Both the position numbers and the translations under genes were made by a program. From positions 1,302,001 to 1,366,000 of the forward strand of contig NZ_CP034593.1 of NCBI RefSeq assembly GCF_003971195.1: 64,000 nt of DNA, given 5' to 3'. The number at the start of each line of letters is the position of its first letter. Positions within the stretch are counted from its first letter, which is position 1. This stretch comes from Flaviflexus ciconiae (lineage in GTDB: Bacteria; Actinomycetota; Actinomycetes; Actinomycetales; Actinomycetaceae). The notes under the pieces were generated by a model. The model did not search any database, was not told the DNA's origin, and saw nothing but the letters and a program-made list of their open reading frames with translations. Of the stretch, positions 1-64,000 are shown in pieces.

Positions 1-11
1 GACTGGTTACC

Positions 12-350
12 TCAGACGAGGACGGCAATGGCTACGTTAACGACAACGAGCCCGGCAATGCCGCCAAAGAAGCCAGCGGACAGCTTCTCGTCGCGGCGCT
101 CACCCCAAATAGCGAGGCCGGAGACGACGAGGGCCACAACTAGCTTAATGCCGATCTTCATGTGGTTGACGTCGCCGTCACCCATCTCGATCACACCAAC
201 AAGCAGGAGGCCGGAAAGAAGTGCACCGAGTGCGCCGTGGAGCAGGCCCTTCGGCATTTCCTTCGTTTTAAGAGCGGACAGGGCGTAACCGAAAACGAGT
301 GCCCAGGAAAGCAGGTGAACGATGAGAAGAAGTGAACGCACGATATCCAT
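12..350 (-). CDS. small integral membrane protein, function unknown
   Basis: A protein of 112 residues made almost entirely of hydrophobic segments: about four membrane helices, with a short charged loop (GERRDEK) between the last two. I chose the ATG at 350 because it opens directly into the first helix (MDIVRSLLLIVHLLSW). The longer reading frame back to 476 would add a charged, Arg-rich stretch that overlaps a tandem repeat. No convincing Shine-Dalgarno sequence precedes the start. I recognise no family. The gene is isolated, its 5' side facing the 22-bp repeat array. Confidence 0.6.
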   Translation of the reverse strand: MDIVRSLLLIVHLLSWALVFGYALSALKTKEMPKGLLHGALGALLSGLLLVGVIEMGDGDVNHMKIGIKLVVALVVSGLAIWGERRDEKLSAGFFGGIAGLVVVNVAIAVLV

Positions 351-428
351 GCCTGCCAGCCTAACGCCTGCCCCGGACCTCCTCGACCTCCGCTCCAGTG
401 CTTCGCCGGAGAGAATACCCACACCGAA

Positions 429-582
429 GGGTGGACTGAGTTCAGGTAAAGCGTGGGCCGAGTCCGCACCATGCAAGAACCAAGCTCAGGCCAAGCAAGA
501 ACCGCGTTCAGACCAAGTGGGAACAGAGTGTGGCCCAAGCCGGAACAGAGTGCAGGCCAGGCGAGAACAGAGTTCAGCTGGG
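429..582. repeat. 22-bp tandem repeat, seven degenerate units
   Basis: Seven consecutive 22-bp units begin at 429, 451, 473, 495, 517, 539 and 561. The best-conserved core is GAACnGAGTTCAGGCCAA, in the units from 473 to 577; the first two units are more diverged. Because 22 is not a multiple of three, every frame through it gives a different peptide, which argues against coding. It fills most of the 351-795 gap between two membrane-protein genes. A 10-bp inverted repeat (GGGGAGACGA at 580-589, TCGTCTCCCC at 637-646) follows directly. Confidence 0.8.
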
Positions 583-732
583 GAGACGACCGCATACCGG
601 TCAGTGAAAACCGGGTCGTCGCCGGGCGCGAGTTGATCGTCTCCCCAATTAACTGGGCGTGAGCCAATGCCGCTCCCAGAGACACATGCGAGGGCTCCAA
701 AGCCGGAAAGTACGTGGCTCGCTAGAGACGAA

Positions 733-758
733 AGACGCGCGGCCGAAGCCGCGCGTCT
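733..758 (-). terminator. terminator hairpin of the 796-1272 gene
   Basis: A perfect 11-bp GC-rich stem (AGACGCGCGGC, 733-743, with 748-758). On the minus strand the loop reads TTCG, the very stable UUCG tetraloop, followed by a short pyrimidine tail. It lies 37 bases past the stop of the minus-strand gene. Confidence 0.75.
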
Positions 759-795
759 CAGTCAGTTTTGGTGCCTTGTCGGCTAGCCGTGGGTC

Positions 796-1272
796 TTAGA
801 CCCGGGCTCCATTGTTCCGGCGTCCTTCGGCCATGATGGTCGAGCCCATGAGGAGCATCCAGACACCGACGCCGATCGCGAACAGCGCGACGCCGTATGC
901 GAGGACGGAGGTGAAGAGCGAGGAGCGGAGGAACGAGGCGTTCATGAGCGTGGTGCGCTGAGCACTGTACGCATCGGCAGCTTCCTGATCGCCAGCCTCC
1001 TCAGCCTCGGAGGCGAGGGTGCCAAGCGTGGCGTAGGTTTCGCCGTCGGAGATGGCGAGGGCGTGCTTCTTGATGACCTCTGCCTGCGCGAATGCGGAGA
1101 TCGGGCCGGAGACCTGGTTGCCAGCAGCGAACGATGCGTCAGACGAGACCGTGATGTTCTCTTCCTTCAGCTGGCTCGTAACCATGAACCATGCGGTTGC
1201 ACCAGTGGCAACGAAAAGGATGCCGAAGACCAGAGTGACGATTCCGGTGATCTTCCCAAGCTTAGTTGTCAT
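796..1272 (-). CDS. two-helix membrane protein with extracytoplasmic middle
   Basis: 158 residues. One membrane helix lies near the N-terminus (about 10-32, KITGIVTLVFGILFVATGA), followed by a polar, Ala/Glu-rich region of about 85 residues and a second helix at about 120-145 before a short basic tail. The predicted topology puts the middle outside the membrane. A strong ribosome-binding site (AAAGGAGGAAGTA) directly precedes the ATG. Similar actinobacterial proteins often carry the name 'aromatic ring-opening dioxygenase LigA', but nothing here resembles a dioxygenase. Function unknown. It appears monocistronic, with its own terminator. Confidence 0.8.
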   Translation of the reverse strand: MTTKLGKITGIVTLVFGILFVATGATAWFMVTSQLKEENITVSSDASFAAGNQVSGPISAFAQAEVIKKHALAISDGETYATLGTLASEAEEAGDQEAADAYSAQRTTLMNASFLRSSLFTSVLAYGVALFAIGVGVWMLLMGSTIMAEGRRNNGARV

Positions 1273-1603
1273 TACTTCCTCCTTTGGGCAACTGTTGCGC
1301 TACCCGCCTGTCGAGCTGGCCGTTGCCTGCCCTGTTGACTACAAATTTATGGCCCGCGAAAAATTCGGACAAGTATACATTTGTTACCTCACGCCAGCGT
1401 TGCGGAAAACTGGCGGGATCTCGGTAACAATTCGTAACCCCTCGTGTCCGTCATCACCCTTTTGACCCAATTGTCATAAATATTTATTCGCTGAACTGGG
1501 ACAATCTGGGCATGAATCTTTATATTTTTCGAATATATACAGCCGAAGCCGGGCGGACAAAAGTCCTAAAAAATGGAGTAGTTTTGAGCGAATCAGGGGA
1601 AAA

Positions 1604-1630
1604 GAGCCATTCCACAGTCTGGAATGGCTC
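1604..1630 (-). terminator. hairpin with T-tail, no gene directly before it
   Basis: A perfect 10-bp stem (GAGCCATTCC at 1604-1613, paired with 1621-1630) with a 7-base loop. Read on the minus strand it is followed by TTTTCCCC, so it has terminator form. It may be a second terminator behind guaA. Confidence 0.45.
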
Positions 1631-1693
1631 TAAACGGGGAACTCCGATCGGACTCTCACTCGAGGGCGGCGCTCTCCAAGGACGGCGCCGCTC

Positions 1694-1750
1694 CTCACGT
1701 GCGAGAGTGTTTCCCACGTGCGAGAGGGTTTCCCACGTGCGGGAGTGCTT
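1694..1750. repeat. three 19-bp repeats, each with CACGTG
   Basis: Units at 1694-1712, 1713-1731 and 1732-1750, of the form CYCACGTGCGRGAGKGYTT. Each contains the palindrome CACGTG, so the three palindromes are spaced exactly 19 bp apart. They lie just past the guaA terminator. They could be a protein-binding array or a small satellite. Confidence 0.65.
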
Positions 1751-1767
1751 CTCGCACAGTTAAAGCG

Positions 1768-1794
1768 GTGAGGCCCGCTATCCGCGGGCCTCAC
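1768..1794 (-). terminator. guaA terminator
   Basis: An 11-bp perfect stem (GTGAGGCCCGC at 1768-1778, with 1784-1794) and 5-base loop, starting eight bases after the guaA stop codon. On the minus strand it is followed by CGCTTTAACTG. Confidence 0.7.
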
Positions 1795-1801
1795 TGGCTA
1801 A

Positions 1802-3342
1802 CTACTCCCACTCGATGGTGCCCGGGGGCTTCGAGGTCACGTCGACAACAACGCGGTTGATCTCCTCCACGCTGTTGGTGATTCGGTTCGAGATCTTTGC
1901 GATCACGTCGTAGGGCAACCTGGACCAGTCCGCGGTCATGGCATCCTCGGACGTGACGGGGCGGAGCACGATCGGGTGACCGTACGTGCGACCATCACCC
2001 TGGACACCGACGGAACGAACACCGGCAAGCAGAACGACGGGGCACTGCCAGATCTCAGAGTCGAGTCCGGCCGCGGTGAGTTCTTCGCGGACAATGAAGT
2101 CGGCGCGGCGCAGAATGTCGAGACGTTCGCGGGTGACCTCGCCGATGATGCGGATGCCGAGGCCGGGGCCCGGGAAGGGCTGACGACCAACGATGGCTTC
2201 GGGAATGCCAAGCTCGCGGCCAACGGCACGGACCTCATCCTTGAACAGTTCGCGTAGCGGCTCGCACAGCTCGAACTCAAGATCGTCCGGCAGGCCGCCA
2301 ACGTTGTGGTGCGACTTGATGTTCGCGGCGCCATCTCCTCCGCCGGACTCGACAACGTCCGGGTACAGGGTGCCCTGAACGAGGAACTTAACCCCACCCT
2401 CTTCTTCGGAGACCAGGCGGGTGGCCCGCTCGAAGGAACGAATGAACTCGCGGCCAATCGTCTTACGCTTCTCTTCCGGATCGGTGACACCGATAAGAGC
2501 ATCGAGGAAGACCGCGGAGTCGTCGACCGTAATGAGTTTGACGCCGATTGCGGTCACGAAGTCGCGCTCCACCTGCTCGCGTTCACCCTGGCGGAGCAGG
2601 CCGTGATCCACAAACACGCAGGTCAGCTGATCGCCAACAGCCTTGTGGACGAGGGCTGCGGCCACGGCGGAGTCAACGCCGCCCGACAGGCCACAAATAA
2701 CCTTCGCATCACCGATCTGGGCTTTGATCCGGGCAACCTGCTCATCAATGATCGAACCGGTTGACCAGGTGGCATGAAGGCCCGCACCCTCACCGAGGAA
2801 GCGCTCGAGGAGCTCCTGACCGCCGGGGGTGTGCCGGACCTCGGGATGCCATTGGACGCCGTAGAGCTTGCGCTCGCGGTCTTCGAAGGCAGCGACGGGG
2901 GCACCTGCGGAGGTCGCGGTGACCGTGAAGCCCTCGGGGCTTCGGAGACCGCGTCTCCGTGGCTCATCCACACGGACTGGTCCGGACCGTCGCCGAGGAG
3001 GCCGCCGGTGACCTCAATATCGGTGTGACCGTATTCGCGTTCGCCCGTCTTGTCGACGGTGCCGCCGAGAGCGTTCGCCATGGACTGGAAGCCGTAGCAA
3101 ATGCCGAGCACGGGAACGCCGGCATTGAGTAGCTGGGGGTCGAGGGCGGGCGCGCCCTCTTCGTAGACGGAGGACGGACCCCCGGAAAGGATGAGGGCGG
3201 CCGGGTTCTTGTCGAGGAGCTTCTGAGTATCGATCGAGTGCGGCACGATCTCCGAGTAGTAGCCCGCTTCCCGGACCCTGCGGGCAATGAGCTGCGCATA
3301 CTGTGCGCCGTTGTCGACGACGTAGACGGTCTGCTGTTCCAT
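1802..3342 (-). CDS. guaA: GMP synthase (glutamine-hydrolysing), frameshifted as read
   Basis: Converts XMP to GMP with ATP and glutamine. The N-terminal glutamine amidotransferase domain shows the nucleophile Cys82 in GICYGFQ and its partners in [10 protein letters not shown]. The ATP pyrophosphatase domain follows with the PP-loop [15 protein letters not shown], then the dimerisation domain ending KPPGTIEWE. The frame breaks at 2936-2939: upstream reads [10 protein letters not shown], and the next frame resumes with [11 protein letters not shown]. Adding one base to the GGGG run (plus strand) makes one continuous protein of about 513 residues, the usual length. The ATG at 3342 is preceded by GTAGGAG, which overlaps the stop of the DUF3817 gene upstream, so the two are probably co-transcribed and coupled. 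Sequencing error or a true mutation cannot be told apart here; error is likelier. Confidence 0.9.
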
Positions 3343-3348
3343 GTTCTC

Positions 3349-3816
3349 CTACCTTTCGCGCTCTGACTTGAGGCGCGAGATCTGTGCGCGGCGCAGGGCC
3401 CTGCCCTCCACCGCATCGAGGGCACCCGGAAGGTCCTCTCGGTACCAGGTTGCTGCCTTCCGCTCGAGAACGAACGACAGAACCGGGACAACACCTGCGA
3501 TTATGAGGTAAATCATACGGCTAAAGCTCCACCTCATGACCGACCAGAGGTTGAACACGGCAAGCACGTATACGACGTAGATCATGCCGTGCACGATCGC
3601 GACCCAGGTGCCGATGACGGGCTCGTGGTTGCCGTTCACGTCGACGAGGTATTTGAGGACCATCTCCACCACGAGAAGCAGGAGCCAGAAGCCGGTCACG
3701 TACGCCATGACCTTGTAGAACAGGAGGGCAATTGCTGATTTCTTCTCGGCTCCCTCCCTCGCCAATCGAGCTTGCTCACGCTCTTCACGCGTCGGTTCGG
3801 GCAATGCTGAGGCCAC
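3349..3816 (-). CDS. DUF3817 family integral membrane protein
   Basis: 155 residues with a charged N-terminal segment (EPTREEREQARLAREGAEKK), then three or four membrane helices with the conserved pattern FWLLLLVVEMVLKYL, a VHGMIYVVYVLAVF helix and a third helix, and a basic C-terminal tail. This is the DUF3817 pattern; its biochemical role is unknown. It ends six bases before the guaA start, an association common in actinobacteria, so it is probably the first gene of a two-gene operon. The 260 bases between it and the divergent ABC genes should hold both promoters; I see no distinct operator there. Confidence 0.85.
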   Translation of the reverse strand: MASALPEPTREEREQARLAREGAEKKSAIALLFYKVMAYVTGFWLLLLVVEMVLKYLVDVNGNHEPVIGTWVAIVHGMIYVVYVLAVFNLWSVMRWSFSRMIYLIIAGVVPVLSFVLERKAATWYREDLPGALDAVEGRALRRAQISRLKSERER

Positions 3817-4076
3817 GTCATCTTCCTTTACTGATCGCAGGATCTCCTGCCCTCCATACTACGACCGAAAAACTCCAGCCAGCACACGCCCCAAACAACA
3901 GGTAAGCAACGGCACTTCTTCCGCAAGTATCAGATGCCTGCCCACGCCCGCCATCGCCCCCATTTACGACCCCGAAGAACTGACTTTCACCGGTAAATTT
4001 CCGCGCTAAATAGCCGGTGATCACCACCCCAATTTCTGGGCAGGCAACGGCCCGTCCAGTGGACTAGTCTGTCTGA

Positions 4077-6056
4077 GTGTTTTCATTTCCTCCGGTTGTC
4101 GACAAACCGCTTCCGGCGCACCGACCGCGCGCCATCATGGTCGACCTCATCGCCACTTCAAAGAAGCAGGTGGCAGCAGGCGTAGCCTTCCGGTCCATCC
4201 AGGAAATCGTTGGAGCCATCACCCCGGTTGTTCTCGGAATTGCTCTCGACTCGGGAATGGAACACGGGGCAACCTCGGCCGTGTGGATCGTCGCCGGCTG
4301 GCTGGCAACCCTCGCCCTCATCCAGGCGGTCACCATGGCGTTTGGTCACGGCTTTGAAATTGTCCTGTGGATGAGAACATCCCTGCGTTCCATCACTCAG
4401 GTCCACAACCACGTGACCAGGTCCGGCCCAGCAATCCTGCGCAAGAAGTCGACCGGCGAGGTCGTCGCCACAGCGATGAGCGACGCCGAGCACGTCGGTA
4501 ACCTCGTCGAATTCATCCCCCGCCTGATCGGCGGGCTCTTCGCCTTCCTTACCGTCGCCATCGTGCTGCTCAACCAGAACGTCACCCTCGGCCTCGTCGT
4601 GCTCATTGGCGTTCCGATCATTACGGCGGCCGCCTCGCTTCTCATTAAGCCGCTGCAGTCCCGCCAGCAGGTCCAGCGTGACGAGCAGGGCAAGCTCACC
4701 GCACTTGGAACGGACACCGTGGCGGGCCTTCGCGTGCTCCGCGGCATCGGCGGCGAAACCCAGTTCGCGGCTCGCTACTCGGAGCAGTCCCAGAAGGTCC
4801 GCGAAGCCGGCAATGCCGTGGCTCGCCTGCAGTCGTGGATCGACGGCCTCCAAATCCTCATCCCCGGCATTTTCACCGCCTTCGTCATGTGGCAGGGCGC
4901 CCTGCTGGCCATGGATGGGGAGCTGACCATCGGTGACTTCACTGCCCTGTTCGGCCTCACCATCTACCTGGTGCGCCCCCTCCAAATCGTCATGATGGTG
5001 GTGACCCAGTTTGGTCGCGCCCGCGTTGGAGCCCGCAAGATGTTCAACATCTTCCGCATCCAGCCCATCTCCGGAACCCTCGAGGAAAGGCTCGCCGCGG
5101 AGAAGGACGCCGAGCGCTCGGTGGAAAATAGTACCTCGGCAACAGCTGAAACGTCGGGGGCATCACAGCCCGCTCGAGCCTCGCAAACCGTCGTTCCGGG
5201 CACCGTCAGTCCGTCCGACGACGTTCACTTTGCCTCCGCGACCGCTATGCCCGGGCACAATCCGTTCAAGGGACCGATCGTTGACACGACCACCGGGATC
5301 ACCATTCGACCGGGCGTTGCTACCGCGATTGTGACAACCAATCCCTCGGATGCGGCAGAGCTTGCCGAGCGTCTTGCTCGCATCGATGACGAGGTCTCGG
5401 ACGTCACCGTTTCCGGTATCGATATACGGACCATGCCGCTGGCTCTCGTGCGCAAGCGAGTACTTCTAGCAAGGGCCACTCCCGAGCTGTTTGGTGGCCA
5501 ATTGCGTTCCGTTATTGATGCACGCACGCCGTACGAGACGATCGACCGGCCGCTCGCAGCATCCCGTGCGGCCGTGTTCGGCCCGGCCGCCGCCGAGTCC
5601 CCTGCGAATGAGTCGAGGGATCCGGACATCATGTCGTCGCTTGAAGCTTCGGATGCTCACGACGTCCTGTCGTCTCTCGATAACTCCCTGTCGGGTGAGA
5701 TCACGGAGAAGGCCCGCTCGCTTTCCGGCGGTCAGCGTCAGCGCGTCGCACTGTCGCGTGCCATCCTGGACGATCCCGAGGTCCTCATTCTCGTTGAGCC
5801 CACCTCCGCCGTTGACTCCCACACGGAGGACCGGATTGCCAAGAGGCTCATGGAACGCAGGAGCGGCAAGACCACCGTGCTCACGTCCGGTTCTCCCCTT
5901 CTTCTCAACCGTGTCGACGAGGTCGTTCTTCTCGAGAACGGTGAGGAGATCGTCCGGGGCTCGCACGATGAGCTCCTTCAAAAGTCCGCCGCAGGCGATC
6001 CCCTGGCGCAACGCTACGAGTGGGTCATCACCCGCCAGACAGGTGAGGAATCATGA
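4077..6056 (+). CDS. ABC exporter half-transporter with degenerate ATPase domain
   Basis: 659 residues: six membrane helices (about 30-330), a Ser/Ala/Thr-rich linker (about 345-385), then a nucleotide-binding domain. Where the Walker A loop should be (about 413) the sequence reads TAIVTTNPSDAAEL, with no GxxGxGK[ST]. Walker B reads VLILVEPTSAVD (about 569), with Val in place of the usual Asp. The signature LSGGQRQRVALSRAIL (about 548) is perfect. This half can therefore lend its signature motif but probably cannot bind ATP in its own site. Its stop overlaps the next gene's start as ATGA. GTG at 4077 is the listed start; the ATG at 4137 is an alternative. The substrate is unknown. Confidence 0.88.
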   Translation: MFSFPPVVDKPLPAHRPRAIMVDLIATSKKQVAAGVAFRSIQEIVGAITPVVLGIALDSGMEHGATSAVWIVAGWLATLALIQAVTMAFGHGFEIVLWMRTSLRSITQVHNHVTRSGPAILRKKSTGEVVATAMSDAEHVGNLVEFIPRLIGGLFAFLTVAIVLLNQNVTLGLVVLIGVPIITAAASLLIKPLQSRQQVQRDEQGKLTALGTDTVAGLRVLRGIGGETQFAARYSEQSQKVREAGNAVARLQSWIDGLQILIPGIFTAFVMWQGALLAMDGELTIGDFTALFGLTIYLVRPLQIVMMVVTQFGRARVGARKMFNIFRIQPISGTLEERLAAEKDAERSVENSTSATAETSGASQPARASQTVVPGTVSPSDDVHFASATAMPGHNPFKGPIVDTTTGITIRPGVATAIVTTNPSDAAELAERLARIDDEVSDVTVSGIDIRTMPLALVRKRVLLARATPELFGGQLRSVIDARTPYETIDRPLAASRAAVFGPAAAESPANESRDPDIMSSLEASDAHDVLSSLDNSLSGEITEKARSLSGGQRQRVALSRAILDDPEVLILVEPTSAVDSHTEDRIAKRLMERRSGKTTVLTSGSPLLLNRVDEVVLLENGEEIVRGSHDELLQKSAAGDPLAQRYEWVITRQTGEES

Positions 6057-7798
6057 ACCAGGTTCTCCCCATTGCCGACAACCGTCAGGTTCTCGCCTAC
6101 GCCAAGGAGATCTTTTCTCGGCACCGGTGGCGTTTCCTCACGGTCATCATCATCCATGCGCTCGCTTCGGTGAGCGCCCTGGCCGTCCCCTATATTGTCG
6201 GCCTGCTCGTTGACGCCGTCGTGGACGGCACGACGCGCGGCTACGTCAACGGAGCAATCCTTATCGTTGTTGGCGCCTACCTGCTTTACTCATTCCTCAC
6301 GCGAGAAGTTCAGTTACGCACGAGGATCCTGGGCGAGCAGGTCTTCGCGGAAATCCGCGAAGAGTTCCTCTCCTCGGTAACCTCGCTTCCCCTGTCGACC
6401 GTCGAGTCGGCGGGCACCGGCGACCTCCTGTCGCGCACAACCAATGACGTGGACCGGATCCAGTGGGTTGTTCGCTTTGGTCTTCCCGCTCTCATTACCT
6501 CGGCGATCACGATCGTCGTTACAATCATCATGGCAATCATTGCCTCGCCTCTCGTTTCCCTGTCCCTCCTGATCGGGATTCCCTTCATCACCCTGTCCGC
6601 CATCCGCTACCTGAAGCGCGCCCGACCCACGTACCTGTGGCAGGCCCAGGCATGGGCCGGCCTGAACTCGGTTGTTGCCGAGTCTGTTGACTTCGTGGGG
6701 ACCATTGACGCAATGGACCTGGGCGAGTCCCGCAGGAAGCGCATGAAGTCGATCATTTCGAAGGACGCATGGGATTCCGAGGTGCGGGCCGCGAAGCTCC
6801 GCATGGAGCTGTTCTTCTTCCTGTTGCTTGGAACGGCGCTCCCGACCGCGGTCGCGGTTGTCTGGGGAGCCCACCTCATCTCGCTCGGCTCCGTCACGAT
6901 TGGCATGGTCACCACCGTCGCCCTCTACACGGCCCAGCTCCGCAACCCCCTCGTCGAGTTCCTCATGTGGATGGATGAACTGCAGGTCGCGTCCGTGTCG
7001 CTCGCTCGTATCGTCGGCGTCCGCCTCGTCGACACCGACCGCACCCCAACCGGTGCACAGCCCGAAGGCCGCGACATCGTTGCCTTGGACGTCACCTACG
7101 CCTACACCGAGGGACGCAACGTCCTCCACGGAATCAACCTCGACCTCATTCCGGGCGAACGCCTGGCGATCGTCGGGCCCTCCGGCGCCGGCAAGTCCAC
7201 CTTCGGCCGTATGCTCGCCGGCATCCACCCTCCCACGGGTGGCTCCGTCACCGTCGGCGGCGTTCCTCTGGTCGACCTGACCGAGGACGAGCTCCGCAAG
7301 GAGGTCGCACTCGTCACCCAGGAGCACCACGTCTTCGTCGGCACGCTCGCCCACAATCTGCGCCTCGCCAAGCACGACGCCACCGATGGTGAGCTCGAGC
7401 AGGCCCTGCGTTCCGTCGATGCGCTCGGTTGGGTACAAGAACTCGAGAACGGCCTCGAAACGGAAGTGGGTTCGGGAGCCAAAACGCTCACCCCTGCCCA
7501 GGCCCAGCAGCTCGCCCTTGCTCGTCTCGTTCTTCTCGATCCCCACACGGTTGTCCTGGACGAAGCCACCTCGCTTATCGACCCGCGCTCCGCGCGATCG
7601 CTCGAGGCGAGCCTCTCAGCAGTTCTTTCCGGACGCACCGTTGTTGCTATCGCCCACCGCCTCTACACCGCACACGACGCCGACCGAGTCGCCGTGATCG
7701 AAGACGGTCTCATTAGCGAACTCGGCACGCATGATGAACTCGTGGCAGCGGGTGGTGCGTACGCAAAACTCTGGGAAACTTGGCACCGAGAGCGCTGA
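6053..7798 (+). CDS. ABC exporter half-transporter, ATP-binding partner
   Basis: 581 residues with a six-helix ABC membrane domain (residues about 20-320) and a nucleotide-binding domain. Walker A is intact (GPSGAGKST, about 375-383), as are the Q-loop (VTQEHHVF), Walker B with catalytic Glu (VVLDEATS, about 500) and the H-loop (AIAHRL). The signature motif is degenerate: LTPAQAQQLALARL instead of LSGGQ (about 479). Together with the upstream gene this gives one complete composite ATP site (this Walker A/B with the partner's LSGGQ) and one dead site, as in asymmetric heterodimeric exporters. The 4-base ATGA overlap implies translational coupling and equal amounts. The substrate cannot be inferred. 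No clear terminator follows. Confidence 0.9.
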   Translation: MNQVLPIADNRQVLAYAKEIFSRHRWRFLTVIIIHALASVSALAVPYIVGLLVDAVVDGTTRGYVNGAILIVVGAYLLYSFLTREVQLRTRILGEQVFAEIREEFLSSVTSLPLSTVESAGTGDLLSRTTNDVDRIQWVVRFGLPALITSAITIVVTIIMAIIASPLVSLSLLIGIPFITLSAIRYLKRARPTYLWQAQAWAGLNSVVAESVDFVGTIDAMDLGESRRKRMKSIISKDAWDSEVRAAKLRMELFFFLLLGTALPTAVAVVWGAHLISLGSVTIGMVTTVALYTAQLRNPLVEFLMWMDELQVASVSLARIVGVRLVDTDRTPTGAQPEGRDIVALDVTYAYTEGRNVLHGINLDLIPGERLAIVGPSGAGKSTFGRMLAGIHPPTGGSVTVGGVPLVDLTEDELRKEVALVTQEHHVFVGTLAHNLRLAKHDATDGELEQALRSVDALGWVQELENGLETEVGSGAKTLTPAQAQQLALARLVLLDPHTVVLDEATSLIDPRSARSLEASLSAVLSGRTVVAIAHRLYTAHDADRVAVIEDGLISELGTHDELVAAGGAYAKLWETWHRER

Positions 7799-7917
7799 CC
7801 TCCGATGTTCATTTTGCCCCAGTTTCACACCACAAGCATTCAGTAAAATCCGCAAAAGTGGCCGGTCGCACATCGGTCAATGCTTTTCGCTTTCGTTGAA
7901 CCCACCTGCAGTTTCCA

Positions 7918-8777
7918 GGCTCTTCGCGGTTGAGGGTGTAGCGGTCGTTCGCGCGTCGTTCGTTGGATAGGGGTCGAGGTCTTCCGATGATGGGGTTCCT
8001 ACGCCGCCCATCGGGAAGACCTCGACGTGCCTGACGCTTCCTTCACGTGCCCTGACCTGATTACATTCACCGGCCTAGACGAGCTCGGTCTGGAGGTGCT
8101 CGGCCAGCGCCTGGAACCTGACGGTCGCGCGCGTGGCCGAGGGCCTGTCGGTGTCGTGGAACACCGCCAACGCGGCGGTTCTGGCCGAAGGTAGATGCCT
8201 GCTGATCAAGGATCCGGGCCGGTTCGACGGCGTGCGAATCGTCGGCGTCGATGAGCTCGTGTGGCGCCACACTCACCTGGGCGACAAGCACGTCACCGTC
8301 GTCATCGACCTCACCCCGTTCGGCTCTGCGGGCTTGGCGCACCCTGCACACCGGCGCTGACCTCATCACCGACAAGCAGCAGGCCCGGATCAGGGCACTC
8401 TTTGCGGCCGAGGAGCACGTGGAGGTCGAGGCCACCTGGGGCGTCTACCAACAGATGATCACCGCCTACCGAACACCCGACCGCATTGCCGGCCGAGTAC
8501 TCATGACCCAGCTCCTCACCTCGCTCAGCTCCGGCGTTCCCGCCGCGCTGGAGGAGGTCCGTACCCTGGGACGCGCCCTGAAGAAACGCGCCGCCCACGG
8601 CCTGGCCTACTTCGACCGCCCCGGCACCAGCAACGGCGCCACCGAGGAGATCAACCCACGACTCGAGCACCTATGCGGCTCCGCCCTCGGCATCCGCAAC
8701 CTTACCAACTTCATCGCAGAGCACTCCTGGAGCCCGGCGGATTCAAGCCTCGACTGCACCCTCAATTGCGCAGAGCC
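7918..8777 (+). mobile_element. ISL3-family insertion sequence, internally deleted
   Basis: Bounded by 24-bp imperfect inverted repeats, left at 7918-7941 (begins GGCTCTTCGCGGTTGAGGG) and right at 8754-8777 (its complement begins GGCTCTGCGCAATTGAGGG), matching at 20 of 24 positions. GGCTCTTC ends are typical of ISL3 elements. The element is only 860 bp, while family members are usually 1.3-1.5 kb. An inverted repeat (GTCGAGGTCTTCC near 7973, GGAAGACCTCGAC near 8014-8026) sits between the left end and the transposase start. The flanks AGTTTCCA (7910-7917) and AGTTTCGT (8778-8785) agree at six of eight positions and may be an aged 8-bp target duplication. Confidence 0.75.
8050..8765 (+). pseudogene. 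ISL3-family transposase remnant
   Basis: Pieces of one transposase lie in order but in different frames. The N-terminus from about 8050 reads PDLITFTGLDELGLEVLGQR. After a jump comes VAEGLSVSWNTANAAVLAEG (from 8133) up to the conserved GVDELVWRH and VIDLTPF. After a second jump RTLHTGADLITDKQQAR leads to the end domain with YFDRPGTSNGATEEIN, and the last part (LLEPGGFKPRLHP) is in yet another frame. Compared with the family, the zinc-ribbon region and most of the catalytic domain between TPF and RTLHTG are missing. It cannot be functional. Confidence 0.75.
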
Positions 8778-9652
8778 AGTTTCGTGCTCTGCCAGCGAAC
8801 CCAGCCGAGCGTGGCAAGTTCGAGATCATCGATCGTTCTCTTTGGTCCCGTCTGGACTGGCCTACGTACAAGCTCGACCTTGTCATAGCCGTTTACACTT
8901 TCGGCAAGGACGTTGTCGAAGCTATCGCCCAAGGAGCCGATCGAGGGTGTCGCGCCGATCTTGGCGCGACACTCCCCGTAGCGGATAGATGTCAATTGCG
9001 CGCCCGCATCTGAATGGCACCGCAGTTCCGGCAATTTTTTTCCACGAGACCAGGCCACCATCTCAATCACATCAAGTACAGTCTTAATCTTCATGTTCAA
9101 AGCTCCGCGCCAGCCGACGATCACGCGGTCGAACACGTCGATAATGAAGCACACATAGACAACACCCTGCCCCGTCGGAACGAGCGTGAGGTTGGTGACC
9201 CAGAGCCGGTTTGGCGCCTCAGTTCCAAACACCCGGTTCACCAGATCAGGATGTCGCACCACGTTCGAGCAAGGCTTGGTAGTCGTCACTCGTTACTCCC
9301 GACGCATATCCTCGACACCGAGTAAATTCATGAACCTGGCCGTCTGGTCACGGCCGATATCGATGCGAGCACGCTTCGCAACTTTCCAGAATTTGCGCAC
9401 ACCGTAGACGAAGTCGTTCTCCTCCCACAGTTCAAGTAGCTGCGGCGCAATCTCAGCATCACGGAGTTGTTGTGCTGAAGAAGGCCTACCGTTCGCGGCG
9501 TAATTCGTTGACAGGGCCACCTGCACGAAACTGCAAAGACACTCAACCCCGAGACAACGACCGGCCAAAGCATCATACTTATTCCAGTTGATGAAATCGA
9601 CTAGTTCTTGTGTCAGCGGCCCTGCCCCGCCCCAAAGAACGACGCAGCACAC
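8778..9652 (-). pseudogene. IS3-family transposase orfB (rve integrase core), broken
   Basis: The reading frame from 9652 gives the HTH_21-like part (LLELWEENDFVYGVRKFWK, then IGRDQTARFMNLLG), an in-frame TAA at 9293-9295, and then the integrase core in the same frame: APNRLWVTNLTLVPTG, VCFIIDVFDRVIVGWR, CHSDAGAQLTSIRY and a DSFDNVLAESVNG segment. The catalytic D, D and E of the DDE triad are recognisable. The C-terminal end stops at LGWVRWQSTK, where the ISL3 repeat begins, so the last 20-30 residues are lost. A stop codon plus truncation make it a pseudogene. Confidence 0.75.
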
Positions 9653-9930
9653 TTTAAGATTTCATTCGCACGATTGAGTTCTTGCACTTCTTACTCAAGT
9701 TCCTTCATACGTGTCTGCTCACCGGTAGTGATTGCGACCTTCACACCGTCATCAATGTCGGCCTGACAAACCCACGACCGCACCAATTCCACTGCGTACC
9801 CCAATTGATCGGCGACACCTCTCACGGTTCCCTGCGAAGTGCCAAGCTCCGCCCGCATCGTACACACCATCCTGACCACAGCAACCATCTCTTCAGCCAA
9901 GTAGCGGCGCGCCGTGTTCTTATGTTAGTT
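9615..9930 (-). pseudogene. IS3-family orfA remnant
   Basis: The open part (9691-9900) encodes an HTH-type orfA segment, ending QADIDDGVKVAITTGEQTRM then KELE. That matches the usual orfA end (RQAEID..., ER...IKELE) leading into a leucine-zipper segment. At the 5' end the phrase M-N-stop precedes KNTARRYLAEE, so the start region carries a nonsense codon. It belongs to the same element as the orfB at 8778-9652. Confidence 0.55.
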
Positions 9931-10174
9931 CATGCTCCCATTCCCTTTCCAAAGTCAGGAACTTACGACAAAACCGGGGTGCTTGAAGAACTTCGATTAG
10001 TTGAGTGGCGTTCGAGTGGTCGACCGAGTTGCCGGGTGATGAATCCTATCACCACTGGGCAGCCAACGCTTTCCAACGACAGGTCCAAAGACCTACTCTT
10101 AGAAGGCAACCATCTTGGTGCCGACTTTTCCAGACCGGGTTGCCCCTTCAACGACGTTATTGATTGGACCTTCC

Positions 10175-11407
10175 ATGCCCTCAGCACGCTCAGTTCCTCT
10201 GGCTCTCACGGCACTCGCGGCCGGTGGTTTTGCTGTGGGAACAACCGAGTTCGCTTCCATGAGCCTGATCCCATGGATTGCTACCGACCTTGGGGTGACC
10301 AATCCGCAAGCCGGATGGGCGGTGAGTGCGTACGCGATCGGTGTTGTTGTCGGAGCTCCCCTGCTGACAGCGTTGACGAGCAGAATGGACCGCAAGAACC
10401 TGCTCATTTGGTCGGCCGGGATCTTCTCAATGGGAAACCTGTTGACTGTCTTTGCCCAGGATCTACCAACCTTGCTCGCGGCTCGGTTCTTGACCGGGCT
10501 CCCCCACGGCATCACCCTCGGCATTGCCGCTGTCATCGCGGCCAGCCTCGTGAGCCCAGATAAGCGCGGCACCGCAATGGCCCGCACCATGCTCGGCCTC
10601 ACGATCGCCAACATTATTGGTGTGCCTGCCGCAACCTGGGTCGGTTCGACCTTCGGGTGGCGGTGGGCATACGTCATCATCGCCAGCATCGGGATCCTCA
10701 CTATCCTTGCTTTGCTCAAGTTCCTGCCCCCTGTGCCAGCATCGAGGACGTCCTCGGCACGCGCCGAGCTGAAGTCCATGACGCGCCTCCAGGTCTGGGT
10801 CCCGCTCCTTGCAGGCGCTGTTGGTTTTGGTGGTTCGTTCGCTTTCTACACGTACATCACGCCCACTATGACCGAGGTCGCGATGATCCCCGAACCGTAC
10901 CTACCCTGGGTTCTCGTTCTCTATGGGTGTGGCATGACGGTCGGGTCACTCGTTGCCGGCCCCTGCATCGACCGTTCCATCGACAAGTCGGCGCTCGCGG
11001 GAGTGTTGGGGATGGCGGTGATCCTTTCGCTCATGGTTGCCTTCATGCACATCTGGTACATCGTTCTCCCCCTCATGTTCCTCAACGCGATAGCCATGAG
11101 CCTCTTCACCACGGGCCTTCAGGCACGGCTCCTGCGGGCAGCAGCAGACGCTCCGAACATGAGTGCCGCCATGAACCATGCCGCCTTCAACGCGGCCAAT
11201 GCACTCGGCGCCTACCTGGGTGGTCTCGTTGTCACGGCGGGCTGGGGATACCGCGCACCGACCGCAATAGGTGTGCTACTGGCTCTTGTCGGCACGATCA
11301 TTCTCGTCATCGCACTCTTCTTCAATCGCCACAGCCACATTCCCACCTTCACCGCCCCGGACAGTGTCACCTCCGACAGAAACGATCTTGCCAAGGTCGA
11401 CCACTAA
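10175..11407 (+). CDS. MFS transporter, AraJ/NepI-like DHA1 family
   Basis: About 410 residues with twelve predicted membrane helices. It opens with the DHA1 signature region (LTALAAGGFAVGTTEF, then LIPWIATDLGV) and has the inter-helix MDRKN loop and the ARFLTGLPHGITLGIAAV helix 4. Members export sugars, nucleosides or drugs; the substrate here is open. The ATG at 10175 starts directly before helix 1 but has no clear ribosome-binding site. A TTG at 10115 has AGAAGG eight bases upstream and would add 20 residues, so the start is undecided. It stands alone behind the IS scars, and no terminator is evident. Confidence 0.85.
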   Translation: MPSARSVPLALTALAAGGFAVGTTEFASMSLIPWIATDLGVTNPQAGWAVSAYAIGVVVGAPLLTALTSRMDRKNLLIWSAGIFSMGNLLTVFAQDLPTLLAARFLTGLPHGITLGIAAVIAASLVSPDKRGTAMARTMLGLTIANIIGVPAATWVGSTFGWRWAYVIIASIGILTILALLKFLPPVPASRTSSARAELKSMTRLQVWVPLLAGAVGFGGSFAFYTYITPTMTEVAMIPEPYLPWVLVLYGCGMTVGSLVAGPCIDRSIDKSALAGVLGMAVILSLMVAFMHIWYIVLPLMFLNAIAMSLFTTGLQARLLRAAADAPNMSAAMNHAAFNAANALGAYLGGLVVTAGWGYRAPTAIGVLLALVGTIILVIALFFNRHSHIPTFTAPDSVTSDRNDLAKVDH

Positions 11408-12022
11408 CTACTGATCGAGTAAAAAACATCTTGAGCAGAACGGATGGCGTAACCGCAGCAGATCCTCCTATGACCGAAGATCATGGCAGCCGCGTCGAGT
11501 AGCACCGTATGGACTTCACGAACGCGCGCACGGTAGGTACCACCCTCCGAAGCGATTTCAAAGAGGCGATGATAGTTAACACTTACGATACTCTGACGGC
11601 AGTTCGGTAGACCCCTGCTGCGATCGAGAATGTCGAATCCGTCCCTGGCGGTAGTAGCGCAGGCTGATGCGAGCGAGCACGTGGCCGCACTAGCGCCGGC
11701 GTCGGCTCTTCAGAAGTAACCCGCTACAACCTCTTCCCCAGTGAATTGTGGGAGCTTCTCAAGGGCGAAATTGATGAGCGGGAAGCCATGGCACAGCAAC
11801 TGACTGCCTACCGTCAAGAAAAGGCGGCCGAACGGCACCGACAGAAGTCGCGGCTCTCTTCACGTTTTGGCTCTCTTCGCCTACCTCAAGACCTGAGCGA
11901 GCCTTCCAAGGCTTCGTTGTTGCGCCATCGCCTGGTTGGATACAGTTTGGCGTAACTCTGCGTGGCACGATATTGGGTGGTGGGCAATGAGTATTGTCAA
12001 CGCCAACAAGTCAGGCCGTTTG
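11408..12022. other. 615-bp region without a recognisable gene
   Basis: Between the MFS gene and SURF1. A short open frame at 11746-11955 (plus strand) gives a charged helical peptide (ELWELLKGEIDEREAMAQQL) that looks like a fragment of a larger, unrecognised protein. Nothing else here can be supported. Given the IS remnants nearby, it is probably eroded DNA. Confidence 0.4.
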
Positions 12023-12904
12023 CTATCCCCTTAATTTATTGTCCTCAGATTCACTGAGGAATTCTTCCGCCCACTCATCGAGCAGTTGCTCCTCGCGTTT
12101 CGACTTGACCGTGGAACGAAGGATTCGGAACCAGATAAATAGGGCAAAGCCCGCGAAGATCACCCATTCCACGGCGTAGGCAGCGTTTTGAAGGTTGAAG
12201 CCGCCCTCGTCGGTCGGCTTGGGCGGGGAGGCATGCTGAACGCCGTCGGCGCTCGTCCGCTGCGCCGTGAATTCAGCGGGTTCGCGATTATCGATCTGAG
12301 TTTGGTTCACGGATTCCGGGGTGAACTCGACAAGATAGCCGGAAAGGATCGGACCGCCCCAGGCGTTGACGAGCTCCGCTGGTGAGATAGAAACGGCGGT
12401 TTCTTTGGTCAGACCACCGATTGAATCCTCGGGTGCTGCAAGGTAGCCAAAGACCGTAACTTCACCAGAAGGCACCGCTGGAAGCGGCGCACCAGGCTCT
12501 ACCCAGCCACGGATAACGGGGACGGCGCCACCGGCATCCGGACCCTCGGTAACTGTCAATTCCGCAAGGACGAGTTCGGCGGGGTTGCTGTCGACCGCGC
12601 GGTCGAGAACGCGGAGCTGGTATTCGGAGAACGTGCCGGTCACATAAACCGGAGAAGCGTATTCATCCGCCCTCATGTTCGTCTGCAAACGCAGGGTTTC
12701 ATCGAGCGGCAGGGCCGGGCCCGACAGCTTCTCTTCGTGCTCGGCTGTGATTCTTTCGGCACCGCGAGCCGTGGCTCGTTCGAGCTGCCAGTAGCCGAGT
12801 CTGATGCAGACAGCCGCCGCGATAGCAAGGAGAATGAAGAGAACAATCATCTTGGGAGTGAGTGCTTCTCTCACCCAATCACTTCGCCGGCCACTCGTTG
12901 ACAT
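12023..12904 (-). CDS. SURF1 family protein (cytochrome oxidase biogenesis)
   Basis: 293 residues with the SURF1 layout. One membrane helix lies near the N-terminus (about 18-40) followed by the diagnostic LGYWQLERA. A periplasmic domain follows with the YASPVYVTGTF and VIRGWVEPG segments, then a second helix near the C-terminus (AVEWVIFAGFALFIWFRI) and a charged tail. SURF1 proteins help assemble haem-copper terminal oxidases, so the organism probably respires oxygen. It is divergent from pta, with about 100 bases between the starts that must hold both promoters. Confidence 0.88.
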   Translation of the reverse strand: MSTSGRRSDWVREALTPKMIVLFILLAIAAAVCIRLGYWQLERATARGAERITAEHEEKLSGPALPLDETLRLQTNMRADEYASPVYVTGTFSEYQLRVLDRAVDSNPAELVLAELTVTEGPDAGGAVPVIRGWVEPGAPLPAVPSGEVTVFGYLAAPEDSIGGLTKETAVSISPAELVNAWGGPILSGYLVEFTPESVNQTQIDNREPAEFTAQRTSADGVQHASPPKPTDEGGFNLQNAAYAVEWVIFAGFALFIWFRILRSTVKSKREEQLLDEWAEEFLSESEDNKLRG

Positions 12905-13004
12905 GGGACGATCCTATGTCACATTTGCCATGATCCAAGAAATTAGTGGGACTTATGGCGGATAATGGTTGTAAGATCTGAAGCTTCGCGGAAGGAAGAC
13001 GCTC

Positions 13005-14575
13005 GTGACTGACTCTCTGTACCTCGCCTCAACAGAACAGGTGACCGGAGGAATTGAAATTGCCCGACAGATAGTCGAGATCCTACGCACGTCCTACGAC
13101 AGGGTTGGCGTGTTCCGCCCCTACTACAACGGAACTCCGGAGGATGACGTCATCGTCAAGGAGTTCAACGCGGGCTACGGCACCGCACGCGATCACTACT
13201 TCGAAGATGAAGCGTCCGCCATGAACGCCATCATTCGTGCCTACCGCAAGTACTCTCTCGACTACGACGCCGTTCTTGTTGTTGGACACACCCAGGGTGA
13301 CCCGGTTAACCCGGGCCTGATTTCCCGTTCTGGACGCACCGCCGCCAACCTTGGCACGACCGTCGCAATTGTTGCCGACGGCAGCAAGCGAAGCGTTGAG
13401 CGTACCGCAGGCTACATTGATCTCGCGGCGGCTGAAATGTCGGGGCACACGTTCCGGTTAGCGCCGTCGTTGTCCTTCAGGCCCAGGACGGTATCCGCGA
13501 GGAAATCACCGCCGACCACCCGGAGGTTCCCGTCTTCACGGACAGGATCGACGAGTCGATCCTTGAGGTGTTCAAGCAGAAGCCGACCATCCGCACCCCC
13601 CTCGTGTTCCAGTCGGAGCTCATGGAGCGCGCCCGAGTTCAGCGCAGGCGGATTGTCCTGCCGGAGGCCGACGACGATCGCGTTCTCCAGGCTGCATCAA
13701 TCATCCTCACCAACGACGTCTCCGACATCGTCTTCATTGGCGACGAAAAGACTATCCGCGAGCGCGCAAACAACCGCGGCTACAACATCGACGATGCTCT
13801 CATTGTTGATCCGGCGGATCCCGCCTATCTGTCTCGCTACGTTCCGGAGCTGGCCCGCCTGCGCGCCAAGAAGGGCATGACGGAAGAGCAGGCCGCCGAG
13901 AAGCTCAAGGACCTCTCCTACTTTGCGACGATGATGGTTCACATGGGTGATGCTGACGGCATGGTTTCGGGCGCGAACCACACGACCGCCGAGACAATCA
14001 TTCCGTCGTTCCAGATCATTAAGACGAAGCCGGACACCTCGATTGTGTCATCGGTGTTCTTGATGCTCATGGCTGACCGGGTTCTGGTGTACGGCGACTG
14101 CGCTGTTAACACGAACCCGACTCCGGCCCAGCTTGCCGACATCACCGTCTCCTCCGCGGAGACCGCGATCCAGTTCGGTGTGGACCCCCGTATCGCACTT
14201 CTTTCTTACTCGTCGGGCGCTTCGGGCACGGGCGCCGATGTTGAGGCCGTTGTTGAGGCAACGAGGCTTGCTCGCGAGAAGAACCCGGATCTGCTCATTG
14301 AAGGCCCGATCCAGTATGACGCTGCGGTTGACCCGAACGTCGCCAGGAAGAAGATGCCAGACTCCCCCGTTGCTGGCAGGGCCAATGTGTTTATCTTCCC
14401 GTCACTAAACGCTGGCAACATTGGCTACAAGGCCGTTCAGCGTTCCTCGGGTGTCGTGGCCGTTGGCCCGATCCTGCAGGGTCTCAACAAGCCCGTGAAC
14501 GATCTTTCCCGCGGTGCCCTGGTGGATGACATTGTCAACACCATCGCTATCACGGCCGTCCAAGCACAGAACTAG
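13005..14575 (+). CDS. pta: phosphate acetyltransferase, frameshifted as read
   Basis: Interconverts acetyl-CoA and acetyl phosphate, partner of ackA downstream. The C-terminal PTA domain (about 13600-14575) is complete, with RRIVLPEADDDRVLQAA, MVSGANHTTAETI and GPILQGLNKPVNDLSRG. The shorter N-terminal domain (about 185 residues) begins TDSLYLASTEQVTGG. The frame breaks at the GGGG run at 13442-13445: upstream ends LAAAEMSG, and the -1 frame resumes AHVPVSAVVVLQAQDGIREEI. One extra G restores a protein of about 523 residues. The GTG at 13005 has GGAAGGAAG just upstream. The ackA start follows 15 bases after the stop, so they form an operon. Sequencing error is the simplest reading. Confidence 0.9.
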
Positions 14576-14590
14576 CTCGAAAGGCAATTC

Positions 14591-15769
14591 ATGACAGTCC
14601 TCGTCATCAACTCCGGCTCCTCCTCTATCAAGTACCAGCTCGTCGATCCGGAGTCGGGCGATGCGATCGCGGTCGGCCTTGTCGAGCAGATCGGCGAGTC
14701 CTCTTCCCATGTGAAGCACACCTATCAGGGTGAGAAGCACGAATACGACCTTGTTCTTGCCGACCACGGGGAGGGCCTGCGTTTCGTTCTCAACCTGTTC
14801 GAGAAGATTGGTCCTCAGCTGTCCGAGGCCGGCATCAAGGCCGTCGGTCACCGCGTTGTCCAGGGCGGTAACCACTTCGATGGTCCGGCGCTTGTCACCG
14901 ATGAGGTCCGTGACCTCGTTGAGGAGCTTGCTCCGCTCGCTCCTCTGCACAACCCCGCGAACCTCCGCGGTATTGATGTTGCTCGCGAGCTTCTCGATGT
15001 TCCGCACGTTGTCGTCTTCGACACGGCCTTCTTCCAGACCCTGCCCGAGGAGGCTGCCCGCTACGCTCTGAACCGCGAGGTTGCAGACAAGTACGCTGTG
15101 CGCCGCTACGGCGCGCACGGCACCTCCCACCAGTTCGTGTCACAGAAGGTTGCCGAGTTCACGGGCCGGGACGATCTCAAGCAGATCGTCCTTCACCTCG
15201 GCAACGGCGCATCCGTCTCCGCGGTTGTAAACGGTGAAGCCGTTGACACCTCGATGGGTCTTACCCCGCTCGAGGGTCTGGTCATGGGAACCCGCACGGG
15301 CGATATAGACCCTGCTGTTATCTTCCACCTGAGCCGCGTTGGTGGCATGAATGTTGGCGAGCTCGACAACCTGTTCAACAAGCAGTCGGGCCTTAAGGGC
15401 CTGGCCGGTGAGAACGATATGAGGGCCGTGTGGGCTCTCGCGAACGGTGGCGACAAGTTCGCCCGCGAGGCGCTCGACATTTACGTCCACCGCCTCGTCA
15501 AGTACATCGGTTCCTATGCCGCTGTCATGGGTGGCCTGGACACGATTGCCTTCACCGCAGGCATTGGCGAGAACGACGAGTTGCTTCGCGCCGAGGTCAT
15601 CGAGCGTCTCAACTCGTTCGGCATCAAGCTCGACCTGGAAGCCAATGACGTCCGTAGCGACGACATCCGCCAGATCTCGACGGACGACTCGTCCGTCCAG
15701 GTCCTCATCGTTCCCACGAACGAAGAGCTCGCCATCGCCCGTCAAGCCATGGACGTCATCAGCAGGTAG
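14591..15769 (+). CDS. ackA: acetate kinase
   Basis: 392 residues, full length for the family. It phosphorylates acetate, or makes ATP from acetyl phosphate in overflow or fermentative metabolism. The N-terminal signature VLVINSGSSSIKYQL is perfect, HNPANLRGIDVAR matches the second, and the phosphate-binding loops (LHLGNGASVSAVVNGEAVDTS, in part) and the GLDTIAFTAGIGEND segment are present. GAAAGG precedes the ATG. It is co-transcribed with pta and ends at a strong terminator. Confidence 0.96.
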   Translation: MTVLVINSGSSSIKYQLVDPESGDAIAVGLVEQIGESSSHVKHTYQGEKHEYDLVLADHGEGLRFVLNLFEKIGPQLSEAGIKAVGHRVVQGGNHFDGPALVTDEVRDLVEELAPLAPLHNPANLRGIDVARELLDVPHVVVFDTAFFQTLPEEAARYALNREVADKYAVRRYGAHGTSHQFVSQKVAEFTGRDDLKQIVLHLGNGASVSAVVNGEAVDTSMGLTPLEGLVMGTRTGDIDPAVIFHLSRVGGMNVGELDNLFNKQSGLKGLAGENDMRAVWALANGGDKFAREALDIYVHRLVKYIGSYAAVMGGLDTIAFTAGIGENDELLRAEVIERLNSFGIKLDLEANDVRSDDIRQISTDDSSVQVLIVPTNEELAIARQAMDVISR

Positions 15770-15812
15770 CCCAAACGAAGAAGCGCTCACAAAAGTCAGC
15801 TTCCTTCTCTCA

Positions 15813-15842
15813 CCGGTGGCCAGGATTCGTCCTGGCCACCGG
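15813..15842 (+). terminator. pta-ackA terminator
   Basis: A perfect 13-bp stem (CCGGTGGCCAGGA at 15813-15825, with 15830-15842) closed by a TTCG loop and followed by CCGTTTCCC. It lies 44 bases past the ackA stop. The rest of 15770-16088 holds nothing else I can support apart from the promoter region of the next gene. Confidence 0.8.
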
Positions 15843-16088
15843 CCGTTTCCCTACTCCTTGCTAGCTCTTTCAGTAGCTTTTTCACAAGATCCCAGGTCAA
15901 GCTATAGCGGTTTGCGTACCGCCTGCCGGGATAGTTACACCCTTTCCACCCGCGGCACGCTTCAGGATATTCACGCCAGCCAGTTGTCGGTGCTGGGCAT
16001 CCGGCTCTACCCGGATATCGGGTTCCCATGTCTTCTGCCGGGGGTAGTGTTGGAATGGCAGGTACCTAGTTGAAAGAGATGATGGGTA

Positions 16089-17237
16089 ATGTTCCTCAGC
16101 GCTGACCTCCTTGACCGTATTCACTCCCGTGCAGACGAGGTGGATAAGAACAATGTCTTTCCCGATGAGGACCTGAAGGAACTGAAGGACGCAGGTTATC
16201 TGACCGCCTATGTTCCCAAGGAGTACGGCGGGGGCGGACTAACCACGGAAGAGATCTGCGTTGAGCAGACTCGCCTCGCCCAAGCAGCACCGTCCACTGC
16301 TCTTGCCATCAACATGCACCAGATCATCGTTGGCCTCGGTCGTCACCTGGTCGCTAACGGCATGGACTCCGGCAAGCAGATCCTCGAGGGTGCCATGGCC
16401 GGGGACGTGTTCGCCTTCGGCATCTCCGAACCCGGTAACGACCTTGTTCTCTTTGGCTCGATCTCCGAGGCCCGTCCCGACGGGGAGGGCGGATACTCCT
16501 TCCACGGCCTCAAGGTCTTCACGTCCCTGTCCCCCGTATGGACGAAGCTCATGACGTTTGCTCGCGACGATACGGGCGAAGATGGTCCCCACTCGGTTTT
16601 CGCCATCCTGAACCGCGAGGACGGCGGGTTCACAATCAAGGATGACTGGGACACCCTGGGCATGAGGGGAACACAGTCAAACTCGACGTTGCTTGAAGGT
16701 GCGCATGCACCCGCCTCCCAGGTCCTCCAACGCGTTGCTCCCGGGCCCTCCTATGAGCCGGTGATCTTCGGTATCTTCGCCTACTTCGAGGTCTTCCTTG
16801 GAGCCACCTACCTTGGCATCGGCAACCGAGCCATTGAAGTTGCGGCCGAGAAGGTCAAGACCCGCAAGTCCGTCCTCCACCAGGACGTATACGCCAACGA
16901 CCCGGACATTAGGTGGCGGCTCTCGGGAGCAGCTCTCCGCATGAACTCGGCAACTGCGGAGATCACCCTCCTCGCACGAGATCTCGATGAAGGAAGGGAC
17001 CGCGGCGCCCTCTGGTACCCGCAGCTTTCCGCCGGTAAGAACGCTGCCGCGGAAGCCTCCCTCTACGCGGTCGACCAGGCGATCCGCTCCAGCGGTGGAT
17101 CCTCCTACTCAAACTCCAACGAACTCTCCCGCCTCCACAGGGACGTTCTCGCCGGCCTCTTCCAGCCCTCCGACCAGGAATCCCTCCACGGCTCGTGGGC
17201 CAACGTCGTGCTCGGTCCCATCGAGGAGAAGGACTGA
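16089..17237 (+). CDS. acyl-CoA dehydrogenase family protein
   Basis: 382 residues with the three acyl-CoA dehydrogenase domains: N-terminal helical (YVPKEYGGGGLTTEEICVEQ), middle beta (FAFGISEPGND, then GYSFHGLKVFTSLSP, DDWDTLGMRGTQSNS) and C-terminal helical (YLGIGNRAIEVAAEKV). Members are FAD-dependent and oxidise acyl-CoA thioesters or related substrates. The substrate cannot be read off, and I could not assign the catalytic base. It may be linked to the neighbouring hydroxyacyl-CoA dehydratase activase gene in amino-acid or fatty-acid breakdown, but that is inference. The ATG at 16089 has GAAAGAGATGATGG upstream. It ends against a hairpin shared with the convergent gene. Confidence 0.85.
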   Translation: MFLSADLLDRIHSRADEVDKNNVFPDEDLKELKDAGYLTAYVPKEYGGGGLTTEEICVEQTRLAQAAPSTALAINMHQIIVGLGRHLVANGMDSGKQILEGAMAGDVFAFGISEPGNDLVLFGSISEARPDGEGGYSFHGLKVFTSLSPVWTKLMTFARDDTGEDGPHSVFAILNREDGGFTIKDDWDTLGMRGTQSNSTLLEGAHAPASQVLQRVAPGPSYEPVIFGIFAYFEVFLGATYLGIGNRAIEVAAEKVKTRKSVLHQDVYANDPDIRWRLSGAALRMNSATAEITLLARDLDEGRDRGALWYPQLSAGKNAAAEASLYAVDQAIRSSGGSSYSNSNELSRLHRDVLAGLFQPSDQESLHGSWANVVLGPIEEKD

Positions 17238-17294
17238 GGCGGTTCAGCCAGAAGGTACTCCCTAGCTCGTCCAGTTAAATAACGAAGAACGAGG

Positions 17295-17325
17295 TGCGGG
17301 TCGAATCCTTGATATTCGACCCGCA
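17295..17325. terminator. bidirectional terminator hairpin
   Basis: A 12-bp perfect stem (TGCGGGTCGAAT at 17295-17306, with 17314-17325), extended by three more pairs around a single bulge (GAG/CTC). It lies between the convergent acyl-CoA dehydrogenase and activase genes and can serve both. Confidence 0.65.
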
Positions 17326-17359
17326 CTCGTCTCGCAAAGCGACTACAACTCCATGGACG

Positions 17360-19773
17360 CTACCAGCTGAGCCTTACTTCTGCCCTAACCTTTGGCATGC
17401 CGAGGCTGACGAGGTTTGCCTTTTCCTCTTCGATCTCGGCGGTGACGTCCTCATGGCCGAGGAAGGCCGTGGAGATCATGAGCTTGATGCGGTTGAGTTG
17501 GTTCACCGGGGAGGCTCCCGCATCGTAGTCGATCGAGACGACATTGGCCTGCGGATATTTGGCTCTCAGCGCCTTGAACTGACCTCTGCCAACGACGTGG
17601 TTGGGGAGGCAGGCAAAGGGCTGGGCGCAGATGATGTTGGGGCATCCGTTCTCGATCATGTCCATCATGTCTGCAACGAGGTACCAGCCCTCCCCCGCCT
17701 GGTTACCGAGGGACACGATGTCTTGGGCCTTGTCTCGCAGCTCCTGGATCGTGGCTCCCGCTTCGAAGCGGGACGACTTCTCGAAGGCTTCCCGGGCCGG
17801 CTTCTCGTACTGCTGAAGGATCCACAGGCCAAGCTTTTGCATATTGGCCTGCTTCGCAGTGACGGAGCCGAGTGTGTCTCGCTTCCAGTCGGCGGTTGCG
17901 AGAGAGTTGTGGAAGAACTGGGCAAGCGAGGGAAGCTCAGCTTCGCAGCCTTCCGCCTCAACGGTTCCCACCGCGTTGTTATTCGCGTCGGGATGGTATT
18001 GGACGAGGATCTCTCCGACAATACCGACGCGTGGTTTGCGCGGGATGTCTTGGAGCGGTAACTCATCGAATTCTCTGACGACCTGCTTAAGCATCTTCGT
18101 GAACGTGGTTCGTTTACCCAAAGCCTCGGAGTACCCGGTTTCGAAGAACTCCTGGGCGATCCGATCCCACTTCTCGTAGAGCGCGGTCGCATTGCCGTCG
18201 ATCTGGTAGGGCCGGGTGCGTAGGAGTACCTTTTGGAGGACGTCACCAATCGTCACAGCCTGGAAGGCGCGGTGCAGCATCGGAACCGAAAGCGTGAATC
18301 CGGGGTGTTCTTCCAGTCCCTGAGCGGAGGCCGCGATCACGGGAACCTGGGGATATCCAGCATCTGCCAGCCCCTTGCGGAGCATGCCGGCATAGTTGGT
18401 CGCACGGCACATGCCACCGGTCTGGGTGATGATCACTGCCGTCGAGTCGGGATCTTCGATCCCGTCCGTGAACTGGGAGATCAACTGTCCAATGACAACG
18501 ATGGCGGGGTAACAGGCGTCGTTGTGGACGAAGGTGAGGCCGTTCTCGATGTTGTCCCGCGAGGCGTGCTCGAGGAGCTTCACGTTGTATCCGGCTCTGC
18601 GCAGGGCCGGAGCGAGGAGACGGAAGTGGATCGGTGCCATTTGAGGCGCCAGGATCGTGTATTCCTTCTTCATCTGCTTCGTGAACGCCACCCGAGGATA
18701 CTTCTCCGGTAGCTTCTCGGATGTTCCTGGAGTATCGGTGTCTTCCGGTCGGGTGGAAATGTTCTCGGATTCCAGTCGTTCATCGGCGGCCGCGGCGAGC
18801 GAGCGGAGCCGGATCCTGGCGGCACCGAGGTTCGACACTTCGTCGATCTTCAGTCCCGTGTAGACATCACTCTTCGCCTCGAGGATCTCGATGACCTGGT
18901 CGGAGGTCACGGCATCGAGCCCGCACCCAAACGAGGTGAGTTGGACGAGTTGCAGGTCGGGCCTGTCACCAACCGTGGCGGCCGCTTCGTAGAGCCGGGA
19001 GTGGTAGGACCACTGATCACGCACCCGGAGGGGGCGTTCAAGTTCACCGAAGTTCACGGCATCCTCGGTCGGCACCGCCATCCCCAACCCAATGATCACA
19101 TCGGGGATGCCGTCGTTAATTTCGGGGTCAAGGTGGTAGGTCCGACCAACATGACGGTGCCGCGGATCGGGCCGCCCGCGGCCAGCCCCGCCACCGTCTG
19201 AGTGGCAACCGCCTGGAACACCGAGGCCGCTATGTCCTCGTGAGGAACGCCCTGATTAAGAAGCGGCTGAACATCCGTCTTTGCGAACACACCGCACCGG
19301 GAGGCAATCGGGTACAGCTCCGTGTAGCGGGAGGCGAGCTCGTTGAGCCCGGCAGCATCCGTTGCCAGTAAGGATGCCATCTGGTCAACAAAGGCGCCGG
19401 TACCTCCGGCGCACGTGCCGTTCATCCGCTGCTCGGGTGTGGGGTGCAGGTAGGTAAGCTTCGCATCCTCACCACCCAGCTCGATGATGACATCGGTGTC
19501 AGGATATTGGCGGCGGGTCACCTCGGTCTCCGCAATGACCTCTTGCACAAACGGCACATCCAGTTGCTCCGCCAGTGCCATACCGCCCGACCCGGTGAAA
19601 GCTGGTTGCACTTCAGCATCGCCAAGTTCCCTACTAACGTCCTGGAGGAGCTTCGCGAGCTCAGCCCGCACGTCAGCGTTGTGTCGGCGGTAGTCACTGA
19701 AGACCGTCTGCTCTCCATCGAGCACCACGGCCTTCACAGTCGTCGAGCCAACATCGATCCCGAGTTTCAGCAT
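17360..19773 (-). pseudogene. 2-hydroxyacyl-CoA dehydratase activase (BadF family), internally deleted
   Basis: Two reading frames join at about 19139-19141. The 5' part (from ATG 19773, with GGAAGG upstream) is a BadF/BcrAD-type ATPase: KLGIDVGSTTVKAVVLDG, FTGSGGMALAEQL, ELGGEDAK, the [4Fe-4S] segment NGTCAGGTGAFVDQMA and [18 protein letters not shown]. The 3' part is the C-terminal region of the same large family ([55 protein letters not shown]). Family members I know run to about 1,400 residues or more, with a second ATPase domain and a DUF2229 region between. Here only about 804 codons remain and the junction is out of frame, so I infer an internal deletion of roughly 600 codons. A one-base sequencing slip alone would not explain the missing domains. 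Confidence 0.7.
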
Positions 19774-19868
19774 GTGCACAGTCCTTCCACTCATGCCGCC
19801 GTATCGAGAATCAAGTAGACTTTCATTCATGTTGAAATTAAATTCGCAACTTGGCACAAACCGCCACA

Positions 19869-19891
19869 ACTCGCCACTCCCACTGGCGAGT
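19869..19891. promoter_or_regulatory. palindrome in TetR/activase divergent promoter region
   Basis: ACTCGCCA (19869-19876) and its complement TGGCGAGT (19884-19891) with a 7-base spacer, 53 bases before the TetR-type start codon and 96 before the activase start. Position and symmetry fit an operator of the adjacent TetR regulator; binding is not shown. Confidence 0.45.
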
Positions 19892-19944
19892 ATCCTGGCA
19901 AAGTTTCCGTCAGCCCGAAACTTTGGGCCGTTGGTCTCTCTTTC

Positions 19945-20640
19945 ATGAGCACGTCGCGCGGCCCCCGCGCGGCGCGTGGGGAGATTCGGGAAAGGCTCGT
20001 TAAAGCCGCTCGTTCCTGCTTTTGGGAGCGCGATTATGGCACGGTGACGGTGCGTGAAATTGCGCATGAGGCGGGCGTCGATCCGGCTCTGGTCAGCTAC
20101 TACTTCGGCGGTAAAGCGAACCTGTTCCGGGAGGCCATGTCCCTGCCCGATGATCCGGTGGACCTTGTCATGGGAGTGTTCGAGGGTGACAGAGCCACGC
20201 TCGGCTACCGGGCTCTCATGACGGCAATGGCACTGTGGGAAGAGTCTGGTATGTCGAGCACTGTCAAGGTTCTCATCCGTTCCCTTCTCGGCTCCGAGTC
20301 CACCATGTCGGACTACCGGCAGTGGGTGGATGAAGCGGTCGTGACCCCCGCCGCCCGCATCCTCGGCGGCGAACACGTCCGGTACCGGATGGAGAACGGG
20401 ATCTCCCACATCATCGGCCTGCTTCTCGTGCGGTACATGGCCGAGGTTGAACCGATTGCCAGTATGTCCCGGGAAGAACTAGCCGCCCGCCACGGGCCCG
20501 TGGTCCAGGCTCTCTTCATGGGTCATCTCGCAGGCCCCGGCCCACTCACCGCCGCACCCTCGTCCCAAGAGTTCCTTAACACCAGCGAAGTCAAGGACTT
20601 GCCCAGTGACAAAGAGAAGGAACGACCGAGCGACGTATAA
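19945..20640 (+). CDS. TetR/AcrR family transcriptional regulator
   Basis: 231 residues. The N-terminal HTH is classical: IRERLVKAARSCFWERDYG, then TVREIAHEAGVDPALVSYYF and GGKANLFREAM. The ligand-binding domain resembles TetR_C-type regulators (TVKVLIRSLLGSESTM), and the hydrophilic C-terminal tail (KEKERPSDV) is probably disordered. It is transcribed divergently from the activase gene, and a 23-bp palindrome lies between them, so it probably regulates that gene and itself. The ATG at 19945 fits the HTH start; the SD is weak. Confidence 0.88.
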   Translation: MSTSRGPRAARGEIRERLVKAARSCFWERDYGTVTVREIAHEAGVDPALVSYYFGGKANLFREAMSLPDDPVDLVMGVFEGDRATLGYRALMTAMALWEESGMSSTVKVLIRSLLGSESTMSDYRQWVDEAVVTPAARILGGEHVRYRMENGISHIIGLLLVRYMAEVEPIASMSREELAARHGPVVQALFMGHLAGPGPLTAAPSSQEFLNTSEVKDLPSDKEKERPSDV

Positions 20641-20673
20641 GAGGTTCGAAGAAGCTCAGCGCACGATACACGG

Positions 20674-20783
20674 TTTGTGAACGGTCCAAAAGTGCTTCGT
20701 CAGCAGACGATTAATGCTCTTCTAGCGGACGTCATGTGGTTCGCTAGCGGTCCAAGAGTTTTTCGTTAGCGGACCATGAGCGA
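20674..20783. repeat. degenerate 20-24-bp tandem repeat running into a gene end
   Basis: Five units start at 20674, 20696, 20720, 20740 and 20762. The clearest are TTCGCTAGCGGTCCAAGAG and TTCGTTAGCGGACCATGAG. The last unit contains the stop codon (20766-20768) and final codons of the GNAT gene, so the array lies in the convergent gap and reaches into coding DNA. Confidence 0.65.
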
Positions 20784-21245
20784 TTCGGTGGCGCCTTCGA
20801 AGATGTCGGGTGACTGGGTTTCCCCTGTCATCTCAAAACCTTGTTGACGGTAGAACTCGATGGCCTCATCGTTCCCGTCGAGGACCCAGAGCTGGCAGGG
20901 AGCCGAACCGATCGCGTAGTTAAGGAGGGCGGTGCCGATCCCCCGCCGCTTGTACTCGTCCAGGATGTAGAGGGCGCCAACCTCAAGGAGGCGAGCGTGG
21001 CCCGGGCCGAGCGCTCTCGCGCTTGCGAGGCCCACCATCTTTCCTTCCCATAGGGCCACCCAGTAGGACACACCATCGGGCTCGGCGAGAGCTTTCGGGT
21101 AGATCTCCAGCATGCGATCCCGTTTGGAGTCGATGAGACTATCGGGGAGCTTGCCGCGGTACGTCTCGTCCCAGCACGTTGCATGCAAAGTTGCCATGTC
21201 CTCGACGTCAAGGACGGTGGCGGCACGTATTCCAAGAGATCGCAT
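20766..21245 (-). CDS. GNAT family N-acetyltransferase
   Basis: About 159 residues from the ATG at 21245. The fold is clear: an N-terminal strand and helix (GIRAATVLDVEDMATLH), the beta4 segment LLEVGALYILDEYKRRGIGTALL with the acetyl-CoA-binding RRGIGTA loop, and the C-terminal NDEAIEFYRQQGFEMTGE. It acetylates an unknown amine with acetyl-CoA. An upstream GTG-type start at 21293 would add 16 residues but runs through a hairpin, so the ATG is preferred. No Shine-Dalgarno sequence is visible; the message may be leaderless. Confidence 0.85.
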   Translation of the reverse strand: MRSLGIRAATVLDVEDMATLHATCWDETYRGKLPDSLIDSKRDRMLEIYPKALAEPDGVSYWVALWEGKMVGLASARALGPGHARLLEVGALYILDEYKRRGIGTALLNYAIGSAPCQLWVLDGNDEAIEFYRQQGFEMTGETQSPDIFEGATESLMVR

Positions 21246-21276
21246 GGAACATGTGTAGCACACGAGGTTCCACTCC

Positions 21277-21299
21277 CCCGCATTGGCAAGCAATGCGGG
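21277..21299. other. inverted repeat between GNAT and nucleotidase genes
   Basis: CCCGCATT (21277-21284) and AATGCGGG (21292-21299) with a 7-base loop, in the divergent region of the GNAT and 5'-nucleotidase genes. It could be an operator or a short hairpin. Confidence 0.4.
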
Positions 21300-21471
21300 T
21301 CATTCCACGGAACAAGTCCGCCTTTGAAAAGGCGTGACGCTGTGCGTTCTTTCTCGGGCAACATCCGTTCTCAAGGGGCGCGAATGCGTGAGCGGGGTTA
21401 CGCTTTCTTCACCCGAGTTATCGCAGGCCGCGGTGCTCAGTTCAAGGTCTCACCGAAGGAGTTACGGACCT

Positions 21472-23985
21472 ATGAGAAGAAATAAAACGTTATGGACCGG
21501 CGGTTTAGCCGCAGCCCTTGCCTTCACCCCATCGATTGCATCCGCAACAACGACCGATTCCGATACGGAAGCGGCCGCTCTCGACCACATCACCGTGCTT
21601 GCCACAACCGATACGCACGGCACGATTCTTGATTACGACTACTTCACCGGAGAAGAGTTCGGTGCCTCGAACCCCGACAACGCGCGTGGCATGGAGCGCC
21701 TCTCCACCGCGATCACGGAGATCCGGGACCAAGAAGGAGCCGAATCGGTTCTCCTGCTCGACAATGGCGATGCTAATCAGGGCAATCCGCTCGCCACCGT
21801 TTATCACGCCAACCGTGGCGATGGCACCGTTGACCCGGTTGCCGCCGTCTACAACCACCTCGACTACGACGCAGGGGTCGTTGGTAACCACGAATACAAC
21901 TACGGACTTGACGACCTCGACCAGTACGAAGACAACCTGGACATGGCACTCCTTGGCGCCAACGTCATCGAAGACGCCACCGGCGACGTCTACCACACGC
22001 CGTGGACCATGATTACCAAGGAGACAGCCCAGGGCGACCCCGTCGACATTGCCGTGATCGGCGTTGTTACCCCGGGCGTACGGATCTGGGACAGGCTCCA
22101 CGTGGATGGCGTCCTCACCTTTGAGGATCCCGTCGAATCTCTTCAGAAGTGGGTTCCCGAAGCCGAAGAGGCAGGCGCGGACGTTGTTATCGTCCTTGCC
22201 CACACCGGCCTCGACAACCCCGGCTACGAATGGGATCCGGCCGATCTTGAAGAGAACGTTGCCACGTCCATCGCCGAGAACGTTGATGGCATCGATGTCA
22301 TCGTCGGCGGGCACTCCCACCAGACCAACAACGCACAGGTCTATCTCGAGACCCCCTCAGGGCGACAGGTGCTCTTCACCCAGCCCGGTTACCATGCTCG
22401 CTTTGCGTCCTGGGTGACGATTCACCTCGACGAGGGTGCCGATGGTAGCCCGGAGGTTGTCTGGGAAAACAGCGCCAAGCCTGCCGCAGAAATGCTCCAG
22501 GCCTCGATGTACGAGAAGGACCCGGAGATAGCCGCGGTGATCGAGGACTGGCACAATGAGACCCTCGCCTGGGTTGCCACCGTCGTTGCGCAAGCAACGG
22601 AGGACATGCCGGCGGCGAGCTCACGCTACGAAGACACCGCGATCCTCGACTTCATTCAAAAGGTCCAAACCGATGAAGTCGCACGAGCCCTCGAAGGCAA
22701 CGCGGAGTACGCCGATGTTCCGATCCTGTCGATCGCAGCGCCGTTCTCCCGCACGGCCGTCTTCACCGAAGGCGACGTGACCGTGGCCGACATGGCTGCC
22801 CTGTACATCTACGACAACACGTTGATGGCAGTCGAAATGACGGGCACCGAGGTGCGCGACTATCTCGAGTACGCGGCCCGCTACTACGAGCAGGTTGAAC
22901 CCGACACGGAAATCACCGACTGGGATGACGTCACGAACGCCGTATACCCGGATGTTCCAAATGGAATCCCGGACTACGCCTACGACGCCATGTCCGGCAT
23001 CAACTACCACATCAACATCTCCAAACCCCTCGGCGATCGCATCGAGAACCTCAGCTACGACGACGGCACGCCGGTTGGCGCTGATGATCGTTTCGTTGTT
23101 GCTCTCAACAACTACCGTCAGTCCGGAGGGTCCGGATATCCGCACGTTGTTGACGCCGATATTGTCTACAACGAACAGATGGCGATCCGGGATCTCATGA
23201 TCGACTGGGCAATCGCCGAGCAGGTCATCGACCCGGCCGACTTCTTTGTTGAAAACTGGTCGGTCTCCGCCTCCTCCGTCGAAGATCCGGAGCCCGTCAC
23301 CGGCAATGTCTTTGAGCTCTCCAACGACTGGACGTCCGGCAGCGTTGAACTGACGTTTAAATACGGCAGGGTCGGCGACGAAGTCCTCGTGGGCGACTGG
23401 GATGGCGACGGCACGGACACCCTCGGTGTCCGCAGGGGTCACACCTTCTACCTGAACAACGAACTCGTTGGCGGCAACGCCGATAGCGAGTTCAAGTACG
23501 GTCGCGATAACGACGAGGTTCTTGTTGGTGACTGGGACGGCGACGGCACCGACACCCTCGGTGTTCGCCGCGGGCACACCTTCTACCTCATGAACACCCT
23601 CCAGGGCGGGGACGCCGAGCAGGAGTTCAAGTACGGTCGCGACAACGACGAGGTCCTCATTGGTGACTGGGACGGCACCGACGGTGACACCATCACGGTG
23701 CGCCGCGACACGACGTTCTTCGTCAACAACGAACTCGTTGGCGGCAACGCCGACACCTCCTACGCTTACGGCCGCACCGGCGACACCGCCCTTGCTGGCG
23801 ACTTTGATGGCGATGGCAATGACACGGTCCTCCTGATCCGTGGCAACGTGTTCTACGTGAACAACGCCCTCGTTGGGGGACCCGCCGAGTCAACGCTCGA
23901 ATTCGGTCACGAGGGAGACACCTTCCTTGTTGGCGACTGGGACGGCGATGGCACCGACACTCCCGGCGTCAACCACGTCAACTAG
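21472..23985 (+). CDS. secreted 5'-nucleotidase/2',3'-cyclic phosphodiesterase family protein
   Basis: 837 residues. A signal peptide (RRNKTLWTGGLAAALAF, cleaved near ASA) leads into a metallophosphatase domain with the metal-binding blocks LATTDTHGT, LLDNGDANQGN, VVGNHEYNYG and VGGHSHQT. A 5'-nucleotidase C-terminal domain follows (ILSIAAPFSRTAVF, LNNYRQSGGSGYP). The last 210 residues hold five 45-residue repeats with the pattern YGR.GDEVLVGDWDGDGTDT, whose DxDGDG loops resemble calcium sites. There is no LPXTG sorting signal, so the repeats may hold it at the surface. ATG 21472 has AAGGAG upstream. It probably scavenges phosphate and nucleosides from nucleotides outside the cell. Confidence 0.92.
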   Translation: MRRNKTLWTGGLAAALAFTPSIASATTTDSDTEAAALDHITVLATTDTHGTILDYDYFTGEEFGASNPDNARGMERLSTAITEIRDQEGAESVLLLDNGDANQGNPLATVYHANRGDGTVDPVAAVYNHLDYDAGVVGNHEYNYGLDDLDQYEDNLDMALLGANVIEDATGDVYHTPWTMITKETAQGDPVDIAVIGVVTPGVRIWDRLHVDGVLTFEDPVESLQKWVPEAEEAGADVVIVLAHTGLDNPGYEWDPADLEENVATSIAENVDGIDVIVGGHSHQTNNAQVYLETPSGRQVLFTQPGYHARFASWVTIHLDEGADGSPEVVWENSAKPAAEMLQASMYEKDPEIAAVIEDWHNETLAWVATVVAQATEDMPAASSRYEDTAILDFIQKVQTDEVARALEGNAEYADVPILSIAAPFSRTAVFTEGDVTVADMAALYIYDNTLMAVEMTGTEVRDYLEYAARYYEQVEPDTEITDWDDVTNAVYPDVPNGIPDYAYDAMSGINYHINISKPLGDRIENLSYDDGTPVGADDRFVVALNNYRQSGGSGYPHVVDADIVYNEQMAIRDLMIDWAIAEQVIDPADFFVENWSVSASSVEDPEPVTGNVFELSNDWTSGSVELTFKYGRVGDEVLVGDWDGDGTDTLGVRRGHTFYLNNELVGGNADSEFKYGRDNDEVLVGDWDGDGTDTLGVRRGHTFYLMNTLQGGDAEQEFKYGRDNDEVLIGDWDGTDGDTITVRRDTTFFVNNELVGGNADTSYAYGRTGDTALAGDFDGDGNDTVLLIRGNVFYVNNALVGGPAESTLEFGHEGDTFLVGDWDGDGTDTPGVNHVN

Positions 23986-24049
23986 AAACCCTCCCCGGGC
24001 AATCACGTGTTCGCCCCGCCATTGACTCGAACACCCTGATTGCACAGAG

Positions 24050-24093
24050 CTGCTCCCCGATCTCGGACCAATGATTCCGACATCGGGGAGCAG
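24050..24093 (+). terminator. terminator of the nucleotidase gene
   Basis: A 12-bp perfect stem (CTGCTCCCCGAT at 24050-24061, with 24082-24093) with an inner TCGGA/TCCGA pair, followed by TTTCCC. Confidence 0.75.
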
Positions 24094-24233
24094 TTTCCCG
24101 TCACTTACATCTTCACGCTGCCACGCTCAATCGGCCATTTCCACCATTGATAGCCGGACGTTCCCGTCCCGAATCATCACCGCCCCGAAGCGCCACCAAC
24201 CTCGGCATGCTCCACCCTCAAGAAAATACCGAC

Positions 24234-24422
24234 TTAGTCGCCGAACAGTTCCTCGACCGTCGATCCCAAAACCTTCGCAATGTCGAGTGCGAGGAAGACA
24301 CTCGGGGCATAGTCGCCACCCTCGATGGCGACAACGGTTTGGCGGGAAACACCCACAGCCTTCGCCAGGTCAGCCTGCGTGAAGCGAAGCTCCTTGCGCT
24401 TATCTCTTATCTGCTCACGCAC
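24234..24422 (-). CDS. small XRE-family HTH regulator
   Basis: 62 residues, essentially a bare helix-turn-helix: REQIRDKRKELRFTQADLAKA, then VGVSRQTVVAIEGGDYAPSV and the C-terminal LGSTVEELFGD. It resembles short YozG-type regulators that are often encoded beside a small membrane protein, as here. It follows the membrane-protein gene by 123 bases on the same strand and probably shares its promoter. It is the natural candidate to bind the four palindromes at 25059-25150. Confidence 0.9.
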   Translation of the reverse strand: MREQIRDKRKELRFTQADLAKAVGVSRQTVVAIEGGDYAPSVFLALDIAKVLGSTVEELFGD

Positions 24423-24545
24423 GGTTACCCCGCCTGCCCACGCGAGGTCTCACAGAGCCAGCCCCGCATAGCATCCCCCACGCACCACCTCGCGAGCTCA
24501 CGCCGCGGAGCGCGATCGCCGTGTCGACCGAGTACATCCCAGCCA

Positions 24546-25046
24546 TCACTCATCGTCCTCCGCTTCTTCGGCGCGGGCCGCCTTCTTCGAGGACACGGTC
24601 ACGGCGACTAGGCCAACCGCTCCACCGACGAGACCTCCCGCTGCGAAGCCCTTGAGGAAAGACTCCATGATGTCGGTAATCTCAGCCGACAGAATTCCTG
24701 GAATCAGTGGCTCGCCCGTCACGGACATAATCAGTGCAACAGCCGACATAACCAGCACGAAGATGCACAGCAGAATGACCGACCTCCGCCATATCCGATC
24801 CCCCTGCCGGCCCGCCACCGCGTAGATATCGACGCCATCCTTCTTCGACCGGTAGGTGAAGAGCAGGTGCGGCACAAGAGTGGCCACAAGAACCAGCAGG
24901 AAAAACGCGACCCATCCGAAGGCCAGAACGATGACCGAGGCAACGAGACCCATGCCGTAGTTGACGTTAAGTGCCCACCTTGCCGCGTTTCCCATGACGT
25001 GCGATTCTCGCTCGTCGATGATCCATCCATTTGAGTCCGGTTTCAT
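24546..25046 (-). CDS. four-helix membrane protein paired with XRE regulator
   Basis: 166 residues. About four membrane helices: two close together at 25-65 (MGLVASVIVLAFGWVAFFLL), one at about 95-115 (SVILLCIFVLVMSAVALIM) and a Gly-rich one at about 130-152, then a Lys/Ala/Glu-rich tail. It resembles the membrane partners of small XRE regulators (DUF2178-like), but I cannot assign a family. GAGGAGGGG directly precedes the ATG at 25046. Four operator-like palindromes begin 13 bases upstream, so its promoter is probably tightly repressed or autoregulated. Confidence 0.8.
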   Translation of the reverse strand: MKPDSNGWIIDERESHVMGNAARWALNVNYGMGLVASVIVLAFGWVAFFLLVLVATLVPHLLFTYRSKKDGVDIYAVAGRQGDRIWRRSVILLCIFVLVMSAVALIMSVTGEPLIPGILSAEITDIMESFLKGFAAGGLVGGAVGLVAVTVSSKKAARAEEAEDDE

Positions 25047-25058
25047 GACCCCTCCTCA

Positions 25059-25150
25059 TGTCAAGCATCTTTGACACTTACAGTCAACCATACCTGACAT
25101 TACATGTCAATGATTCTTGACTAACTAAGTCAAGCATTCTTGACACCAGC
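25059..25150. promoter_or_regulatory. four 18-bp palindromes at exact 23-bp spacing
   Basis: Four units start at 25059, 25082, 25105 and 25128. The first 18 bases of each fit the palindrome TGTCAAGCATTCTTGACA: TGTCAAGCATCTTTGACA, AGTCAACCATACCTGACA, TGTCAATGATTCTTGACT and AGTCAAGCATTCTTGACA. The half-site TTGACA also matches a sigma-70-type -35 box, so binding would block the promoter. They lie directly upstream of the membrane-protein/XRE pair. Confidence 0.8.
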
Positions 25151-25312
25151 GTTTCTGAACCCGAAGCACTGCTTCAAGATCGAGCGGGTCACGGCGCAGA
25201 GCGAGGAAACTCGGGATTATCTGAATACACGTCGAGCAAAGCCGTCCGAACAGGGGCGATGGGGCTTAGGGTGGAATAAACACAGAAATCATCATTGAGA
25301 AAGCAGGTCGCC

Positions 25313-25630
25313 ATGTCTGAGTACCTCCCCAACGTCTACACCGAGTTCCGCGAGAAGTTCCCCGAGGTTGCCGACAACCAGGACGAGCTCGCCGCCAGCA
25401 TCGATCAGGCTGGTCCGCTCGACGATAAGACGAGCCGTCTCGTTAAGCTCGGCATTGCCCTTGGCGGGCAGGCGGACGGCGCCGTCCGCTCCAACGTTCG
25501 CAAGGCCCTGAAGGCCGGAGCCAGCCGCGAGGAAGTTGAGCACGCAATCCTGCTCGGCCTCACCACCCGAGGCTTCCCGGCAACGGTCGCCGCATGGCAG
25601 TGGATGAACGAGGTCGTCGACGAGGACTAA
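25313..25630 (+). CDS. carboxymuconolactone decarboxylase (CMD) family protein
   Basis: 105 residues with the all-helical CMD core: LDDKTSRLVKLGIALGGQAD, GAVRSNVRKALKAGASREEV and EHAILLGLTTRGFPATVAAW. The fold is shared with AhpD-like disulfide reductases, but this protein has no cysteine at all, so it cannot do CxxC redox chemistry. Its real reaction is unknown. ATG 25313 (with AAGCAGG upstream) is preferred to the start six codons earlier. It is probably monocistronic. Confidence 0.85.
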   Translation: MSEYLPNVYTEFREKFPEVADNQDELAASIDQAGPLDDKTSRLVKLGIALGGQADGAVRSNVRKALKAGASREEVEHAILLGLTTRGFPATVAAWQWMNEVVDED

Positions 25631-25659
25631 TCCCGCTAAGACAATCGACAAAAGGAGCC

Positions 25660-25740
25660 ATGCCTATAGCACTGATCCAGGCAGGACTTGTCCTTGGTGC
25701 CCGTACGGGCATGCTCCCCCAATCTCCCCGGTGGAAGTAG
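25660..25740 (+). CDS. possible 26-residue peptide
   Basis: ATG at 25660, preceded by AAAGGAG only two bases away, opens a 26-codon frame (MPIALIQAGLVLGARTGML in part) ending TAG. It lies 29 bases after the CMD gene. The peptide is mildly hydrophobic and resembles nothing I know. The close SD spacing and short length keep confidence low. Confidence 0.2.
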   Translation: MPIALIQAGLVLGARTGMLPQSPRWK

Positions 25741-25790
25741 GTTCCTTCCCGCACTAACCGCGACTGAAGCCGATAGCCTCCTCCAAAAGC

Positions 25791-25820
25791 AGTTCCCCGC
25801 ACGACATGTGCGGGGGAACT
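25791..25820 (-). terminator. rpsB-tsf terminator
   Basis: AGTTCCCCGCAC (25791-25802) pairs with GTGCGGGGGAACT (25808-25820) apart from one bulged G. On the minus strand it is followed by GCTTTTGG. It sits just past the tsf stop; the rest of 25741-25845 holds nothing else. Confidence 0.75.
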
Positions 25821-25845
25821 GGCTGTCTAAGTTAGACGAGTGTGA

Positions 25846-26688
25846 CTACTCGGCACCGACGCGGACGCGTGCGAAACCGGTGATGGTGCCACCAGCGGCC
25901 TGGACGACCTGGGCGACCGACTGCTTCGGATCGCGGGCGTAGGCCTGGTCGAGCAGAACAATCTGCTTGAAGAAGCCGCCGAGACGCCCCTCAACGATCT
26001 TGGCGATAGCCTGCTCCGGCTTGCCCTCTGCACGGGTGACCTCTTCAGCAATGCGACGCTCGTTCTCGACAACATCGGCCGGGACGGAGTCACGGTCGAG
26101 GTACGAGGGGTTGAGAGCAGCAATGTGAACCGCGACGTCGTGTGCAATGCCGGCGCCTGCGGCGTCGGTTGCAACAAGAACGCCAACCTGCGGGGGCAGG
26201 TCCGTCGCGGTGCGGTGCATGTAGGCAGCAACGTTCTCACCGGAAACGGTGGCGACGTGGCCGATCTCGATCTTCTCGCCGATTGCTGCCTGCATGGCGT
26301 TGAGGCCGTCCTCGACGGTGCCCTCGTCCAGCTTGGCTGCGAGAAGCTCGTCAACCGTCTTTGCACCCGATGCGACAGCGGCCTCGAGGACGTTGTCAGC
26401 GAAGGTCACGAACTTGTCGTTCTTTGCAACGAAGTCGGTCTCCGAGTTGAGCTCGATGAGGACGCCGGTCTGGCCGTCGGCCGAGTCAACAACCTTCGAG
26501 ACAACGAGGCCTGCGGAAGCGGTACGTCCCTCGCGCTTGGCGATGGACTTGAGGCCCTTCAGGCGAAGGAGTTCCTCGGCGCGGGCGGGATCGCCCTCGG
26601 CCTCGGCAAGTGCGTTCTTGACGTCGAGCATGCCTGCGCCGGTCTTCTCGCGCAGAGCCTTGATATCGGCAGCGGTGTAGTTAGCCAT
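25846..26688 (-). CDS. tsf: translation elongation factor Ts
   Basis: 280 residues, full length. EF-Ts is the guanine-nucleotide exchange factor of EF-Tu. The N-terminal UBA-like domain has the signature KALREKTGAGMLDVKNAL and the second signature EGRTASAGLV. The core domain carries the conserved LIELNSETDFVAKND. It follows rpsB by 13 bases in the usual rpsB-tsf operon. Confidence 0.97.
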   Translation of the reverse strand: MANYTAADIKALREKTGAGMLDVKNALAEAEGDPARAEELLRLKGLKSIAKREGRTASAGLVVSKVVDSADGQTGVLIELNSETDFVAKNDKFVTFADNVLEAAVASGAKTVDELLAAKLDEGTVEDGLNAMQAAIGEKIEIGHVATVSGENVAAYMHRTATDLPPQVGVLVATDAAGAGIAHDVAVHIAALNPSYLDRDSVPADVVENERRIAEEVTRAEGKPEQAIAKIVEGRLGGFFKQIVLLDQAYARDPKQSVAQVVQAAGGTITGFARVRVGAE

Positions 26689-26701
26689 GAATGGTTACCT
26701 C

Positions 26702-27613
26702 TCAGGCCTTGTCAGCTTCTGTGGTGGTCTCCGCCTCGGGGGCGGCGTCAGTCTGAGCCTCTACTGCCTCAGCAGCGGCCGGCTCCTGCGTTGCCTCGGG
26801 GGCAGCAGTCTCCTCGGTAGCGGCCTCTTCGGCGGCAACCTTGTCGTCGTGAGCGTCAGCCTTGGCGAGCATCTCGCGCTCCCACTCGGGCATGGGCTCT
26901 TCCTCGGTCGTGGCTTCGCCACCGGCGCGCTGGATCTTGCCAGCAGCAACGGCGTCAGCAACAACGCGGGTCAGCAGCGAGACGGAACGGATCGCGTCAT
27001 CGTTGCCGGGAATACGGTAGTCGACCTCATCCGGGTCACAGTTCGTGTCGAGGATAGCGACAACGGGGATGTTGAGCTTCTGAGCCTCGGAGACCGCGAG
27101 GTGCTCCTTCTTGGTGTCAACGATCCAGATGGCGGAAGGAATCTTGTTCATGTTCCGGATACCGCCGAGGGTACGCTCAAGCTTTTCCTTCTCACGCGAC
27201 ATCATGAGAAGTTCCTTCTTGGTGAGCCCGGAGCCAGCAACGTCGTCGAAGTCGACGAGCTCAAGCTCCTTGAGGCGCTGAAGGCGCTGGTGAACAGTGG
27301 AGAAATTGGTGAGCATACCGCCGAGCCAACGCTCGGTCACGTAGGGCATGCCAACGCGCGAAGCCTGCTCGACAATGGCCTCCTGGGCCTGCTTCTTCGT
27401 TCCGACAAAGAGGATCGTGCCACCGTGAGCAACGGTCTCCTTGACGAAGTCGTAGGTGCGTTCGATGTCCTCAACGGTCTTCTCGAGGTCAATGATGTAG
27501 ATGCCGTTGCGCTCGGTGAGAATGAAGCGCTTCATCTTGGGGTTCCAGCGACGGGTCTGGTGCCCGAAGTGGACGCCGCTCTCAAGGAGCTGGCGCATGG
27601 TAACGACTGCCAT
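26702..27613 (-). CDS. rpsB: 30S ribosomal protein S2
   Basis: 303 residues. The S2 body is canonical: [32 protein letters not shown] [29 protein letters not shown] and [13 protein letters not shown]. The C-terminus carries an extra acidic, Ala/Glu/Thr-rich tail of about 70 residues ([18 protein letters not shown] in part), probably disordered. First gene of the rpsB-tsf operon; GAAAGG precedes the ATG. Confidence 0.97.
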
Positions 27614-28113
27614 GTGTAGCCTTTCGTTGCGCTATTGCGCGGTTTCCAGTTAACTGACGTGAACCGGGTGGTCCCGTCCCTAGTGCCCGGCGACGACGGA
27701 CCGCTGATGCGGACTGGAATCGTCGGTGTGTTCGGACACGCGAAGTCATTCGGATAAACCGAATGCCCACCTATCCTAGCGGAAAACCGCACCAAACCAC
27801 CACGCTCTCGGTCCTCCCCAGCTGTGATCCTCGTCCACAAACCACAGGCCAAGCCGAGCATCCTGAGACAGTCTTAGGAAAATAACAGCGATGGTCGAAA
27901 TCCGCACTCGATGCGGATGTGTGCCTGCCGGATGACGGCCGGGGTGACTATCTGGAGCAACGGCAACGGACTGGTCAGCAGGAACTCCAACGTAAAAATT
28001 GCTCTTGTCATTCTCGGAACTCACGATACGTCCACACGTGGGGAATGATTGACCGTTCCCCCGGGGGTTCTCCCCCGCATCTGTGTCAAGCTCGCTAGCT
28101 CGAGACTTCAGGC
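27614..28113. other. 500-bp divergent region of rpsB and M23 gene
   Basis: No gene can be supported. It must contain the rpsB-tsf promoter on the minus strand and the promoter of the peptidase gene on the plus strand. A small inverted repeat (ATCCGCA 27900-27906, TGCGGAT 27912-27918) is present. The open frames here (27532-27861, 27776-28144) lack start signals and protein character. Confidence 0.5.
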
Positions 28114-28984
28114 ATGAAGATCTCAATCCTGCTTGCCCTGACACTCCTTCCCGTCGCCTCGCTTGCTCCGACCACGCTTGAGAATCCAGGTAGTTTTATC
28201 GCCTCGGACTCGGCGGAGCCGGTGGCCAGCACTGCACCGATCAGCTCAGTTCCGCCACCCAGTACTTCTTCACCAGCAAATTCACCAGCAAATTTCTTCT
28301 TGCCGCGGTCCGCGACCTACACATCGTCGTCCAGTCTCGTCGCACCGCAGTTCAGTATTGATCCCCCAGGAGAGCCACTCACCTGCTGGAGAATGACTCG
28401 GGCAAGCAATATCGGGCCAGCAAGGTCCTTCTGTCCCAGAGCTTTCGCTCTATCCGTCTCCAGAGCAGAGCGGGCTGCAAACGCCGCAGTTGTTCTCAGC
28501 GCGGTCTTCGCCGGCCGACAATTTTCGTGTCGAGGACGGAGCGCGAGGATTCACGTCATCAGCGGCTCCGATAGGAATTGATGATTTCGACTGGCCAACA
28601 TCTTCCAAGACCGTCCTGCGCGGCTTTGATCGGCTGGAGCACAACTGGCTCTCCGGTCATCGCGGAGTCGACCTGGCATCGCGGTCCGGCGAGAAGATCC
28701 GGGCGGCCGGGCCTGGCCGTGTTGTTTACTCGGGGCTCGTCGTTGACAACAACGTGGTGTCGATCGAGCACTCCACCGGTATCCGAACGACATACATGCC
28801 GGTGGACCCATCGGTCTCTATCGGCGACTGGGTCAATACGGGCGATGTCATCGGCACGATTGAGGAAGGACATTGTCTTCTCGGTACCTGTCTTCACTGG
28901 GGCGCCAAGAGAGGGGACCGTTATTACGATCCCCTCTCTCTTCTCGACGCTGTCGAGATCAGGCTCTATCCCGTCAGCAAGTAG
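28114..28984 (+). CDS. M23-type peptidoglycan peptidase, frameshifted as read
   Basis: The ATG at 28114 opens a signal peptide (KISILLALTLLPVASLA) and a Ser/Pro-rich linker in frame 1. The catalytic domain lies in frame 2 (from about 28397 on), with the LytM/M23 zinc motifs HRGVDLAS, IRAAGPGRVVYSG and HWGAKRG. Frame 2 also gives a natural linker just before it (PELSLYPSPEQSGLQTPQLF), while frame 1 turns into Cys/Trp/Arg-rich sequence, so one protein is split by a frame change between 28397 and about 28480. The span is one base over a multiple of three (871). The catalytic frame has no signal peptide of its own. It cuts cell-wall peptide bridges if intact. Confidence 0.65.
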
Positions 28985-29025
28985 AAGGTGACGATCAACC
29001 CGCTACTTTGGAATAGGTGGTCCTC

Positions 29026-29961
29026 TTATTGAGGCGAAGGAGCGGATATGGGCTTGGTGGCCCTCCCATATCCACTCCTCCAGATATAGGCCACGAGAAC
29101 GATGACGGTCCCAGACAGGATGACCGCCCACCAGGGAAATCCTGGAATCTCGGGAGCATCAAAAGCTGTTTCGACGTCATGGATCGGCGTGGGTGTGACT
29201 CGTTCTCCGGTGACAAGAATGCGGTGCGAGTTGATGCCGAGCGGGGTGCACGTCACGAGAGTGATGAGGTCCCGCTCGGGATCTGCGAAGATCGCCTCCG
29301 TTTGATCAGGCTCGATGACCTGAACGCTGACGACCCTATAGGTCAGTACTTCATCGAGAACAAGGACGGAGAAAGTGTCGCCTTCCTCTGCCATATCCAG
29401 GTTGTTGAAGAGTGTCGATTCGGGGAGTCCCCGGTGCGCGGTGAGCACGGAGCGAGTTCCAACCCCTCCGACCGGAAGGGAGGTCCCCTCAAGGTGGCCC
29501 ACGCCCTTCTCCAACGTCGTATCGCTCGTTCCGTGATAGATCGGTAGATCGATTGTCAAGTCGTCATAGCGGAGCCGGCCCATGAATCCTCCGCCTGTCA
29601 GGGCAAGGAGTTCCTCATAGTCAAAGCCGCCGTCAGCAAACGTTCCCTCACCGGTGGCAACGTTCGTGTTTGCTTCGTAGATTGCGCCCGACGCTAGGGC
29701 GTCGTTGTAGGCATGGGCCAGTTCGAGCTCACTATTGGCCAGAACCGGATCGTTCTGCGGCGGCTGGTCCATCCTCTCCCTCATCAGCTCAATGACTCTT
29801 GACTGCTCGCGCTGCGAGAACCATGAAGCGATCTGCGGATAGAGGGTGACGAGAACACCGGCGAGGATGACGAGGCAGGCGATTGACTGTGCCCACGGGA
29901 ACCGCCACCGGCGCTGTGCCGGGACCTCCCGTTGCGAGACAACCGTGCCTGCCACTGTCAC
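29026..29961 (-). CDS. class C sortase, pilus-polymerising
   Basis: 311 residues. An N-terminal membrane helix (about 25-42) and a C-terminal helix (about 273-292) flank the sortase barrel, the class C topology. Catalytic residues are visible: His176 in LTAHRGLP, Cys238 in LVTCTPLG and Arg247 in SHRILVTGER. The lid region before the barrel lacks the usual DP[FW] motif. It links pilin subunits through their LPXTG signals to a pilin-motif lysine. It is last in the operon behind the pilin gene, from which a strong hairpin separates it. Confidence 0.93.
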   Translation of the reverse strand: MTVAGTVVSQREVPAQRRWRFPWAQSIACLVILAGVLVTLYPQIASWFSQREQSRVIELMRERMDQPPQNDPVLANSELELAHAYNDALASGAIYEANTNVATGEGTFADGGFDYEELLALTGGGFMGRLRYDDLTIDLPIYHGTSDTTLEKGVGHLEGTSLPVGGVGTRSVLTAHRGLPESTLFNNLDMAEEGDTFSVLVLDEVLTYRVVSVQVIEPDQTEAIFADPERDLITLVTCTPLGINSHRILVTGERVTPTPIHDVETAFDAPEIPGFPWWAVILSGTVIVLVAYIWRSGYGRATKPISAPSPQ

Positions 29962-29983
29962 TACCTTTCATTTGCTTCCGGGA

Positions 29984-30017
29984 GGGTTGTGGCGGCGGAA
30001 TCCCGCCGCCACAACCC
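29984..30017 (-). terminator. 15-bp hairpin between pilin and sortase genes
   Basis: A perfect 15-bp stem (GGGTTGTGGCGGCGG at 29984-29998, with 30003-30017) and a 4-base loop. There is no T-tail on the minus strand. It lies between the pilin stop (30048) and the sortase start, so it may be a partial terminator or an mRNA stabiliser giving more pilin than sortase. Confidence 0.6.
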
Positions 30018-30047
30018 AACCATCACTGAATCGTTCCCGTTTGTTGA

Positions 30048-31553
30048 CTACTCGGTCTTGCGGCGACGGGTCAGAGCAAGAGCTCCACCGCCAATGCCAA
30101 CGAGAACCAGGCCACCAACGGTCATGAGCAGCGTGCCCTGAGCACCGGTGAGCGGAAGGTCCGGACCATCGGTCTTGGGGTTGACGATCGTCAATGCATT
30201 GACGTTGTTTTCACCAGCGCTGATGGTCACGGGGTTGGTGATAACACCTGCCGAGTGCCCGGAGGGGACCACGGTCTCGTAGACGCAGTAATCCTTGGTA
30301 GGTGAATTCAGCGGATCATCGGAGTTGGCAATCCACAGTCCGAGGGGCGACGTTGCCGGTGACGTGTAATCCCACAGGACAATGCCGTCATCACCCGATA
30401 CGCCGGTCGCCACCGGGTCACCGGTCGGGACCGTAGCGGGGCACTGAGTGCCAGCAGCATCGAACACCTGGAACTCAGCGCCCGCAAGAGGAAGCGCGGT
30501 TTCCGAGTCATCGGTCTTCAGGATTGAGAGCTGTCCCCAGTAGGTATGCGGCTCATCCTCACCCGGGACGGTGGTTCCGTTGAACTTGCTCGCATAGTCA
30601 TCGTTCGGGATCGACCCATTACCGACTGACGTGACGGTCGTATCGAACTCGATGATCAGGTTATTGCCCTGGTTATCATCAAGGAGGGCACGTCCGGATT
30701 CCGTCAGAGTCCAGACCGCATTCCCTTCCACGTTGTAGTGCGTTCCATCGACTAGAGGTGTGGCCGGATCACTATCGATCGTGACCGTCGACGAGCCTGG
30801 AACGTAGGTGAGCCGGGAATCGAGGGTATCCGTAATCACCGCTTCCGTGAAAGTCTCGTCGTTGTTCAACACCGGGATGGGCACATTCAGGGTCCAGGTG
30901 ACATCCGAGCCAACGACCAAATCAACCTGATCTTCGTCGATGGTCTTCGACGGCACGTCCATCAGCTGGTTCTTCGGATCGGCCACAACGTCGTAAGTCC
31001 AGCCAGCTCCGCCTTCCCCAAGGGAGGTCGGGATGGAGACGTAGAAGTCGGGAACCTTGGAAACGATCGGATGGTCTCCCGGGTCAGTTTCCTGAACCAG
31101 GTAGATTCCAACATCCAAAGTGAACGTCACCTTTCCGCCGACCGTCACAGCATCCTTTACGGTGGTGGTCAAGCAGAAGGGGTCCGCCGGCGCTGCGGGA
31201 GCACTGTCAAAGAGGTCTTCTAAGCCATCCCAATGACTCGCGTTCGTGAGGTCAAGAGGGACACATGTGCCCCCATCAACCTTCCCAACTCGGGTCACGG
31301 TGAACTCGACACCGTCAAGGAGATTGTCCCGGTCGGGTGTTTCCCCTTGGCCCACCGGGCCACCCGAATACTTGTTGATCGTCAGTGTGCCGTCATCGGG
31401 GGCTCCCGGCTGATCGGGGCCTATGTTGGTCCCGACGGGATCGTTCTCATCAGCCATCGCGGCTGTACCCACCCCAGCGAATCCAGCTAGTGCGAGTGCC
31501 AATGCACCGGCCCCAGCGGCAAATCGCCGTAATGCGGTGTGTTTCGTAGACAT
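30048..31553 (-). CDS. SpaH/EbpB-like major pilin, LPXTG-anchored
   Basis: 501 residues. The signal peptide (about 1-34, ALALALAGFAGVGTAAMA) is followed by Ig-like pilin domains. The pilin motif appears as WTYDVVADPKN (Lys194; the usual form is YPKN). An E-box, YCVYETVVPSGH, sits near residue 430, so intramolecular isopeptide bonds are likely. The sorting signal is LPLTG at 466-470, followed by a hydrophobic helix and RRRKTE. It is the shaft subunit of a sortase-assembled pilus. It is second in the operon after the VWA adhesin. Confidence 0.92.
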   Translation of the reverse strand: MSTKHTALRRFAAGAGALALALAGFAGVGTAAMADENDPVGTNIGPDQPGAPDDGTLTINKYSGGPVGQGETPDRDNLLDGVEFTVTRVGKVDGGTCVPLDLTNASHWDGLEDLFDSAPAAPADPFCLTTTVKDAVTVGGKVTFTLDVGIYLVQETDPGDHPIVSKVPDFYVSIPTSLGEGGAGWTYDVVADPKNQLMDVPSKTIDEDQVDLVVGSDVTWTLNVPIPVLNNDETFTEAVITDTLDSRLTYVPGSSTVTIDSDPATPLVDGTHYNVEGNAVWTLTESGRALLDDNQGNNLIIEFDTTVTSVGNGSIPNDDYASKFNGTTVPGEDEPHTYWGQLSILKTDDSETALPLAGAEFQVFDAAGTQCPATVPTGDPVATGVSGDDGIVLWDYTSPATSPLGLWIANSDDPLNSPTKDYCVYETVVPSGHSAGVITNPVTISAGENNVNALTIVNPKTDGPDLPLTGAQGTLLMTVGGLVLVGIGGGALALTRRRKTE

Positions 31554-31689
31554 TTCTACCGCTTCCTTTCTTTCCCTCGGCCGCCTGTGGCTTCGTAGAG
31601 GGTCGATATTTTTCTACTTTCCTTGCGGCCCGAGGCCGAATGCTTGCCGCTCACTTTGAGCCAATGAGCGCCGGTTGAGTCCAAACCCT

Positions 31690-34600
31690 CTACGCCACCT
31701 CCCTGCGGTTCTTGCGCAGGTGCGCGTAGCCCATGCCGCCCACTCCGAGAAGGAGAATCGACGGGCCAACAATCATGAAGAAATCGCGGCTCATGCCACC
31801 GGTCAACGGTAGGGCAGGCGGATCTCTTCGTTCATTTTCAACTGGGTCGAGGGTCACCTCGAGTGAGGCAGGGTCCTCTTTTCCAATGGTGAAGGTGATG
31901 GGGTCACTGTTCAGGTAGTAGCCTGCCGGCGCCTTCGTTTCGGTGAGCGTGTATTCACCCCAGGGCAAGTCCTCGATCTGGAACACGCCGGCTTCCAGGT
32001 CCGCATCGGGCCCAGCACAGGAATCAGCCGTGCAGTCGGTAATCGCTAGCACGTCACCGTCATTGAACAGGTCGGGGCCGGCAAGCTCCCATTCCGAGCC
32101 CGACAGCTTCGCACCAGAGTCATCGACCTTTGTCCACTCCACGCTGCCGAGTTCACGAAGGGTCGTGTTTGTCACGATGATCGTCGATGCCTGAGTAGCT
32201 GCCGTGACTGGATCGCCAATAGTCGGCTCCCCGTCCCAGCTGTAGGAGGGATCGTCTGCCACGGGAACGTCCGGACGTCCATTCTCATTGACAACTGAGC
32301 ATTCGGAACCAAGCGGGATCAGGTGCGTACCATCAGAGGCCCAGGTTTCACCGTCCTTGATCGGCCCCCATTGACCGGTGACAGTTTCATCGCCGAGAAC
32401 ACACTGCCAGTCCCCGCTGTATTCCAATTCAGAATCAGCAGTGCCGTCGACAATCTTCGTTACCTCGAAATTGCCGTACACGCGGTCGGCGGTGTTCGTG
32501 ACGACCACGTTGACGGCATCATTGGCCACGACAGTCGCGGAGTCAGCCGCTTCCGGGTACTCGATGGTCGGAGTTCCCCACTCCCATGACGTGTTGGGAA
32601 GGGCAGTATCATCCGGTCCCGTTTCAGTCACGGTACACCCGGAGCCAACCGGAATCTGGTTGGGGGGCACCGAACCAGATGCCTCTGTCAGGACTGCGGG
32701 GCCCTCCCCACTGGCGGTCCATGTGCCTGCGGCCGTCTCGTTTCCTCCGATGGAGCAGGCGTAGGTTCCAGTGAAGGACGCATCGTCAGCCGTCTCTGGC
32801 GGGACATTGAGATACTTTTTCTCAATGGTGAGTGCACCATGCTTGGGAGGTTCCTGATTCAAGACTGTGCAGGCAACGATGGAATCTACCTTCACATCGA
32901 CATCAAAAGCTAGGGCTCCCTTATTTGTGACCGGGACAGGTGCTCCACTTGCTTCACAGACTGCGTTGACACCGTTCTGTTGCACGAGCTCATATCCGGC
33001 TTGCTGAGTTTCAGTGACTGTGACTGTCCGTGAGGCTGTTGGATCCGTACCCAAATTCAGACGGAAGTTGACGGCTCCAGTCTCTTCATCAGTCACCCTT
33101 CCCAGTGAAGAAACAAGAGACTCATTGTCTGCGACCAGCACTGCGTCAGTCGTGGCAGCAGTGAAGAACCAGCCAGCGGGGGAAGAATCGATTATCTCAC
33201 CATCGGCGTCAACGATCTGCTTTGTTACGGAGACAGAGCCCCTGCAGTTCTTACGAGCAAGCTCTTCCAGCTGCTCTTCAAGTGCTTCGTAATTGGCAAC
33301 CAGGTAGTAGTCAGTACCTTCTATGTCGCCGGAAACATCCTTGATATTTTCCTCGTCGACACCGCTACCAACACCGAGCCCCATGACAAACGCGCCATTC
33401 GACTTCAGATCATTGGCCCGGAGAATCGCAGTATCAAGGTCGATTTGATCGAAACGTGTCCCGTAGTCATTATTTCCGGGCGGAGCACTTCCCGGGGTGC
33501 CGTAAGCGGTTGGTTTTCCATCGGTAATAAAAACGACCATGTCATAACCACCGGCAACCTGCCCAAGCCCAGCATCCCAGTTCGTTCCACCCTGAGCGCT
33601 GGTCGGGCGCGAAAGACCGTTGATGTGTGCACGAACCACGTCAGCACCGTCATCCGTCGCCACCGTTGTTGCGGGGAGATTTGTATTCGACCCCGCTGGG
33701 GCAAACGTTGCAAACGTATAGATGCCAACGCTTGAGGGCGTACCTTCAAGGGCGTCAATAAACGCCACTCCCGCATTCTTAGAGTTATCGACATCCCTAT
33801 CGCTCAACGAGTTTGATAGGTCGAAAACCAGAGCGATACTCAGGCCACACTGGTTGGGCAGTGCCGGGTTCGGCATCGGATTGACATTGACACTGACAAA
33901 TTGTTGCACAAACGTGCCGAAGCCATGAGTACTCTGGCCGTGTGCATTATTGAAACCCCCGGAATAACCAATACTCTTTTGATAATTGCTGGAAGGTCTT
34001 TCATAATTCGCCTCCCCATACGAGAACTGACCAGATTGTTGCGTGATCTGATATCTCGTATCGGTTACGACATTGTGTCCACCAAATTGCTTCACCAGGA
34101 ACTCACCCGGATCGGGATCTAGGTCTGGCCCGTCACACGGGGAGGCGATACAGTCGTCGACACTGGTAGCTCCTGCCCAACGTGCGAACCCACGATACTC
34201 GATAGTAAATGTCGCTCCGCCGACCGGGTTCCCACTTGCGTTCTTCACATCCCAATAGATGAAGGGGGGCGACGCCTCATCAGGCGAGCCCACCGCCATC
34301 GGCTCAATCGCGGCCTCACTGGCAAGCGACGACGCTTCACCATCTTCTTGACCCTCATCGATTCCAACCACGTCGTCTTGGACGACGATATCCTGCTCAT
34401 CAGCCAGGTCCCCTGAGCCTTCGTCACCAGGAATTGGCGTTGCCGGCTCGTCCGGTTCTTCAACGATGGGATCGTCCGGCTCGGGAGCGGTAACCGGATC
34501 GACGGGATCATCCGGTGTCGGCACGACTACTGGATCGACGGGATCATCCGGTGCCGGCACGACTACCGGATCGACAGGGTCCTCCACGGGAGAGTGGCTC

Positions 34601-34767
34601 TCAATCGGATCGGCGGGCTTCTCGATCTCGGCACCGCCGCCCGTCGTATCATCCGAATCTCCCGCTGCTGCCACGCTGAGCGGAGCGAGGCTCAAACCTA
34701 AGAGGGCGGCGGCGAGGGCCGCTGTCATCTGTGACCGCCAGTTATGTGATCGCATTGTTCTCTTCAT
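31690..34767 (-). CDS. VWA-domain pilus tip adhesin, LPXTG-anchored
   Basis: About 1,025 residues. A signal peptide (AALLGLSLAPLSVAAAG) leads to a Pro/Asp repeat region (PDDPVDPVVVP repeated) and an Ala/Glu-rich stretch. A VWA domain (about 300-490) has the metal-site DLSNSLSD and the VFITDGKPTAYG segment. SpaA-type/DUF5979-like modules follow (TKQIVDADGEII, KKYLNVPPE, TKIVDGTADSELEY, TKVDDSGAKL), each with Cys pairs. It ends LPLTG, a helix and RKNRREVA. The ATG at 34767 has GAGG eight bases upstream; a GTG three codons earlier is possible. First gene of the operon, divergent from a LuxR-type regulator. Confidence 0.88.
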   Translation of the reverse strand: MKRTMRSHNWRSQMTAALAAALLGLSLAPLSVAAAGDSDDTTGGGAEIEKPADPIESHSPVEDPVDPVVVPAPDDPVDPVVVPTPDDPVDPVTAPEPDDPIVEEPDEPATPIPGDEGSGDLADEQDIVVQDDVVGIDEGQEDGEASSLASEAAIEPMAVGSPDEASPPFIYWDVKNASGNPVGGATFTIEYRGFARWAGATSVDDCIASPCDGPDLDPDPGEFLVKQFGGHNVVTDTRYQITQQSGQFSYGEANYERPSSNYQKSIGYSGGFNNAHGQSTHGFGTFVQQFVSVNVNPMPNPALPNQCGLSIALVFDLSNSLSDRDVDNSKNAGVAFIDALEGTPSSVGIYTFATFAPAGSNTNLPATTVATDDGADVVRAHINGLSRPTSAQGGTNWDAGLGQVAGGYDMVVFITDGKPTAYGTPGSAPPGNNDYGTRFDQIDLDTAILRANDLKSNGAFVMGLGVGSGVDEENIKDVSGDIEGTDYYLVANYEALEEQLEELARKNCRGSVSVTKQIVDADGEIIDSSPAGWFFTAATTDAVLVADNESLVSSLGRVTDEETGAVNFRLNLGTDPTASRTVTVTETQQAGYELVQQNGVNAVCEASGAPVPVTNKGALAFDVDVKVDSIVACTVLNQEPPKHGALTIEKKYLNVPPETADDASFTGTYACSIGGNETAAGTWTASGEGPAVLTEASGSVPPNQIPVGSGCTVTETGPDDTALPNTSWEWGTPTIEYPEAADSATVVANDAVNVVVTNTADRVYGNFEVTKIVDGTADSELEYSGDWQCVLGDETVTGQWGPIKDGETWASDGTHLIPLGSECSVVNENGRPDVPVADDPSYSWDGEPTIGDPVTAATQASTIIVTNTTLRELGSVEWTKVDDSGAKLSGSEWELAGPDLFNDGDVLAITDCTADSCAGPDADLEAGVFQIEDLPWGEYTLTETKAPAGYYLNSDPITFTIGKEDPASLEVTLDPVENERRDPPALPLTGGMSRDFFMIVGPSILLLGVGGMGYAHLRKNRREVA

Positions 34768-35434
34768 GTCATTCACCTCGAGCGATGCCGGCCCGTTTGG
34801 TTACCGCGGACTGACGTAGGGCTTAGAAACGATTGGTCAATCGACCTCGTGTAAGCGGTGGACACGCAGAGTTTCGTGGCGATCGTGACCGTCGCCGTAG
34901 CAAAAAAGCGCTTCACACATGTATGTCGCACGACTACCCCCACCCAAACAGACAGCTTTATCCAAAGAGATGAGCCACCCGCTCGCTGCCGACTTCTATC
35001 CCCTTCTCGTCAAGAAGGCTGATAGTTCGGGTCCGGGCGGACTGCTCAGAAACCGAGACATCTTTTGTTCCGGTTTGCAGTTGATTCTTTGCCCTCGGGA
35101 CCACTTGCTCAATCGATATGCGCCTAAATCGTCCCGTTTTCATCATCAAATTATGAGAAATCTAGAAACTAATTGATGAAAATGACTGCTGGACTTAATG
35201 AATGAGAGTCCTTTATTGATGAGTAATCAGTACTGCCCGGATCGGATCACACCTGGATCACCCGGAAGCGCGCCACTCATCGTTTTTTTAATGAGACACG
35301 CCTGAATCCTTGCGTAATCACCGCAAAAGGCATACAGTCATTCCACGATCTTCTAATCGATCAGTCAGAGTCGTCCGGTGGTTCACACCTGGCAAGGGAG
35401 CCTGTCGGGCACCCCCCGAGCTGGAGAGTTAGCT
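34768..35434. other. 660-bp divergent control region, pilus operon / LuxR gene
   Basis: No gene. AT-rich boxes containing ATGAG or TGATGA recur at about 35151-35169, 35172-35180, 35194-35207, 35214-35230 and 35288-35296. Several also occur in the control region at 47829-48576. The span is long enough for separate promoters and several regulator sites. Confidence 0.5.
35153..35169. promoter_or_regulatory. candidate shared regulator box A
   Basis: ATGAGAAATCTAGAAAC, matching ATGAGAAACTAAGAAAC upstream of the paralogous regulator (48537-48553) at 14 of 17 positions. It lies 266 bases before the regulator start. A shared binding site is inferred, not shown. Confidence 0.35.
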
Positions 35435-38050
35435 ATGCCTCGGAGTGCTTTCAAGCGTCTTGTTACTACGCCTTGGTTCCTTGTCTCCATACCAGAGCCG
35501 AATCCAGGGTCACTCCCACGACCACGCCTCGATGACCTCCTTGAGTCAAGCAGTAGCGATTTTCCGATCACAATTATTGAGACTCCCCCGGGATTCGGCA
35601 AGGCCACCGCCCTTGCCGCTATGGCCAATGCTCGGAAGGAAAGTACTGCATGGGTGACGGCCCTTGCGGTCTACTCAGATCCGGTCCCGCTCTTCGCTGC
35701 GATACTCTCGTCGCTTCATTATCTGTACCCGGGCAATCAAGGGATCCACGATGAGATCACGCGGCTCAATCAGGACGATGACCCGCTACATTCCCGCATT
35801 GCCTCGATGCTCTCCCATCTGCCCGAGGACAGGCGCACGGTCGTCGTCATCAACGATGCTCATTACCTCAGCAAAAAGGCACTCACAGATCTGGTGGTGC
35901 CACTGGCTCGCTACAGCCGGGGCCAACTGCATTTCATTCTGTCCGGGATGCAGTCGCTCACCTCGTGGCTCTCAAAGGAGACTGCCGAGGGCATTGCCCA
36001 CACGATTCCCCACTCGGAGTTCCTTTTCACGCGGGAGGAAACGACCGAGCTTGCTACCGCTGCCGGTCTTGACCCCGAGCGGATCCATGCCGCCAACCGC
36101 TGCATGCATGAGGAAACGCACGGGTGGCCGGTCGCCGTTCAGCTCCTCATTAAGAGCCAGTACGAGGCCACCGTGGATGTGGAGACCGGTACGGCCCCGA
36201 CCCTCCTCACCGAATACATCGTCAACGAAGCGCTCACCAGCTTGCCCAAGCGGCTCCAGGACTTCGTTCTCACCGCCACTGCCTCAACGGGCACCAGCCC
36301 GAAGCTCGTCACGCACCTGACAGGTGACATCAGTAGCCCTGCTCTCCTACAAGAATGCCAGCGCCGGGGACTTTTCCTTGAACTCTTGAGAGACAAGGAC
36401 AGTGATCCTCGGTTCCGTTGGCATCCGCTCTTTGCCCAGAGCTGCCAGGACATTCTCAAGGAGCGCGACCCCGAGCACTACGATGCGATGCAGAGGAGAA
36501 CGGCGGAGTGGATGGCAACGCGGTATCCCTCGGTTGCCATCACCCACGCACTCAAGGTCAAGGACCCCGACTTCGCGGTTCATATGATTGAGGACGTGTG
36601 GCTCCAGATGATCACGAGCGACCACACGGCAACTCTTGAAAGCCTCTGCCTCGAGGTTCCCACTGCCGGACGCAAACTTCCGAGCCTTCTCTATATCCGC
36701 GCCTGCTGCCGTGACATCCTGGGGGATGCCATCGGTGCCAAGATGCTGAAGGCACGTGCCGATCGCGGCATCGCAACCCTCGAAGGGGACGAGGCTGAAC
36801 GCACTCGAATCACCAAGGCCTTCGCTGAGCTCCTCCTGCTGGAGAACCACTCGGGACTGGATGCGGCTGTCAGCACTGCCGAGGAGATCCTGACAACGAC
36901 ACAGCTCCACAGAAGTCTCTTTACCCACGGTACGTTTATCACCGCATGGAACTGCCTGAAGCTGAGCCGCGCCCCCAGGCGCGCCGCCGCCCTTTTCGGT
37001 AGCGTGTCCGCGAGCGCCGAGATCGCCGGCTTCCCACTAATCGGACAGAGCGCCAAGGTCGGCCTTATCACGGCGGAGGCTTTCTCGGGCCGGTTCCGGG
37101 TTGCCCGGCACCTCCTTGACGAGTTTGACACCGATCACAAAGTGTCGGCGCCGAACAGCCCGGTTGTCGGCCACGTGGTCGCCTGGCCGGATGCTTTCAT
37201 GTCTTTCTGGCAGGGTGACATGAACCGCGCGGTTCAGCTCGTCCGTGAAATCGATAGCGTGGACGGCTACGGGGTTGACGAAACAGACCTTGCTCGACTC
37301 TATTTTGCGTATGCTGCTGCCCTGTCGCGCGACACATCCCTGCTGAATGAGGCAACGATCATGGTGGGGAAGATGGACGATGAGGAGACTCATGGCATGC
37401 CCTGGCCGATATACAAGCATGTTGCCGAGGTCTGCCTTCATCTCGCCCGCGGGGATCGCACCCGCGCCATTGCCCTTCTCGAAGATGTCAAGGAACATTC
37501 GTGGGCCAGAACCACCCGGATCATCATCGCCGAACTGTGGTTCCGATTGGGACTGCCCGATCGTGCACGCCGCGAACTCGACCACGTGGACGACACCTCC
37601 CTCGTCAGTTTCAATCTTGCGCTCTATCAGAAGACCCTCGCGGCGATTGACTGGGTGAAGGGAAACAAGCGCAGGGCGCACAGCCGGTTTGAGTCGGCCC
37701 TCGACGCGGCAGTACCGGAGGGCGTTCTCATTCCGTTCATTTACCTGGATGACGCCAGCCGAGAACTCATGACAACACATTCCTACTCGGGGACGAAGCA
37801 CAACGATTTCCTTATCACGAGGATTGCGGCAGATGCTGCTCGAAGCCGCAAGTCCACCGGTGTCGGCGCACTGCTGTCCGAGCGCGAGTACGAGGTATTC
37901 AGTTTCCTGGCAACACCGATGACGGCCGAGGAGATCGCAAAGAATCTGTTCCTCTCCCCCGCCACGGTCCGCTCGCACCAGGCATCGATCTACCGGAAGC
38001 TCAGGGTGACGAACAGAAAGGATGCCGTCAGGCAGGGCCTGAGCCTCTAG
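35435..38050 (+). CDS. MalT/LAL-like LuxR-family regulator (pilus side)
   Basis: 871 residues from ATG 35435, which has GGAGAG six bases upstream; an upstream GTG at 35378 is less likely. The N-terminal STAND-type ATPase domain has a P-loop reading ETPPGFGKATAL (about 49-60), with Ala where Ser/Thr normally binds magnesium, and a Walker B-like VVVINDAHYLS. A long helical, TPR-like sensor region follows. The C-terminal LuxR HTH is clear: LSEREYEVFSFLATPMTAEEIA, in part, and LSPATVRSHQASIYRKL. It is divergent from the pilus operon and convergent with the giant adhesin gene. It is a paralogue of the regulator at 48577. Confidence 0.88.
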   Translation: MPRSAFKRLVTTPWFLVSIPEPNPGSLPRPRLDDLLESSSSDFPITIIETPPGFGKATALAAMANARKESTAWVTALAVYSDPVPLFAAILSSLHYLYPGNQGIHDEITRLNQDDDPLHSRIASMLSHLPEDRRTVVVINDAHYLSKKALTDLVVPLARYSRGQLHFILSGMQSLTSWLSKETAEGIAHTIPHSEFLFTREETTELATAAGLDPERIHAANRCMHEETHGWPVAVQLLIKSQYEATVDVETGTAPTLLTEYIVNEALTSLPKRLQDFVLTATASTGTSPKLVTHLTGDISSPALLQECQRRGLFLELLRDKDSDPRFRWHPLFAQSCQDILKERDPEHYDAMQRRTAEWMATRYPSVAITHALKVKDPDFAVHMIEDVWLQMITSDHTATLESLCLEVPTAGRKLPSLLYIRACCRDILGDAIGAKMLKARADRGIATLEGDEAERTRITKAFAELLLLENHSGLDAAVSTAEEILTTTQLHRSLFTHGTFITAWNCLKLSRAPRRAAALFGSVSASAEIAGFPLIGQSAKVGLITAEAFSGRFRVARHLLDEFDTDHKVSAPNSPVVGHVVAWPDAFMSFWQGDMNRAVQLVREIDSVDGYGVDETDLARLYFAYAAALSRDTSLLNEATIMVGKMDDEETHGMPWPIYKHVAEVCLHLARGDRTRAIALLEDVKEHSWARTTRIIIAELWFRLGLPDRARRELDHVDDTSLVSFNLALYQKTLAAIDWVKGNKRRAHSRFESALDAAVPEGVLIPFIYLDDASRELMTTHSYSGTKHNDFLITRIAADAARSRKSTGVGALLSEREYEVFSFLATPMTAEEIAKNLFLSPATVRSHQASIYRKLRVTNRKDAVRQGLSL

Positions 38051-38334
38051 CTGTCCGCTTACCGCATCGGGCCTTGTGCTGACACCATTGGGGAACGGTA
38101 ACTCTCGTTGTCGTCCTAGGAGATCTGCGACTTCCACGTATGAACACGCGGCTCCCGCTCCTCGAGTTGCCGTTGAGGAGAATCCGCGATCCGAGCTGCT
38201 TTCAGTCCAGCAGCCGCTATTCTGCTATTGCGATCCAGGCCCCGAAGGTGACGCACGGGATTCCCACGGGATCAATCGGAGGTGCTCTCCACCGCTCCCG
38301 ATCCCATGTCCTCACGGTTCTTTCCCTATCAACG

Positions 38335-38368
38335 GAAGCGGCGCCAGTCCGTAGACTGACGCCGCTTC
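38335..38368. terminator. bidirectional terminator
   Basis: GAAGCGGCG (38335-38343) pairs with CGCCGCTTC (38360-38368), with an inner CAGTC/GACTG stem and CGTA loop. On the plus strand it is followed by TTGGTTG. Confidence 0.7.
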
Positions 38369-38405
38369 TTGGTTGACCGGGTGGAGTCATCCACCTGTCG
38401 TTTTA

Positions 38406-38426
38406 CCGGATGGATTGATCCATCGG
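38406..38426 (-). terminator. hairpin directly behind the giant adhesin gene
   Basis: CCGGATGGA and TCCATCGG pair around a TTGA loop with one bulge, starting four bases past the adhesin stop on the minus strand. Weaker than the neighbouring hairpin. Confidence 0.45.
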
Positions 38427-38429
38427 TTG

Positions 38430-41400
38430 TTAGGCATTCTTCCTGCGCGCCGTGTAGAGCGCAACGAGGCCTGCTGCCAGGAGGAGGAGTCCGAGCACGA
38501 TCGCATTGCGAACGTCCGCACCCGTCACCGGCATGTCCGGACCGGAGGGATCCTCCGGGTCCGCGGGAATCTCATCGAAATCGTTGTCGAGGGTGACGGA
38601 GACGGCGGTGCCTGCCTCGTCTTCGACAACGATGACGACCTCGGTTCCGTCGCCGCTGATGGTGACATTGGAGTCAGCCGACCATTCGGCTCCCTCCCAC
38701 GTCACGGTTGCGGGAACATCGAACTCGCCCTCGGTGAGGGTGACTTCGGTGCCGAACGGCACGTTTTCGATGGTGGCGGGCTCCCCTGCGACGAGCTCGA
38801 GCTCAACGCTTTGCGGGGCGCCGAGGATGTCGGTCCACGTGGCGGTGACCGGGTAGGTCGTGTTCGCCGGGACAAGGTCCGCTCCGGAGCCGGAGAGTTC
38901 CTTAACGATCGAGAGGTTGCCCAGCGTTGCGTGAGCAACGTTGGTGATCTCAACGGTCGGGTTCTGTGCCGCTGCGATTGTCAGCGTCGCGGTGCCGTCC
39001 TCGTTGATGATAAGGCCTTCGACTTCGCCCCAGGCTGGAGCTGCCCACGTGAAGGCCGCGTTGCCGGCGAGAGCATCCTCGACAAGGGTGACCTCCGTGC
39101 CGTGCGGCAGATACTCTCCGAAATCGACGGGGGTGCCGTCGACCGGGACCTCGATCGAACGGGAAACGGTGACCAGGTCACCAGTCTCCCCATCGGCCTC
39201 AACCCAGGTTGCAATGATCGTCACGGTCTCGGACACGTCGGGATTGTCCAGGAGGACTCCCTCAACGTACTTGACGAGCGTGAAGGTGCCAGGGGCCCAG
39301 GTCGCCTCGTTGGTGACGGTCACGAGTGTGACATCGTCCTGCTGGTCGGAGACAACAACGTCGGCGCTGCCGTCACCGTTGTCGGTGACGTCGTCACCGG
39401 AGATGACGATCTCATCCCAGATCACGGTGTCGAAGCCGGGGCGGTCGCCCTCGGTGATCGTCACAACCGTGCCGGCGGGCAGATCCTCGCCAAGGGGCGT
39501 GGGCTCGACAGCGTTGATCGTGAGCTCGCGAACCTGCTCGACGTCATCAGCGTCGGTCCAGGTGACGGTGACCGGGAATTCGGTCTCGGGAGCAACCTCG
39601 TCGGCTGCTTCACCGGCGATGCCCTTGATGATGGAGAGGCCAGCAACGGAGGTTGCCGCATGGTTCTCGACCACGACAGCTGCCTCAGCGTTACGTCCGA
39701 CTGTCACAACGGCGGAGTTGCCATCGATCTCGACTCCGTCACCGGACCACGCGGGTGCAGCCCAGGCGATGCTGGAACCGTCCTCAAGCGGAACTTCGGT
39801 CAGGATGACCTCGGTGCCAATCAACAGATCCTCACCGAGCGGGACCGGGGTGCCATCGGTCGGGACCTCGAGGGTCTTCGAACCGGTGACACCTTCCTCA
39901 TCCCATGTGGCATTTATTGTCACGTTCTCGGGAACAGCACCGTTATCTGCCTGGTCGCCGGTTACGATCTTGGAAATCGAGAAGGTGCCGACGGTGCGCT
40001 CAATACTGTTCGTCAAGGTGACCTCAACAGGAGAGTCGATCGCTGCGTCGTCAACAAGGACAGACTCGGGGGTGAACACAGGTTCGCCCCAAGTGAGGAT
40101 GTCATCGTCTACAAGCGCAGTTTCTTCGAAGGTAACAGTGGATCCGACCGGCAGGTCCTCGATGATAAACGGAACGCCTTCGGTTAGCTCGATTGTACGA
40201 TCCGCCGGATCCGGGAATTCTTCACTGATCGCAGTCGTGTCGATCGATGCGGTGACCTCGAAGGTGCGGTCTGCAGTCGGATGGTCCGCTGCCCCTCCCT
40301 CAACTTTCTTGACGATGCTGATCGAGCCAACATCGAACGTGTTCGTGATCGTCACAACGACGGGATCATGTGCGATAACAGCAGCGCCCGAAACCTCGGT
40401 CGCCGTTGCACCACCGGTGACAGTCTCAACGACCGTGCATTCGGCACCGATCGGCAGATCACCGATCGTCGCCGTGTAGTCGTTATCTGCCGATAGCGGG
40501 ACGATTCCGTCGTTAGCGAGCGTGATCGGTGTGTCCTCTCCGTTGACGTTGTAGACGCACTGGGCCTGGGCCTCGAAGGGACCAACTCCGTAGAGCTCGG
40601 CTCCGTCACCTACGAGTTCCTTGTTGATGACGAGCTCGCCCACATCAAACGTGTTCGTAACCGTCACGACCGCGGGTGTTGCTGAAATACTGCCGGAACC
40701 GGAGACCTCGGTTGAGGTTGCACCGCCCGTCTTTGTCTCGGTGACCGTGCAGTCAGCACCGATCGGCAGGTTACCGATGGTGGCCGAGTACCCGTTGTCC
40801 GCCATTAGCGGGACAACCCCACCGTTAGCTAGAGCAATCGAGGTATTGGCACCGTTGACGTCGTAGACGCACTGGACCTGGGCCTCAAAGGGGCCAGCTC
40901 CGTAGAGATCAGCACCTTCGCCAACAACTTGCTTGTCGATGACGAGCTCACCCACGTCGAACGTGTTCGTAACCGTCACTACTGCTGGGTCATTTGCGAT
41001 AACAGCATCGCCCGACACTTCGCTCGAGGTGGCTCCACCGGTGAGGGTCTCGGTAACGGTGCAGTCAGCACCAATCGGGAGGTTCCCAATGGTGGCCGTG
41101 TAGCCGTTGGCCTCACTGAGGGTCACGCGGCCTTCGTTTGCGAGGCCCACGGGGGTCGGCACGCCATCGACGTCGTAGACGCACTGGGCTTGAGCCTCAA
41201 AGGGTCCGGCTCCGTAGAGATCAGCACCCTCGCCAACAACCTGCTTGTCGATGACGAGCTCACCCACGTCGAACGTGTTCGTTGCCGTCACGAGGAGCGA
41301 GGAGAGTTCCTCGGTGTCCTGCGTCGGAACGACAATTTCGGCAGGGCTGATGCTGGTCGACGTGGCGCCTCCTGTCGTTGTTTCAACAACCGAGCAGGAC

Positions 41401-44400
41401 GTGCTTGCCGGCATCGACGGAGTCGTGTAGGTGCCGCCGCCAACAAGGGAGAAGGAATCCGTGAAGATCTCGTCACCGTTGTAGATGCAGACGAGGTCGA
41501 AACCGAACTCGCCGGTTCCGAAGATCTCGGCGCCTTCACCATCGACCACCTTTTCAAGGGTGATCTGACCCGCGTCGTAACCGTTGGTGACGGATACGTC
41601 GGTCGGGGTGTCTGCGGAGAGAACACCGATCGTTGCCGTATCGCCATCGGCGGTGACATTGAGACCGGAGTAGACGATGCTGTCCGCATTGGAACCAACC
41701 TCGGTCAGCTCACACAGCGAACCAACAGGAATCGTGTTCGCCGGGATGTTGACGGTCTCCCCATCTTCGAGGGTGAACTCGTAGACCGCGGTACCGGCAT
41801 CGTCGAACGTCACGGCGTTGCCGAGCAACGTCTGGCAGGTGAGCACAAAGTCGAACGGGCCGAATTCGCCAAGATCGGCGTCTGTTTCGACCGTCTTCGA
41901 GACCGAAAGGTCACCGAACTGGTAGTCGTTGCTGAGCGTCGTGATCTGCGCCTGCGGGACATTGCCCTCGGCGTCGACACTCTCCAGAACCTGGAGCGTG
42001 TCGTTCTCGATAGACCGCGAGGTCTCGCCGAACTCACCGAGATCGCCCTGTTCCGTCACCGTACATTCGGCGCCGTAGGGGATGCCGTCGATCTGGACTG
42101 TCCATTCATTTGCCTCTGTGAGAACAATGGTGGAGTAGTCACCCAGGTCGACCGGAGCACCCTCGATGGTGCACTGAACATCGGCTCGGAACTCGCTCGG
42201 CGCGTAGGCCGCGGCGGGTCCGGTGATGTCCTTCGTGACCGCGATGGAACCGATGGGGAGCTGCACGCCAACCTGGGCCGGAGTGAGCTTCTCCCACGAG
42301 TTTGTGTTCGCGGGCAGGTAACGCACACCAAACTGGTTGATAGCACGCTCGTTCTCAACCGGGACGGTCACCGAGGCACCCGACGGATCTGCCGCGGTGG
42401 CCGGTGCGTTCTCGGTCTCGAACGTTACATCAACAGTGTTGCCGGGAAGCATAGTTCCCGCATCCGTACCCGCGAAGTCAACATGAATGCGGATGCCGCT
42501 GACGGTCGACCAGTCGGTGTCGTTCGCTGCTTCCAGCCACGTTTCACCGTTCTGCTCACAGGGCTCCTGGTTTTCAAGATTCGACCAGGTGCCGGTGCAC
42601 ACGTCGCTGGAGGACGTGACCTCAACCGTGTAGGTAGCGCCCTCGGGTGCGTAAACGGTTGGGGCCTCCGTGATCTGCGGACGGTAGTCCGAGCCGCGGT
42701 TGCCACCGGAGACATACATCTTGTCGCCAGCAACGGGAAGCTGGTCAAAGATGACGAGTTCGTCCATGTTTGTCGTGCCGGCGTTGACGGTGCGCAGTAC
42801 CCACGAATCGGTTCCACCGATGGCGGAGTTCGCGATGCAGGGGTAGCGGTAGTAGTCGGCACCATCCGAGGCCGTGAGGTTCGGTGTGCACGCCAGGTCC
42901 GCGTTCAAGGAATTGACCGCGCCGTCAAGCGAGCCCATGACTCCCTTGACCGCGTAGAGGTTCATTCCTGCGGTCGGCTGAACGAAATCCGAGGTGCCAC
43001 ACGACGTGGGGTCCTGCGTCCAGTGACCGGTGTTGCCCTGATAGGGACTCGTGTTGCCACACTGATCCAGAGTCTCGACCGTGTTCGCAACAATAACGTT
43101 TGTCGCTTCCTGTCCAGCCTGGAGTCCCGGCTGGAGCTCAAGGTGGATACGGATCTTAAACGTCTCGCCCGGCTGCATGATGTTTCCATCCTCTGGCCAG
43201 GTGAAGACTAGTTCCCCGTCCCTTTCCTCGAGCGTGACGTCTTCGGACAGCGTTCCGCCATCCTCCGCCTCGTAAACGGGGGCGTACTCCGCACTGAACA
43301 GCAGGGAATCTGGCAGTTCATCGCGCAGTTCCGTCAGTGTCAGGTATCCGGTACCAGAGTTCTGAACGGTCAGATCCCACGGAATCGGAACACCGACGTT
43401 GACCGTGCGGCGTCCTTCGTTCGCGAGCTTGTTGACCTTGATCTCCTGGGTTCCCGGGCTCAGCTCGACTACGGCGTCAGCCGTGACTTCAGGGCTGCGG
43501 TCCCGTTCACCGATCGCCTGGACGGTCACCGTGTTCTCAACGGTTCCCTCCATGGCAATCTCCTCGCCGCTATCGCGGAAGGTGTCGCGGAGTTCCACGG
43601 TGAACGGAATCGATGCGTTCCACGATGCTGCGGGGAGCGTCTGCGAGAACAGGCCACCGTCAGCACGGGTGAATGTCACCTCGATGCCCTGAATATCCGC
43701 GTACTGCTCGGCACCAACCGGAACCTCAACGGAATCCAGCGCGGTCGGAGCAGAGTCAATCCACTCCATCGCCCCGCTATCACCGAACGGGCCGTAGACA
43801 GACACAACGGCCTGGTCCGATCCGGACGGCGCACTGATCGTTCCAAGTCCCGTGAAGGTGAACGAGTTCCAGAAGTCGGGCGAGCTGACGTTGTCGTCGC
43901 GGATCCACACCTCGACAGGCGAGAGCGTATTCCTGGGCGTCGTCCCGCTATTGGCGGACAGCGTGACCGTCACGGGGGTATCCCGCTCCGGCTCGATTAG
44001 CAGCGACGGGGACACCGACTTGCCGGGGGCAACGGTAATCTCACCGCCGGTGAGAACAACGCTGGCCGGGTCAAGAGCACCCGTTCCCTCGCCGTCTGCG
44101 AGGACGGGATCGAAGGACTGGGCGAATACGCGGTTCGTGAGGTTCGCGGTTTCTCCAGCCAGGAAGGTCTGATCACTACCGTCGTGACGGAGCGTCTCGC
44201 GAAGCTTCGTCTCGTAGGTAATCGTGAACTCGTTTGCCGACGAGATGGTGCCACCGGTTTCCGCCGGGTCGGAGCCCTGGAAGGTCACGGCAACGCCGAT
44301 AACGTCCTGAAGTTCCTCCGCGGTCATGCTAGGTAGAGCATCCACGGTCGTGTCTTCAACGCTGAGCGCGTTTGTCACCTCGTCGTAGCGGAGCAGCCAT

Positions 44401-47240
44401 GCGGGTGAAGCCGCAAGGTCGACCTCGCCCGGCCTTGACGAAGAAACCTGAAGACCGGTCAGATCAACCCTGTTGAAGGGGCTCTCATCCAGCCACTCGG
44501 TCGCATCACCCATCTCCCCCAGGTCAAACGGTGACGTGGTCGCGCCCGCAGCCGTGGCTTCAACCTGGCAGTCGGTGTTGCTACCCATGTCATCGCATTG
44601 CGGCGGATCAACAATCGACAGGTAGGAGGCCTTCGATGCAGACATGCTCGATGCCTTCACCGTCCAGTTGATCTCCTGGAACAGGCTCGGATCGGCACCG
44701 GGTGCGGGGACGTAAATCTGATCCTCACCGTTAACGATCGACACCGACTTGTCCACGCGGACGTTCGGGGAGCCGTTGATGATCTGAATTTCATCAGCAT
44801 CGGTGTCCCGTACCGGATCCGTATTCTCATCGATCGGATCGGCCTCGAGTTCAACAGTGTTGAGAACTTCGCCGGTGTTGGCAGTGTTGTAGGTTCCACC
44901 CTGCTCAACCCAAATGCCCGCGCTGCGGGTCTTGTTCCTGATTTCCCAGTCGAGGGTAAAGGCACGTCCTGAGCCTTCGGAGACACCGGTCCCCGGCTCG
45001 GGCGCGTACGGGTCGGTGGCATTCGTGCGTGCGTCCGTGTTCTCGCCGAGAACAATCTGGAAGCCGACGGTCGACTCGCGTTCAGCAGCCGTTAGCTCGT
45101 AGCCAACGAATCGGCCATTCTGGATCCAGCCACCGCTTGGAGCGGCCACCTCAACCCAAGTGGAGCCATCATAGAGTCGCACCGACTCGATCGTGTCGTA
45201 CTTGAGGAACCAGCCATTCGAGTACGGAGTATTCGAAGCGTTGATCGGGTCAATGCGCTTCAAGTCAAAGGAATCGTAGACGCTCTCCTCGATGTTGATC
45301 GTTGGATCCGACGGATCCGTGATCGTTGCATTCTCGTACCCTGCCGTGAGGCTCCACGACAGAGTGGTCGACCGTTCCTGACCTGACTGCGCAATGACAT
45401 TCGCCTCAGTCCAGCTCTTCACAATATCAATCGGTCCAGGACCGCTGGGAGACGGGACAACCGCACCAGTATCGACATCGAAGTCCTCGTCAATTACCGG
45501 CGTTCCATTGCCAGTCTCACCGTTTCCTGAGGCAACCGCTGCGTTCTCGTACTCCGTAGCTACGTCCGGGAGGTCTTCACCGAGGCGGGTCTGTTCAAGG
45601 GCGGTGAAACCCACGTAGGGACGAGCATTGAACGTGGCGGGAAGGCCGTCATCACTCGAGAACTCAAAGCGCACACCAGTCACGTCCTCAGCGGCAACGG
45701 CCGGCGTGAGCGAAGCGAGGGCAGCATCAAGCGCGGATGCATTGAGGCTAACGAAGCGGGCCGAGGTCTCCGCGGGGAAGACACTGACCTCATGCCACGT
45801 ATCCCCTACCTGAACGGAGAAGCTCAGCTCAACGTTGGCCGGAACCTCGGTTGACGGCATCGAGGAAAGCTCAAAACCATTCCAGAAGTTCGACGCCGAG
45901 TCATCCCAGACATCCTCAATAATGAGGGACTCGTTGGTGACCCAGTCGGACGACGCCACCGACTGCGCGACGAGGCTGGTAACAACGGTCTCACCCGGGT
46001 AGACGTCACGGTTCGGGCGCACGTCCTTCGTCAGGGTGACATCAATACCCGGTGCAATAACAACAACCGAATCGCGGTCAGTATCCGAATCAGACAGACC
46101 GTTCGGGGCAGTAACCTCGACGGACACACCATTATTGAGCGTGACCGAGTTCGGGGCAGCGCCTGCCGCGTCCTCGGTCGTTGCGATATCGAAGGTAGCA
46201 TCCGCACTCGCACCCACCGCAATTGTTCCGGTGAAGACGATGTCGAACCCGGAAATGGCAACCCCGGGATCAGCCGGGGTCGCCCCATTCGTATAGGCGG
46301 TGGTGATCGGATCTCCACCATCAAGCGGGTGGTAGACGACAGCGGCGTCGGTCGCACCGGCAGGCCATGTCGGCGCCGCATTGAAACCATCAAAAGTGAT
46401 CGTGTCGGTGAAGAAGTCCCGGTCCGAGATAACAAGCTCGGCTACTGGAACACCGGACTGGTTCACACCGGTGAGGGTCGCTGATGCGGACTGGCCGGCA
46501 CCGATCCGATCCTGCTGGATGTCCTTCGCCGCAAGGGCCTCGATGGGAGCCGGGGTGATCGCGAACGGGGCATTGTCCGTCACGGTCACCGGCTCATACT
46601 CGGGCTCAATAGCCGTGGCCGAGGCAATGTTCGTGACATCCTGGCGAGCAACCGACAGGTCGCTACCATCATTGCGGTCCGTGGCCCGCTGGCCTACCGT
46701 CATATCAATCGCGGCCGAGGCGCCAGCCTCGATCTCGCCAGCAAACGTAAAGCGGAGCCCAGCAACATCGGCTGGGTCGACACCCGTGGGAAGAGCCGCA
46801 GTCACCTCAGCGTTACCCGTCACCCATGCATAGGTTCCGTCTGCCTGAAGAACGTAGGCGTCCACTTGAACGGTGTCGGCACCTGCCGGAAGTGCAACAC
46901 TGTCAAGCGAAGCGAGGTCAACGATGCTGAACGGGTTGTTTGCATCCAGGGTGTCCGCGCCGTCGACCGCCGTTGCCGGGTCCTGAACAACAAGACTGCT
47001 CACCGGAATATTCGATGAGTTTGTCGCGGCAAGGGTAACCGCGGACTCAGCTCCCTCCTCGAAGTACTGCGAGGAAGGGTCCCAGTTCTTTGTGATCCCT
47101 GCATTGATCGTGCCGGGAACATTCACAGTAACGGTGGCCTCGTCAGCATCCGGCGCCGAGTTATCAGCGGAGGAAGAGACATGGTTGACGGCGGTGATGT
47201 CGGTGCCACCGGGTAGATCCTGCGGCACCTGCAGTGTCAC
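38430..47240 (-). CDS. giant DUF11/DUF5979-repeat surface protein, main body
   Basis: 2,936 codons, in frame with the signal-peptide ORF upstream but separated from it by a TAG (47241-47243). Roughly the first 1,650 residues are beta-rich, DUF11-like modules (for example VRVDKSVSIVNGEDQIYV). Then come eleven DUF5979-type modules of about 100-104 residues (42270-38560). Three are nearly identical (GELVIDKQVVGEGADLYGAG) and several carry the Cys pair CVYD...ADCTVTE. The end is MPVTGADVRNAIVLGLLLL, a helix and ARRKNA, a sorting signal with Met in place of Leu. The nominal start is a GTG directly after the TAG, with no signal peptide, so this is more probably the interrupted part of one gene than an independent one. 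If displayed, it would be a very long cell-wall adhesin. Confidence 0.85.
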   Translation of the reverse strand: MTLQVPQDLPGGTDITAVNHVSSSADNSAPDADEATVTVNVPGTINAGITKNWDPSSQYFEEGAESAVTLAATNSSNIPVSSLVVQDPATAVDGADTLDANNPFSIVDLASLDSVALPAGADTVQVDAYVLQADGTYAWVTGNAEVTAALPTGVDPADVAGLRFTFAGEIEAGASAAIDMTVGQRATDRNDGSDLSVARQDVTNIASATAIEPEYEPVTVTDNAPFAITPAPIEALAAKDIQQDRIGAGQSASATLTGVNQSGVPVAELVISDRDFFTDTITFDGFNAAPTWPAGATDAAVVYHPLDGGDPITTAYTNGATPADPGVAISGFDIVFTGTIAVGASADATFDIATTEDAAGAAPNSVTLNNGVSVEVTAPNGLSDSDTDRDSVVVIAPGIDVTLTKDVRPNRDVYPGETVVTSLVAQSVASSDWVTNESLIIEDVWDDSASNFWNGFELSSMPSTEVPANVELSFSVQVGDTWHEVSVFPAETSARFVSLNASALDAALASLTPAVAAEDVTGVRFEFSSDDGLPATFNARPYVGFTALEQTRLGEDLPDVATEYENAAVASGNGETGNGTPVIDEDFDVDTGAVVPSPSGPGPIDIVKSWTEANVIAQSGQERSTTLSWSLTAGYENATITDPSDPTINIEESVYDSFDLKRIDPINASNTPYSNGWFLKYDTIESVRLYDGSTWVEVAAPSGGWIQNGRFVGYELTAAERESTVGFQIVLGENTDARTNATDPYAPEPGTGVSEGSGRAFTLDWEIRNKTRSAGIWVEQGGTYNTANTGEVLNTVELEADPIDENTDPVRDTDADEIQIINGSPNVRVDKSVSIVNGEDQIYVPAPGADPSLFQEINWTVKASSMSASKASYLSIVDPPQCDDMGSNTDCQVEATAAGATTSPFDLGEMGDATEWLDESPFNRVDLTGLQVSSSRPGEVDLAASPAWLLRYDEVTNALSVEDTTVDALPSMTAEELQDVIGVAVTFQGSDPAETGGTISSANEFTITYETKLRETLRHDGSDQTFLAGETANLTNRVFAQSFDPVLADGEGTGALDPASVVLTGGEITVAPGKSVSPSLLIEPERDTPVTVTLSANSGTTPRNTLSPVEVWIRDDNVSSPDFWNSFTFTGLGTISAPSGSDQAVVSVYGPFGDSGAMEWIDSAPTALDSVEVPVGAEQYADIQGIEVTFTRADGGLFSQTLPAASWNASIPFTVELRDTFRDSGEEIAMEGTVENTVTVQAIGERDRSPEVTADAVVELSPGTQEIKVNKLANEGRRTVNVGVPIPWDLTVQNSGTGYLTLTELRDELPDSLLFSAEYAPVYEAEDGGTLSEDVTLEERDGELVFTWPEDGNIMQPGETFKIRIHLELQPGLQAGQEATNVIVANTVETLDQCGNTSPYQGNTGHWTQDPTSCGTSDFVQPTAGMNLYAVKGVMGSLDGAVNSLNADLACTPNLTASDGADYYRYPCIANSAIGGTDSWVLRTVNAGTTNMDELVIFDQLPVAGDKMYVSGGNRGSDYRPQITEAPTVYAPEGATYTVEVTSSSDVCTGTWSNLENQEPCEQNGETWLEAANDTDWSTVSGIRIHVDFAGTDAGTMLPGNTVDVTFETENAPATAADPSGASVTVPVENERAINQFGVRYLPANTNSWEKLTPAQVGVQLPIGSIAVTKDITGPAAAYAPSEFRADVQCTIEGAPVDLGDYSTIVLTEANEWTVQIDGIPYGAECTVTEQGDLGEFGETSRSIENDTLQVLESVDAEGNVPQAQITTLSNDYQFGDLSVSKTVETDADLGEFGPFDFVLTCQTLLGNAVTFDDAGTAVYEFTLEDGETVNIPANTIPVGSLCELTEVGSNADSIVYSGLNVTADGDTATIGVLSADTPTDVSVTNGYDAGQITLEKVVDGEGAEIFGTGEFGFDLVCIYNGDEIFTDSFSLVGGGTYTTPSMPASTSCSVVETTTGGATSTSISPAEIVVPTQDTEELSSLLVTATNTFDVGELVIDKQVVGEGADLYGAGPFEAQAQCVYDVDGVPTPVGLANEGRVTLSEANGYTATIGNLPIGADCTVTETLTGGATSSEVSGDAVIANDPAVVTVTNTFDVGELVIDKQVVGEGADLYGAGPFEAQVQCVYDVNGANTSIALANGGVVPLMADNGYSATIGNLPIGADCTVTETKTGGATSTEVSGSGSISATPAVVTVTNTFDVGELVINKELVGDGAELYGVGPFEAQAQCVYNVNGEDTPITLANDGIVPLSADNDYTATIGDLPIGAECTVVETVTGGATATEVSGAAVIAHDPVVVTITNTFDVGSISIVKKVEGGAADHPTADRTFEVTASIDTTAISEEFPDPADRTIELTEGVPFIIEDLPVGSTVTFEETALVDDDILTWGEPVFTPESVLVDDAAIDSPVEVTLTNSIERTVGTFSISKIVTGDQADNGAVPENVTINATWDEEGVTGSKTLEVPTDGTPVPLGEDLLIGTEVILTEVPLEDGSSIAWAAPAWSGDGVEIDGNSAVVTVGRNAEAAVVVENHAATSVAGLSIIKGIAGEAADEVAPETEFPVTVTWTDADDVEQVRELTINAVEPTPLGEDLPAGTVVTITEGDRPGFDTVIWDEIVISGDDVTDNGDGSADVVVSDQQDDVTLVTVTNEATWAPGTFTLVKYVEGVLLDNPDVSETVTIIATWVEADGETGDLVTVSRSIEVPVDGTPVDFGEYLPHGTEVTLVEDALAGNAAFTWAAPAWGEVEGLIINEDGTATLTIAAAQNPTVEITNVAHATLGNLSIVKELSGSGADLVPANTTYPVTATWTDILGAPQSVELELVAGEPATIENVPFGTEVTLTEGEFDVPATVTWEGAEWSADSNVTISGDGTEVVIVVEDEAGTAVSVTLDNDFDEIPADPEDPSGPDMPVTGADVRNAIVLGLLLLAAGLVALYTARRKNA

Positions 47241-47828
47241 CTAGAGGTGGAGGGTCTGTCCCGGCTCCATTCCTTCGCCGTCCTGCGTCAGATGGAGCAC
47301 GTCAAGGACTAGCGAAGTATCAGCGCCAAGTTCTGCAGGCTGGTCGGTTAGAGCAGTATCGCCCTCATACCAGGTAACTTCGCGGGGAACTTCTGCCGCT
47401 GCCGGGCTGATGAAGACGTTGTCAATCGGCCACCCGGCCAGCTCCGTCGGGAAATCATCTACCAGCTCAGCATTGAGACACGTCGTTTCCTGGCATTCCA
47501 GGTAGATGCTGTAGGTAAACGAATCACCCGGCTGGAGCTCTTCCTTATCGACCGACTTTCGAACGGTCAAATATTCCGGGAACTGCTCCTGCATCGGCGA
47601 GGCGGGTTCGCCCGTGGCAGCCGCGGGGAACAGCATGACGGCAGCAACGATCATGGCCAGGGCGCTGTACGCGCGCTTGCGCATACGAGTCACACTCGCA
47701 CGACTCTTAGCCAAACCCCTGCTACCTGCCGAGCTCAGCGTGGCCAGTACAGAATGACAGGCTCTCATCAGCCAGTTTGGCTGACGAGAGCGGGTGTTGT
47801 CGTCATTCAACGGATGAGGACGTTTCAC
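47241..47828 (-). CDS. N-terminal part of the giant adhesin, ended by TAG
   Basis: 195 codons from GTG 47828, with GGGGGAA just upstream. After a basic lead of 48 residues comes a signal peptide (RKRAYSALAMIVAAVMLFPA, about 50-71, cleaved near AAATG). The first extracellular domain follows, with EYLTVRKSVDKEELQPGDSF and a Cys pair (ECQETTC). The frame stops at TLHL-TAG and continues at once in the same frame as VTLQVPQDLPGG, exactly what an uninterrupted domain would read. Alone it would be a small secreted fragment without wall anchor. Confidence 0.8.
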   Translation of the reverse strand: MKRPHPLNDDNTRSRQPNWLMRACHSVLATLSSAGSRGLAKSRASVTRMRKRAYSALAMIVAAVMLFPAAATGEPASPMQEQFPEYLTVRKSVDKEELQPGDSFTYSIYLECQETTCLNAELVDDFPTELAGWPIDNVFISPAAAEVPREVTWYEGDTALTDQPAELGADTSLVLDVLHLTQDGEGMEPGQTLHL

Positions 47829-48068
47829 GTCATTCCCCCTTTTCCAGTTGTGATTTCATCGGGTGTCTCCTTTTTTGAAGTGCTGGTAAGAACGTTGAAG
47901 CTCTGCTGTCAAAGTCGCGCGTAAGAGTGGCTATGGCAGGGCATAGCTCACCCAGTAAAGGGCTTCACAAAGCTGCTACTGGGTCCAATTTCCATTGCCT
48001 CAACGCGCGATTCCGCGTGAAATCTGAGCGCAACAGGTCAGGTCAAACGACTCCAGACCTTGAGGTAG

Positions 48069-48098
48069 TATCCGTCGATCGCCATTGATCGACGGATA
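48069..48098. other. 12-bp inverted repeat in adhesin control region
   Basis: TATCCGTCGATC (48069-48080) and GATCGACGGATA (48087-48098) with a 6-base loop. No T-tail on either strand. It could be an operator or a leader hairpin. Confidence 0.5.
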
Positions 48099-48536
48099 CC
48101 GGGATTGGTGTAAAGATAGGGTCGATTGCTGAGGCACCGTCGCTGAATGCGCCGGCGGCCGCGTGTCGACACTCATGAATTCCTCGCAGTTCTCATAACG
48201 GATCACCCAAGACCGTCATGGGCTCGGGCGATATGCCGATCTGATCGTCCACCGAAAGCTTGTGCGCTTCAATGAAAGTCGGAGAACCCGCGCTCCATTC
48301 ATAAAGTTATGATTACTTTTTCAGCAATGTCTCCCCATTTGATGAGTCGTTCAAAAAATGATGAGAGGGCGAGTAATCATTGTCGTCGGCGCTTCGGTAG
48401 CCGGGTAAGACGGCCTTAGCCGAGTGCTATTAGCTTCGATAATGGCTTCATTACATCAATACATGTGCGCGTCTATCGCACATCATCGCACCGAGATTCC
48501 CTAGACCAAGATGGGTATCAAACCGCTTCTTATTTC

Positions 48537-48553
48537 ATGAGAAACTAAGAAAC
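48537..48553. promoter_or_regulatory. candidate shared regulator box B
   Basis: ATGAGAAACTAAGAAAC, 24 bases before the regulator start codon at 48577. It matches box A (35153-35169) at 14 of 17 positions. Its position fits autoregulation. Confidence 0.35.
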
Positions 48554-48576
48554 GAGTTTTTCCATCTTGTTACGAT

Positions 48577-51183
48577 GTGGATATGCCAGGCGATTCTCTG
48601 CATCCACTACCGGCCGTTGCGCGATTCTTTGTCACAGCACCGGAGGTCAGCGGACGAGAGATTCTTCGCCACGAACTATTTGAGATCATTACCTCGTCGG
48701 TACGTGAGTATCCGATCAGCGTCATTGAAGCACCGTCCGGTTTCGGAAAGACCACCGCCCTCAGCCTGTGGGCAAAGGAGCGCGAGGAGCCCACCGTTTG
48801 GTTAACCCTCGGCCAAGAGGGCAAGACAACAACGCAACTTTTCGCCTACCTTTTAGCGGCACTGCAGCGCACATTTCCCGAGTCTGACGATCTCAGCAAA
48901 CTGGTGCTCGATGTCCAGGACGGCGCGGAGTCACTACAGCCGGTTCTCGAGTCACTCTTGGACGCGATCCCTTCCGCCGGCACAACCGCTGTCATCATCG
49001 ACGAAGCACAGGCTTCCAGTCAGGACGCCCTCAACAATATTGTGGTTCCGCTGGCTCGTTACAGTGGCGGTCGTATCCGCTTCATTCTCAGCGGCACAGG
49101 TCGCCTGTCGAAGTGGATGGCAAACCCCCTTGCCAAAGGGGAGGCTATCCGGCTCGCAAACGTCGCGTTCCCATTCACGCAAAACGAAGTGAAAGAGCTT
49201 GTCGCCCTGAGTAGCGACGCAGGTGCCGATGCCGCTCTGCGCCTGTGGGAGGAGACGGGTGGATGGCCGGTGGCGGTCCGGCTACTGCTTCAAATAGGAG
49301 CCGTTGAACATCCGCCGGTCAATCTGAAAGAGCACACTCCCCCAAGCGTCCTCACCGACTACATTGAAGCGGAGATTCTGGAGAAGATCCGTCCGGAGCT
49401 TCGCGAATTTATCCTCGATGCGGTTATCGCCGACCGAGTCAATGAGAGCCTTGCCAGCGAGATGACAGGCAGCCACCTCGCTGCCTCCTACCTCGAAGAG
49501 TGCCGCACGGGCGGCCTGTTCCTCGACAGCTTCCAATACAACGGTGGCGGAACCGTGTACCGCTGGCATTCCACCTTCGCGCTTAGCTGCCGTGAGATCG
49601 CCGAGCGCACCGACCCGGCTCGGGTACAAGCCGTTCACCGTCGAGCGGCGGGATGGATGGCCGACCCATATCCGGCGGAAGCTATTTTCCATGCGCTCCA
49701 AACCGGCGACGACGACTTCGCGGTGGCAATGATCAACGAAGTGTGGATGCCGCTCGTCATGCACGGGCACACGGACCGACTGGAGGAGCGTTGCCTGCAA
49801 CTGCCGAGAAGTAGGCAACACGATGCCTCAATTATGCATATCCGCTCCGTGTGCCGCCACATTGCTGGGGACACGATCACATCCGAGTTGCTCAGAACCC
49901 ATGCCGATGCTGCCTTGGAACGACTGTCCGGTGACGAACTCAAGCAGTCCCCCACGACAATGATTTTTACGAATCTCCAAATCCTTTCAGGACACGCCGA
50001 ACTCACGGAGACTGTGGCCGAGGCCGAAAAGATCCTCGCGAAGGCGGCCCTCTCGAAGAGCCAACACCTGCACTACATGTACGTGGTCGGCTCCACGATG
50101 ATCCGCTTGCGCACCAACCCCCGTCGCGCCATCGAGCTTCTAACCGCGGCGACAATGGGTGCTCGAGAAATGGGTCTTCCGAGACTCGCGCACAGGGCGG
50201 CCGCAATGAATGCCCTCGCTCTCGCATTCGTCGGTAAATTCCATGCCGCACGCCAGATCATTGATCGCGAATCGGCAGACAACCCCAGCATGTTCGATCC
50301 AATCGACGGAAGCGTCGTCTATTGGTCGTCCATGTTCGTCGCCTATTGGCAGGGGGATATCGACCAGTTAATCAGGGACGCCCGGGTTCTCGACTCTAGC
50401 CAGCAGAAGGCAACGTGGCGTACTGGGATGGGGCGCCTCTATTTCGCGGCCACGGCAACGATCGCCCGACACGACCTCCTCGACGAAGCACTCGTCATGC
50501 TTGATAAGATACCCGACACCGTTGAGCACGGTCTCCCCTGGCCCGCCTACAAGGCAATCGCCCATGCCGGCATACTGTGGGCCCGCGGCAAGAGGCCCGC
50601 TGCCGTTCAGGCTCTTGAGCGGATCGGTTCGCACGACGGGATCACAACCGTGTTATCGATGGCGGCAGAAATGTGGCGCAGGCTTGGCTACCCCAATAGG
50701 GCCCTCAAATTGATTTCGAAGATCGACAAGAACCAGCTCACCAATTACACCGCGTCGAGCATCCAGTTCACCCAGGCTGTCATCGCATGGGACAAAGGAG
50801 ACCAGACCCTTGCCCACAATCTGCTAGACAGCTGCCTCACGCTAGCCGTTCCAGAATCAATTGCGTCGCCGTTCGTCGGTCTCGATGAATCATCGCGGGC
50901 GCTCATCCTCGCCCACATCGACCGGGGTACACCCCACGAGCATTTCCTAACCGAACGGCTGGCAACGAGTCCTTCTCATGTGGTCTCAACCCTCGAACCG
51001 AATCGCGACCTCTCCCGCCGCGAAACGGAGATTCTCCAGTACCTGGCAACGCCGATGAGCGCCGAGGAGATCGCGGAGTCCCTCTTCATCTCTCCCGCCA
51101 CCGTCCGATCTCACCAGAGGTCGATCTACCGCAAGCTCGGGGTGAAGAGACGGCGCGATGCCGTGCGCGTGGGGCTCCAGTAG
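48577..51183 (+). CDS. MalT/LAL-like LuxR-family regulator (giant-adhesin side)
   Basis: 868 residues, paralogue of the regulator at 35435 throughout its length. The P-loop is intact (EAPSGFGKTTAL, about 51-62), and Walker B reads AVIIDEAQASS. A long helical sensor region leads to the C-terminal LuxR HTH (LSRRETEILQYLATPMSAEE and ISPATVRSHQRSIYRKL). Its recognition helix differs from the paralogue by one or two residues. The start is GTG 48577 or ATG 48583; no SD is evident. It is divergent from the giant adhesin and ends 23 bases from the convergent xerC stop. It probably activates the adhesin gene in response to a bound ligand or partner. Confidence 0.9.
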   Translation: MDMPGDSLHPLPAVARFFVTAPEVSGREILRHELFEIITSSVREYPISVIEAPSGFGKTTALSLWAKEREEPTVWLTLGQEGKTTTQLFAYLLAALQRTFPESDDLSKLVLDVQDGAESLQPVLESLLDAIPSAGTTAVIIDEAQASSQDALNNIVVPLARYSGGRIRFILSGTGRLSKWMANPLAKGEAIRLANVAFPFTQNEVKELVALSSDAGADAALRLWEETGGWPVAVRLLLQIGAVEHPPVNLKEHTPPSVLTDYIEAEILEKIRPELREFILDAVIADRVNESLASEMTGSHLAASYLEECRTGGLFLDSFQYNGGGTVYRWHSTFALSCREIAERTDPARVQAVHRRAAGWMADPYPAEAIFHALQTGDDDFAVAMINEVWMPLVMHGHTDRLEERCLQLPRSRQHDASIMHIRSVCRHIAGDTITSELLRTHADAALERLSGDELKQSPTTMIFTNLQILSGHAELTETVAEAEKILAKAALSKSQHLHYMYVVGSTMIRLRTNPRRAIELLTAATMGAREMGLPRLAHRAAAMNALALAFVGKFHAARQIIDRESADNPSMFDPIDGSVVYWSSMFVAYWQGDIDQLIRDARVLDSSQQKATWRTGMGRLYFAATATIARHDLLDEALVMLDKIPDTVEHGLPWPAYKAIAHAGILWARGKRPAAVQALERIGSHDGITTVLSMAAEMWRRLGYPNRALKLISKIDKNQLTNYTASSIQFTQAVIAWDKGDQTLAHNLLDSCLTLAVPESIASPFVGLDESSRALILAHIDRGTPHEHFLTERLATSPSHVVSTLEPNRDLSRRETEILQYLATPMSAEEIAESLFISPATVRSHQRSIYRKLGVKRRRDAVRVGLQ

Positions 51184-51206
51184 AGCAACCGATTCGGGTC
51201 GTGTTG

Positions 51207-52136
51207 CTATGCGCGCGGGTGTGCCTGACCGAAAGCGCTCCGAAGCCTTTCTGGCGATACGTGAGTGTAGCGTTGGGTCGTTCCCAAGGACGAGTGCCCG
51301 AGGAACTCTTGAACTGTGCGCAGGTCCGACCCACCATCCAGCATGTGGGTGGCCGCCGAGTGGCGCAGGTCGTGCGGTGCAGTATCGGCAATACCCGCCA
51401 GGCCGCTGAGCCTGTGGAGGATTCCGCGTAGCGTCCGCGGGTCGAGCCGGCCTCCCCGGTCCCCGAGGAAGAGTGCGTCCGTTGGCTTCACGAGAAAGGA
51501 CGGACGAACCTCGCGGTAGGCATCGAGTGCCTCCTGCGCTGGCGCGCCGAGGGGCACGATTCGTTCAACGCCGCCCTTACCGAATACTCGGACGGTATCG
51601 CCTTCGATATCGGTCGTGTTGAGCCCCGTCAGTTCACTCACTCGCAAGGCGGATGAGTAGAGCAGTTCGCAGGCCGCCCAGTTGCGGATCTTCGACTTGT
51701 TGCCGCGCTCGGCCACGTCCTTGGCGTAGTCGAGGAGTTTCCCGGCATCACCGACCGACAGCACGTGTGGGAGGCGTGAATCCGGGGACGGAGAAGAAAG
51801 CCGGGCACCGGCATCCTTCTCCGTCACACCCTGCTCGGCAAGCCATGCGGTGAAGGACTTAATGGCAGCGGCACGCCGCGCAAGACTCGACCTGGACGAT
51901 CCCGCACGCTGCTGGGTTCCGAGCCACGACCGCAGGTCTTCCAGCTCAAGGTTCTCCAGCCCAAGATCAGCGACGGTCAGGTCATCACTCCTGGCGCCGA
52001 CAAGAGCCGACAGGTATCCGAGCAGATTCCGGGCGTCCGACAGGTACCCGGAGACGGTGTGATCGGACAGTCCCCGACGCACGGAAAGCTCACGCCCGTA
52101 GGCGTCAATGAGGGAAGAAACGGCGAGCGAACTCAT
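51207..52136 (-). CDS. xerC: tyrosine recombinase XerC
   Basis: 309 residues, family length. XerC with XerD resolves chromosome dimers at dif. The N-terminal SAM-like domain (YGRELSVRRGLSDHTVSGYL) and the catalytic domain are present, with Arg in YSSALRVSELTGL, Lys in FGKGGVERIVPLG, HDLRHSAATHML, LGHSSLGTTQRYTHV and the nucleophile Tyr in that last block. Its start overlaps the dprA stop as ATGA, so the two are coupled. The dprA-xerC order is usual in actinobacteria. Confidence 0.93.
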   Translation of the reverse strand: MSSLAVSSLIDAYGRELSVRRGLSDHTVSGYLSDARNLLGYLSALVGARSDDLTVADLGLENLELEDLRSWLGTQQRAGSSRSSLARRAAAIKSFTAWLAEQGVTEKDAGARLSSPSPDSRLPHVLSVGDAGKLLDYAKDVAERGNKSKIRNWAACELLYSSALRVSELTGLNTTDIEGDTVRVFGKGGVERIVPLGAPAQEALDAYREVRPSFLVKPTDALFLGDRGGRLDPRTLRGILHRLSGLAGIADTAPHDLRHSAATHMLDGGSDLRTVQEFLGHSSLGTTQRYTHVSPERLRSAFGQAHPRA

Positions 52137-53221
52137 ACCGCAACCCTAATCCACCGGTCGGCAATGGATCGTGCCAGACCAATCGATTGGAGGAAAGACA
52201 GGGATGTCGCAGTCTCGTGAGCTGACAGTCCCGCTTCTCTGGCAATACCGGTGAGTGACCCAACCACGCGGGGCGTCAGAGCATTCCAGACACGTCGGTC
52301 CCGTTCCCCCAGCCTGTCGTACACTGTCTCCGCCACGCGAGGAAGGGTATCGGGCCCGATGGTACCGAGGAGCTCCCTGACATCCTGTGCGCCGGTGACG
52401 CAGATCCCGAAGTCCCGCAGCAACTGATTCGTGCCAGCACTTGCCGCTGAGGTAATGGGTCCCGGTACCGCGGCGACATCACGGCCGATCTCCGCCGCGT
52501 GGCGAGCGGTCGATAGGGCACCCGAACGTACGCCCGCTTCCACCACGACCGTGACCTGACCGAGCGCGGCGATGAGCCGGTTGCGGGACAAGAACCGGTG
52601 CCGAGCGGGAGTAGCCCCCGGGGGCATCTCAGACACGACCGCTCCACCGGAGACGACGATCGCTTCGATGAGCTCCCTGTGGGCGGCAGGATAGACCCGA
52701 TCGATGCCTCCTGCGAGCACAACAACTGTCCGACCGTGCCGGGCCAGGGTGGCCCGGTGAACGGCCGCATCAATGCCGAAGGCGCCTCCGGAAACCAGGA
52801 CGTGAGTTGCTGCCAAATCCCCCGCCATCTCACTCGCCACGGACTGACCATAGGACGTTGCGGCTCGCGCCCCGACGATTGAGACCGACGGCCACGAGAG
52901 GATCGAGGCTCGCCCTCTCATCCACAGCCCGATCGGCTGCAGAGTACCCAGATCCGCCAGGCTCTTCGGCCAGTCTTCATCGTCCGGAATGAGGAACCGT
53001 AGATTCCTATCGAATCGGCCGGCAAGAACGTCTTCATCCAGGCCCTCCAGGCGCAGTTTCCACCGCGCAGCGTGCGTAGCAAGGTCACCGTCCAGACCGC
53101 CACTGCGGAGTAGCTCGAGTGCTTCTAGCGCACTGCCGTCGAGATGACCCGCGGGGTCGCCGGGTTCTACCAGGTGGCTCCAGACCGCCCGTGCGGCCCG
53201 CTCTCCTGTCATTGTCTGCAT
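52133..53221 (-). CDS. dprA: DNA-processing protein DprA
   Basis: 362 residues. DprA loads RecA on incoming single-stranded DNA during transformation. The Rossmann core is clear: SVSIVGARAATSYG, VLVSGGAFGIDAAVHRATL, VVLAGGIDRVYPAAH, SEMPPGATPARHRFLSRNRL and RDVAAVPGP. A winged-helix-like C-terminal domain (about 300-362) follows. In many actinobacteria yraN and comM lie just upstream; here only about 220 bases separate it from the DUF2469 gene and neither is present. Confidence 0.93.
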   Translation of the reverse strand: MQTMTGERAARAVWSHLVEPGDPAGHLDGSALEALELLRSGGLDGDLATHAARWKLRLEGLDEDVLAGRFDRNLRFLIPDDEDWPKSLADLGTLQPIGLWMRGRASILSWPSVSIVGARAATSYGQSVASEMAGDLAATHVLVSGGAFGIDAAVHRATLARHGRTVVVLAGGIDRVYPAAHRELIEAIVVSGGAVVSEMPPGATPARHRFLSRNRLIAALGQVTVVVEAGVRSGALSTARHAAEIGRDVAAVPGPITSAASAGTNQLLRDFGICVTGAQDVRELLGTIGPDTLPRVAETVYDRLGERDRRVWNALTPRVVGSLTGIAREAGLSAHETATSLSFLQSIGLARSIADRWIRVAV

Positions 53222-53303
53222 TGTCGCCCTTTCTATCCGTCCTTATCTTCGCGAGCGGGCGAATGGGCGTTCTCGTGCAGAAACTCCTTGGCGGAACAAT
53301 GCG

Positions 53304-53331
53304 CCCGGCCCGTCCTTGTGGACGGGCCGGG
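53304..53331 (-). terminator. terminator behind the DUF2469 gene
   Basis: A perfect 12-bp stem (CCCGGCCCGTCC at 53304-53315, with 53320-53331) and a TTGT loop, between DUF2469 and dprA. No T-tail. It separates the lepB-rnhB-DUF2469 group from dprA-xerC. Confidence 0.6.
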
Positions 53332-53439
53332 GCTGATAGCAAGAGTGGCTACGACGGAGTTAGCTGACGCGGGCGGAAATGGGCTTGCAGTTAGGCCCCG
53401 GGGTCAGCGACACCAACCTCGGATACCGCTTCGCCAGGG

Positions 53440-53754
53440 CTACTTGTCGAGCCCGAGGTCCTTTGTGATGTCTGACTTGTTGAGCTCTTCGACGTTGACG
53501 TCCTTGAAGGTGACGATGCGGACGGAGCGGATGAAGCGGGTGGTGCGGTAAATGTCCCACACCCACGCGTCGGTGAGAGCGACGTCAAAGAACACTTCGC
53601 CGTTGTTCGCCGAGCGGATCTTCACGTCAACGTCGTTGGCAAGATAAAACCGCCGCTCGGTCTCAACGACGAAGCGGAACAGACTGAGGACGTCGCGGTA
53701 CTCGCGGTACAGCGCGAGCTCCATGTCGCCTTCGAAGTTCTCCAATTCACTCAT
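53440..53754 (-). CDS. DUF2469 family protein
   Basis: 104 residues, strongly typical of the actinobacterial DUF2469 family: ENFEGDMELALYREYRDVLS, VETERRFYLANDVDVKI and the C-terminal VWDIYRTTRFIRSVRIVTFKD. Its function is unknown. It overlaps the rnhB end by eight bases, matching the conserved lepB-rnhB-DUF2469 order. Confidence 0.93.
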   Translation of the reverse strand: MSELENFEGDMELALYREYRDVLSLFRFVVETERRFYLANDVDVKIRSANNGEVFFDVALTDAWVWDIYRTTRFIRSVRIVTFKDVNVEELNKSDITKDLGLDK

Positions 53755-54403
53755 GTGTTACTCCTGGAAGCTGCCAAGCCGTACGGTGGTGGACGTGTGG
53801 CCCGAGCCGAGAAAGCGCGTCGATGTGGGCTGGCGAGGCATAGCCCTTGTTCGACTTCCAACTATAGCCGTCGGCGCCGTCGAGCCCGACCATGAGCTCG
53901 TCGCGGGCCACTTTGGCAAGGATCGATGCTGCGGCAATGACGGTGCAGGTGAGGTCGCCTTTGACGACGGTGCGGACTTTCGGGGTGTCGAAGCCGGTAA
54001 ACAGATCATTGCCTGTCAGCCAGTCGGCAACGCCGTCGAGAAGGATCAGGTCGGGGACGACCGGTAGCTGGGCAAGGGCCGACATGCCAGCTTCGCGCAG
54101 GCCCGCCATGATCCCTGCCCGGTTGATCGTATCGACGCTTCCGTAGCCCACTGCTCCGGGAGCCCAGTTCGTGATTGTCTCGACGTAGGCTTCCCGCACG
54201 GCGGGGCGCAGTACTTTTGAATCTGCGAGGCCCACTGGCGCTTCGGGTGTCGAGGTGGTGATGGCGACGGCACCGACAGCGACGGGGCCCGCGAGTGCTC
54301 CCCTGCCAACTTCGTCCATGCCGACGATAATGGCGGGCCTACCGAGTTGTTCGGTCAGCTCCGCCAGGACCTGCTGTTCCAGGTCCGGTGTTGCTAATTT
54401 CAT
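53747..54403 (-). CDS. rnhB: ribonuclease HII
   Basis: 218 residues. It removes ribonucleotides from RNA/DNA hybrids. The active-site block GMDEVGRGALAGPV supplies the first Asp and Glu. The other acidic residues lie in ADSKVLRPAVRE and LLDGVADWL. The conserved DLTCTVIAAASILAKVARDE segment is also present. Its start overlaps the lepB stop by four bases (ATGA). Confidence 0.93.
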   Translation of the reverse strand: MKLATPDLEQQVLAELTEQLGRPAIIVGMDEVGRGALAGPVAVGAVAITTSTPEAPVGLADSKVLRPAVREAYVETITNWAPGAVGYGSVDTINRAGIMAGLREAGMSALAQLPVVPDLILLDGVADWLTGNDLFTGFDTPKVRTVVKGDLTCTVIAAASILAKVARDELMVGLDGADGYSWKSNKGYASPAHIDALSRLGPHVHHRTAWQLPGVTHE

Positions 54404-55164
54404 GGCTCGGGAACGTCCTGGAACACGCTCGAGTAGTCGCCGAGACCGCCGAATCTGCTGAGCGGATACATGATGAGAGCGACGCGCCCCTCGATGTTGT
54501 CGACAGGGACGAAGCCGCCACCGGGCGCTCCCATGTGTGCGCGAGAATCTTCCGAGTTCGAACGGTTATCTCCCATGACCCAGACGTGTCCATACGGGAC
54601 GATGACGCGGAACTCCATACCGGACGGAATCGTTCCGGTCTTAATATAGGGCTCTTCGATCGGTTCGCCGTTGACGGTAAGCAACCCTCCGCTGCTACAG
54701 CAGGCAACTTCATCGCCGCCCACGCCGATCACTCGTTTGACGAGGTGCTGGCCCGAATCCTTCGGCAGGAGGCCGATCATTTCACCGATGGTGTAGAGCG
54801 TGTCCATGAATTCGGAACGATCGGGGTCGTCTTCGCTGTCGAGCCAGCCGCCCGGATCGACAAAGACGATGACGTCGCCCCGGTGGATTTCGTCGGCGGA
54901 GTTCGCCAGCTTATTGACAATGATTCGATCCCCGATTTCGAGGGTGTTCGTCATTGAGGAGGACGGGATGTAGAACGCCTGGAAGAAGAACGTCTTGATG
55001 AGAATCGAGATGACAAGGGCGAAAGCGATAACCGCCACCATCTCCGCCAAGTATGACTTCCAGCCGGATTTCTTTGACTGCGCTTCCTGCGCAGAGCCCT
55101 CACCTGCTGGTTTGGGGACGTAGCTGGGTGGCATTTCGTCATCGCGACCATGATCCTCAGCCAT
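54400..55164 (-). CDS. lepB: signal peptidase I
   Basis: 254 residues. It cleaves signal peptides of exported proteins, here including the pilus and nucleotidase precursors. A cytoplasmic N-terminal region is followed by one membrane helix (AVIAFALVISILIKTFF). The catalytic Ser lies in YIPSSSMTNTL and the catalytic Lys in LVKRVIGVGGDEV; the GHVWVMGDNRSNSEDSR box is perfect. It stands between rplS and rnhB as in most actinobacteria. Confidence 0.93.
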   Translation of the reverse strand: MAEDHGRDDEMPPSYVPKPAGEGSAQEAQSKKSGWKSYLAEMVAVIAFALVISILIKTFFFQAFYIPSSSMTNTLEIGDRIIVNKLANSADEIHRGDVIVFVDPGGWLDSEDDPDRSEFMDTLYTIGEMIGLLPKDSGQHLVKRVIGVGGDEVACCSSGGLLTVNGEPIEEPYIKTGTIPSGMEFRVIVPYGHVWVMGDNRSNSEDSRAHMGAPGGGFVPVDNIEGRVALIMYPLSRFGGLGDYSSVFQDVPEP

Positions 55165-55213
55165 TCGTCCTCCTGCCTATCTTCACTCTGTCATCATAGG
55201 GCACATATGAAGA

Positions 55214-55241
55214 CGGCCCGCCGGATAGTCCCGGCGGGCCG
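55214..55241 (-). terminator. rplS terminator
   Basis: An 11-bp stem (CGGCCCGCCGG at 55214-55224, with 55231-55241) and a 6-base loop, 12 bases past the rplS stop, followed on the minus strand by TCTTCATATG. Confidence 0.75.
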
Positions 55242-55252
55242 CATAACGTCTT

Positions 55253-55606
55253 CTAGTTAGCGTCGTTACGCTTCTCACGAATCTTGGCAGCCTTGCCGTG
55301 GCGATCACGCAGGTAGTAGAGCTTGGCGCGGCGAACGCGGCCGCGGGTGATGACTTCAACCGAGTCAACGGTCGGCGCGTGGAGGGGGAAGGTCCTCTCA
55401 ACACCCACACCGAACGACATCTTGCGGACCGTGAAGGTCTGGCGCAGGCCGGTGCCCTGGCGTGCCAGGACAACACCCTGGAAGGCCTGAATACGGGAGC
55501 GGTTACCTTCGATGATGTTGACGTTCACGCGGACGGTATCGCCGGCGCGGAACTCCGGAAGGTCGGACTTAAGCGACTTGTTGTCGACAATGTCGAGGTT
55601 ATGCAT
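55253..55606 (-). CDS. rplS: 50S ribosomal protein L19
   Basis: 117 residues, the normal length. It lies at the subunit interface of the ribosome. Typical blocks are [34 protein letters not shown] and [18 protein letters not shown]. The ATG at 55606 is preceded by AGAAACACC. It has its own terminator downstream and follows trmD by about 145 bases. Confidence 0.97.
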
Positions 55607-55750
55607 GGTGTTTCTTCTATTCCCGTCCGTGCGCGCAGGTCACAGTCGATGTTCAGGGCAGCGGAACTGCCGAAGATTAATGGTTTCTCGCCGATGCGCT
55701 TCCCCCTGCGGCAGGATTTGCGCACTGTGTCAGCGAGTGATCAGCGCGTT

Positions 55751-57147
55751 CTAGTATGTCACATCGAGAGTTCGAGCCATAACAATATCCTCGTTATTCT
55801 GCTCACCCACAAGGAAAGAGCGGCTTCCCACCGACTCGAATCCGAGCTTCGTGTAAAGCGCCTGCGCCCGGCTGTTTCCCCTGTTTGTTCCCAGCCACAC
55901 GTAGGGCCTCTCCCACGACCGGGTTGCCGATGCTAATTCCTGCAGTGTCGCCGTCATCAGCAACCCGGCAAGACCCGACCCCCGCCAGGGCCGATCGAGA
56001 TAGAACTTCGACATTTCCACAAGAGGACCGATACGAGGACCGTCCGCCAGCTCAGCATCGACCGGAGCACCTTCATCGGCTCCCGCCGCACCCTCCCCCT
56101 CCGGGACGAGGCACAGCGAATAGGCGATGAGGCAACCATCGTGGTCCCGTACACCAACGAGGACCCACCCTTCGGATGAAATGTAGTTCTGGAACGCCTC
56201 AACCGAAAGATTCTTGGCCATAAAGGCCTGAATATCGGCATCCGACATGCCCTTTGGGCAAGCGTCCGGGAATGTTCGTGCCGCGAGTTCGCTGTAGTCA
56301 CCAGCCGCGTCCATGTTGGTTGGGATCTCCGCAACCGGCTTGAACGGGTGCATGCCGATTTCGGCCTTTTTCGGCCAGTACCAGCCGTGCTGGCCCAGTG
56401 CGGCGCGGTCCCGCCTGTCAAGGTCGGCAGCTTCGAGAGCGGCAATCATGTCGGGGCGCCGCAGTGCGGTCTTGCGGAGTGCTTCGTCCCTCCGCCACCT
56501 GGCGACCCGTCCGTGGTCGCCGGAGGTGAGGATCGCGGGAACCGATTCGCCCCGCCAGTCGAGCGGCCTCGTGTAGCTCGGGTATTCGAGAAGCCCTGCG
56601 CTGCCGTGCGATTCTTCGACGAGAGATTCGGGATTCCCAATAACTCCCGGAACGAGACGAGCAACGGCCTCGACAAGGGCGAGGGCGGCTACCTCTCCCC
56701 CGTTAAGGACGTAGTCTCCGAGGCTGAATTCGAAGACCTCGACTCCCTCCAGTTTCTCGTAGTGGGAAGCCACCCGCGCGTCGATGCCTTCGTAGCGCCC
56801 ACAGGCAATAACGATCTGATCGCAGCGCTCCGCGAGGTCCACGCAGATTTCCTGCGTCAGCGGATATCCGGCAGGCGTTGGGATAGCGAGCACTCTGCGC
56901 GGGGAGTCGGTTCCCAGGTCCGCGTCGAAAGCAGTGTCGAGGGCCTTGCCCCAGATATCGGCACGCATGACCATGCCGGCACCCCGCCAACGGGGGTGTC
57001 ATCAACGGTACGATGTCGGTCCTCGGTCCAGTCCCTCAGGTCGTGAACCTGAATGTCGATAGAGCCCCCTTCGGTTGCCTTACCGACAAGTGAAAGCCGC
57101 AGGGAGTTGAGATAGGAGGGGAAGACGGAGAAGATGTCGAAGCGCAT
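55751..57147 (-). CDS. trmD: tRNA (guanine37-N1)-methyltransferase fused to a GNAT domain; frameshifted as read
   Basis: TrmD methylates G37 of tRNA with SAM and guards the reading frame. The N-terminal part ([20 protein letters not shown]) is in one frame and the rest in another. The break is the CCCC run at 56982-56985: one added base gives the family motif [18 protein letters not shown]. Further blocks are [33 protein letters not shown] and [15 protein letters not shown] [16 protein letters not shown]. After the TrmD end (about residue 250) comes a second domain of about 190 residues with GNAT features ([39 protein letters not shown]). One continuous protein of about 465 residues is expected. 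TrmD is generally essential, so the frameshift is most likely a sequence error. Confidence 0.88.
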
Positions 57148-57149
57148 GG

Positions 57150-57740
57150 TTACTTCGTTTCCTCAGAAGCATGATCCTGAGAATCATCGCTTTTCGAAGA
57201 ACCCGAGACCGTCTCCTCGGAGATCACCATTTCCTCTTCGGAGAACAGGCCGGGAGGCGCGTCGATAATAACGCAGTTGTCCTCAATGTCGATCTCGGTA
57301 ACGATTTCTTTAACAAACGGGACGCGGGTTATGAGACCGTCGGGCTCTTCCACGACGAGGAGGTCCTGGCCCGGCATGATCTCAAGTTCCTTCACCACGC
57401 CAAGCGTGTACCCGTCCGGGTCGAGGGCTTCAAGGCCGACGAGTTCGTGACGGTACCATTCGTCCTCACCGGTTTCTTCCTCTTCGTCGGTCTCCACAAC
57501 GAGCTCGACACCGCGGATAGATTCGGCGGCGGTGCGGTCTTTGATCTCGTCAAAGAGAACGAAGTACGAGTCCTTGTAGGTGCGGTTCTTCGCCACCGTG
57601 AGGGGACCCGCCTCGGGCGGGTCCGTTTCCAGAATCGAACCGACTGCCAGGCGAATTTCCGGACGGTCGGTCCGGACGTCAAGCCGCACTTCACCCTTAA
57701 GGCCGTGGGGCTGACCGATAACTGCTACGCGTAACTGCAC
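57150..57740 (-). CDS. rimM: ribosome maturation factor RimM
   Basis: About 196 residues from GTG 57740 ([20 protein letters not shown]); a TTG five codons earlier is possible. RimM binds S19 and helps mature the 30S head. The N-terminal barrel, the linker [13 protein letters not shown] and the PRC-barrel ([11 protein letters not shown], then [12 protein letters not shown]) are present. The C-terminal tail is acidic and Ser-rich. It lies three bases from the trmD start. Confidence 0.92.
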
Positions 57741-57758
57741 TTTCCCAGAGTACAAGAA

Positions 57759-57790
57759 GGTGCCGACACGATAAGAATCGTGCCGGCACC
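57759..57790 (-). terminator. hairpin between khpA and rimM
   Basis: GGTGCCG/CGGCACC outer and CACGAT/ATCGTG inner stems with an AAGA loop and one mismatch. It is followed on the minus strand by TTCTTGT. It may end the rpsP-khpA transcript or attenuate it before rimM-trmD. Confidence 0.65.
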
Positions 57791-57800
57791 CTGAGATGTA

Positions 57801-58040
57801 TTAGGCCTGGTCAGTCTCGACGACGTCTACGCGGACAGAGCCGCGAGCAACGAGCGCCGACATGACGGAACGCAGTGCCCGTGCTGTCCGACCGGAGCGT
57901 CCAATGACGCGTCCGAGATCGTCAGGATTGACTCGGACCTCGAGGGTCTCCCCGCGCCTGCCGCGCTTCGAGTCGACGCGAACATCATCGGGATTATCGA
58001 CAATGCCGCGCACGAGGTGCTCGAGAACATCCGCCAGCAT
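57801..58040 (-). CDS. khpA: KH-domain RNA-binding protein KhpA
   Basis: 79 residues, a single KH domain with the GRVIGRSGRTARALRSVMSA nucleic-acid-binding loop and helix. It binds RNA, probably with a KhpB partner encoded elsewhere. Its ATG overlaps the rpsP stop by one base (TAATG), so the two are coupled, the usual rpsP-khpA arrangement. Confidence 0.92.
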   Translation of the reverse strand: MLADVLEHLVRGIVDNPDDVRVDSKRGRRGETLEVRVNPDDLGRVIGRSGRTARALRSVMSALVARGSVRVDVVETDQA

Positions 58041-58513
58041 TAGGCGTCCTCGGCCGGTGCTTCTGCCTCGGCGTCAGCGCCGGCTTCTTCCGATGCCTCG
58101 GCTACTGCCTCAGCGTCAGCGGCAACCTTGGCCTCGGCCTTGGCGGCACGCTGCTTCTCGGCGTCGTTCTGAACGGCGGCGATAGCGGCCTTGCGCTCTT
58201 CAGCCTTCTCTTCCTCGGTCACGGTCTTGACCTCGAGAACGCCTTCGGCGTTGCCCTTGCCGCGGAACTTCGCCCAGTCGCCGGTGATGTGGAGCTGACG
58301 GCGGACCGCGTCGGACGGCTGAGCGCCGACCGAAAGCCAGTACTGTGCACGCTCGGAGTCGATCTCGATAAGCGAGGGCTCCTGAAGGGGATCGTACTTG
58401 CCGATCTCCTCGATGACTCGACCGTCGCGCTTCTTGCGACTGTCGACGACAACTACACGGTAAAACGGCGCATGGATCTTACCCATGCGCTTCAAACGAA
58501 TCTTAACTGCCAC
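58040..58513 (-). CDS. rpsP: 30S ribosomal protein S16
   Basis: 157 residues from GTG 58513, which gives the normal S16 start [24 protein letters not shown] lies 10 bases upstream, and the longer frame to 58615 has no family match. The core ([34 protein letters not shown]) ends near residue 85. About 70 more residues form an Ala/Glu-rich, probably disordered tail ([16 protein letters not shown]), longer than in most bacteria but like the S2 tail in this genome. Confidence 0.95.
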
Positions 58514-58681
58514 TTGTGTGGTCACTCCTGGTTCTGAGTTATGGATCGCGGATGTCAGGTGGGGACCCGGACTCCCGGTCTCCGGAACACGGCTATTCCT
58601 GGTGAGAGGGTCCAAGTCAAGCCGGGTACGCCGTCTAATTCTGCCAGAATCAGCCGATCAACCCAAGCGGTAACGAGACAT

Positions 58682-59776
58682 TCACTCCGTGGCATCACTC
58701 ACGAGCCGGCCGCCAAGCACGACGGCATGCGGGGAGTTCAGAAGCTCGGGGTTCGACCGTGGATCATCGGCATAAACAACCACGTCGGCCACGCTTCCTT
58801 CTTCCAAGGCAGAAAGGCCAAGTCGTGCTCGCCCCTCCCAGGAGGCAGCGGCAATGGCAGTGTCCGCGGGAATGCCGGCATCGATACAAGCGATGATCTC
58901 GCTTGGTAGCGTGCCGTAGGAGAGCGTGCTTCCAGCATCGGAGCCCATGAGCAACGAAATACCAGCGTCCGCCATGGCAGCCATGTGCTCCTTGCGGTTC
59001 TCGTACATGTGTCTCATGCGCTTGCCGTACACGGGATACTTCGCGCCAGCCTGATTGGCAATATCGATGAAGGTCTCAACCTGATTGGCCGTTGGGGTTA
59101 CGAGAATGCCGCGCTTTGCGACCTCGATCATCTGATCGGGTGACATGCCCGTGCCGTGCTCGATGTCGTCGACTCCTGCCTCGAGCAGATCATCGATCGT
59201 CTCCGTCGCAAAGGTGTGGACCGCAACCTTGGCACCGGCCTCGTGGGCGGCCTGCACCGCGTCCATGAGGATCTCTCGCGGCCAGAGCGGCTCCAGGTCC
59301 GAGTCTGCGCCCTTGGATCGGTCAATCCAGTCACCAACGAGCTTTACCCAGCCGTCGGCCTTGGCGGCTTCGTCAACGACAACGCCCGGGAGCTCGGCGG
59401 GTTCGATCTCGCGGGCAATCCCCCGCAGGTACCTCATCGGGCGAGCTATGTGGCGCCCGCAGTGGATGATCCTGAGAACGCCGGGTTCCGAATCGATCCA
59501 CGACATGTCACCGGGGGTACCGAGGTCGCGAACATGGGTGACGCCGCTGGCCACCACATCAGCGGCCTGCTGCAGAGCAGTTTCACGGTCGACGAGAATA
59601 TCCGCGCCGAGGCCGATATGGCAGTGCACGTCAAGCAACCCCGGCATGGCGAACCCACGAACTGTGGTTGCCGTCTTCGCTCCCTCGGGCTTCACGTAAG
59701 TGATCGCACCATCGACGATCCAGGCTTCGGGCGCTATTCCACCCCCGTGGATAATCGTTCCAGTCAGGTGGATCAT
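58682..59776 (-). CDS. amidohydrolase family protein (imidazolonepropionase-like)
   Basis: 364 residues. The metal-dependent hydrolase fold shows the first metal motif as LLDVHCHIGLGADI. Later ligands are likely in AKVAVHTFATETI, DDIEHGTGMS and the SLLMGSDAGST Asp. The C-terminal SVADVVVYADDPRSNP returns to the small beta domain. Members hydrolyse cyclic amides, dipeptides or related bonds; the substrate is not clear. It lies between ffh and rpsP, where similar genes are found in other actinobacteria. Confidence 0.88.
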   Translation of the reverse strand: MIHLTGTIIHGGGIAPEAWIVDGAITYVKPEGAKTATTVRGFAMPGLLDVHCHIGLGADILVDRETALQQAADVVASGVTHVRDLGTPGDMSWIDSEPGVLRIIHCGRHIARPMRYLRGIAREIEPAELPGVVVDEAAKADGWVKLVGDWIDRSKGADSDLEPLWPREILMDAVQAAHEAGAKVAVHTFATETIDDLLEAGVDDIEHGTGMSPDQMIEVAKRGILVTPTANQVETFIDIANQAGAKYPVYGKRMRHMYENRKEHMAAMADAGISLLMGSDAGSTLSYGTLPSEIIACIDAGIPADTAIAAASWEGRARLGLSALEEGSVADVVVYADDPRSNPELLNSPHAVVLGGRLVSDATE

Positions 59777-60002
59777 GGCCTACTCCTTTACGCTGTCGCG
59801 ATGTGTGGTCAGTTTTCCAATGCTCTGTCGACGCAGTGTCACTATCTCAGCTCTGAGGCTAAGTGGCCTGTCGGCTGGGAATCCCTACCCGCGGCCCGGG
59901 CGTTAGGACGTCCAGTCTGCCTCGGATCGACACGTTGTACGCCTTCTGCCTCCGGAGCAGACTGTCCTAGGTGCCTACGCTGGAACGACCGCAGGCACGT
60001 CC

Positions 60003-61553
60003 CTATCGGAGGAACTTGGCGAGCTCGTTCAGGTCCGGCGTATCGTCCCCCTGGTTGGAGACGCCGAACGCGGATCCCTTGGGCTGGTTGGCACGCTTCT
60101 GAGCCGCCTCCCGCTCCTGCTGTGCGCGCTTTGCGGGGTTACCGGAGCGGCCCTTCTTGTTGGCCGACTTCCTCTTCTTGGAGGCAGCTGGCTGACGGGC
60201 CTTCGCTCGCTTGCCCATGCCGGGCAGCGATCCCATGCCGGGGGCTCCGCCGCCCGTCTTCGACATGTGCTGCATCATCGTCTTGGCCTTCTCGAACCGG
60301 TCCATGAGGGAGTTCACCTCTTGGACGGTACTTCCGGAGCCCTTGGCGATGCGGAGACGGCGGGAGCCGTTCAGGATCTTGGGGTCGCGACGCTCCTGCG
60401 GGGTCATCGAACGAATGATGGCCTCAACGCGGTCAATCTCGCGCTCGTCGAAGTTCTCGAGCTGGTCACGGAACTGCCCCATGCCGGGCATCATGCCCAG
60501 CATTTTCTTCATGGAGCCCATCTTCCGGACCTGCTGAAGCTGGGCCAGGAAGTCGTTCAGCGTGAACGTTCCCTCCGCCATCTTCTCCGCAAGATCTTCA
60601 GCTTCCTTCTCATCGTAGGCCTTCTGGGCCTGCTCGATCAGGGTGAGAACGTCACCCATGTCGAGGATTCGGGAAGCCATGCGGTCAGCATGGAACCGCT
60701 CAAAGTCTTCAAGCTTCTCGCCGGTGGAGGCAAAGAGGACCGGAACACCGGTCACACCACGGACCGAGAGTGCCGCGCCGCCGCGAGCATCGCCATCGAG
60801 CTTGGACAGCACAACACCGGTGAAGCCAACACCGTCACGGAAGGCGATCGAGGTCTGGACTGCGTCCTGACCAATCATCGCGTCCAGAACAAACAGGGTC
60901 TCGTTCGGGTTGACAGCATCCCGAATGTTCCGGGCCTGCTCCATCATCTCCTCGTCGACACCGAGGCGACCGGCCGTGTCGACGATAACGACGTTGTAGT
61001 GGTTTTGGCGACCGTGCTCAACACCTGAGCGTGCCACCTGAACGGGGTCACCGACACCGTTGCCCGGCTCAGGAGCCCACACGTCCACGCCTGCTCGCTC
61101 GCCCACGATCTGGAGCTGGTTGACGGCGTTGGGGCGCTGCAGGTCGGAGGCTACAAGGAGGACCTTGTTGTCCTGTTCACGCAGCCACAGGCCAAGCTTT
61201 CCAGCGAGCGTGGTCTTACCGGCACCCTGGAGGCCGGCCAGCATGATGACTGTTGGCGGGCGCGAAGCAAAGTTCAGTTCACGAGTGTCGCCGCCAAGGA
61301 CCTCAACGAGTTCGTCGTTGACGATCTTAATGACCTGCTGGGCCGGGTTAAGGGCCTGCGAGGACAGCGCAGAAACAGACTTCTCTCGGACGGACGCGGT
61401 GAATTGGCGGACGACCGGCAGGGCCACGTCGGCTTCAAGAAGGGCACGGCGAATCTCGCGGATCGTCCCGTCGACGTCCGCCTCGGAGAGACGGCCCTTG
61501 CCGCGCAGCTGCTTAAAAGAGCCGGTTATCCGATCAGAAAGTGATGCAAACAC
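60003..61553 (-). CDS. ffh: signal recognition particle protein Ffh
   Basis: 516 residues. With 4.5S RNA it brings nascent membrane proteins to FtsY. The N domain leads into the G domain with GLQGAGKTTLAGKLG, DTAGRLGVDEEMM and LSKLDGDARGGAALS. The Met-rich M domain (FEKAKTMMQHMSKTGGGAPG, MGSLPGMGKRA) binds RNA and signal peptides. The C-terminus is basic and then polar (DDTPDLNELAKFLR). Its receptor FtsY is encoded about 1.6 kb upstream in the same direction. Confidence 0.96.
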   Translation of the reverse strand: MFASLSDRITGSFKQLRGKGRLSEADVDGTIREIRRALLEADVALPVVRQFTASVREKSVSALSSQALNPAQQVIKIVNDELVEVLGGDTRELNFASRPPTVIMLAGLQGAGKTTLAGKLGLWLREQDNKVLLVASDLQRPNAVNQLQIVGERAGVDVWAPEPGNGVGDPVQVARSGVEHGRQNHYNVVIVDTAGRLGVDEEMMEQARNIRDAVNPNETLFVLDAMIGQDAVQTSIAFRDGVGFTGVVLSKLDGDARGGAALSVRGVTGVPVLFASTGEKLEDFERFHADRMASRILDMGDVLTLIEQAQKAYDEKEAEDLAEKMAEGTFTLNDFLAQLQQVRKMGSMKKMLGMMPGMGQFRDQLENFDEREIDRVEAIIRSMTPQERRDPKILNGSRRLRIAKGSGSTVQEVNSLMDRFEKAKTMMQHMSKTGGGAPGMGSLPGMGKRAKARQPAASKKRKSANKKGRSGNPAKRAQQEREAAQKRANQPKGSAFGVSNQGDDTPDLNELAKFLR

Positions 61554-61866
61554 AGTCGTCCTATTCCTTTGACTTCGTTTAAGGGTAGCCGTTTCTCGTC
61601 CGCTACTACTACCCGGCGAGCCCGTGAACAGTGCCTCAGGGCCGCCCGAATGTTCCCAACCATCTTAGCGACTTGAGGAAACATCCACGAGATCCTGCCC
61701 TAGCAAGCGTTCCTCACAACCGGGCGAGGCAAATCAGGCCCACCTGCGCGGAGCAAGTGAACCGGCGGGGCAATGCCGGAAATAACCGAGCACGACCCCG
61801 CCGGGACCGCTGAACGCCAATAATTAGTGTGGTTTTCACCCTACGAGAAGGCGCAGCTTCCTGGAC
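61554..61866. other. 313-bp region between ribokinase-like gene and ffh
   Basis: No gene or clear repeat. It should contain the ffh promoter and the end of the ribokinase-like transcript; I see no convincing terminator hairpin. Confidence 0.4.
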
Positions 61867-62778
61867 TTACGGAGCCCAGTTTTCAAACTCTTCGGCGGTT
61901 GCGTAGGAGTACTGGGTTCCCCTCTTCGTGACGGAGTTAGCAGCGTAACGGGATGCTGTCATCAGCGCATCGGGAACGCTGTCGCCCTTGACGATTCGGG
62001 TGGCGAAGCAACCGATAAACGCATCTCCAGCACCCGTGGAGTCAACCGCTTCCACCACCGTTGAGTCGATGAGGACCTCGTCGGTCTCGGTCAGCCAGAG
62101 GCTACCGCGGGAGCCGAGCGTCACGATAATGTTCTCGAGCTTGGATTCGGCGAGGATCTTCTTACCTGCCTCGGTGATCTCCTCGATGGTCTCAAGATCC
62201 TTACCGGCAAGAAGCGAGAGCTCCGTTTCGTTCGGAACGAAATATGTGCACTTGGCGACGTACTCGGGATCCAGACGAGTATCGGCAGGCGCCGGGTTGA
62301 GAAGGACGGGGACACCTCGCTCGACAGCAAGGTCGATCGCGGCATAAACGGTCTCGAGCGGGATCTCCAGCTGAAGGACGAGGAGCTTGCACTCCCCAAT
62401 CGCATCCCCAGCATCCGCCACATCCTGGGGCGACAAAAGACCGTTCGCGCCCTTGACGATGATGATCGAGTTGTTTGATTCCCTATCGACAAAGATCGGG
62501 GCAACCCCCGAGCTGCCCGTGGTTTCGAGAACCCATTCGGTGTCGATCCCGTTGTCGTCGAAGTTCTTCACGGTGTTTGCCGCGAAGATGTCGTTGCCTA
62601 CCCGGGTGACCATGCGGACGGTGGCCCCAAGGCGAGAGGCGGCGACAGCCTGGTTCGCGCCCTTGCCTCCGCATCCCATCTCGAACTCGGGGGCTTCGAT
62701 TGTCTCCCCCTCCTTCGGCATGCGGTCAATGTAGGTAATGAGGTCAACATTGTTCGAACCGACAACTGCGATATCCAT
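61867..62778 (-). CDS. ribokinase-like PfkB-family sugar kinase
   Basis: 303 residues from ATG 62778, with AAAGG just upstream. The PfkB fold is clear: NNVDLITYIDRMPKEGETI, the first signature region MGCGGKGANQAVAASRLG and the second, DSTGAGDAFIGCF, with the catalytic Asp. The arrangement is that of ribokinases, which phosphorylate D-ribose at C5. No ribose transporter lies nearby, so related sugars are possible. It is monocistronic between ftsY and ffh. The frame upstream to 62967 lacks start signals. Confidence 0.9.
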   Translation of the reverse strand: MDIAVVGSNNVDLITYIDRMPKEGETIEAPEFEMGCGGKGANQAVAASRLGATVRMVTRVGNDIFAANTVKNFDDNGIDTEWVLETTGSSGVAPIFVDRESNNSIIIVKGANGLLSPQDVADAGDAIGECKLLVLQLEIPLETVYAAIDLAVERGVPVLLNPAPADTRLDPEYVAKCTYFVPNETELSLLAGKDLETIEEITEAGKKILAESKLENIIVTLGSRGSLWLTETDEVLIDSTVVEAVDSTGAGDAFIGCFATRIVKGDSVPDALMTASRYAANSVTKRGTQYSYATAEEFENWAP

Positions 62779-63136
62779 GACGGACCTTTCTGCCGCGTCG
62801 ACAGCGACGCGAGGTTGAAGGGAAATATAAAAGCCAGCTGCGGGAAGCGATAAGGAAGGCTGGTAACCATCCGTGCCCGGTCGGGTCGATATCCCGCTGT
62901 CCCGATACTCGGAGTGTACGCCGCGAACACTGCTGTTTGCTCGATGGCAGGAGGGAGAACTTCCCACAGGAGGTAACGGTCACCAGCTTTGCCTCGCAAC
63001 AGCGTTCGACTCGGACACCAGTCGGCAGCATTCCCTCAACGCGGGAGGCGAACTCCCGCTGGGCGATAACTGTTCCGTAAGAGAGTTGATGCCCTCCGGG
63101 GAGGGCATCAACCAAAGAGTGAATCGAACGAATTGC
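62779..63136. other. 358-bp region between ribokinase-like gene and ftsY
   Basis: No gene supported; the open frames here are shadows. It holds the promoter region of the ribokinase-like gene and the ftsY terminator at 63085-63112. Confidence 0.45.
63085..63112 (-). terminator. ftsY terminator
   Basis: GTTGATGCCCTCC (63085-63097) pairs with GGAGGGCATCAAC (63100-63112). On the minus strand it is followed by TCTCTTACGG. It starts 25 bases past the ftsY stop. Confidence 0.7.
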
Positions 63137-64000
63137 TTACGAGAGGAGCGCCTCGACGAAGCCTTCGGGATCGAACGGTGCAAGGTCGTCTGCTCCCTCG
63201 CCGAGTCCCACGAACTTCACGGGGACACCGAGGGTGCGCTGCACGTTGATGACGATTCCGCCCTTGGCGGTGCCGTCCAGCTTGGTGAGGACGATACCGG
63301 TGATGCCAACGACTTCGGAGAACACCTTGGCCTGGGACATGGCGTTCTGACCGGTCGTGGCGTCGATAACGAGGAGGACCTCGCGGACCGGCGCCTGCTT
63401 CTCCATGACGCGCTTGATCTTGCCAAGCTCGTCCATGAGGCCGGCCTTGTTTTGGAGGCGGCCCGCCGTGTCAACAACAACCACGTCAACTTCTTGGCGG
63501 CGGCCCTCGGCAACAGCTTCAAAAGCGACGGAAGCCGGATCGGCTCCCTCCACGTCGGAGCGAACAACGTCGACACCAACGCGCTCGCCCCAGGTGGCTA
63601 GCTGATCGGCCGCGGCGGCGCGGAACGTGTCTGCCGCACCGAGGACAACTGTCTTGTCTTCTGCAACGAGAACGCGGGCAAGCTTGCCAATAGTGGTGGT
63701 CTTACCGGTGCCGTTAACTCCGACAACGAGAACGGTGGCGGGGTGGTGCGCACCGTCGTCACCCACACCGGGGACGGTGTCGAGTGTGCGGTCCATATCC
63801 GGATTCACGAGGGCGAGGAGCTGTTCACGGAGGATCTCGCGGACAACCTCGGGATCGGTGGTGCCGCGCACCTTGGTCTCGGTCCGGAGGTTCTCCATGA
63901 GCTCGTCGCTGGCCTCGAGGCCAACGTCGGCAGCCAGGAGGGTTTCCTCGATCTCGTCCCAGTCGTCCTCGGAAAGGTCACCACGGGAAAGAATGGAAAG
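63137..64000 (-). CDS. ftsY: SRP receptor FtsY, 5' part outside the window
   Basis: At least 287 residues; the frame is open to the window end, so the N-terminus is missing. The helical N domain (LSEDDWDEIEETLLAADVGL) is followed by the NG GTPase with VVGVNGTGKTTTIGKLA, ADTFRAAAADQL, VVDTAGRLQNKAGLMDEL, LTKLDGTAKGGI and GLGEGADDLAPFDPEGFV. It docks the Ffh-ribosome complex at the membrane. The C-terminal EALLS end is typical. Confidence 0.95.
   Translation of the reverse strand, partial: LSILSRGDLSEDDWDEIEETLLAADVGLEASDELMENLRTETKVRGTTDPEVVREILREQLLALVNPDMDRTLDTVPGVGDDGAHHPATVLVVGVNGTGKTTTIGKLARVLVAEDKTVVLGAADTFRAAAADQLATWGERVGVDVVRSDVEGADPASVAFEAVAEGRRQEVDVVVVDTAGRLQNKAGLMDELGKIKRVMEKQAPVREVLLVIDATTGQNAMSQAKVFSEVVGITGIVLTKLDGTAKGGIVINVQRTLGVPVKFVGLGEGADDLAPFDPEGFVEALLS

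Follow-up and report, generated by a model that had tools for sequence, protein, structure and literature searches.

Two paralogous MalT-type regulators and a candidate common operator at a pilus and adhesin locus of Flaviflexus ciconiae

The window analysed here, a stretch of 64,000 nucleotides from Flaviflexus ciconiae, carries a sortase-pilus operon and a giant adhesin gene, each beside its own MalT/LAL-type regulator, and the control regions of both modules contain the same MalT-like motif. Pilus and adhesin may share one control language and not form two sealed circuits, and the reading which we favour, with a confidence only slightly better than even, is that two MalT-type activators, RegA and RegB, read one common operator, so that their circuits overlap.

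A sequence-only reading of the window had described the operon and the adhesin gene as lying on the minus strand, each divergent from a plus-strand regulator, and all four were recovered at the positions it gave (Table 1). The SpaA-type gene set is complete, with class C sortase, LPXTG backbone and LPXTG tip, and a sortase-assembled pilus of this type is the predicted product of the operon. The same sortase, SpaH/EbpB-type backbone and LPXTG tip protein characterise the SpaA-type pilus operons of actinobacteria; unlike these, the operon described here is faced by a divergent MalT-type regulator.

Table 1. Features of the locus, numbered from the first nucleotide of the window
Feature	Position	Strand	Remarks
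M23 peptidase gene, left border	28490..28984	+	In 4 of 5 occupied genomes
Sortase-pilus operon as a whole	29026-34776	-	
Class C sortase, pilin-polymerising	29026..29961	-	NCBIfam class_C_sortase 230 bits (cut-off 160)
Major pilin, SpaH/EbpB family, LPLTG anchor	30048..31553	-	NF033902 280.1 bits (cut-off 95)
Pilus tip protein: VWA-like, 2 DUF5979, SpaA, LPLTG anchor	31690..34776	-	Anchor by inspection; VWA match below its Pfam cut-off
Predicted operator, palindromic TCATCA-N5-TTATGA	35140..35156	.	1 mismatch
TTGATGA box	35173..35179	+	
TTGATGA box	35216..35222	+	
RegA, MalT/LAL-type STAND regulator, 871 aa	35435..38050	+	ATG start; recognition helix 37964-38002
RegA degenerate motifs	Walker A at 35591, Walker B at 35840	+	
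Giant adhesin main frame, 2936 aa, 10 DUF5979 stretches, MPVTG-type anchor	38430..47240	-	Anchor by inspection
TAG, in frame, breaking the adhesin frame	47241..47243	-	
Adhesin 5' piece, 195 aa, signal-peptide-like N-terminus	47241..47828	-	N-terminus by inspection; no Pfam match
Weak operator-like palindrome	48299..48315	.	2 mismatches in 10 scored bases
TTGATGA box	48339..48345	+	
RegB, MalT/LAL-type STAND regulator, 868 aa	48577..51183	+	GTG start; recognition helix 51100-51138
XerC-like recombinase gene, conserved right border	51207..52136	-	TIGR02224 267 bits, below cut-off 335

RegA and RegB are paralogues along their full length, as had been proposed (37% identity end to end over 874 columns in BLASTP), and the seven regulators of the genus, one of them a fragment, form a single clade against six outgroup rows (support 100/99). 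Like MalT of E. coli, Klebsiella and Actinoplanes, both combine an N-terminal STAND P-loop core, a TPR superhelical sensor domain with a fold match to MalT domain III, and a C-terminal LuxR helix-turn-helix domain (PF00196; 56.3 bits in RegA and 63.2 in RegB, cut-off 23.5). Unlike MalT, they adjoin surface-structure genes, RegA has no intact Walker motifs, and both score below what NCBIfam requires of a MalT equivalog (141.6 and 174.1 bits against 537), which sets them apart from MalT itself. A large ATP-binding LuxR-family architecture is also described for the Streptomyces LAL regulator SCO6993, which binds its own promoter, represses antibiotic regulators and has binding sites that gave no consensus (PMC9628970); unlike RegA and RegB, SCO6993 is not known to be paired with a pilus or adhesin operon.

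The shared motif emerged from the control regions of all seven regulator-cargo pairs, in which TTGATGA is the sole 7-mer to occur every time (11 copies vs 0.92 expected). A spacing of five nucleotides between half-sites was the best of 16; the enrichment of the half-sites was already known when this was examined, and the spacing alone constitutes a fresh test. It equals that of the published Actinoplanes MalT operator, TCATCC-N5-GGATGA, whose half-sites likewise contain GATGA, while the predicted core TGATGA (not GGATGA) is one base off the MalT half-site type GGA(T/G)GA. The control regions of the window span 34777-35434 for the pilus module and 47829-48576 for the adhesin module. In the latter, two other places score equal to the palindrome listed in Table 1, and a palindrome with two mismatches is matched by 18 of 134 control windows. 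The G004 adhesin region has one TTGATGA box and no palindrome (3 mismatches), and the control regions of G002 and G004 contain no site with a single mismatch over the full 12 bases.

TTGATGA boxes were also found upstream of an orphan pilus operon in G003, which has no MalT-type regulator in the 19 kb examined; they lie 535-560 bp from the tip start, beyond a 500-bp upstream limit, and the sole match to the MalT-type regulator family in that genome is broken into frames. The 700-bp upstream stretches of three other sortase/pilus genes of the genus, which have no MalT-type regulator in the stretch examined (one, L054, is a sortase with no evident pilin), contain no box. Across the genome of G000, exact double boxes occur as two direct pairs, both outside the window, and no inverted pair. 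A genome-wide search returned 25 operator-like sites, and 11 inspected among the other 21 of them revealed no convincing further target. One inspected site adjoins a CRISPR-like array, named by eye; three sites in G003 are copies of one sequence, and the copy inspected falls within an ORF judged by eye to be transposase-like.

The distribution of the modules was followed at the locus beside xerC in six Flaviflexus genomes, of which two have both modules, one the pilus only, two the adhesin only, and one (G005) neither. The search for the paired arrangement in relatives, suggested with the sequence-only reading, thus found both modules side by side in two of six genomes and under related regulators, and not always apart under unrelated ones; G004 alone has them adjacent and uninterrupted. 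A species tree of six markers recovers the pairs (G000,G003) and (G002,G004), with G001 unplaced, and nine markers give the same two pairs, even with a wrong row for G004 at marker 63137, a 34% match. The adhesin stalk agrees with this tree but the adhesin regulators do not, that of G004 clustering with the pilus regulators, a conflict which rests on seven regulators including the fragment. Since the stalk follows the species tree and the regulators do not, it is the regulator and operator that look duplicated, and not the cargo; tip and adhesin have a single match of 147 columns (30.6%, 37.7 bits), which likewise argues against duplicated cargo genes. The proposal that one ancestral regulator-adhesin unit was duplicated is therefore not supported.

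Beyond these genomes, no relative was confirmed when genome records were scanned with RegA alone, and an alignment-based scan yielded at least 79 loci (from the best 80 of 90 matches). The screen for LPXTG-like tails and for proteins homologous to the pilus, adhesin and regulator of the window covered 41 of them (L057-L097), and the neighbourhoods of 22 were viewed. L057 is the G002 locus again; in the 40 others, the DNA examined, much of it truncated, has no match to pilin, tip or sortase. In L076 and L097, giant proteins weakly similar to the adhesin are encoded some 4 kb from the regulator, and L069 has LPXTG-tailed ORFs near the regulator.

We infer that RegA and RegB would bind the shared motif, that the sign of their control would be activation, and that each would most likely switch on the surface operon which it adjoins. 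Both would read a MalT-like operator between regulator and cargo, made of TTGATGA half-sites and in its best form TCATCA-N5-TGATGA. An inducer would bind the TPR sensor, upon which the STAND core would open and multimerise, and the LuxR domains, once on the operators, would turn on the divergent operon, perhaps along with the regulator's own gene. The circuits probably overlap, because pilus and adhesin control regions retain the same core and because regulators have changed partners among the cargo genes in evolution. Action of RegA and RegB on each other's targets is plausible, given the non-random MalT-like motif common to the two modules and its retention at the orphan pilus operon.

The near-identity of the recognition helices, on which cross-recognition had been based, stands as an observation, as they differ by one residue, but it is weak evidence of shared targets and insufficient as proof of them, since a very similar helix is present in 32 of 32 outgroup regulators. 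The position scored within the helix is the one we take to be equivalent to NarL K192, presumably a base contact; a literature search on NarL base contacts found nothing relevant. This residue is Ala in all three pilus-linked regulators, RegA included, Arg, Arg, Arg and Gln in the four adhesin-linked ones, with Arg in RegB, and Arg in all 32 outgroup regulators, which came from a scan admitting just Ala or Arg there. It may tune preference, with Ala beside pili and Arg or Gln beside adhesins, and as separate specificities would predict such a difference, the split is a point against cross-recognition. It fits a rival explanation that we regard as possible, though clearly less probable than a common operator read by both, namely two insulated circuits in which a regulator would bind and activate nothing but its own neighbour, with operators alike by common ancestry and already separated by the Ala/Arg change; the adjacency and divergence of regulator and cargo in seven of seven cases agrees with it too. 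Against insulation speak the common core motif in both kinds of control region, its retention at the orphan operon and the placement of the G004 adhesin regulator among the pilus regulators. Moreover, monophyly of the pilus regulators is not rejected (p 0.43), so Ala may have arisen just once, and the three-versus-four pattern does not amount to seven independent cases.

The state of the locus itself suggests another explanation, somewhat more doubtful than insulation, in which no two-regulator switch works in this strain, the adhesin being a pseudogene, RegA degenerate or dead, and the partial versions in other species a result of the island being lost. The adhesin, with its ten DUF5979 stretches, is not one intact gene here: its signal-peptide-like piece and its anchor are in the same frame and are parted, in this assembly, by the TAG, which the sequence-only reading had missed and which is either a mutation or an assembly error. 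The adhesin frames of G001, G003 and G004 have no interruption; a Collagen_bind domain is present in the G001 orthologue, while the protein of the window carries a different head, its stalk end of 660 residues being the same. With its DUF5979 stalk and LPXTG-type anchor it resembles DUF5979/collagen-binding adhesins, from which it differs in head and interrupted frame. Owing to the in-frame TAG, the adhesin arm is probably silent in this strain, unless the TAG is an assembly error. RegA is, furthermore, the sole row among 38 aligned regulators (one further row being gapped) to lack both Mg-binding Walker residues, with Ala for the Walker A Thr/Ser and Asn for the Walker B Asp, each in one of the 38, a loss likewise missed in the sequence-only reading, so that its ATPase switch is probably impaired; the motifs of RegB are intact (GKTT, IIDE). 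The frame-broken G003 regulator and the absence of both modules beside xerC in G005 also accord with decay. Yet RegA is open over its full length with a LuxR domain above cut-off, the frames of RegB and of the pilus operon are open as well, and assembly error may account for part of the damage here, and possibly for that in the draft G003, since trmD is frame-broken in the same window. The broken adhesin frame, the degenerate NTPase motifs of RegA and the helix-residue split make the case against the proposed switch, with ordered or mutually exclusive display of pilus and adhesin, in this strain.

That the box serves another shared factor, such as a global surface-gene regulator, would suit the orphan operon of G003 with its box and the frame-broken sole regulator match of that genome, but is improbable in view of the MalT-type core and half-site spacing and of the three regulator-free sortase/pilus genes that have no box. 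Least likely of all is a mixed assembly of RegA and RegB on operators common to both modules in this strain, with RegB, whose ATPase is intact, as the sensing and resetting partner and RegA, which lacks the Mg-binding residues, as the stable DNA-binding one; if true, it would give bacteria an equivalent of the paired sensor/helper STAND receptors, employed here to choose the surface structure on display.

Sugar-related and antibiotic control are the known roles of MalT-type and LAL regulators, and no title or abstract opening in the literature searched pairs a MalT-type regulator with a DUF5979 adhesin or a sortase pilus. The prediction that two paralogues read one operator is simple to check in vitro, and the six Flaviflexus genomes, with both modules, one or none, form a natural test series. 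A surface cargo that follows the species tree, together with exchanged regulators and a kept operator, would mean that surface display in these bacteria may be rewired without new promoters.

The pilus operon, the giant DUF5979 adhesin and the two regulators, RegA beside the pilus and RegB beside the adhesin, were all confirmed where the sequence-only reading had placed them, on a genome consisting of a single contig of 2.83 Mb. The sortase is of class C and the pilus backbone belongs to the SpaH/EbpB family (NCBIfam, both above the cut-off). RegA and RegB share 37% identity over 874 aligned columns, and of the eight LuxR-type HTH matches of the genome they alone lie in large frames (listed at 897 and 880 codons), the remaining six having frames of 209-251 codons. 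A 5'-nucleotidase-like secreted protein (family name by inspection), whose C-terminal repeats follow the pattern VLVGDWDGDGTDTLGVRRG, is also encoded in the window.

Location of the features discussed (window positions unless a locus is given)
Feature	Position	Strand
Activase-like gene (BcrAD_BadFG)	17381-19770	
5'-nucleotidase-like protein	21334-23985	
Pilus operon	29026-34776	-
RegA	35435-38050	+
DUF5979 adhesin	38430-47240	-
RegB	48577-51183	+
trmD	55754-57147	
trmD frame shift	near 56983	
L143, palindrome	G000:C1:1260959	
L149, palindrome	G003:C6:210149	
L141, operator match	G003:C6:36012	

Counting of all 7-mers in the seven regulator-cargo regions of the genus revealed TTGATGA/TCATCAA as the sole one found in all seven, at 11 copies where 0.92 would be expected; none of the 7-mers in 300 dinucleotide-shuffled sets occurred in seven regions or exceeded eight copies. 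The 11 boxes lie 123-285 bp upstream of the regulator start, and their density is 2.53 per kb in the control regions between regulator and cargo, compared with 0.17-0.60 per kb across 14 loci (targets included). Among 137 other 500-bp upstream windows, 121 have no box, 16 have one and none has two, while the 15,002 bp upstream of 30 outgroup regulators hold a single box (of the 32 read, L071 and L090 begin right at the edge of their locus, adding no upstream DNA). Genome G003 carries, away from the locus, a pilus operon of the same kind with no such regulator within the 19 kb fetched. This orphan pilus, which was outside the box discovery set, has two boxes within 700 bp upstream, its 500-bp window holding none; no box was found in the 700 bp upstream of three other sortase/pilus genes or of the distant G109 regulator.

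The likeness of the box to MalT sites was noticed only after this count. The Actinoplanes MalT operator is given as TCATCC-5 nt-GGATGA, and the E. coli and Klebsiella core as GGA(T/G)GA (PMC7567727). When TCATCn-Nx-nGATGA was scored for 16 values of x in eight regions (the seven plus the orphan pilus), x = 5 was best, with at most two mismatches in seven of the eight and at most one in five of these. The next spacers, x = 2 and x = 8, reached 6/8 regions, none of 300 shuffled sets equalled the real score at x = 5, and control windows at this spacing gave at most one mismatch in 2/134 and at most two in 20/134. As half-site enrichment was known beforehand, only the spacing is newly tested here. 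The predicted operator, TCATCA-N5-TGATGA, occurs with at most one mismatch at 25 places over the six genomes of the genus (three for a reversed-pattern control), four of them in the studied regions, where G000 (the window genome) has one at its pilus, G001 an exact one at its adhesin, and G003 one each at its adhesin and its orphan pilus. In all three regulator-linked pili the operator is 362-372 bp upstream of the start of the tip gene (ambiguous in G000), adjoined by a short CGATTT block that is likewise conserved.

Elsewhere, loci L143 and L149, from two species, bear the identical operator-like palindrome TTATCAAACTTTGATGA outside predicted ORFs and close to a manC-like gene (named by eye), possibly a further target or a terminator. 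At L141, an exact match is separated by about 330 bp from an ORF that contains the internal repeat LPLIGEHFIEA and resembles a CRISPR array.

A regulator match was present in 6/213 genomes of the family, namely five of the six of the genus, the window's own counted, and one distant genome (27%). On the right the locus is bounded by xerC; its left boundary is, for four of the five occupied genomes, a gene homologous to the M23 peptidase gene of the window. Pilus-RegA is followed by adhesin-RegB in G000, and the order is reversed in G004; G002 has the pilus only, G001 the adhesin only, and G003 the adhesin with a frame-broken regulator, while G005 has neither module and a left-border-like ORF (45% over 128 aa) abuts xerC. 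In Agromyces sp. S2-1-8 (L069), ORFs with LPXTG tails (558 and 1433 aa) lie upstream of a related regulator, possibly another regulator-surface pairing.

In a tree with six outgroup rows, all seven regulators of the genus, including one fragment, fall into a single clade (100/99), within which the three pilus regulators group with the G004 adhesin regulator (100/100). An adhesin-regulator clade was rejected (AU p 0.0012 on three rows and 4e-5 once the G003 fragment is added) and a pilus-regulator clade was not (p 0.43). The adhesin stalk tree, (G000,G003)|(G001,G004), and the major-pilin tree, which pairs G004 with G002, are compatible with the species trees; thus, cargo follows species, whereas regulators do not. 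The proposed duplication of a regulator-adhesin unit is therefore half right: since the match between the tip protein and the adhesin is limited to a short stretch, the duplicated elements look, from these comparisons, to be regulator and operator.

The G001, G003 and G004 adhesins share 60-64% identity across about 1,880-1,895 columns. That of G000 reaches comparable identity (60-65%) only in the last 620-690 columns; elsewhere its matches are weaker and at the level of repeats, which suggests that its head has been replaced. The G000 adhesin frame is also interrupted by a TAG near codon 196, in frame, and a start right after this codon would give a protein without signal peptide. Multi-frame matches to relatives affect 7/59 conserved ORFs compared in the window: four are trmD, two the activase-like gene and one an ORF of doubtful reality. 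The trmD ORF matches its Pfam family (tRNA_m1G_MT) only from position 56 of 195, that of G001 from position 2, and the frame shift is seen against four relatives' ORFs matching in two frames. The gene is normally essential and its frame change is probably an assembly indel, which makes assembly error a real alternative for the origin of the adhesin TAG. The activase-like gene is split over two frames and corresponds to one 1448-aa ORF in G002, the middle of which, including the DUF2229 domain, is largely without match in the window.

RegA is the sole row of 38 (one further row gapped) with Ala following the Walker A Lys and, likewise, the sole one with Asn at the Walker B Asp. Because MalT returns to its resting state through ATP hydrolysis (PMC4381067), a RegA with these changes may be either latched or non-functional.

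The sequence of the recognition helix is TVRSHQxSIYRKL or a near variant, where x is Ala in each of the three regulators linked to pili; among the four linked to adhesins it is Arg three times and Gln once. It is Arg in 32/32 outgroup regulators (30 by script, two by eye from printed tails), selected from at least 79 loci with a fetching pattern that admitted only Ala or Arg at x. The Ala change may be a single event. The difference at x, which we take to be the position of the base contact NarL K192, suggests that preferences have diverged to some extent and speaks against the regulators being fully interchangeable. Cross-talk between the two modules, while unproven, is better supported than before, because of the common MalT-like predicted operator, the orphan target and the re-paired regulators.
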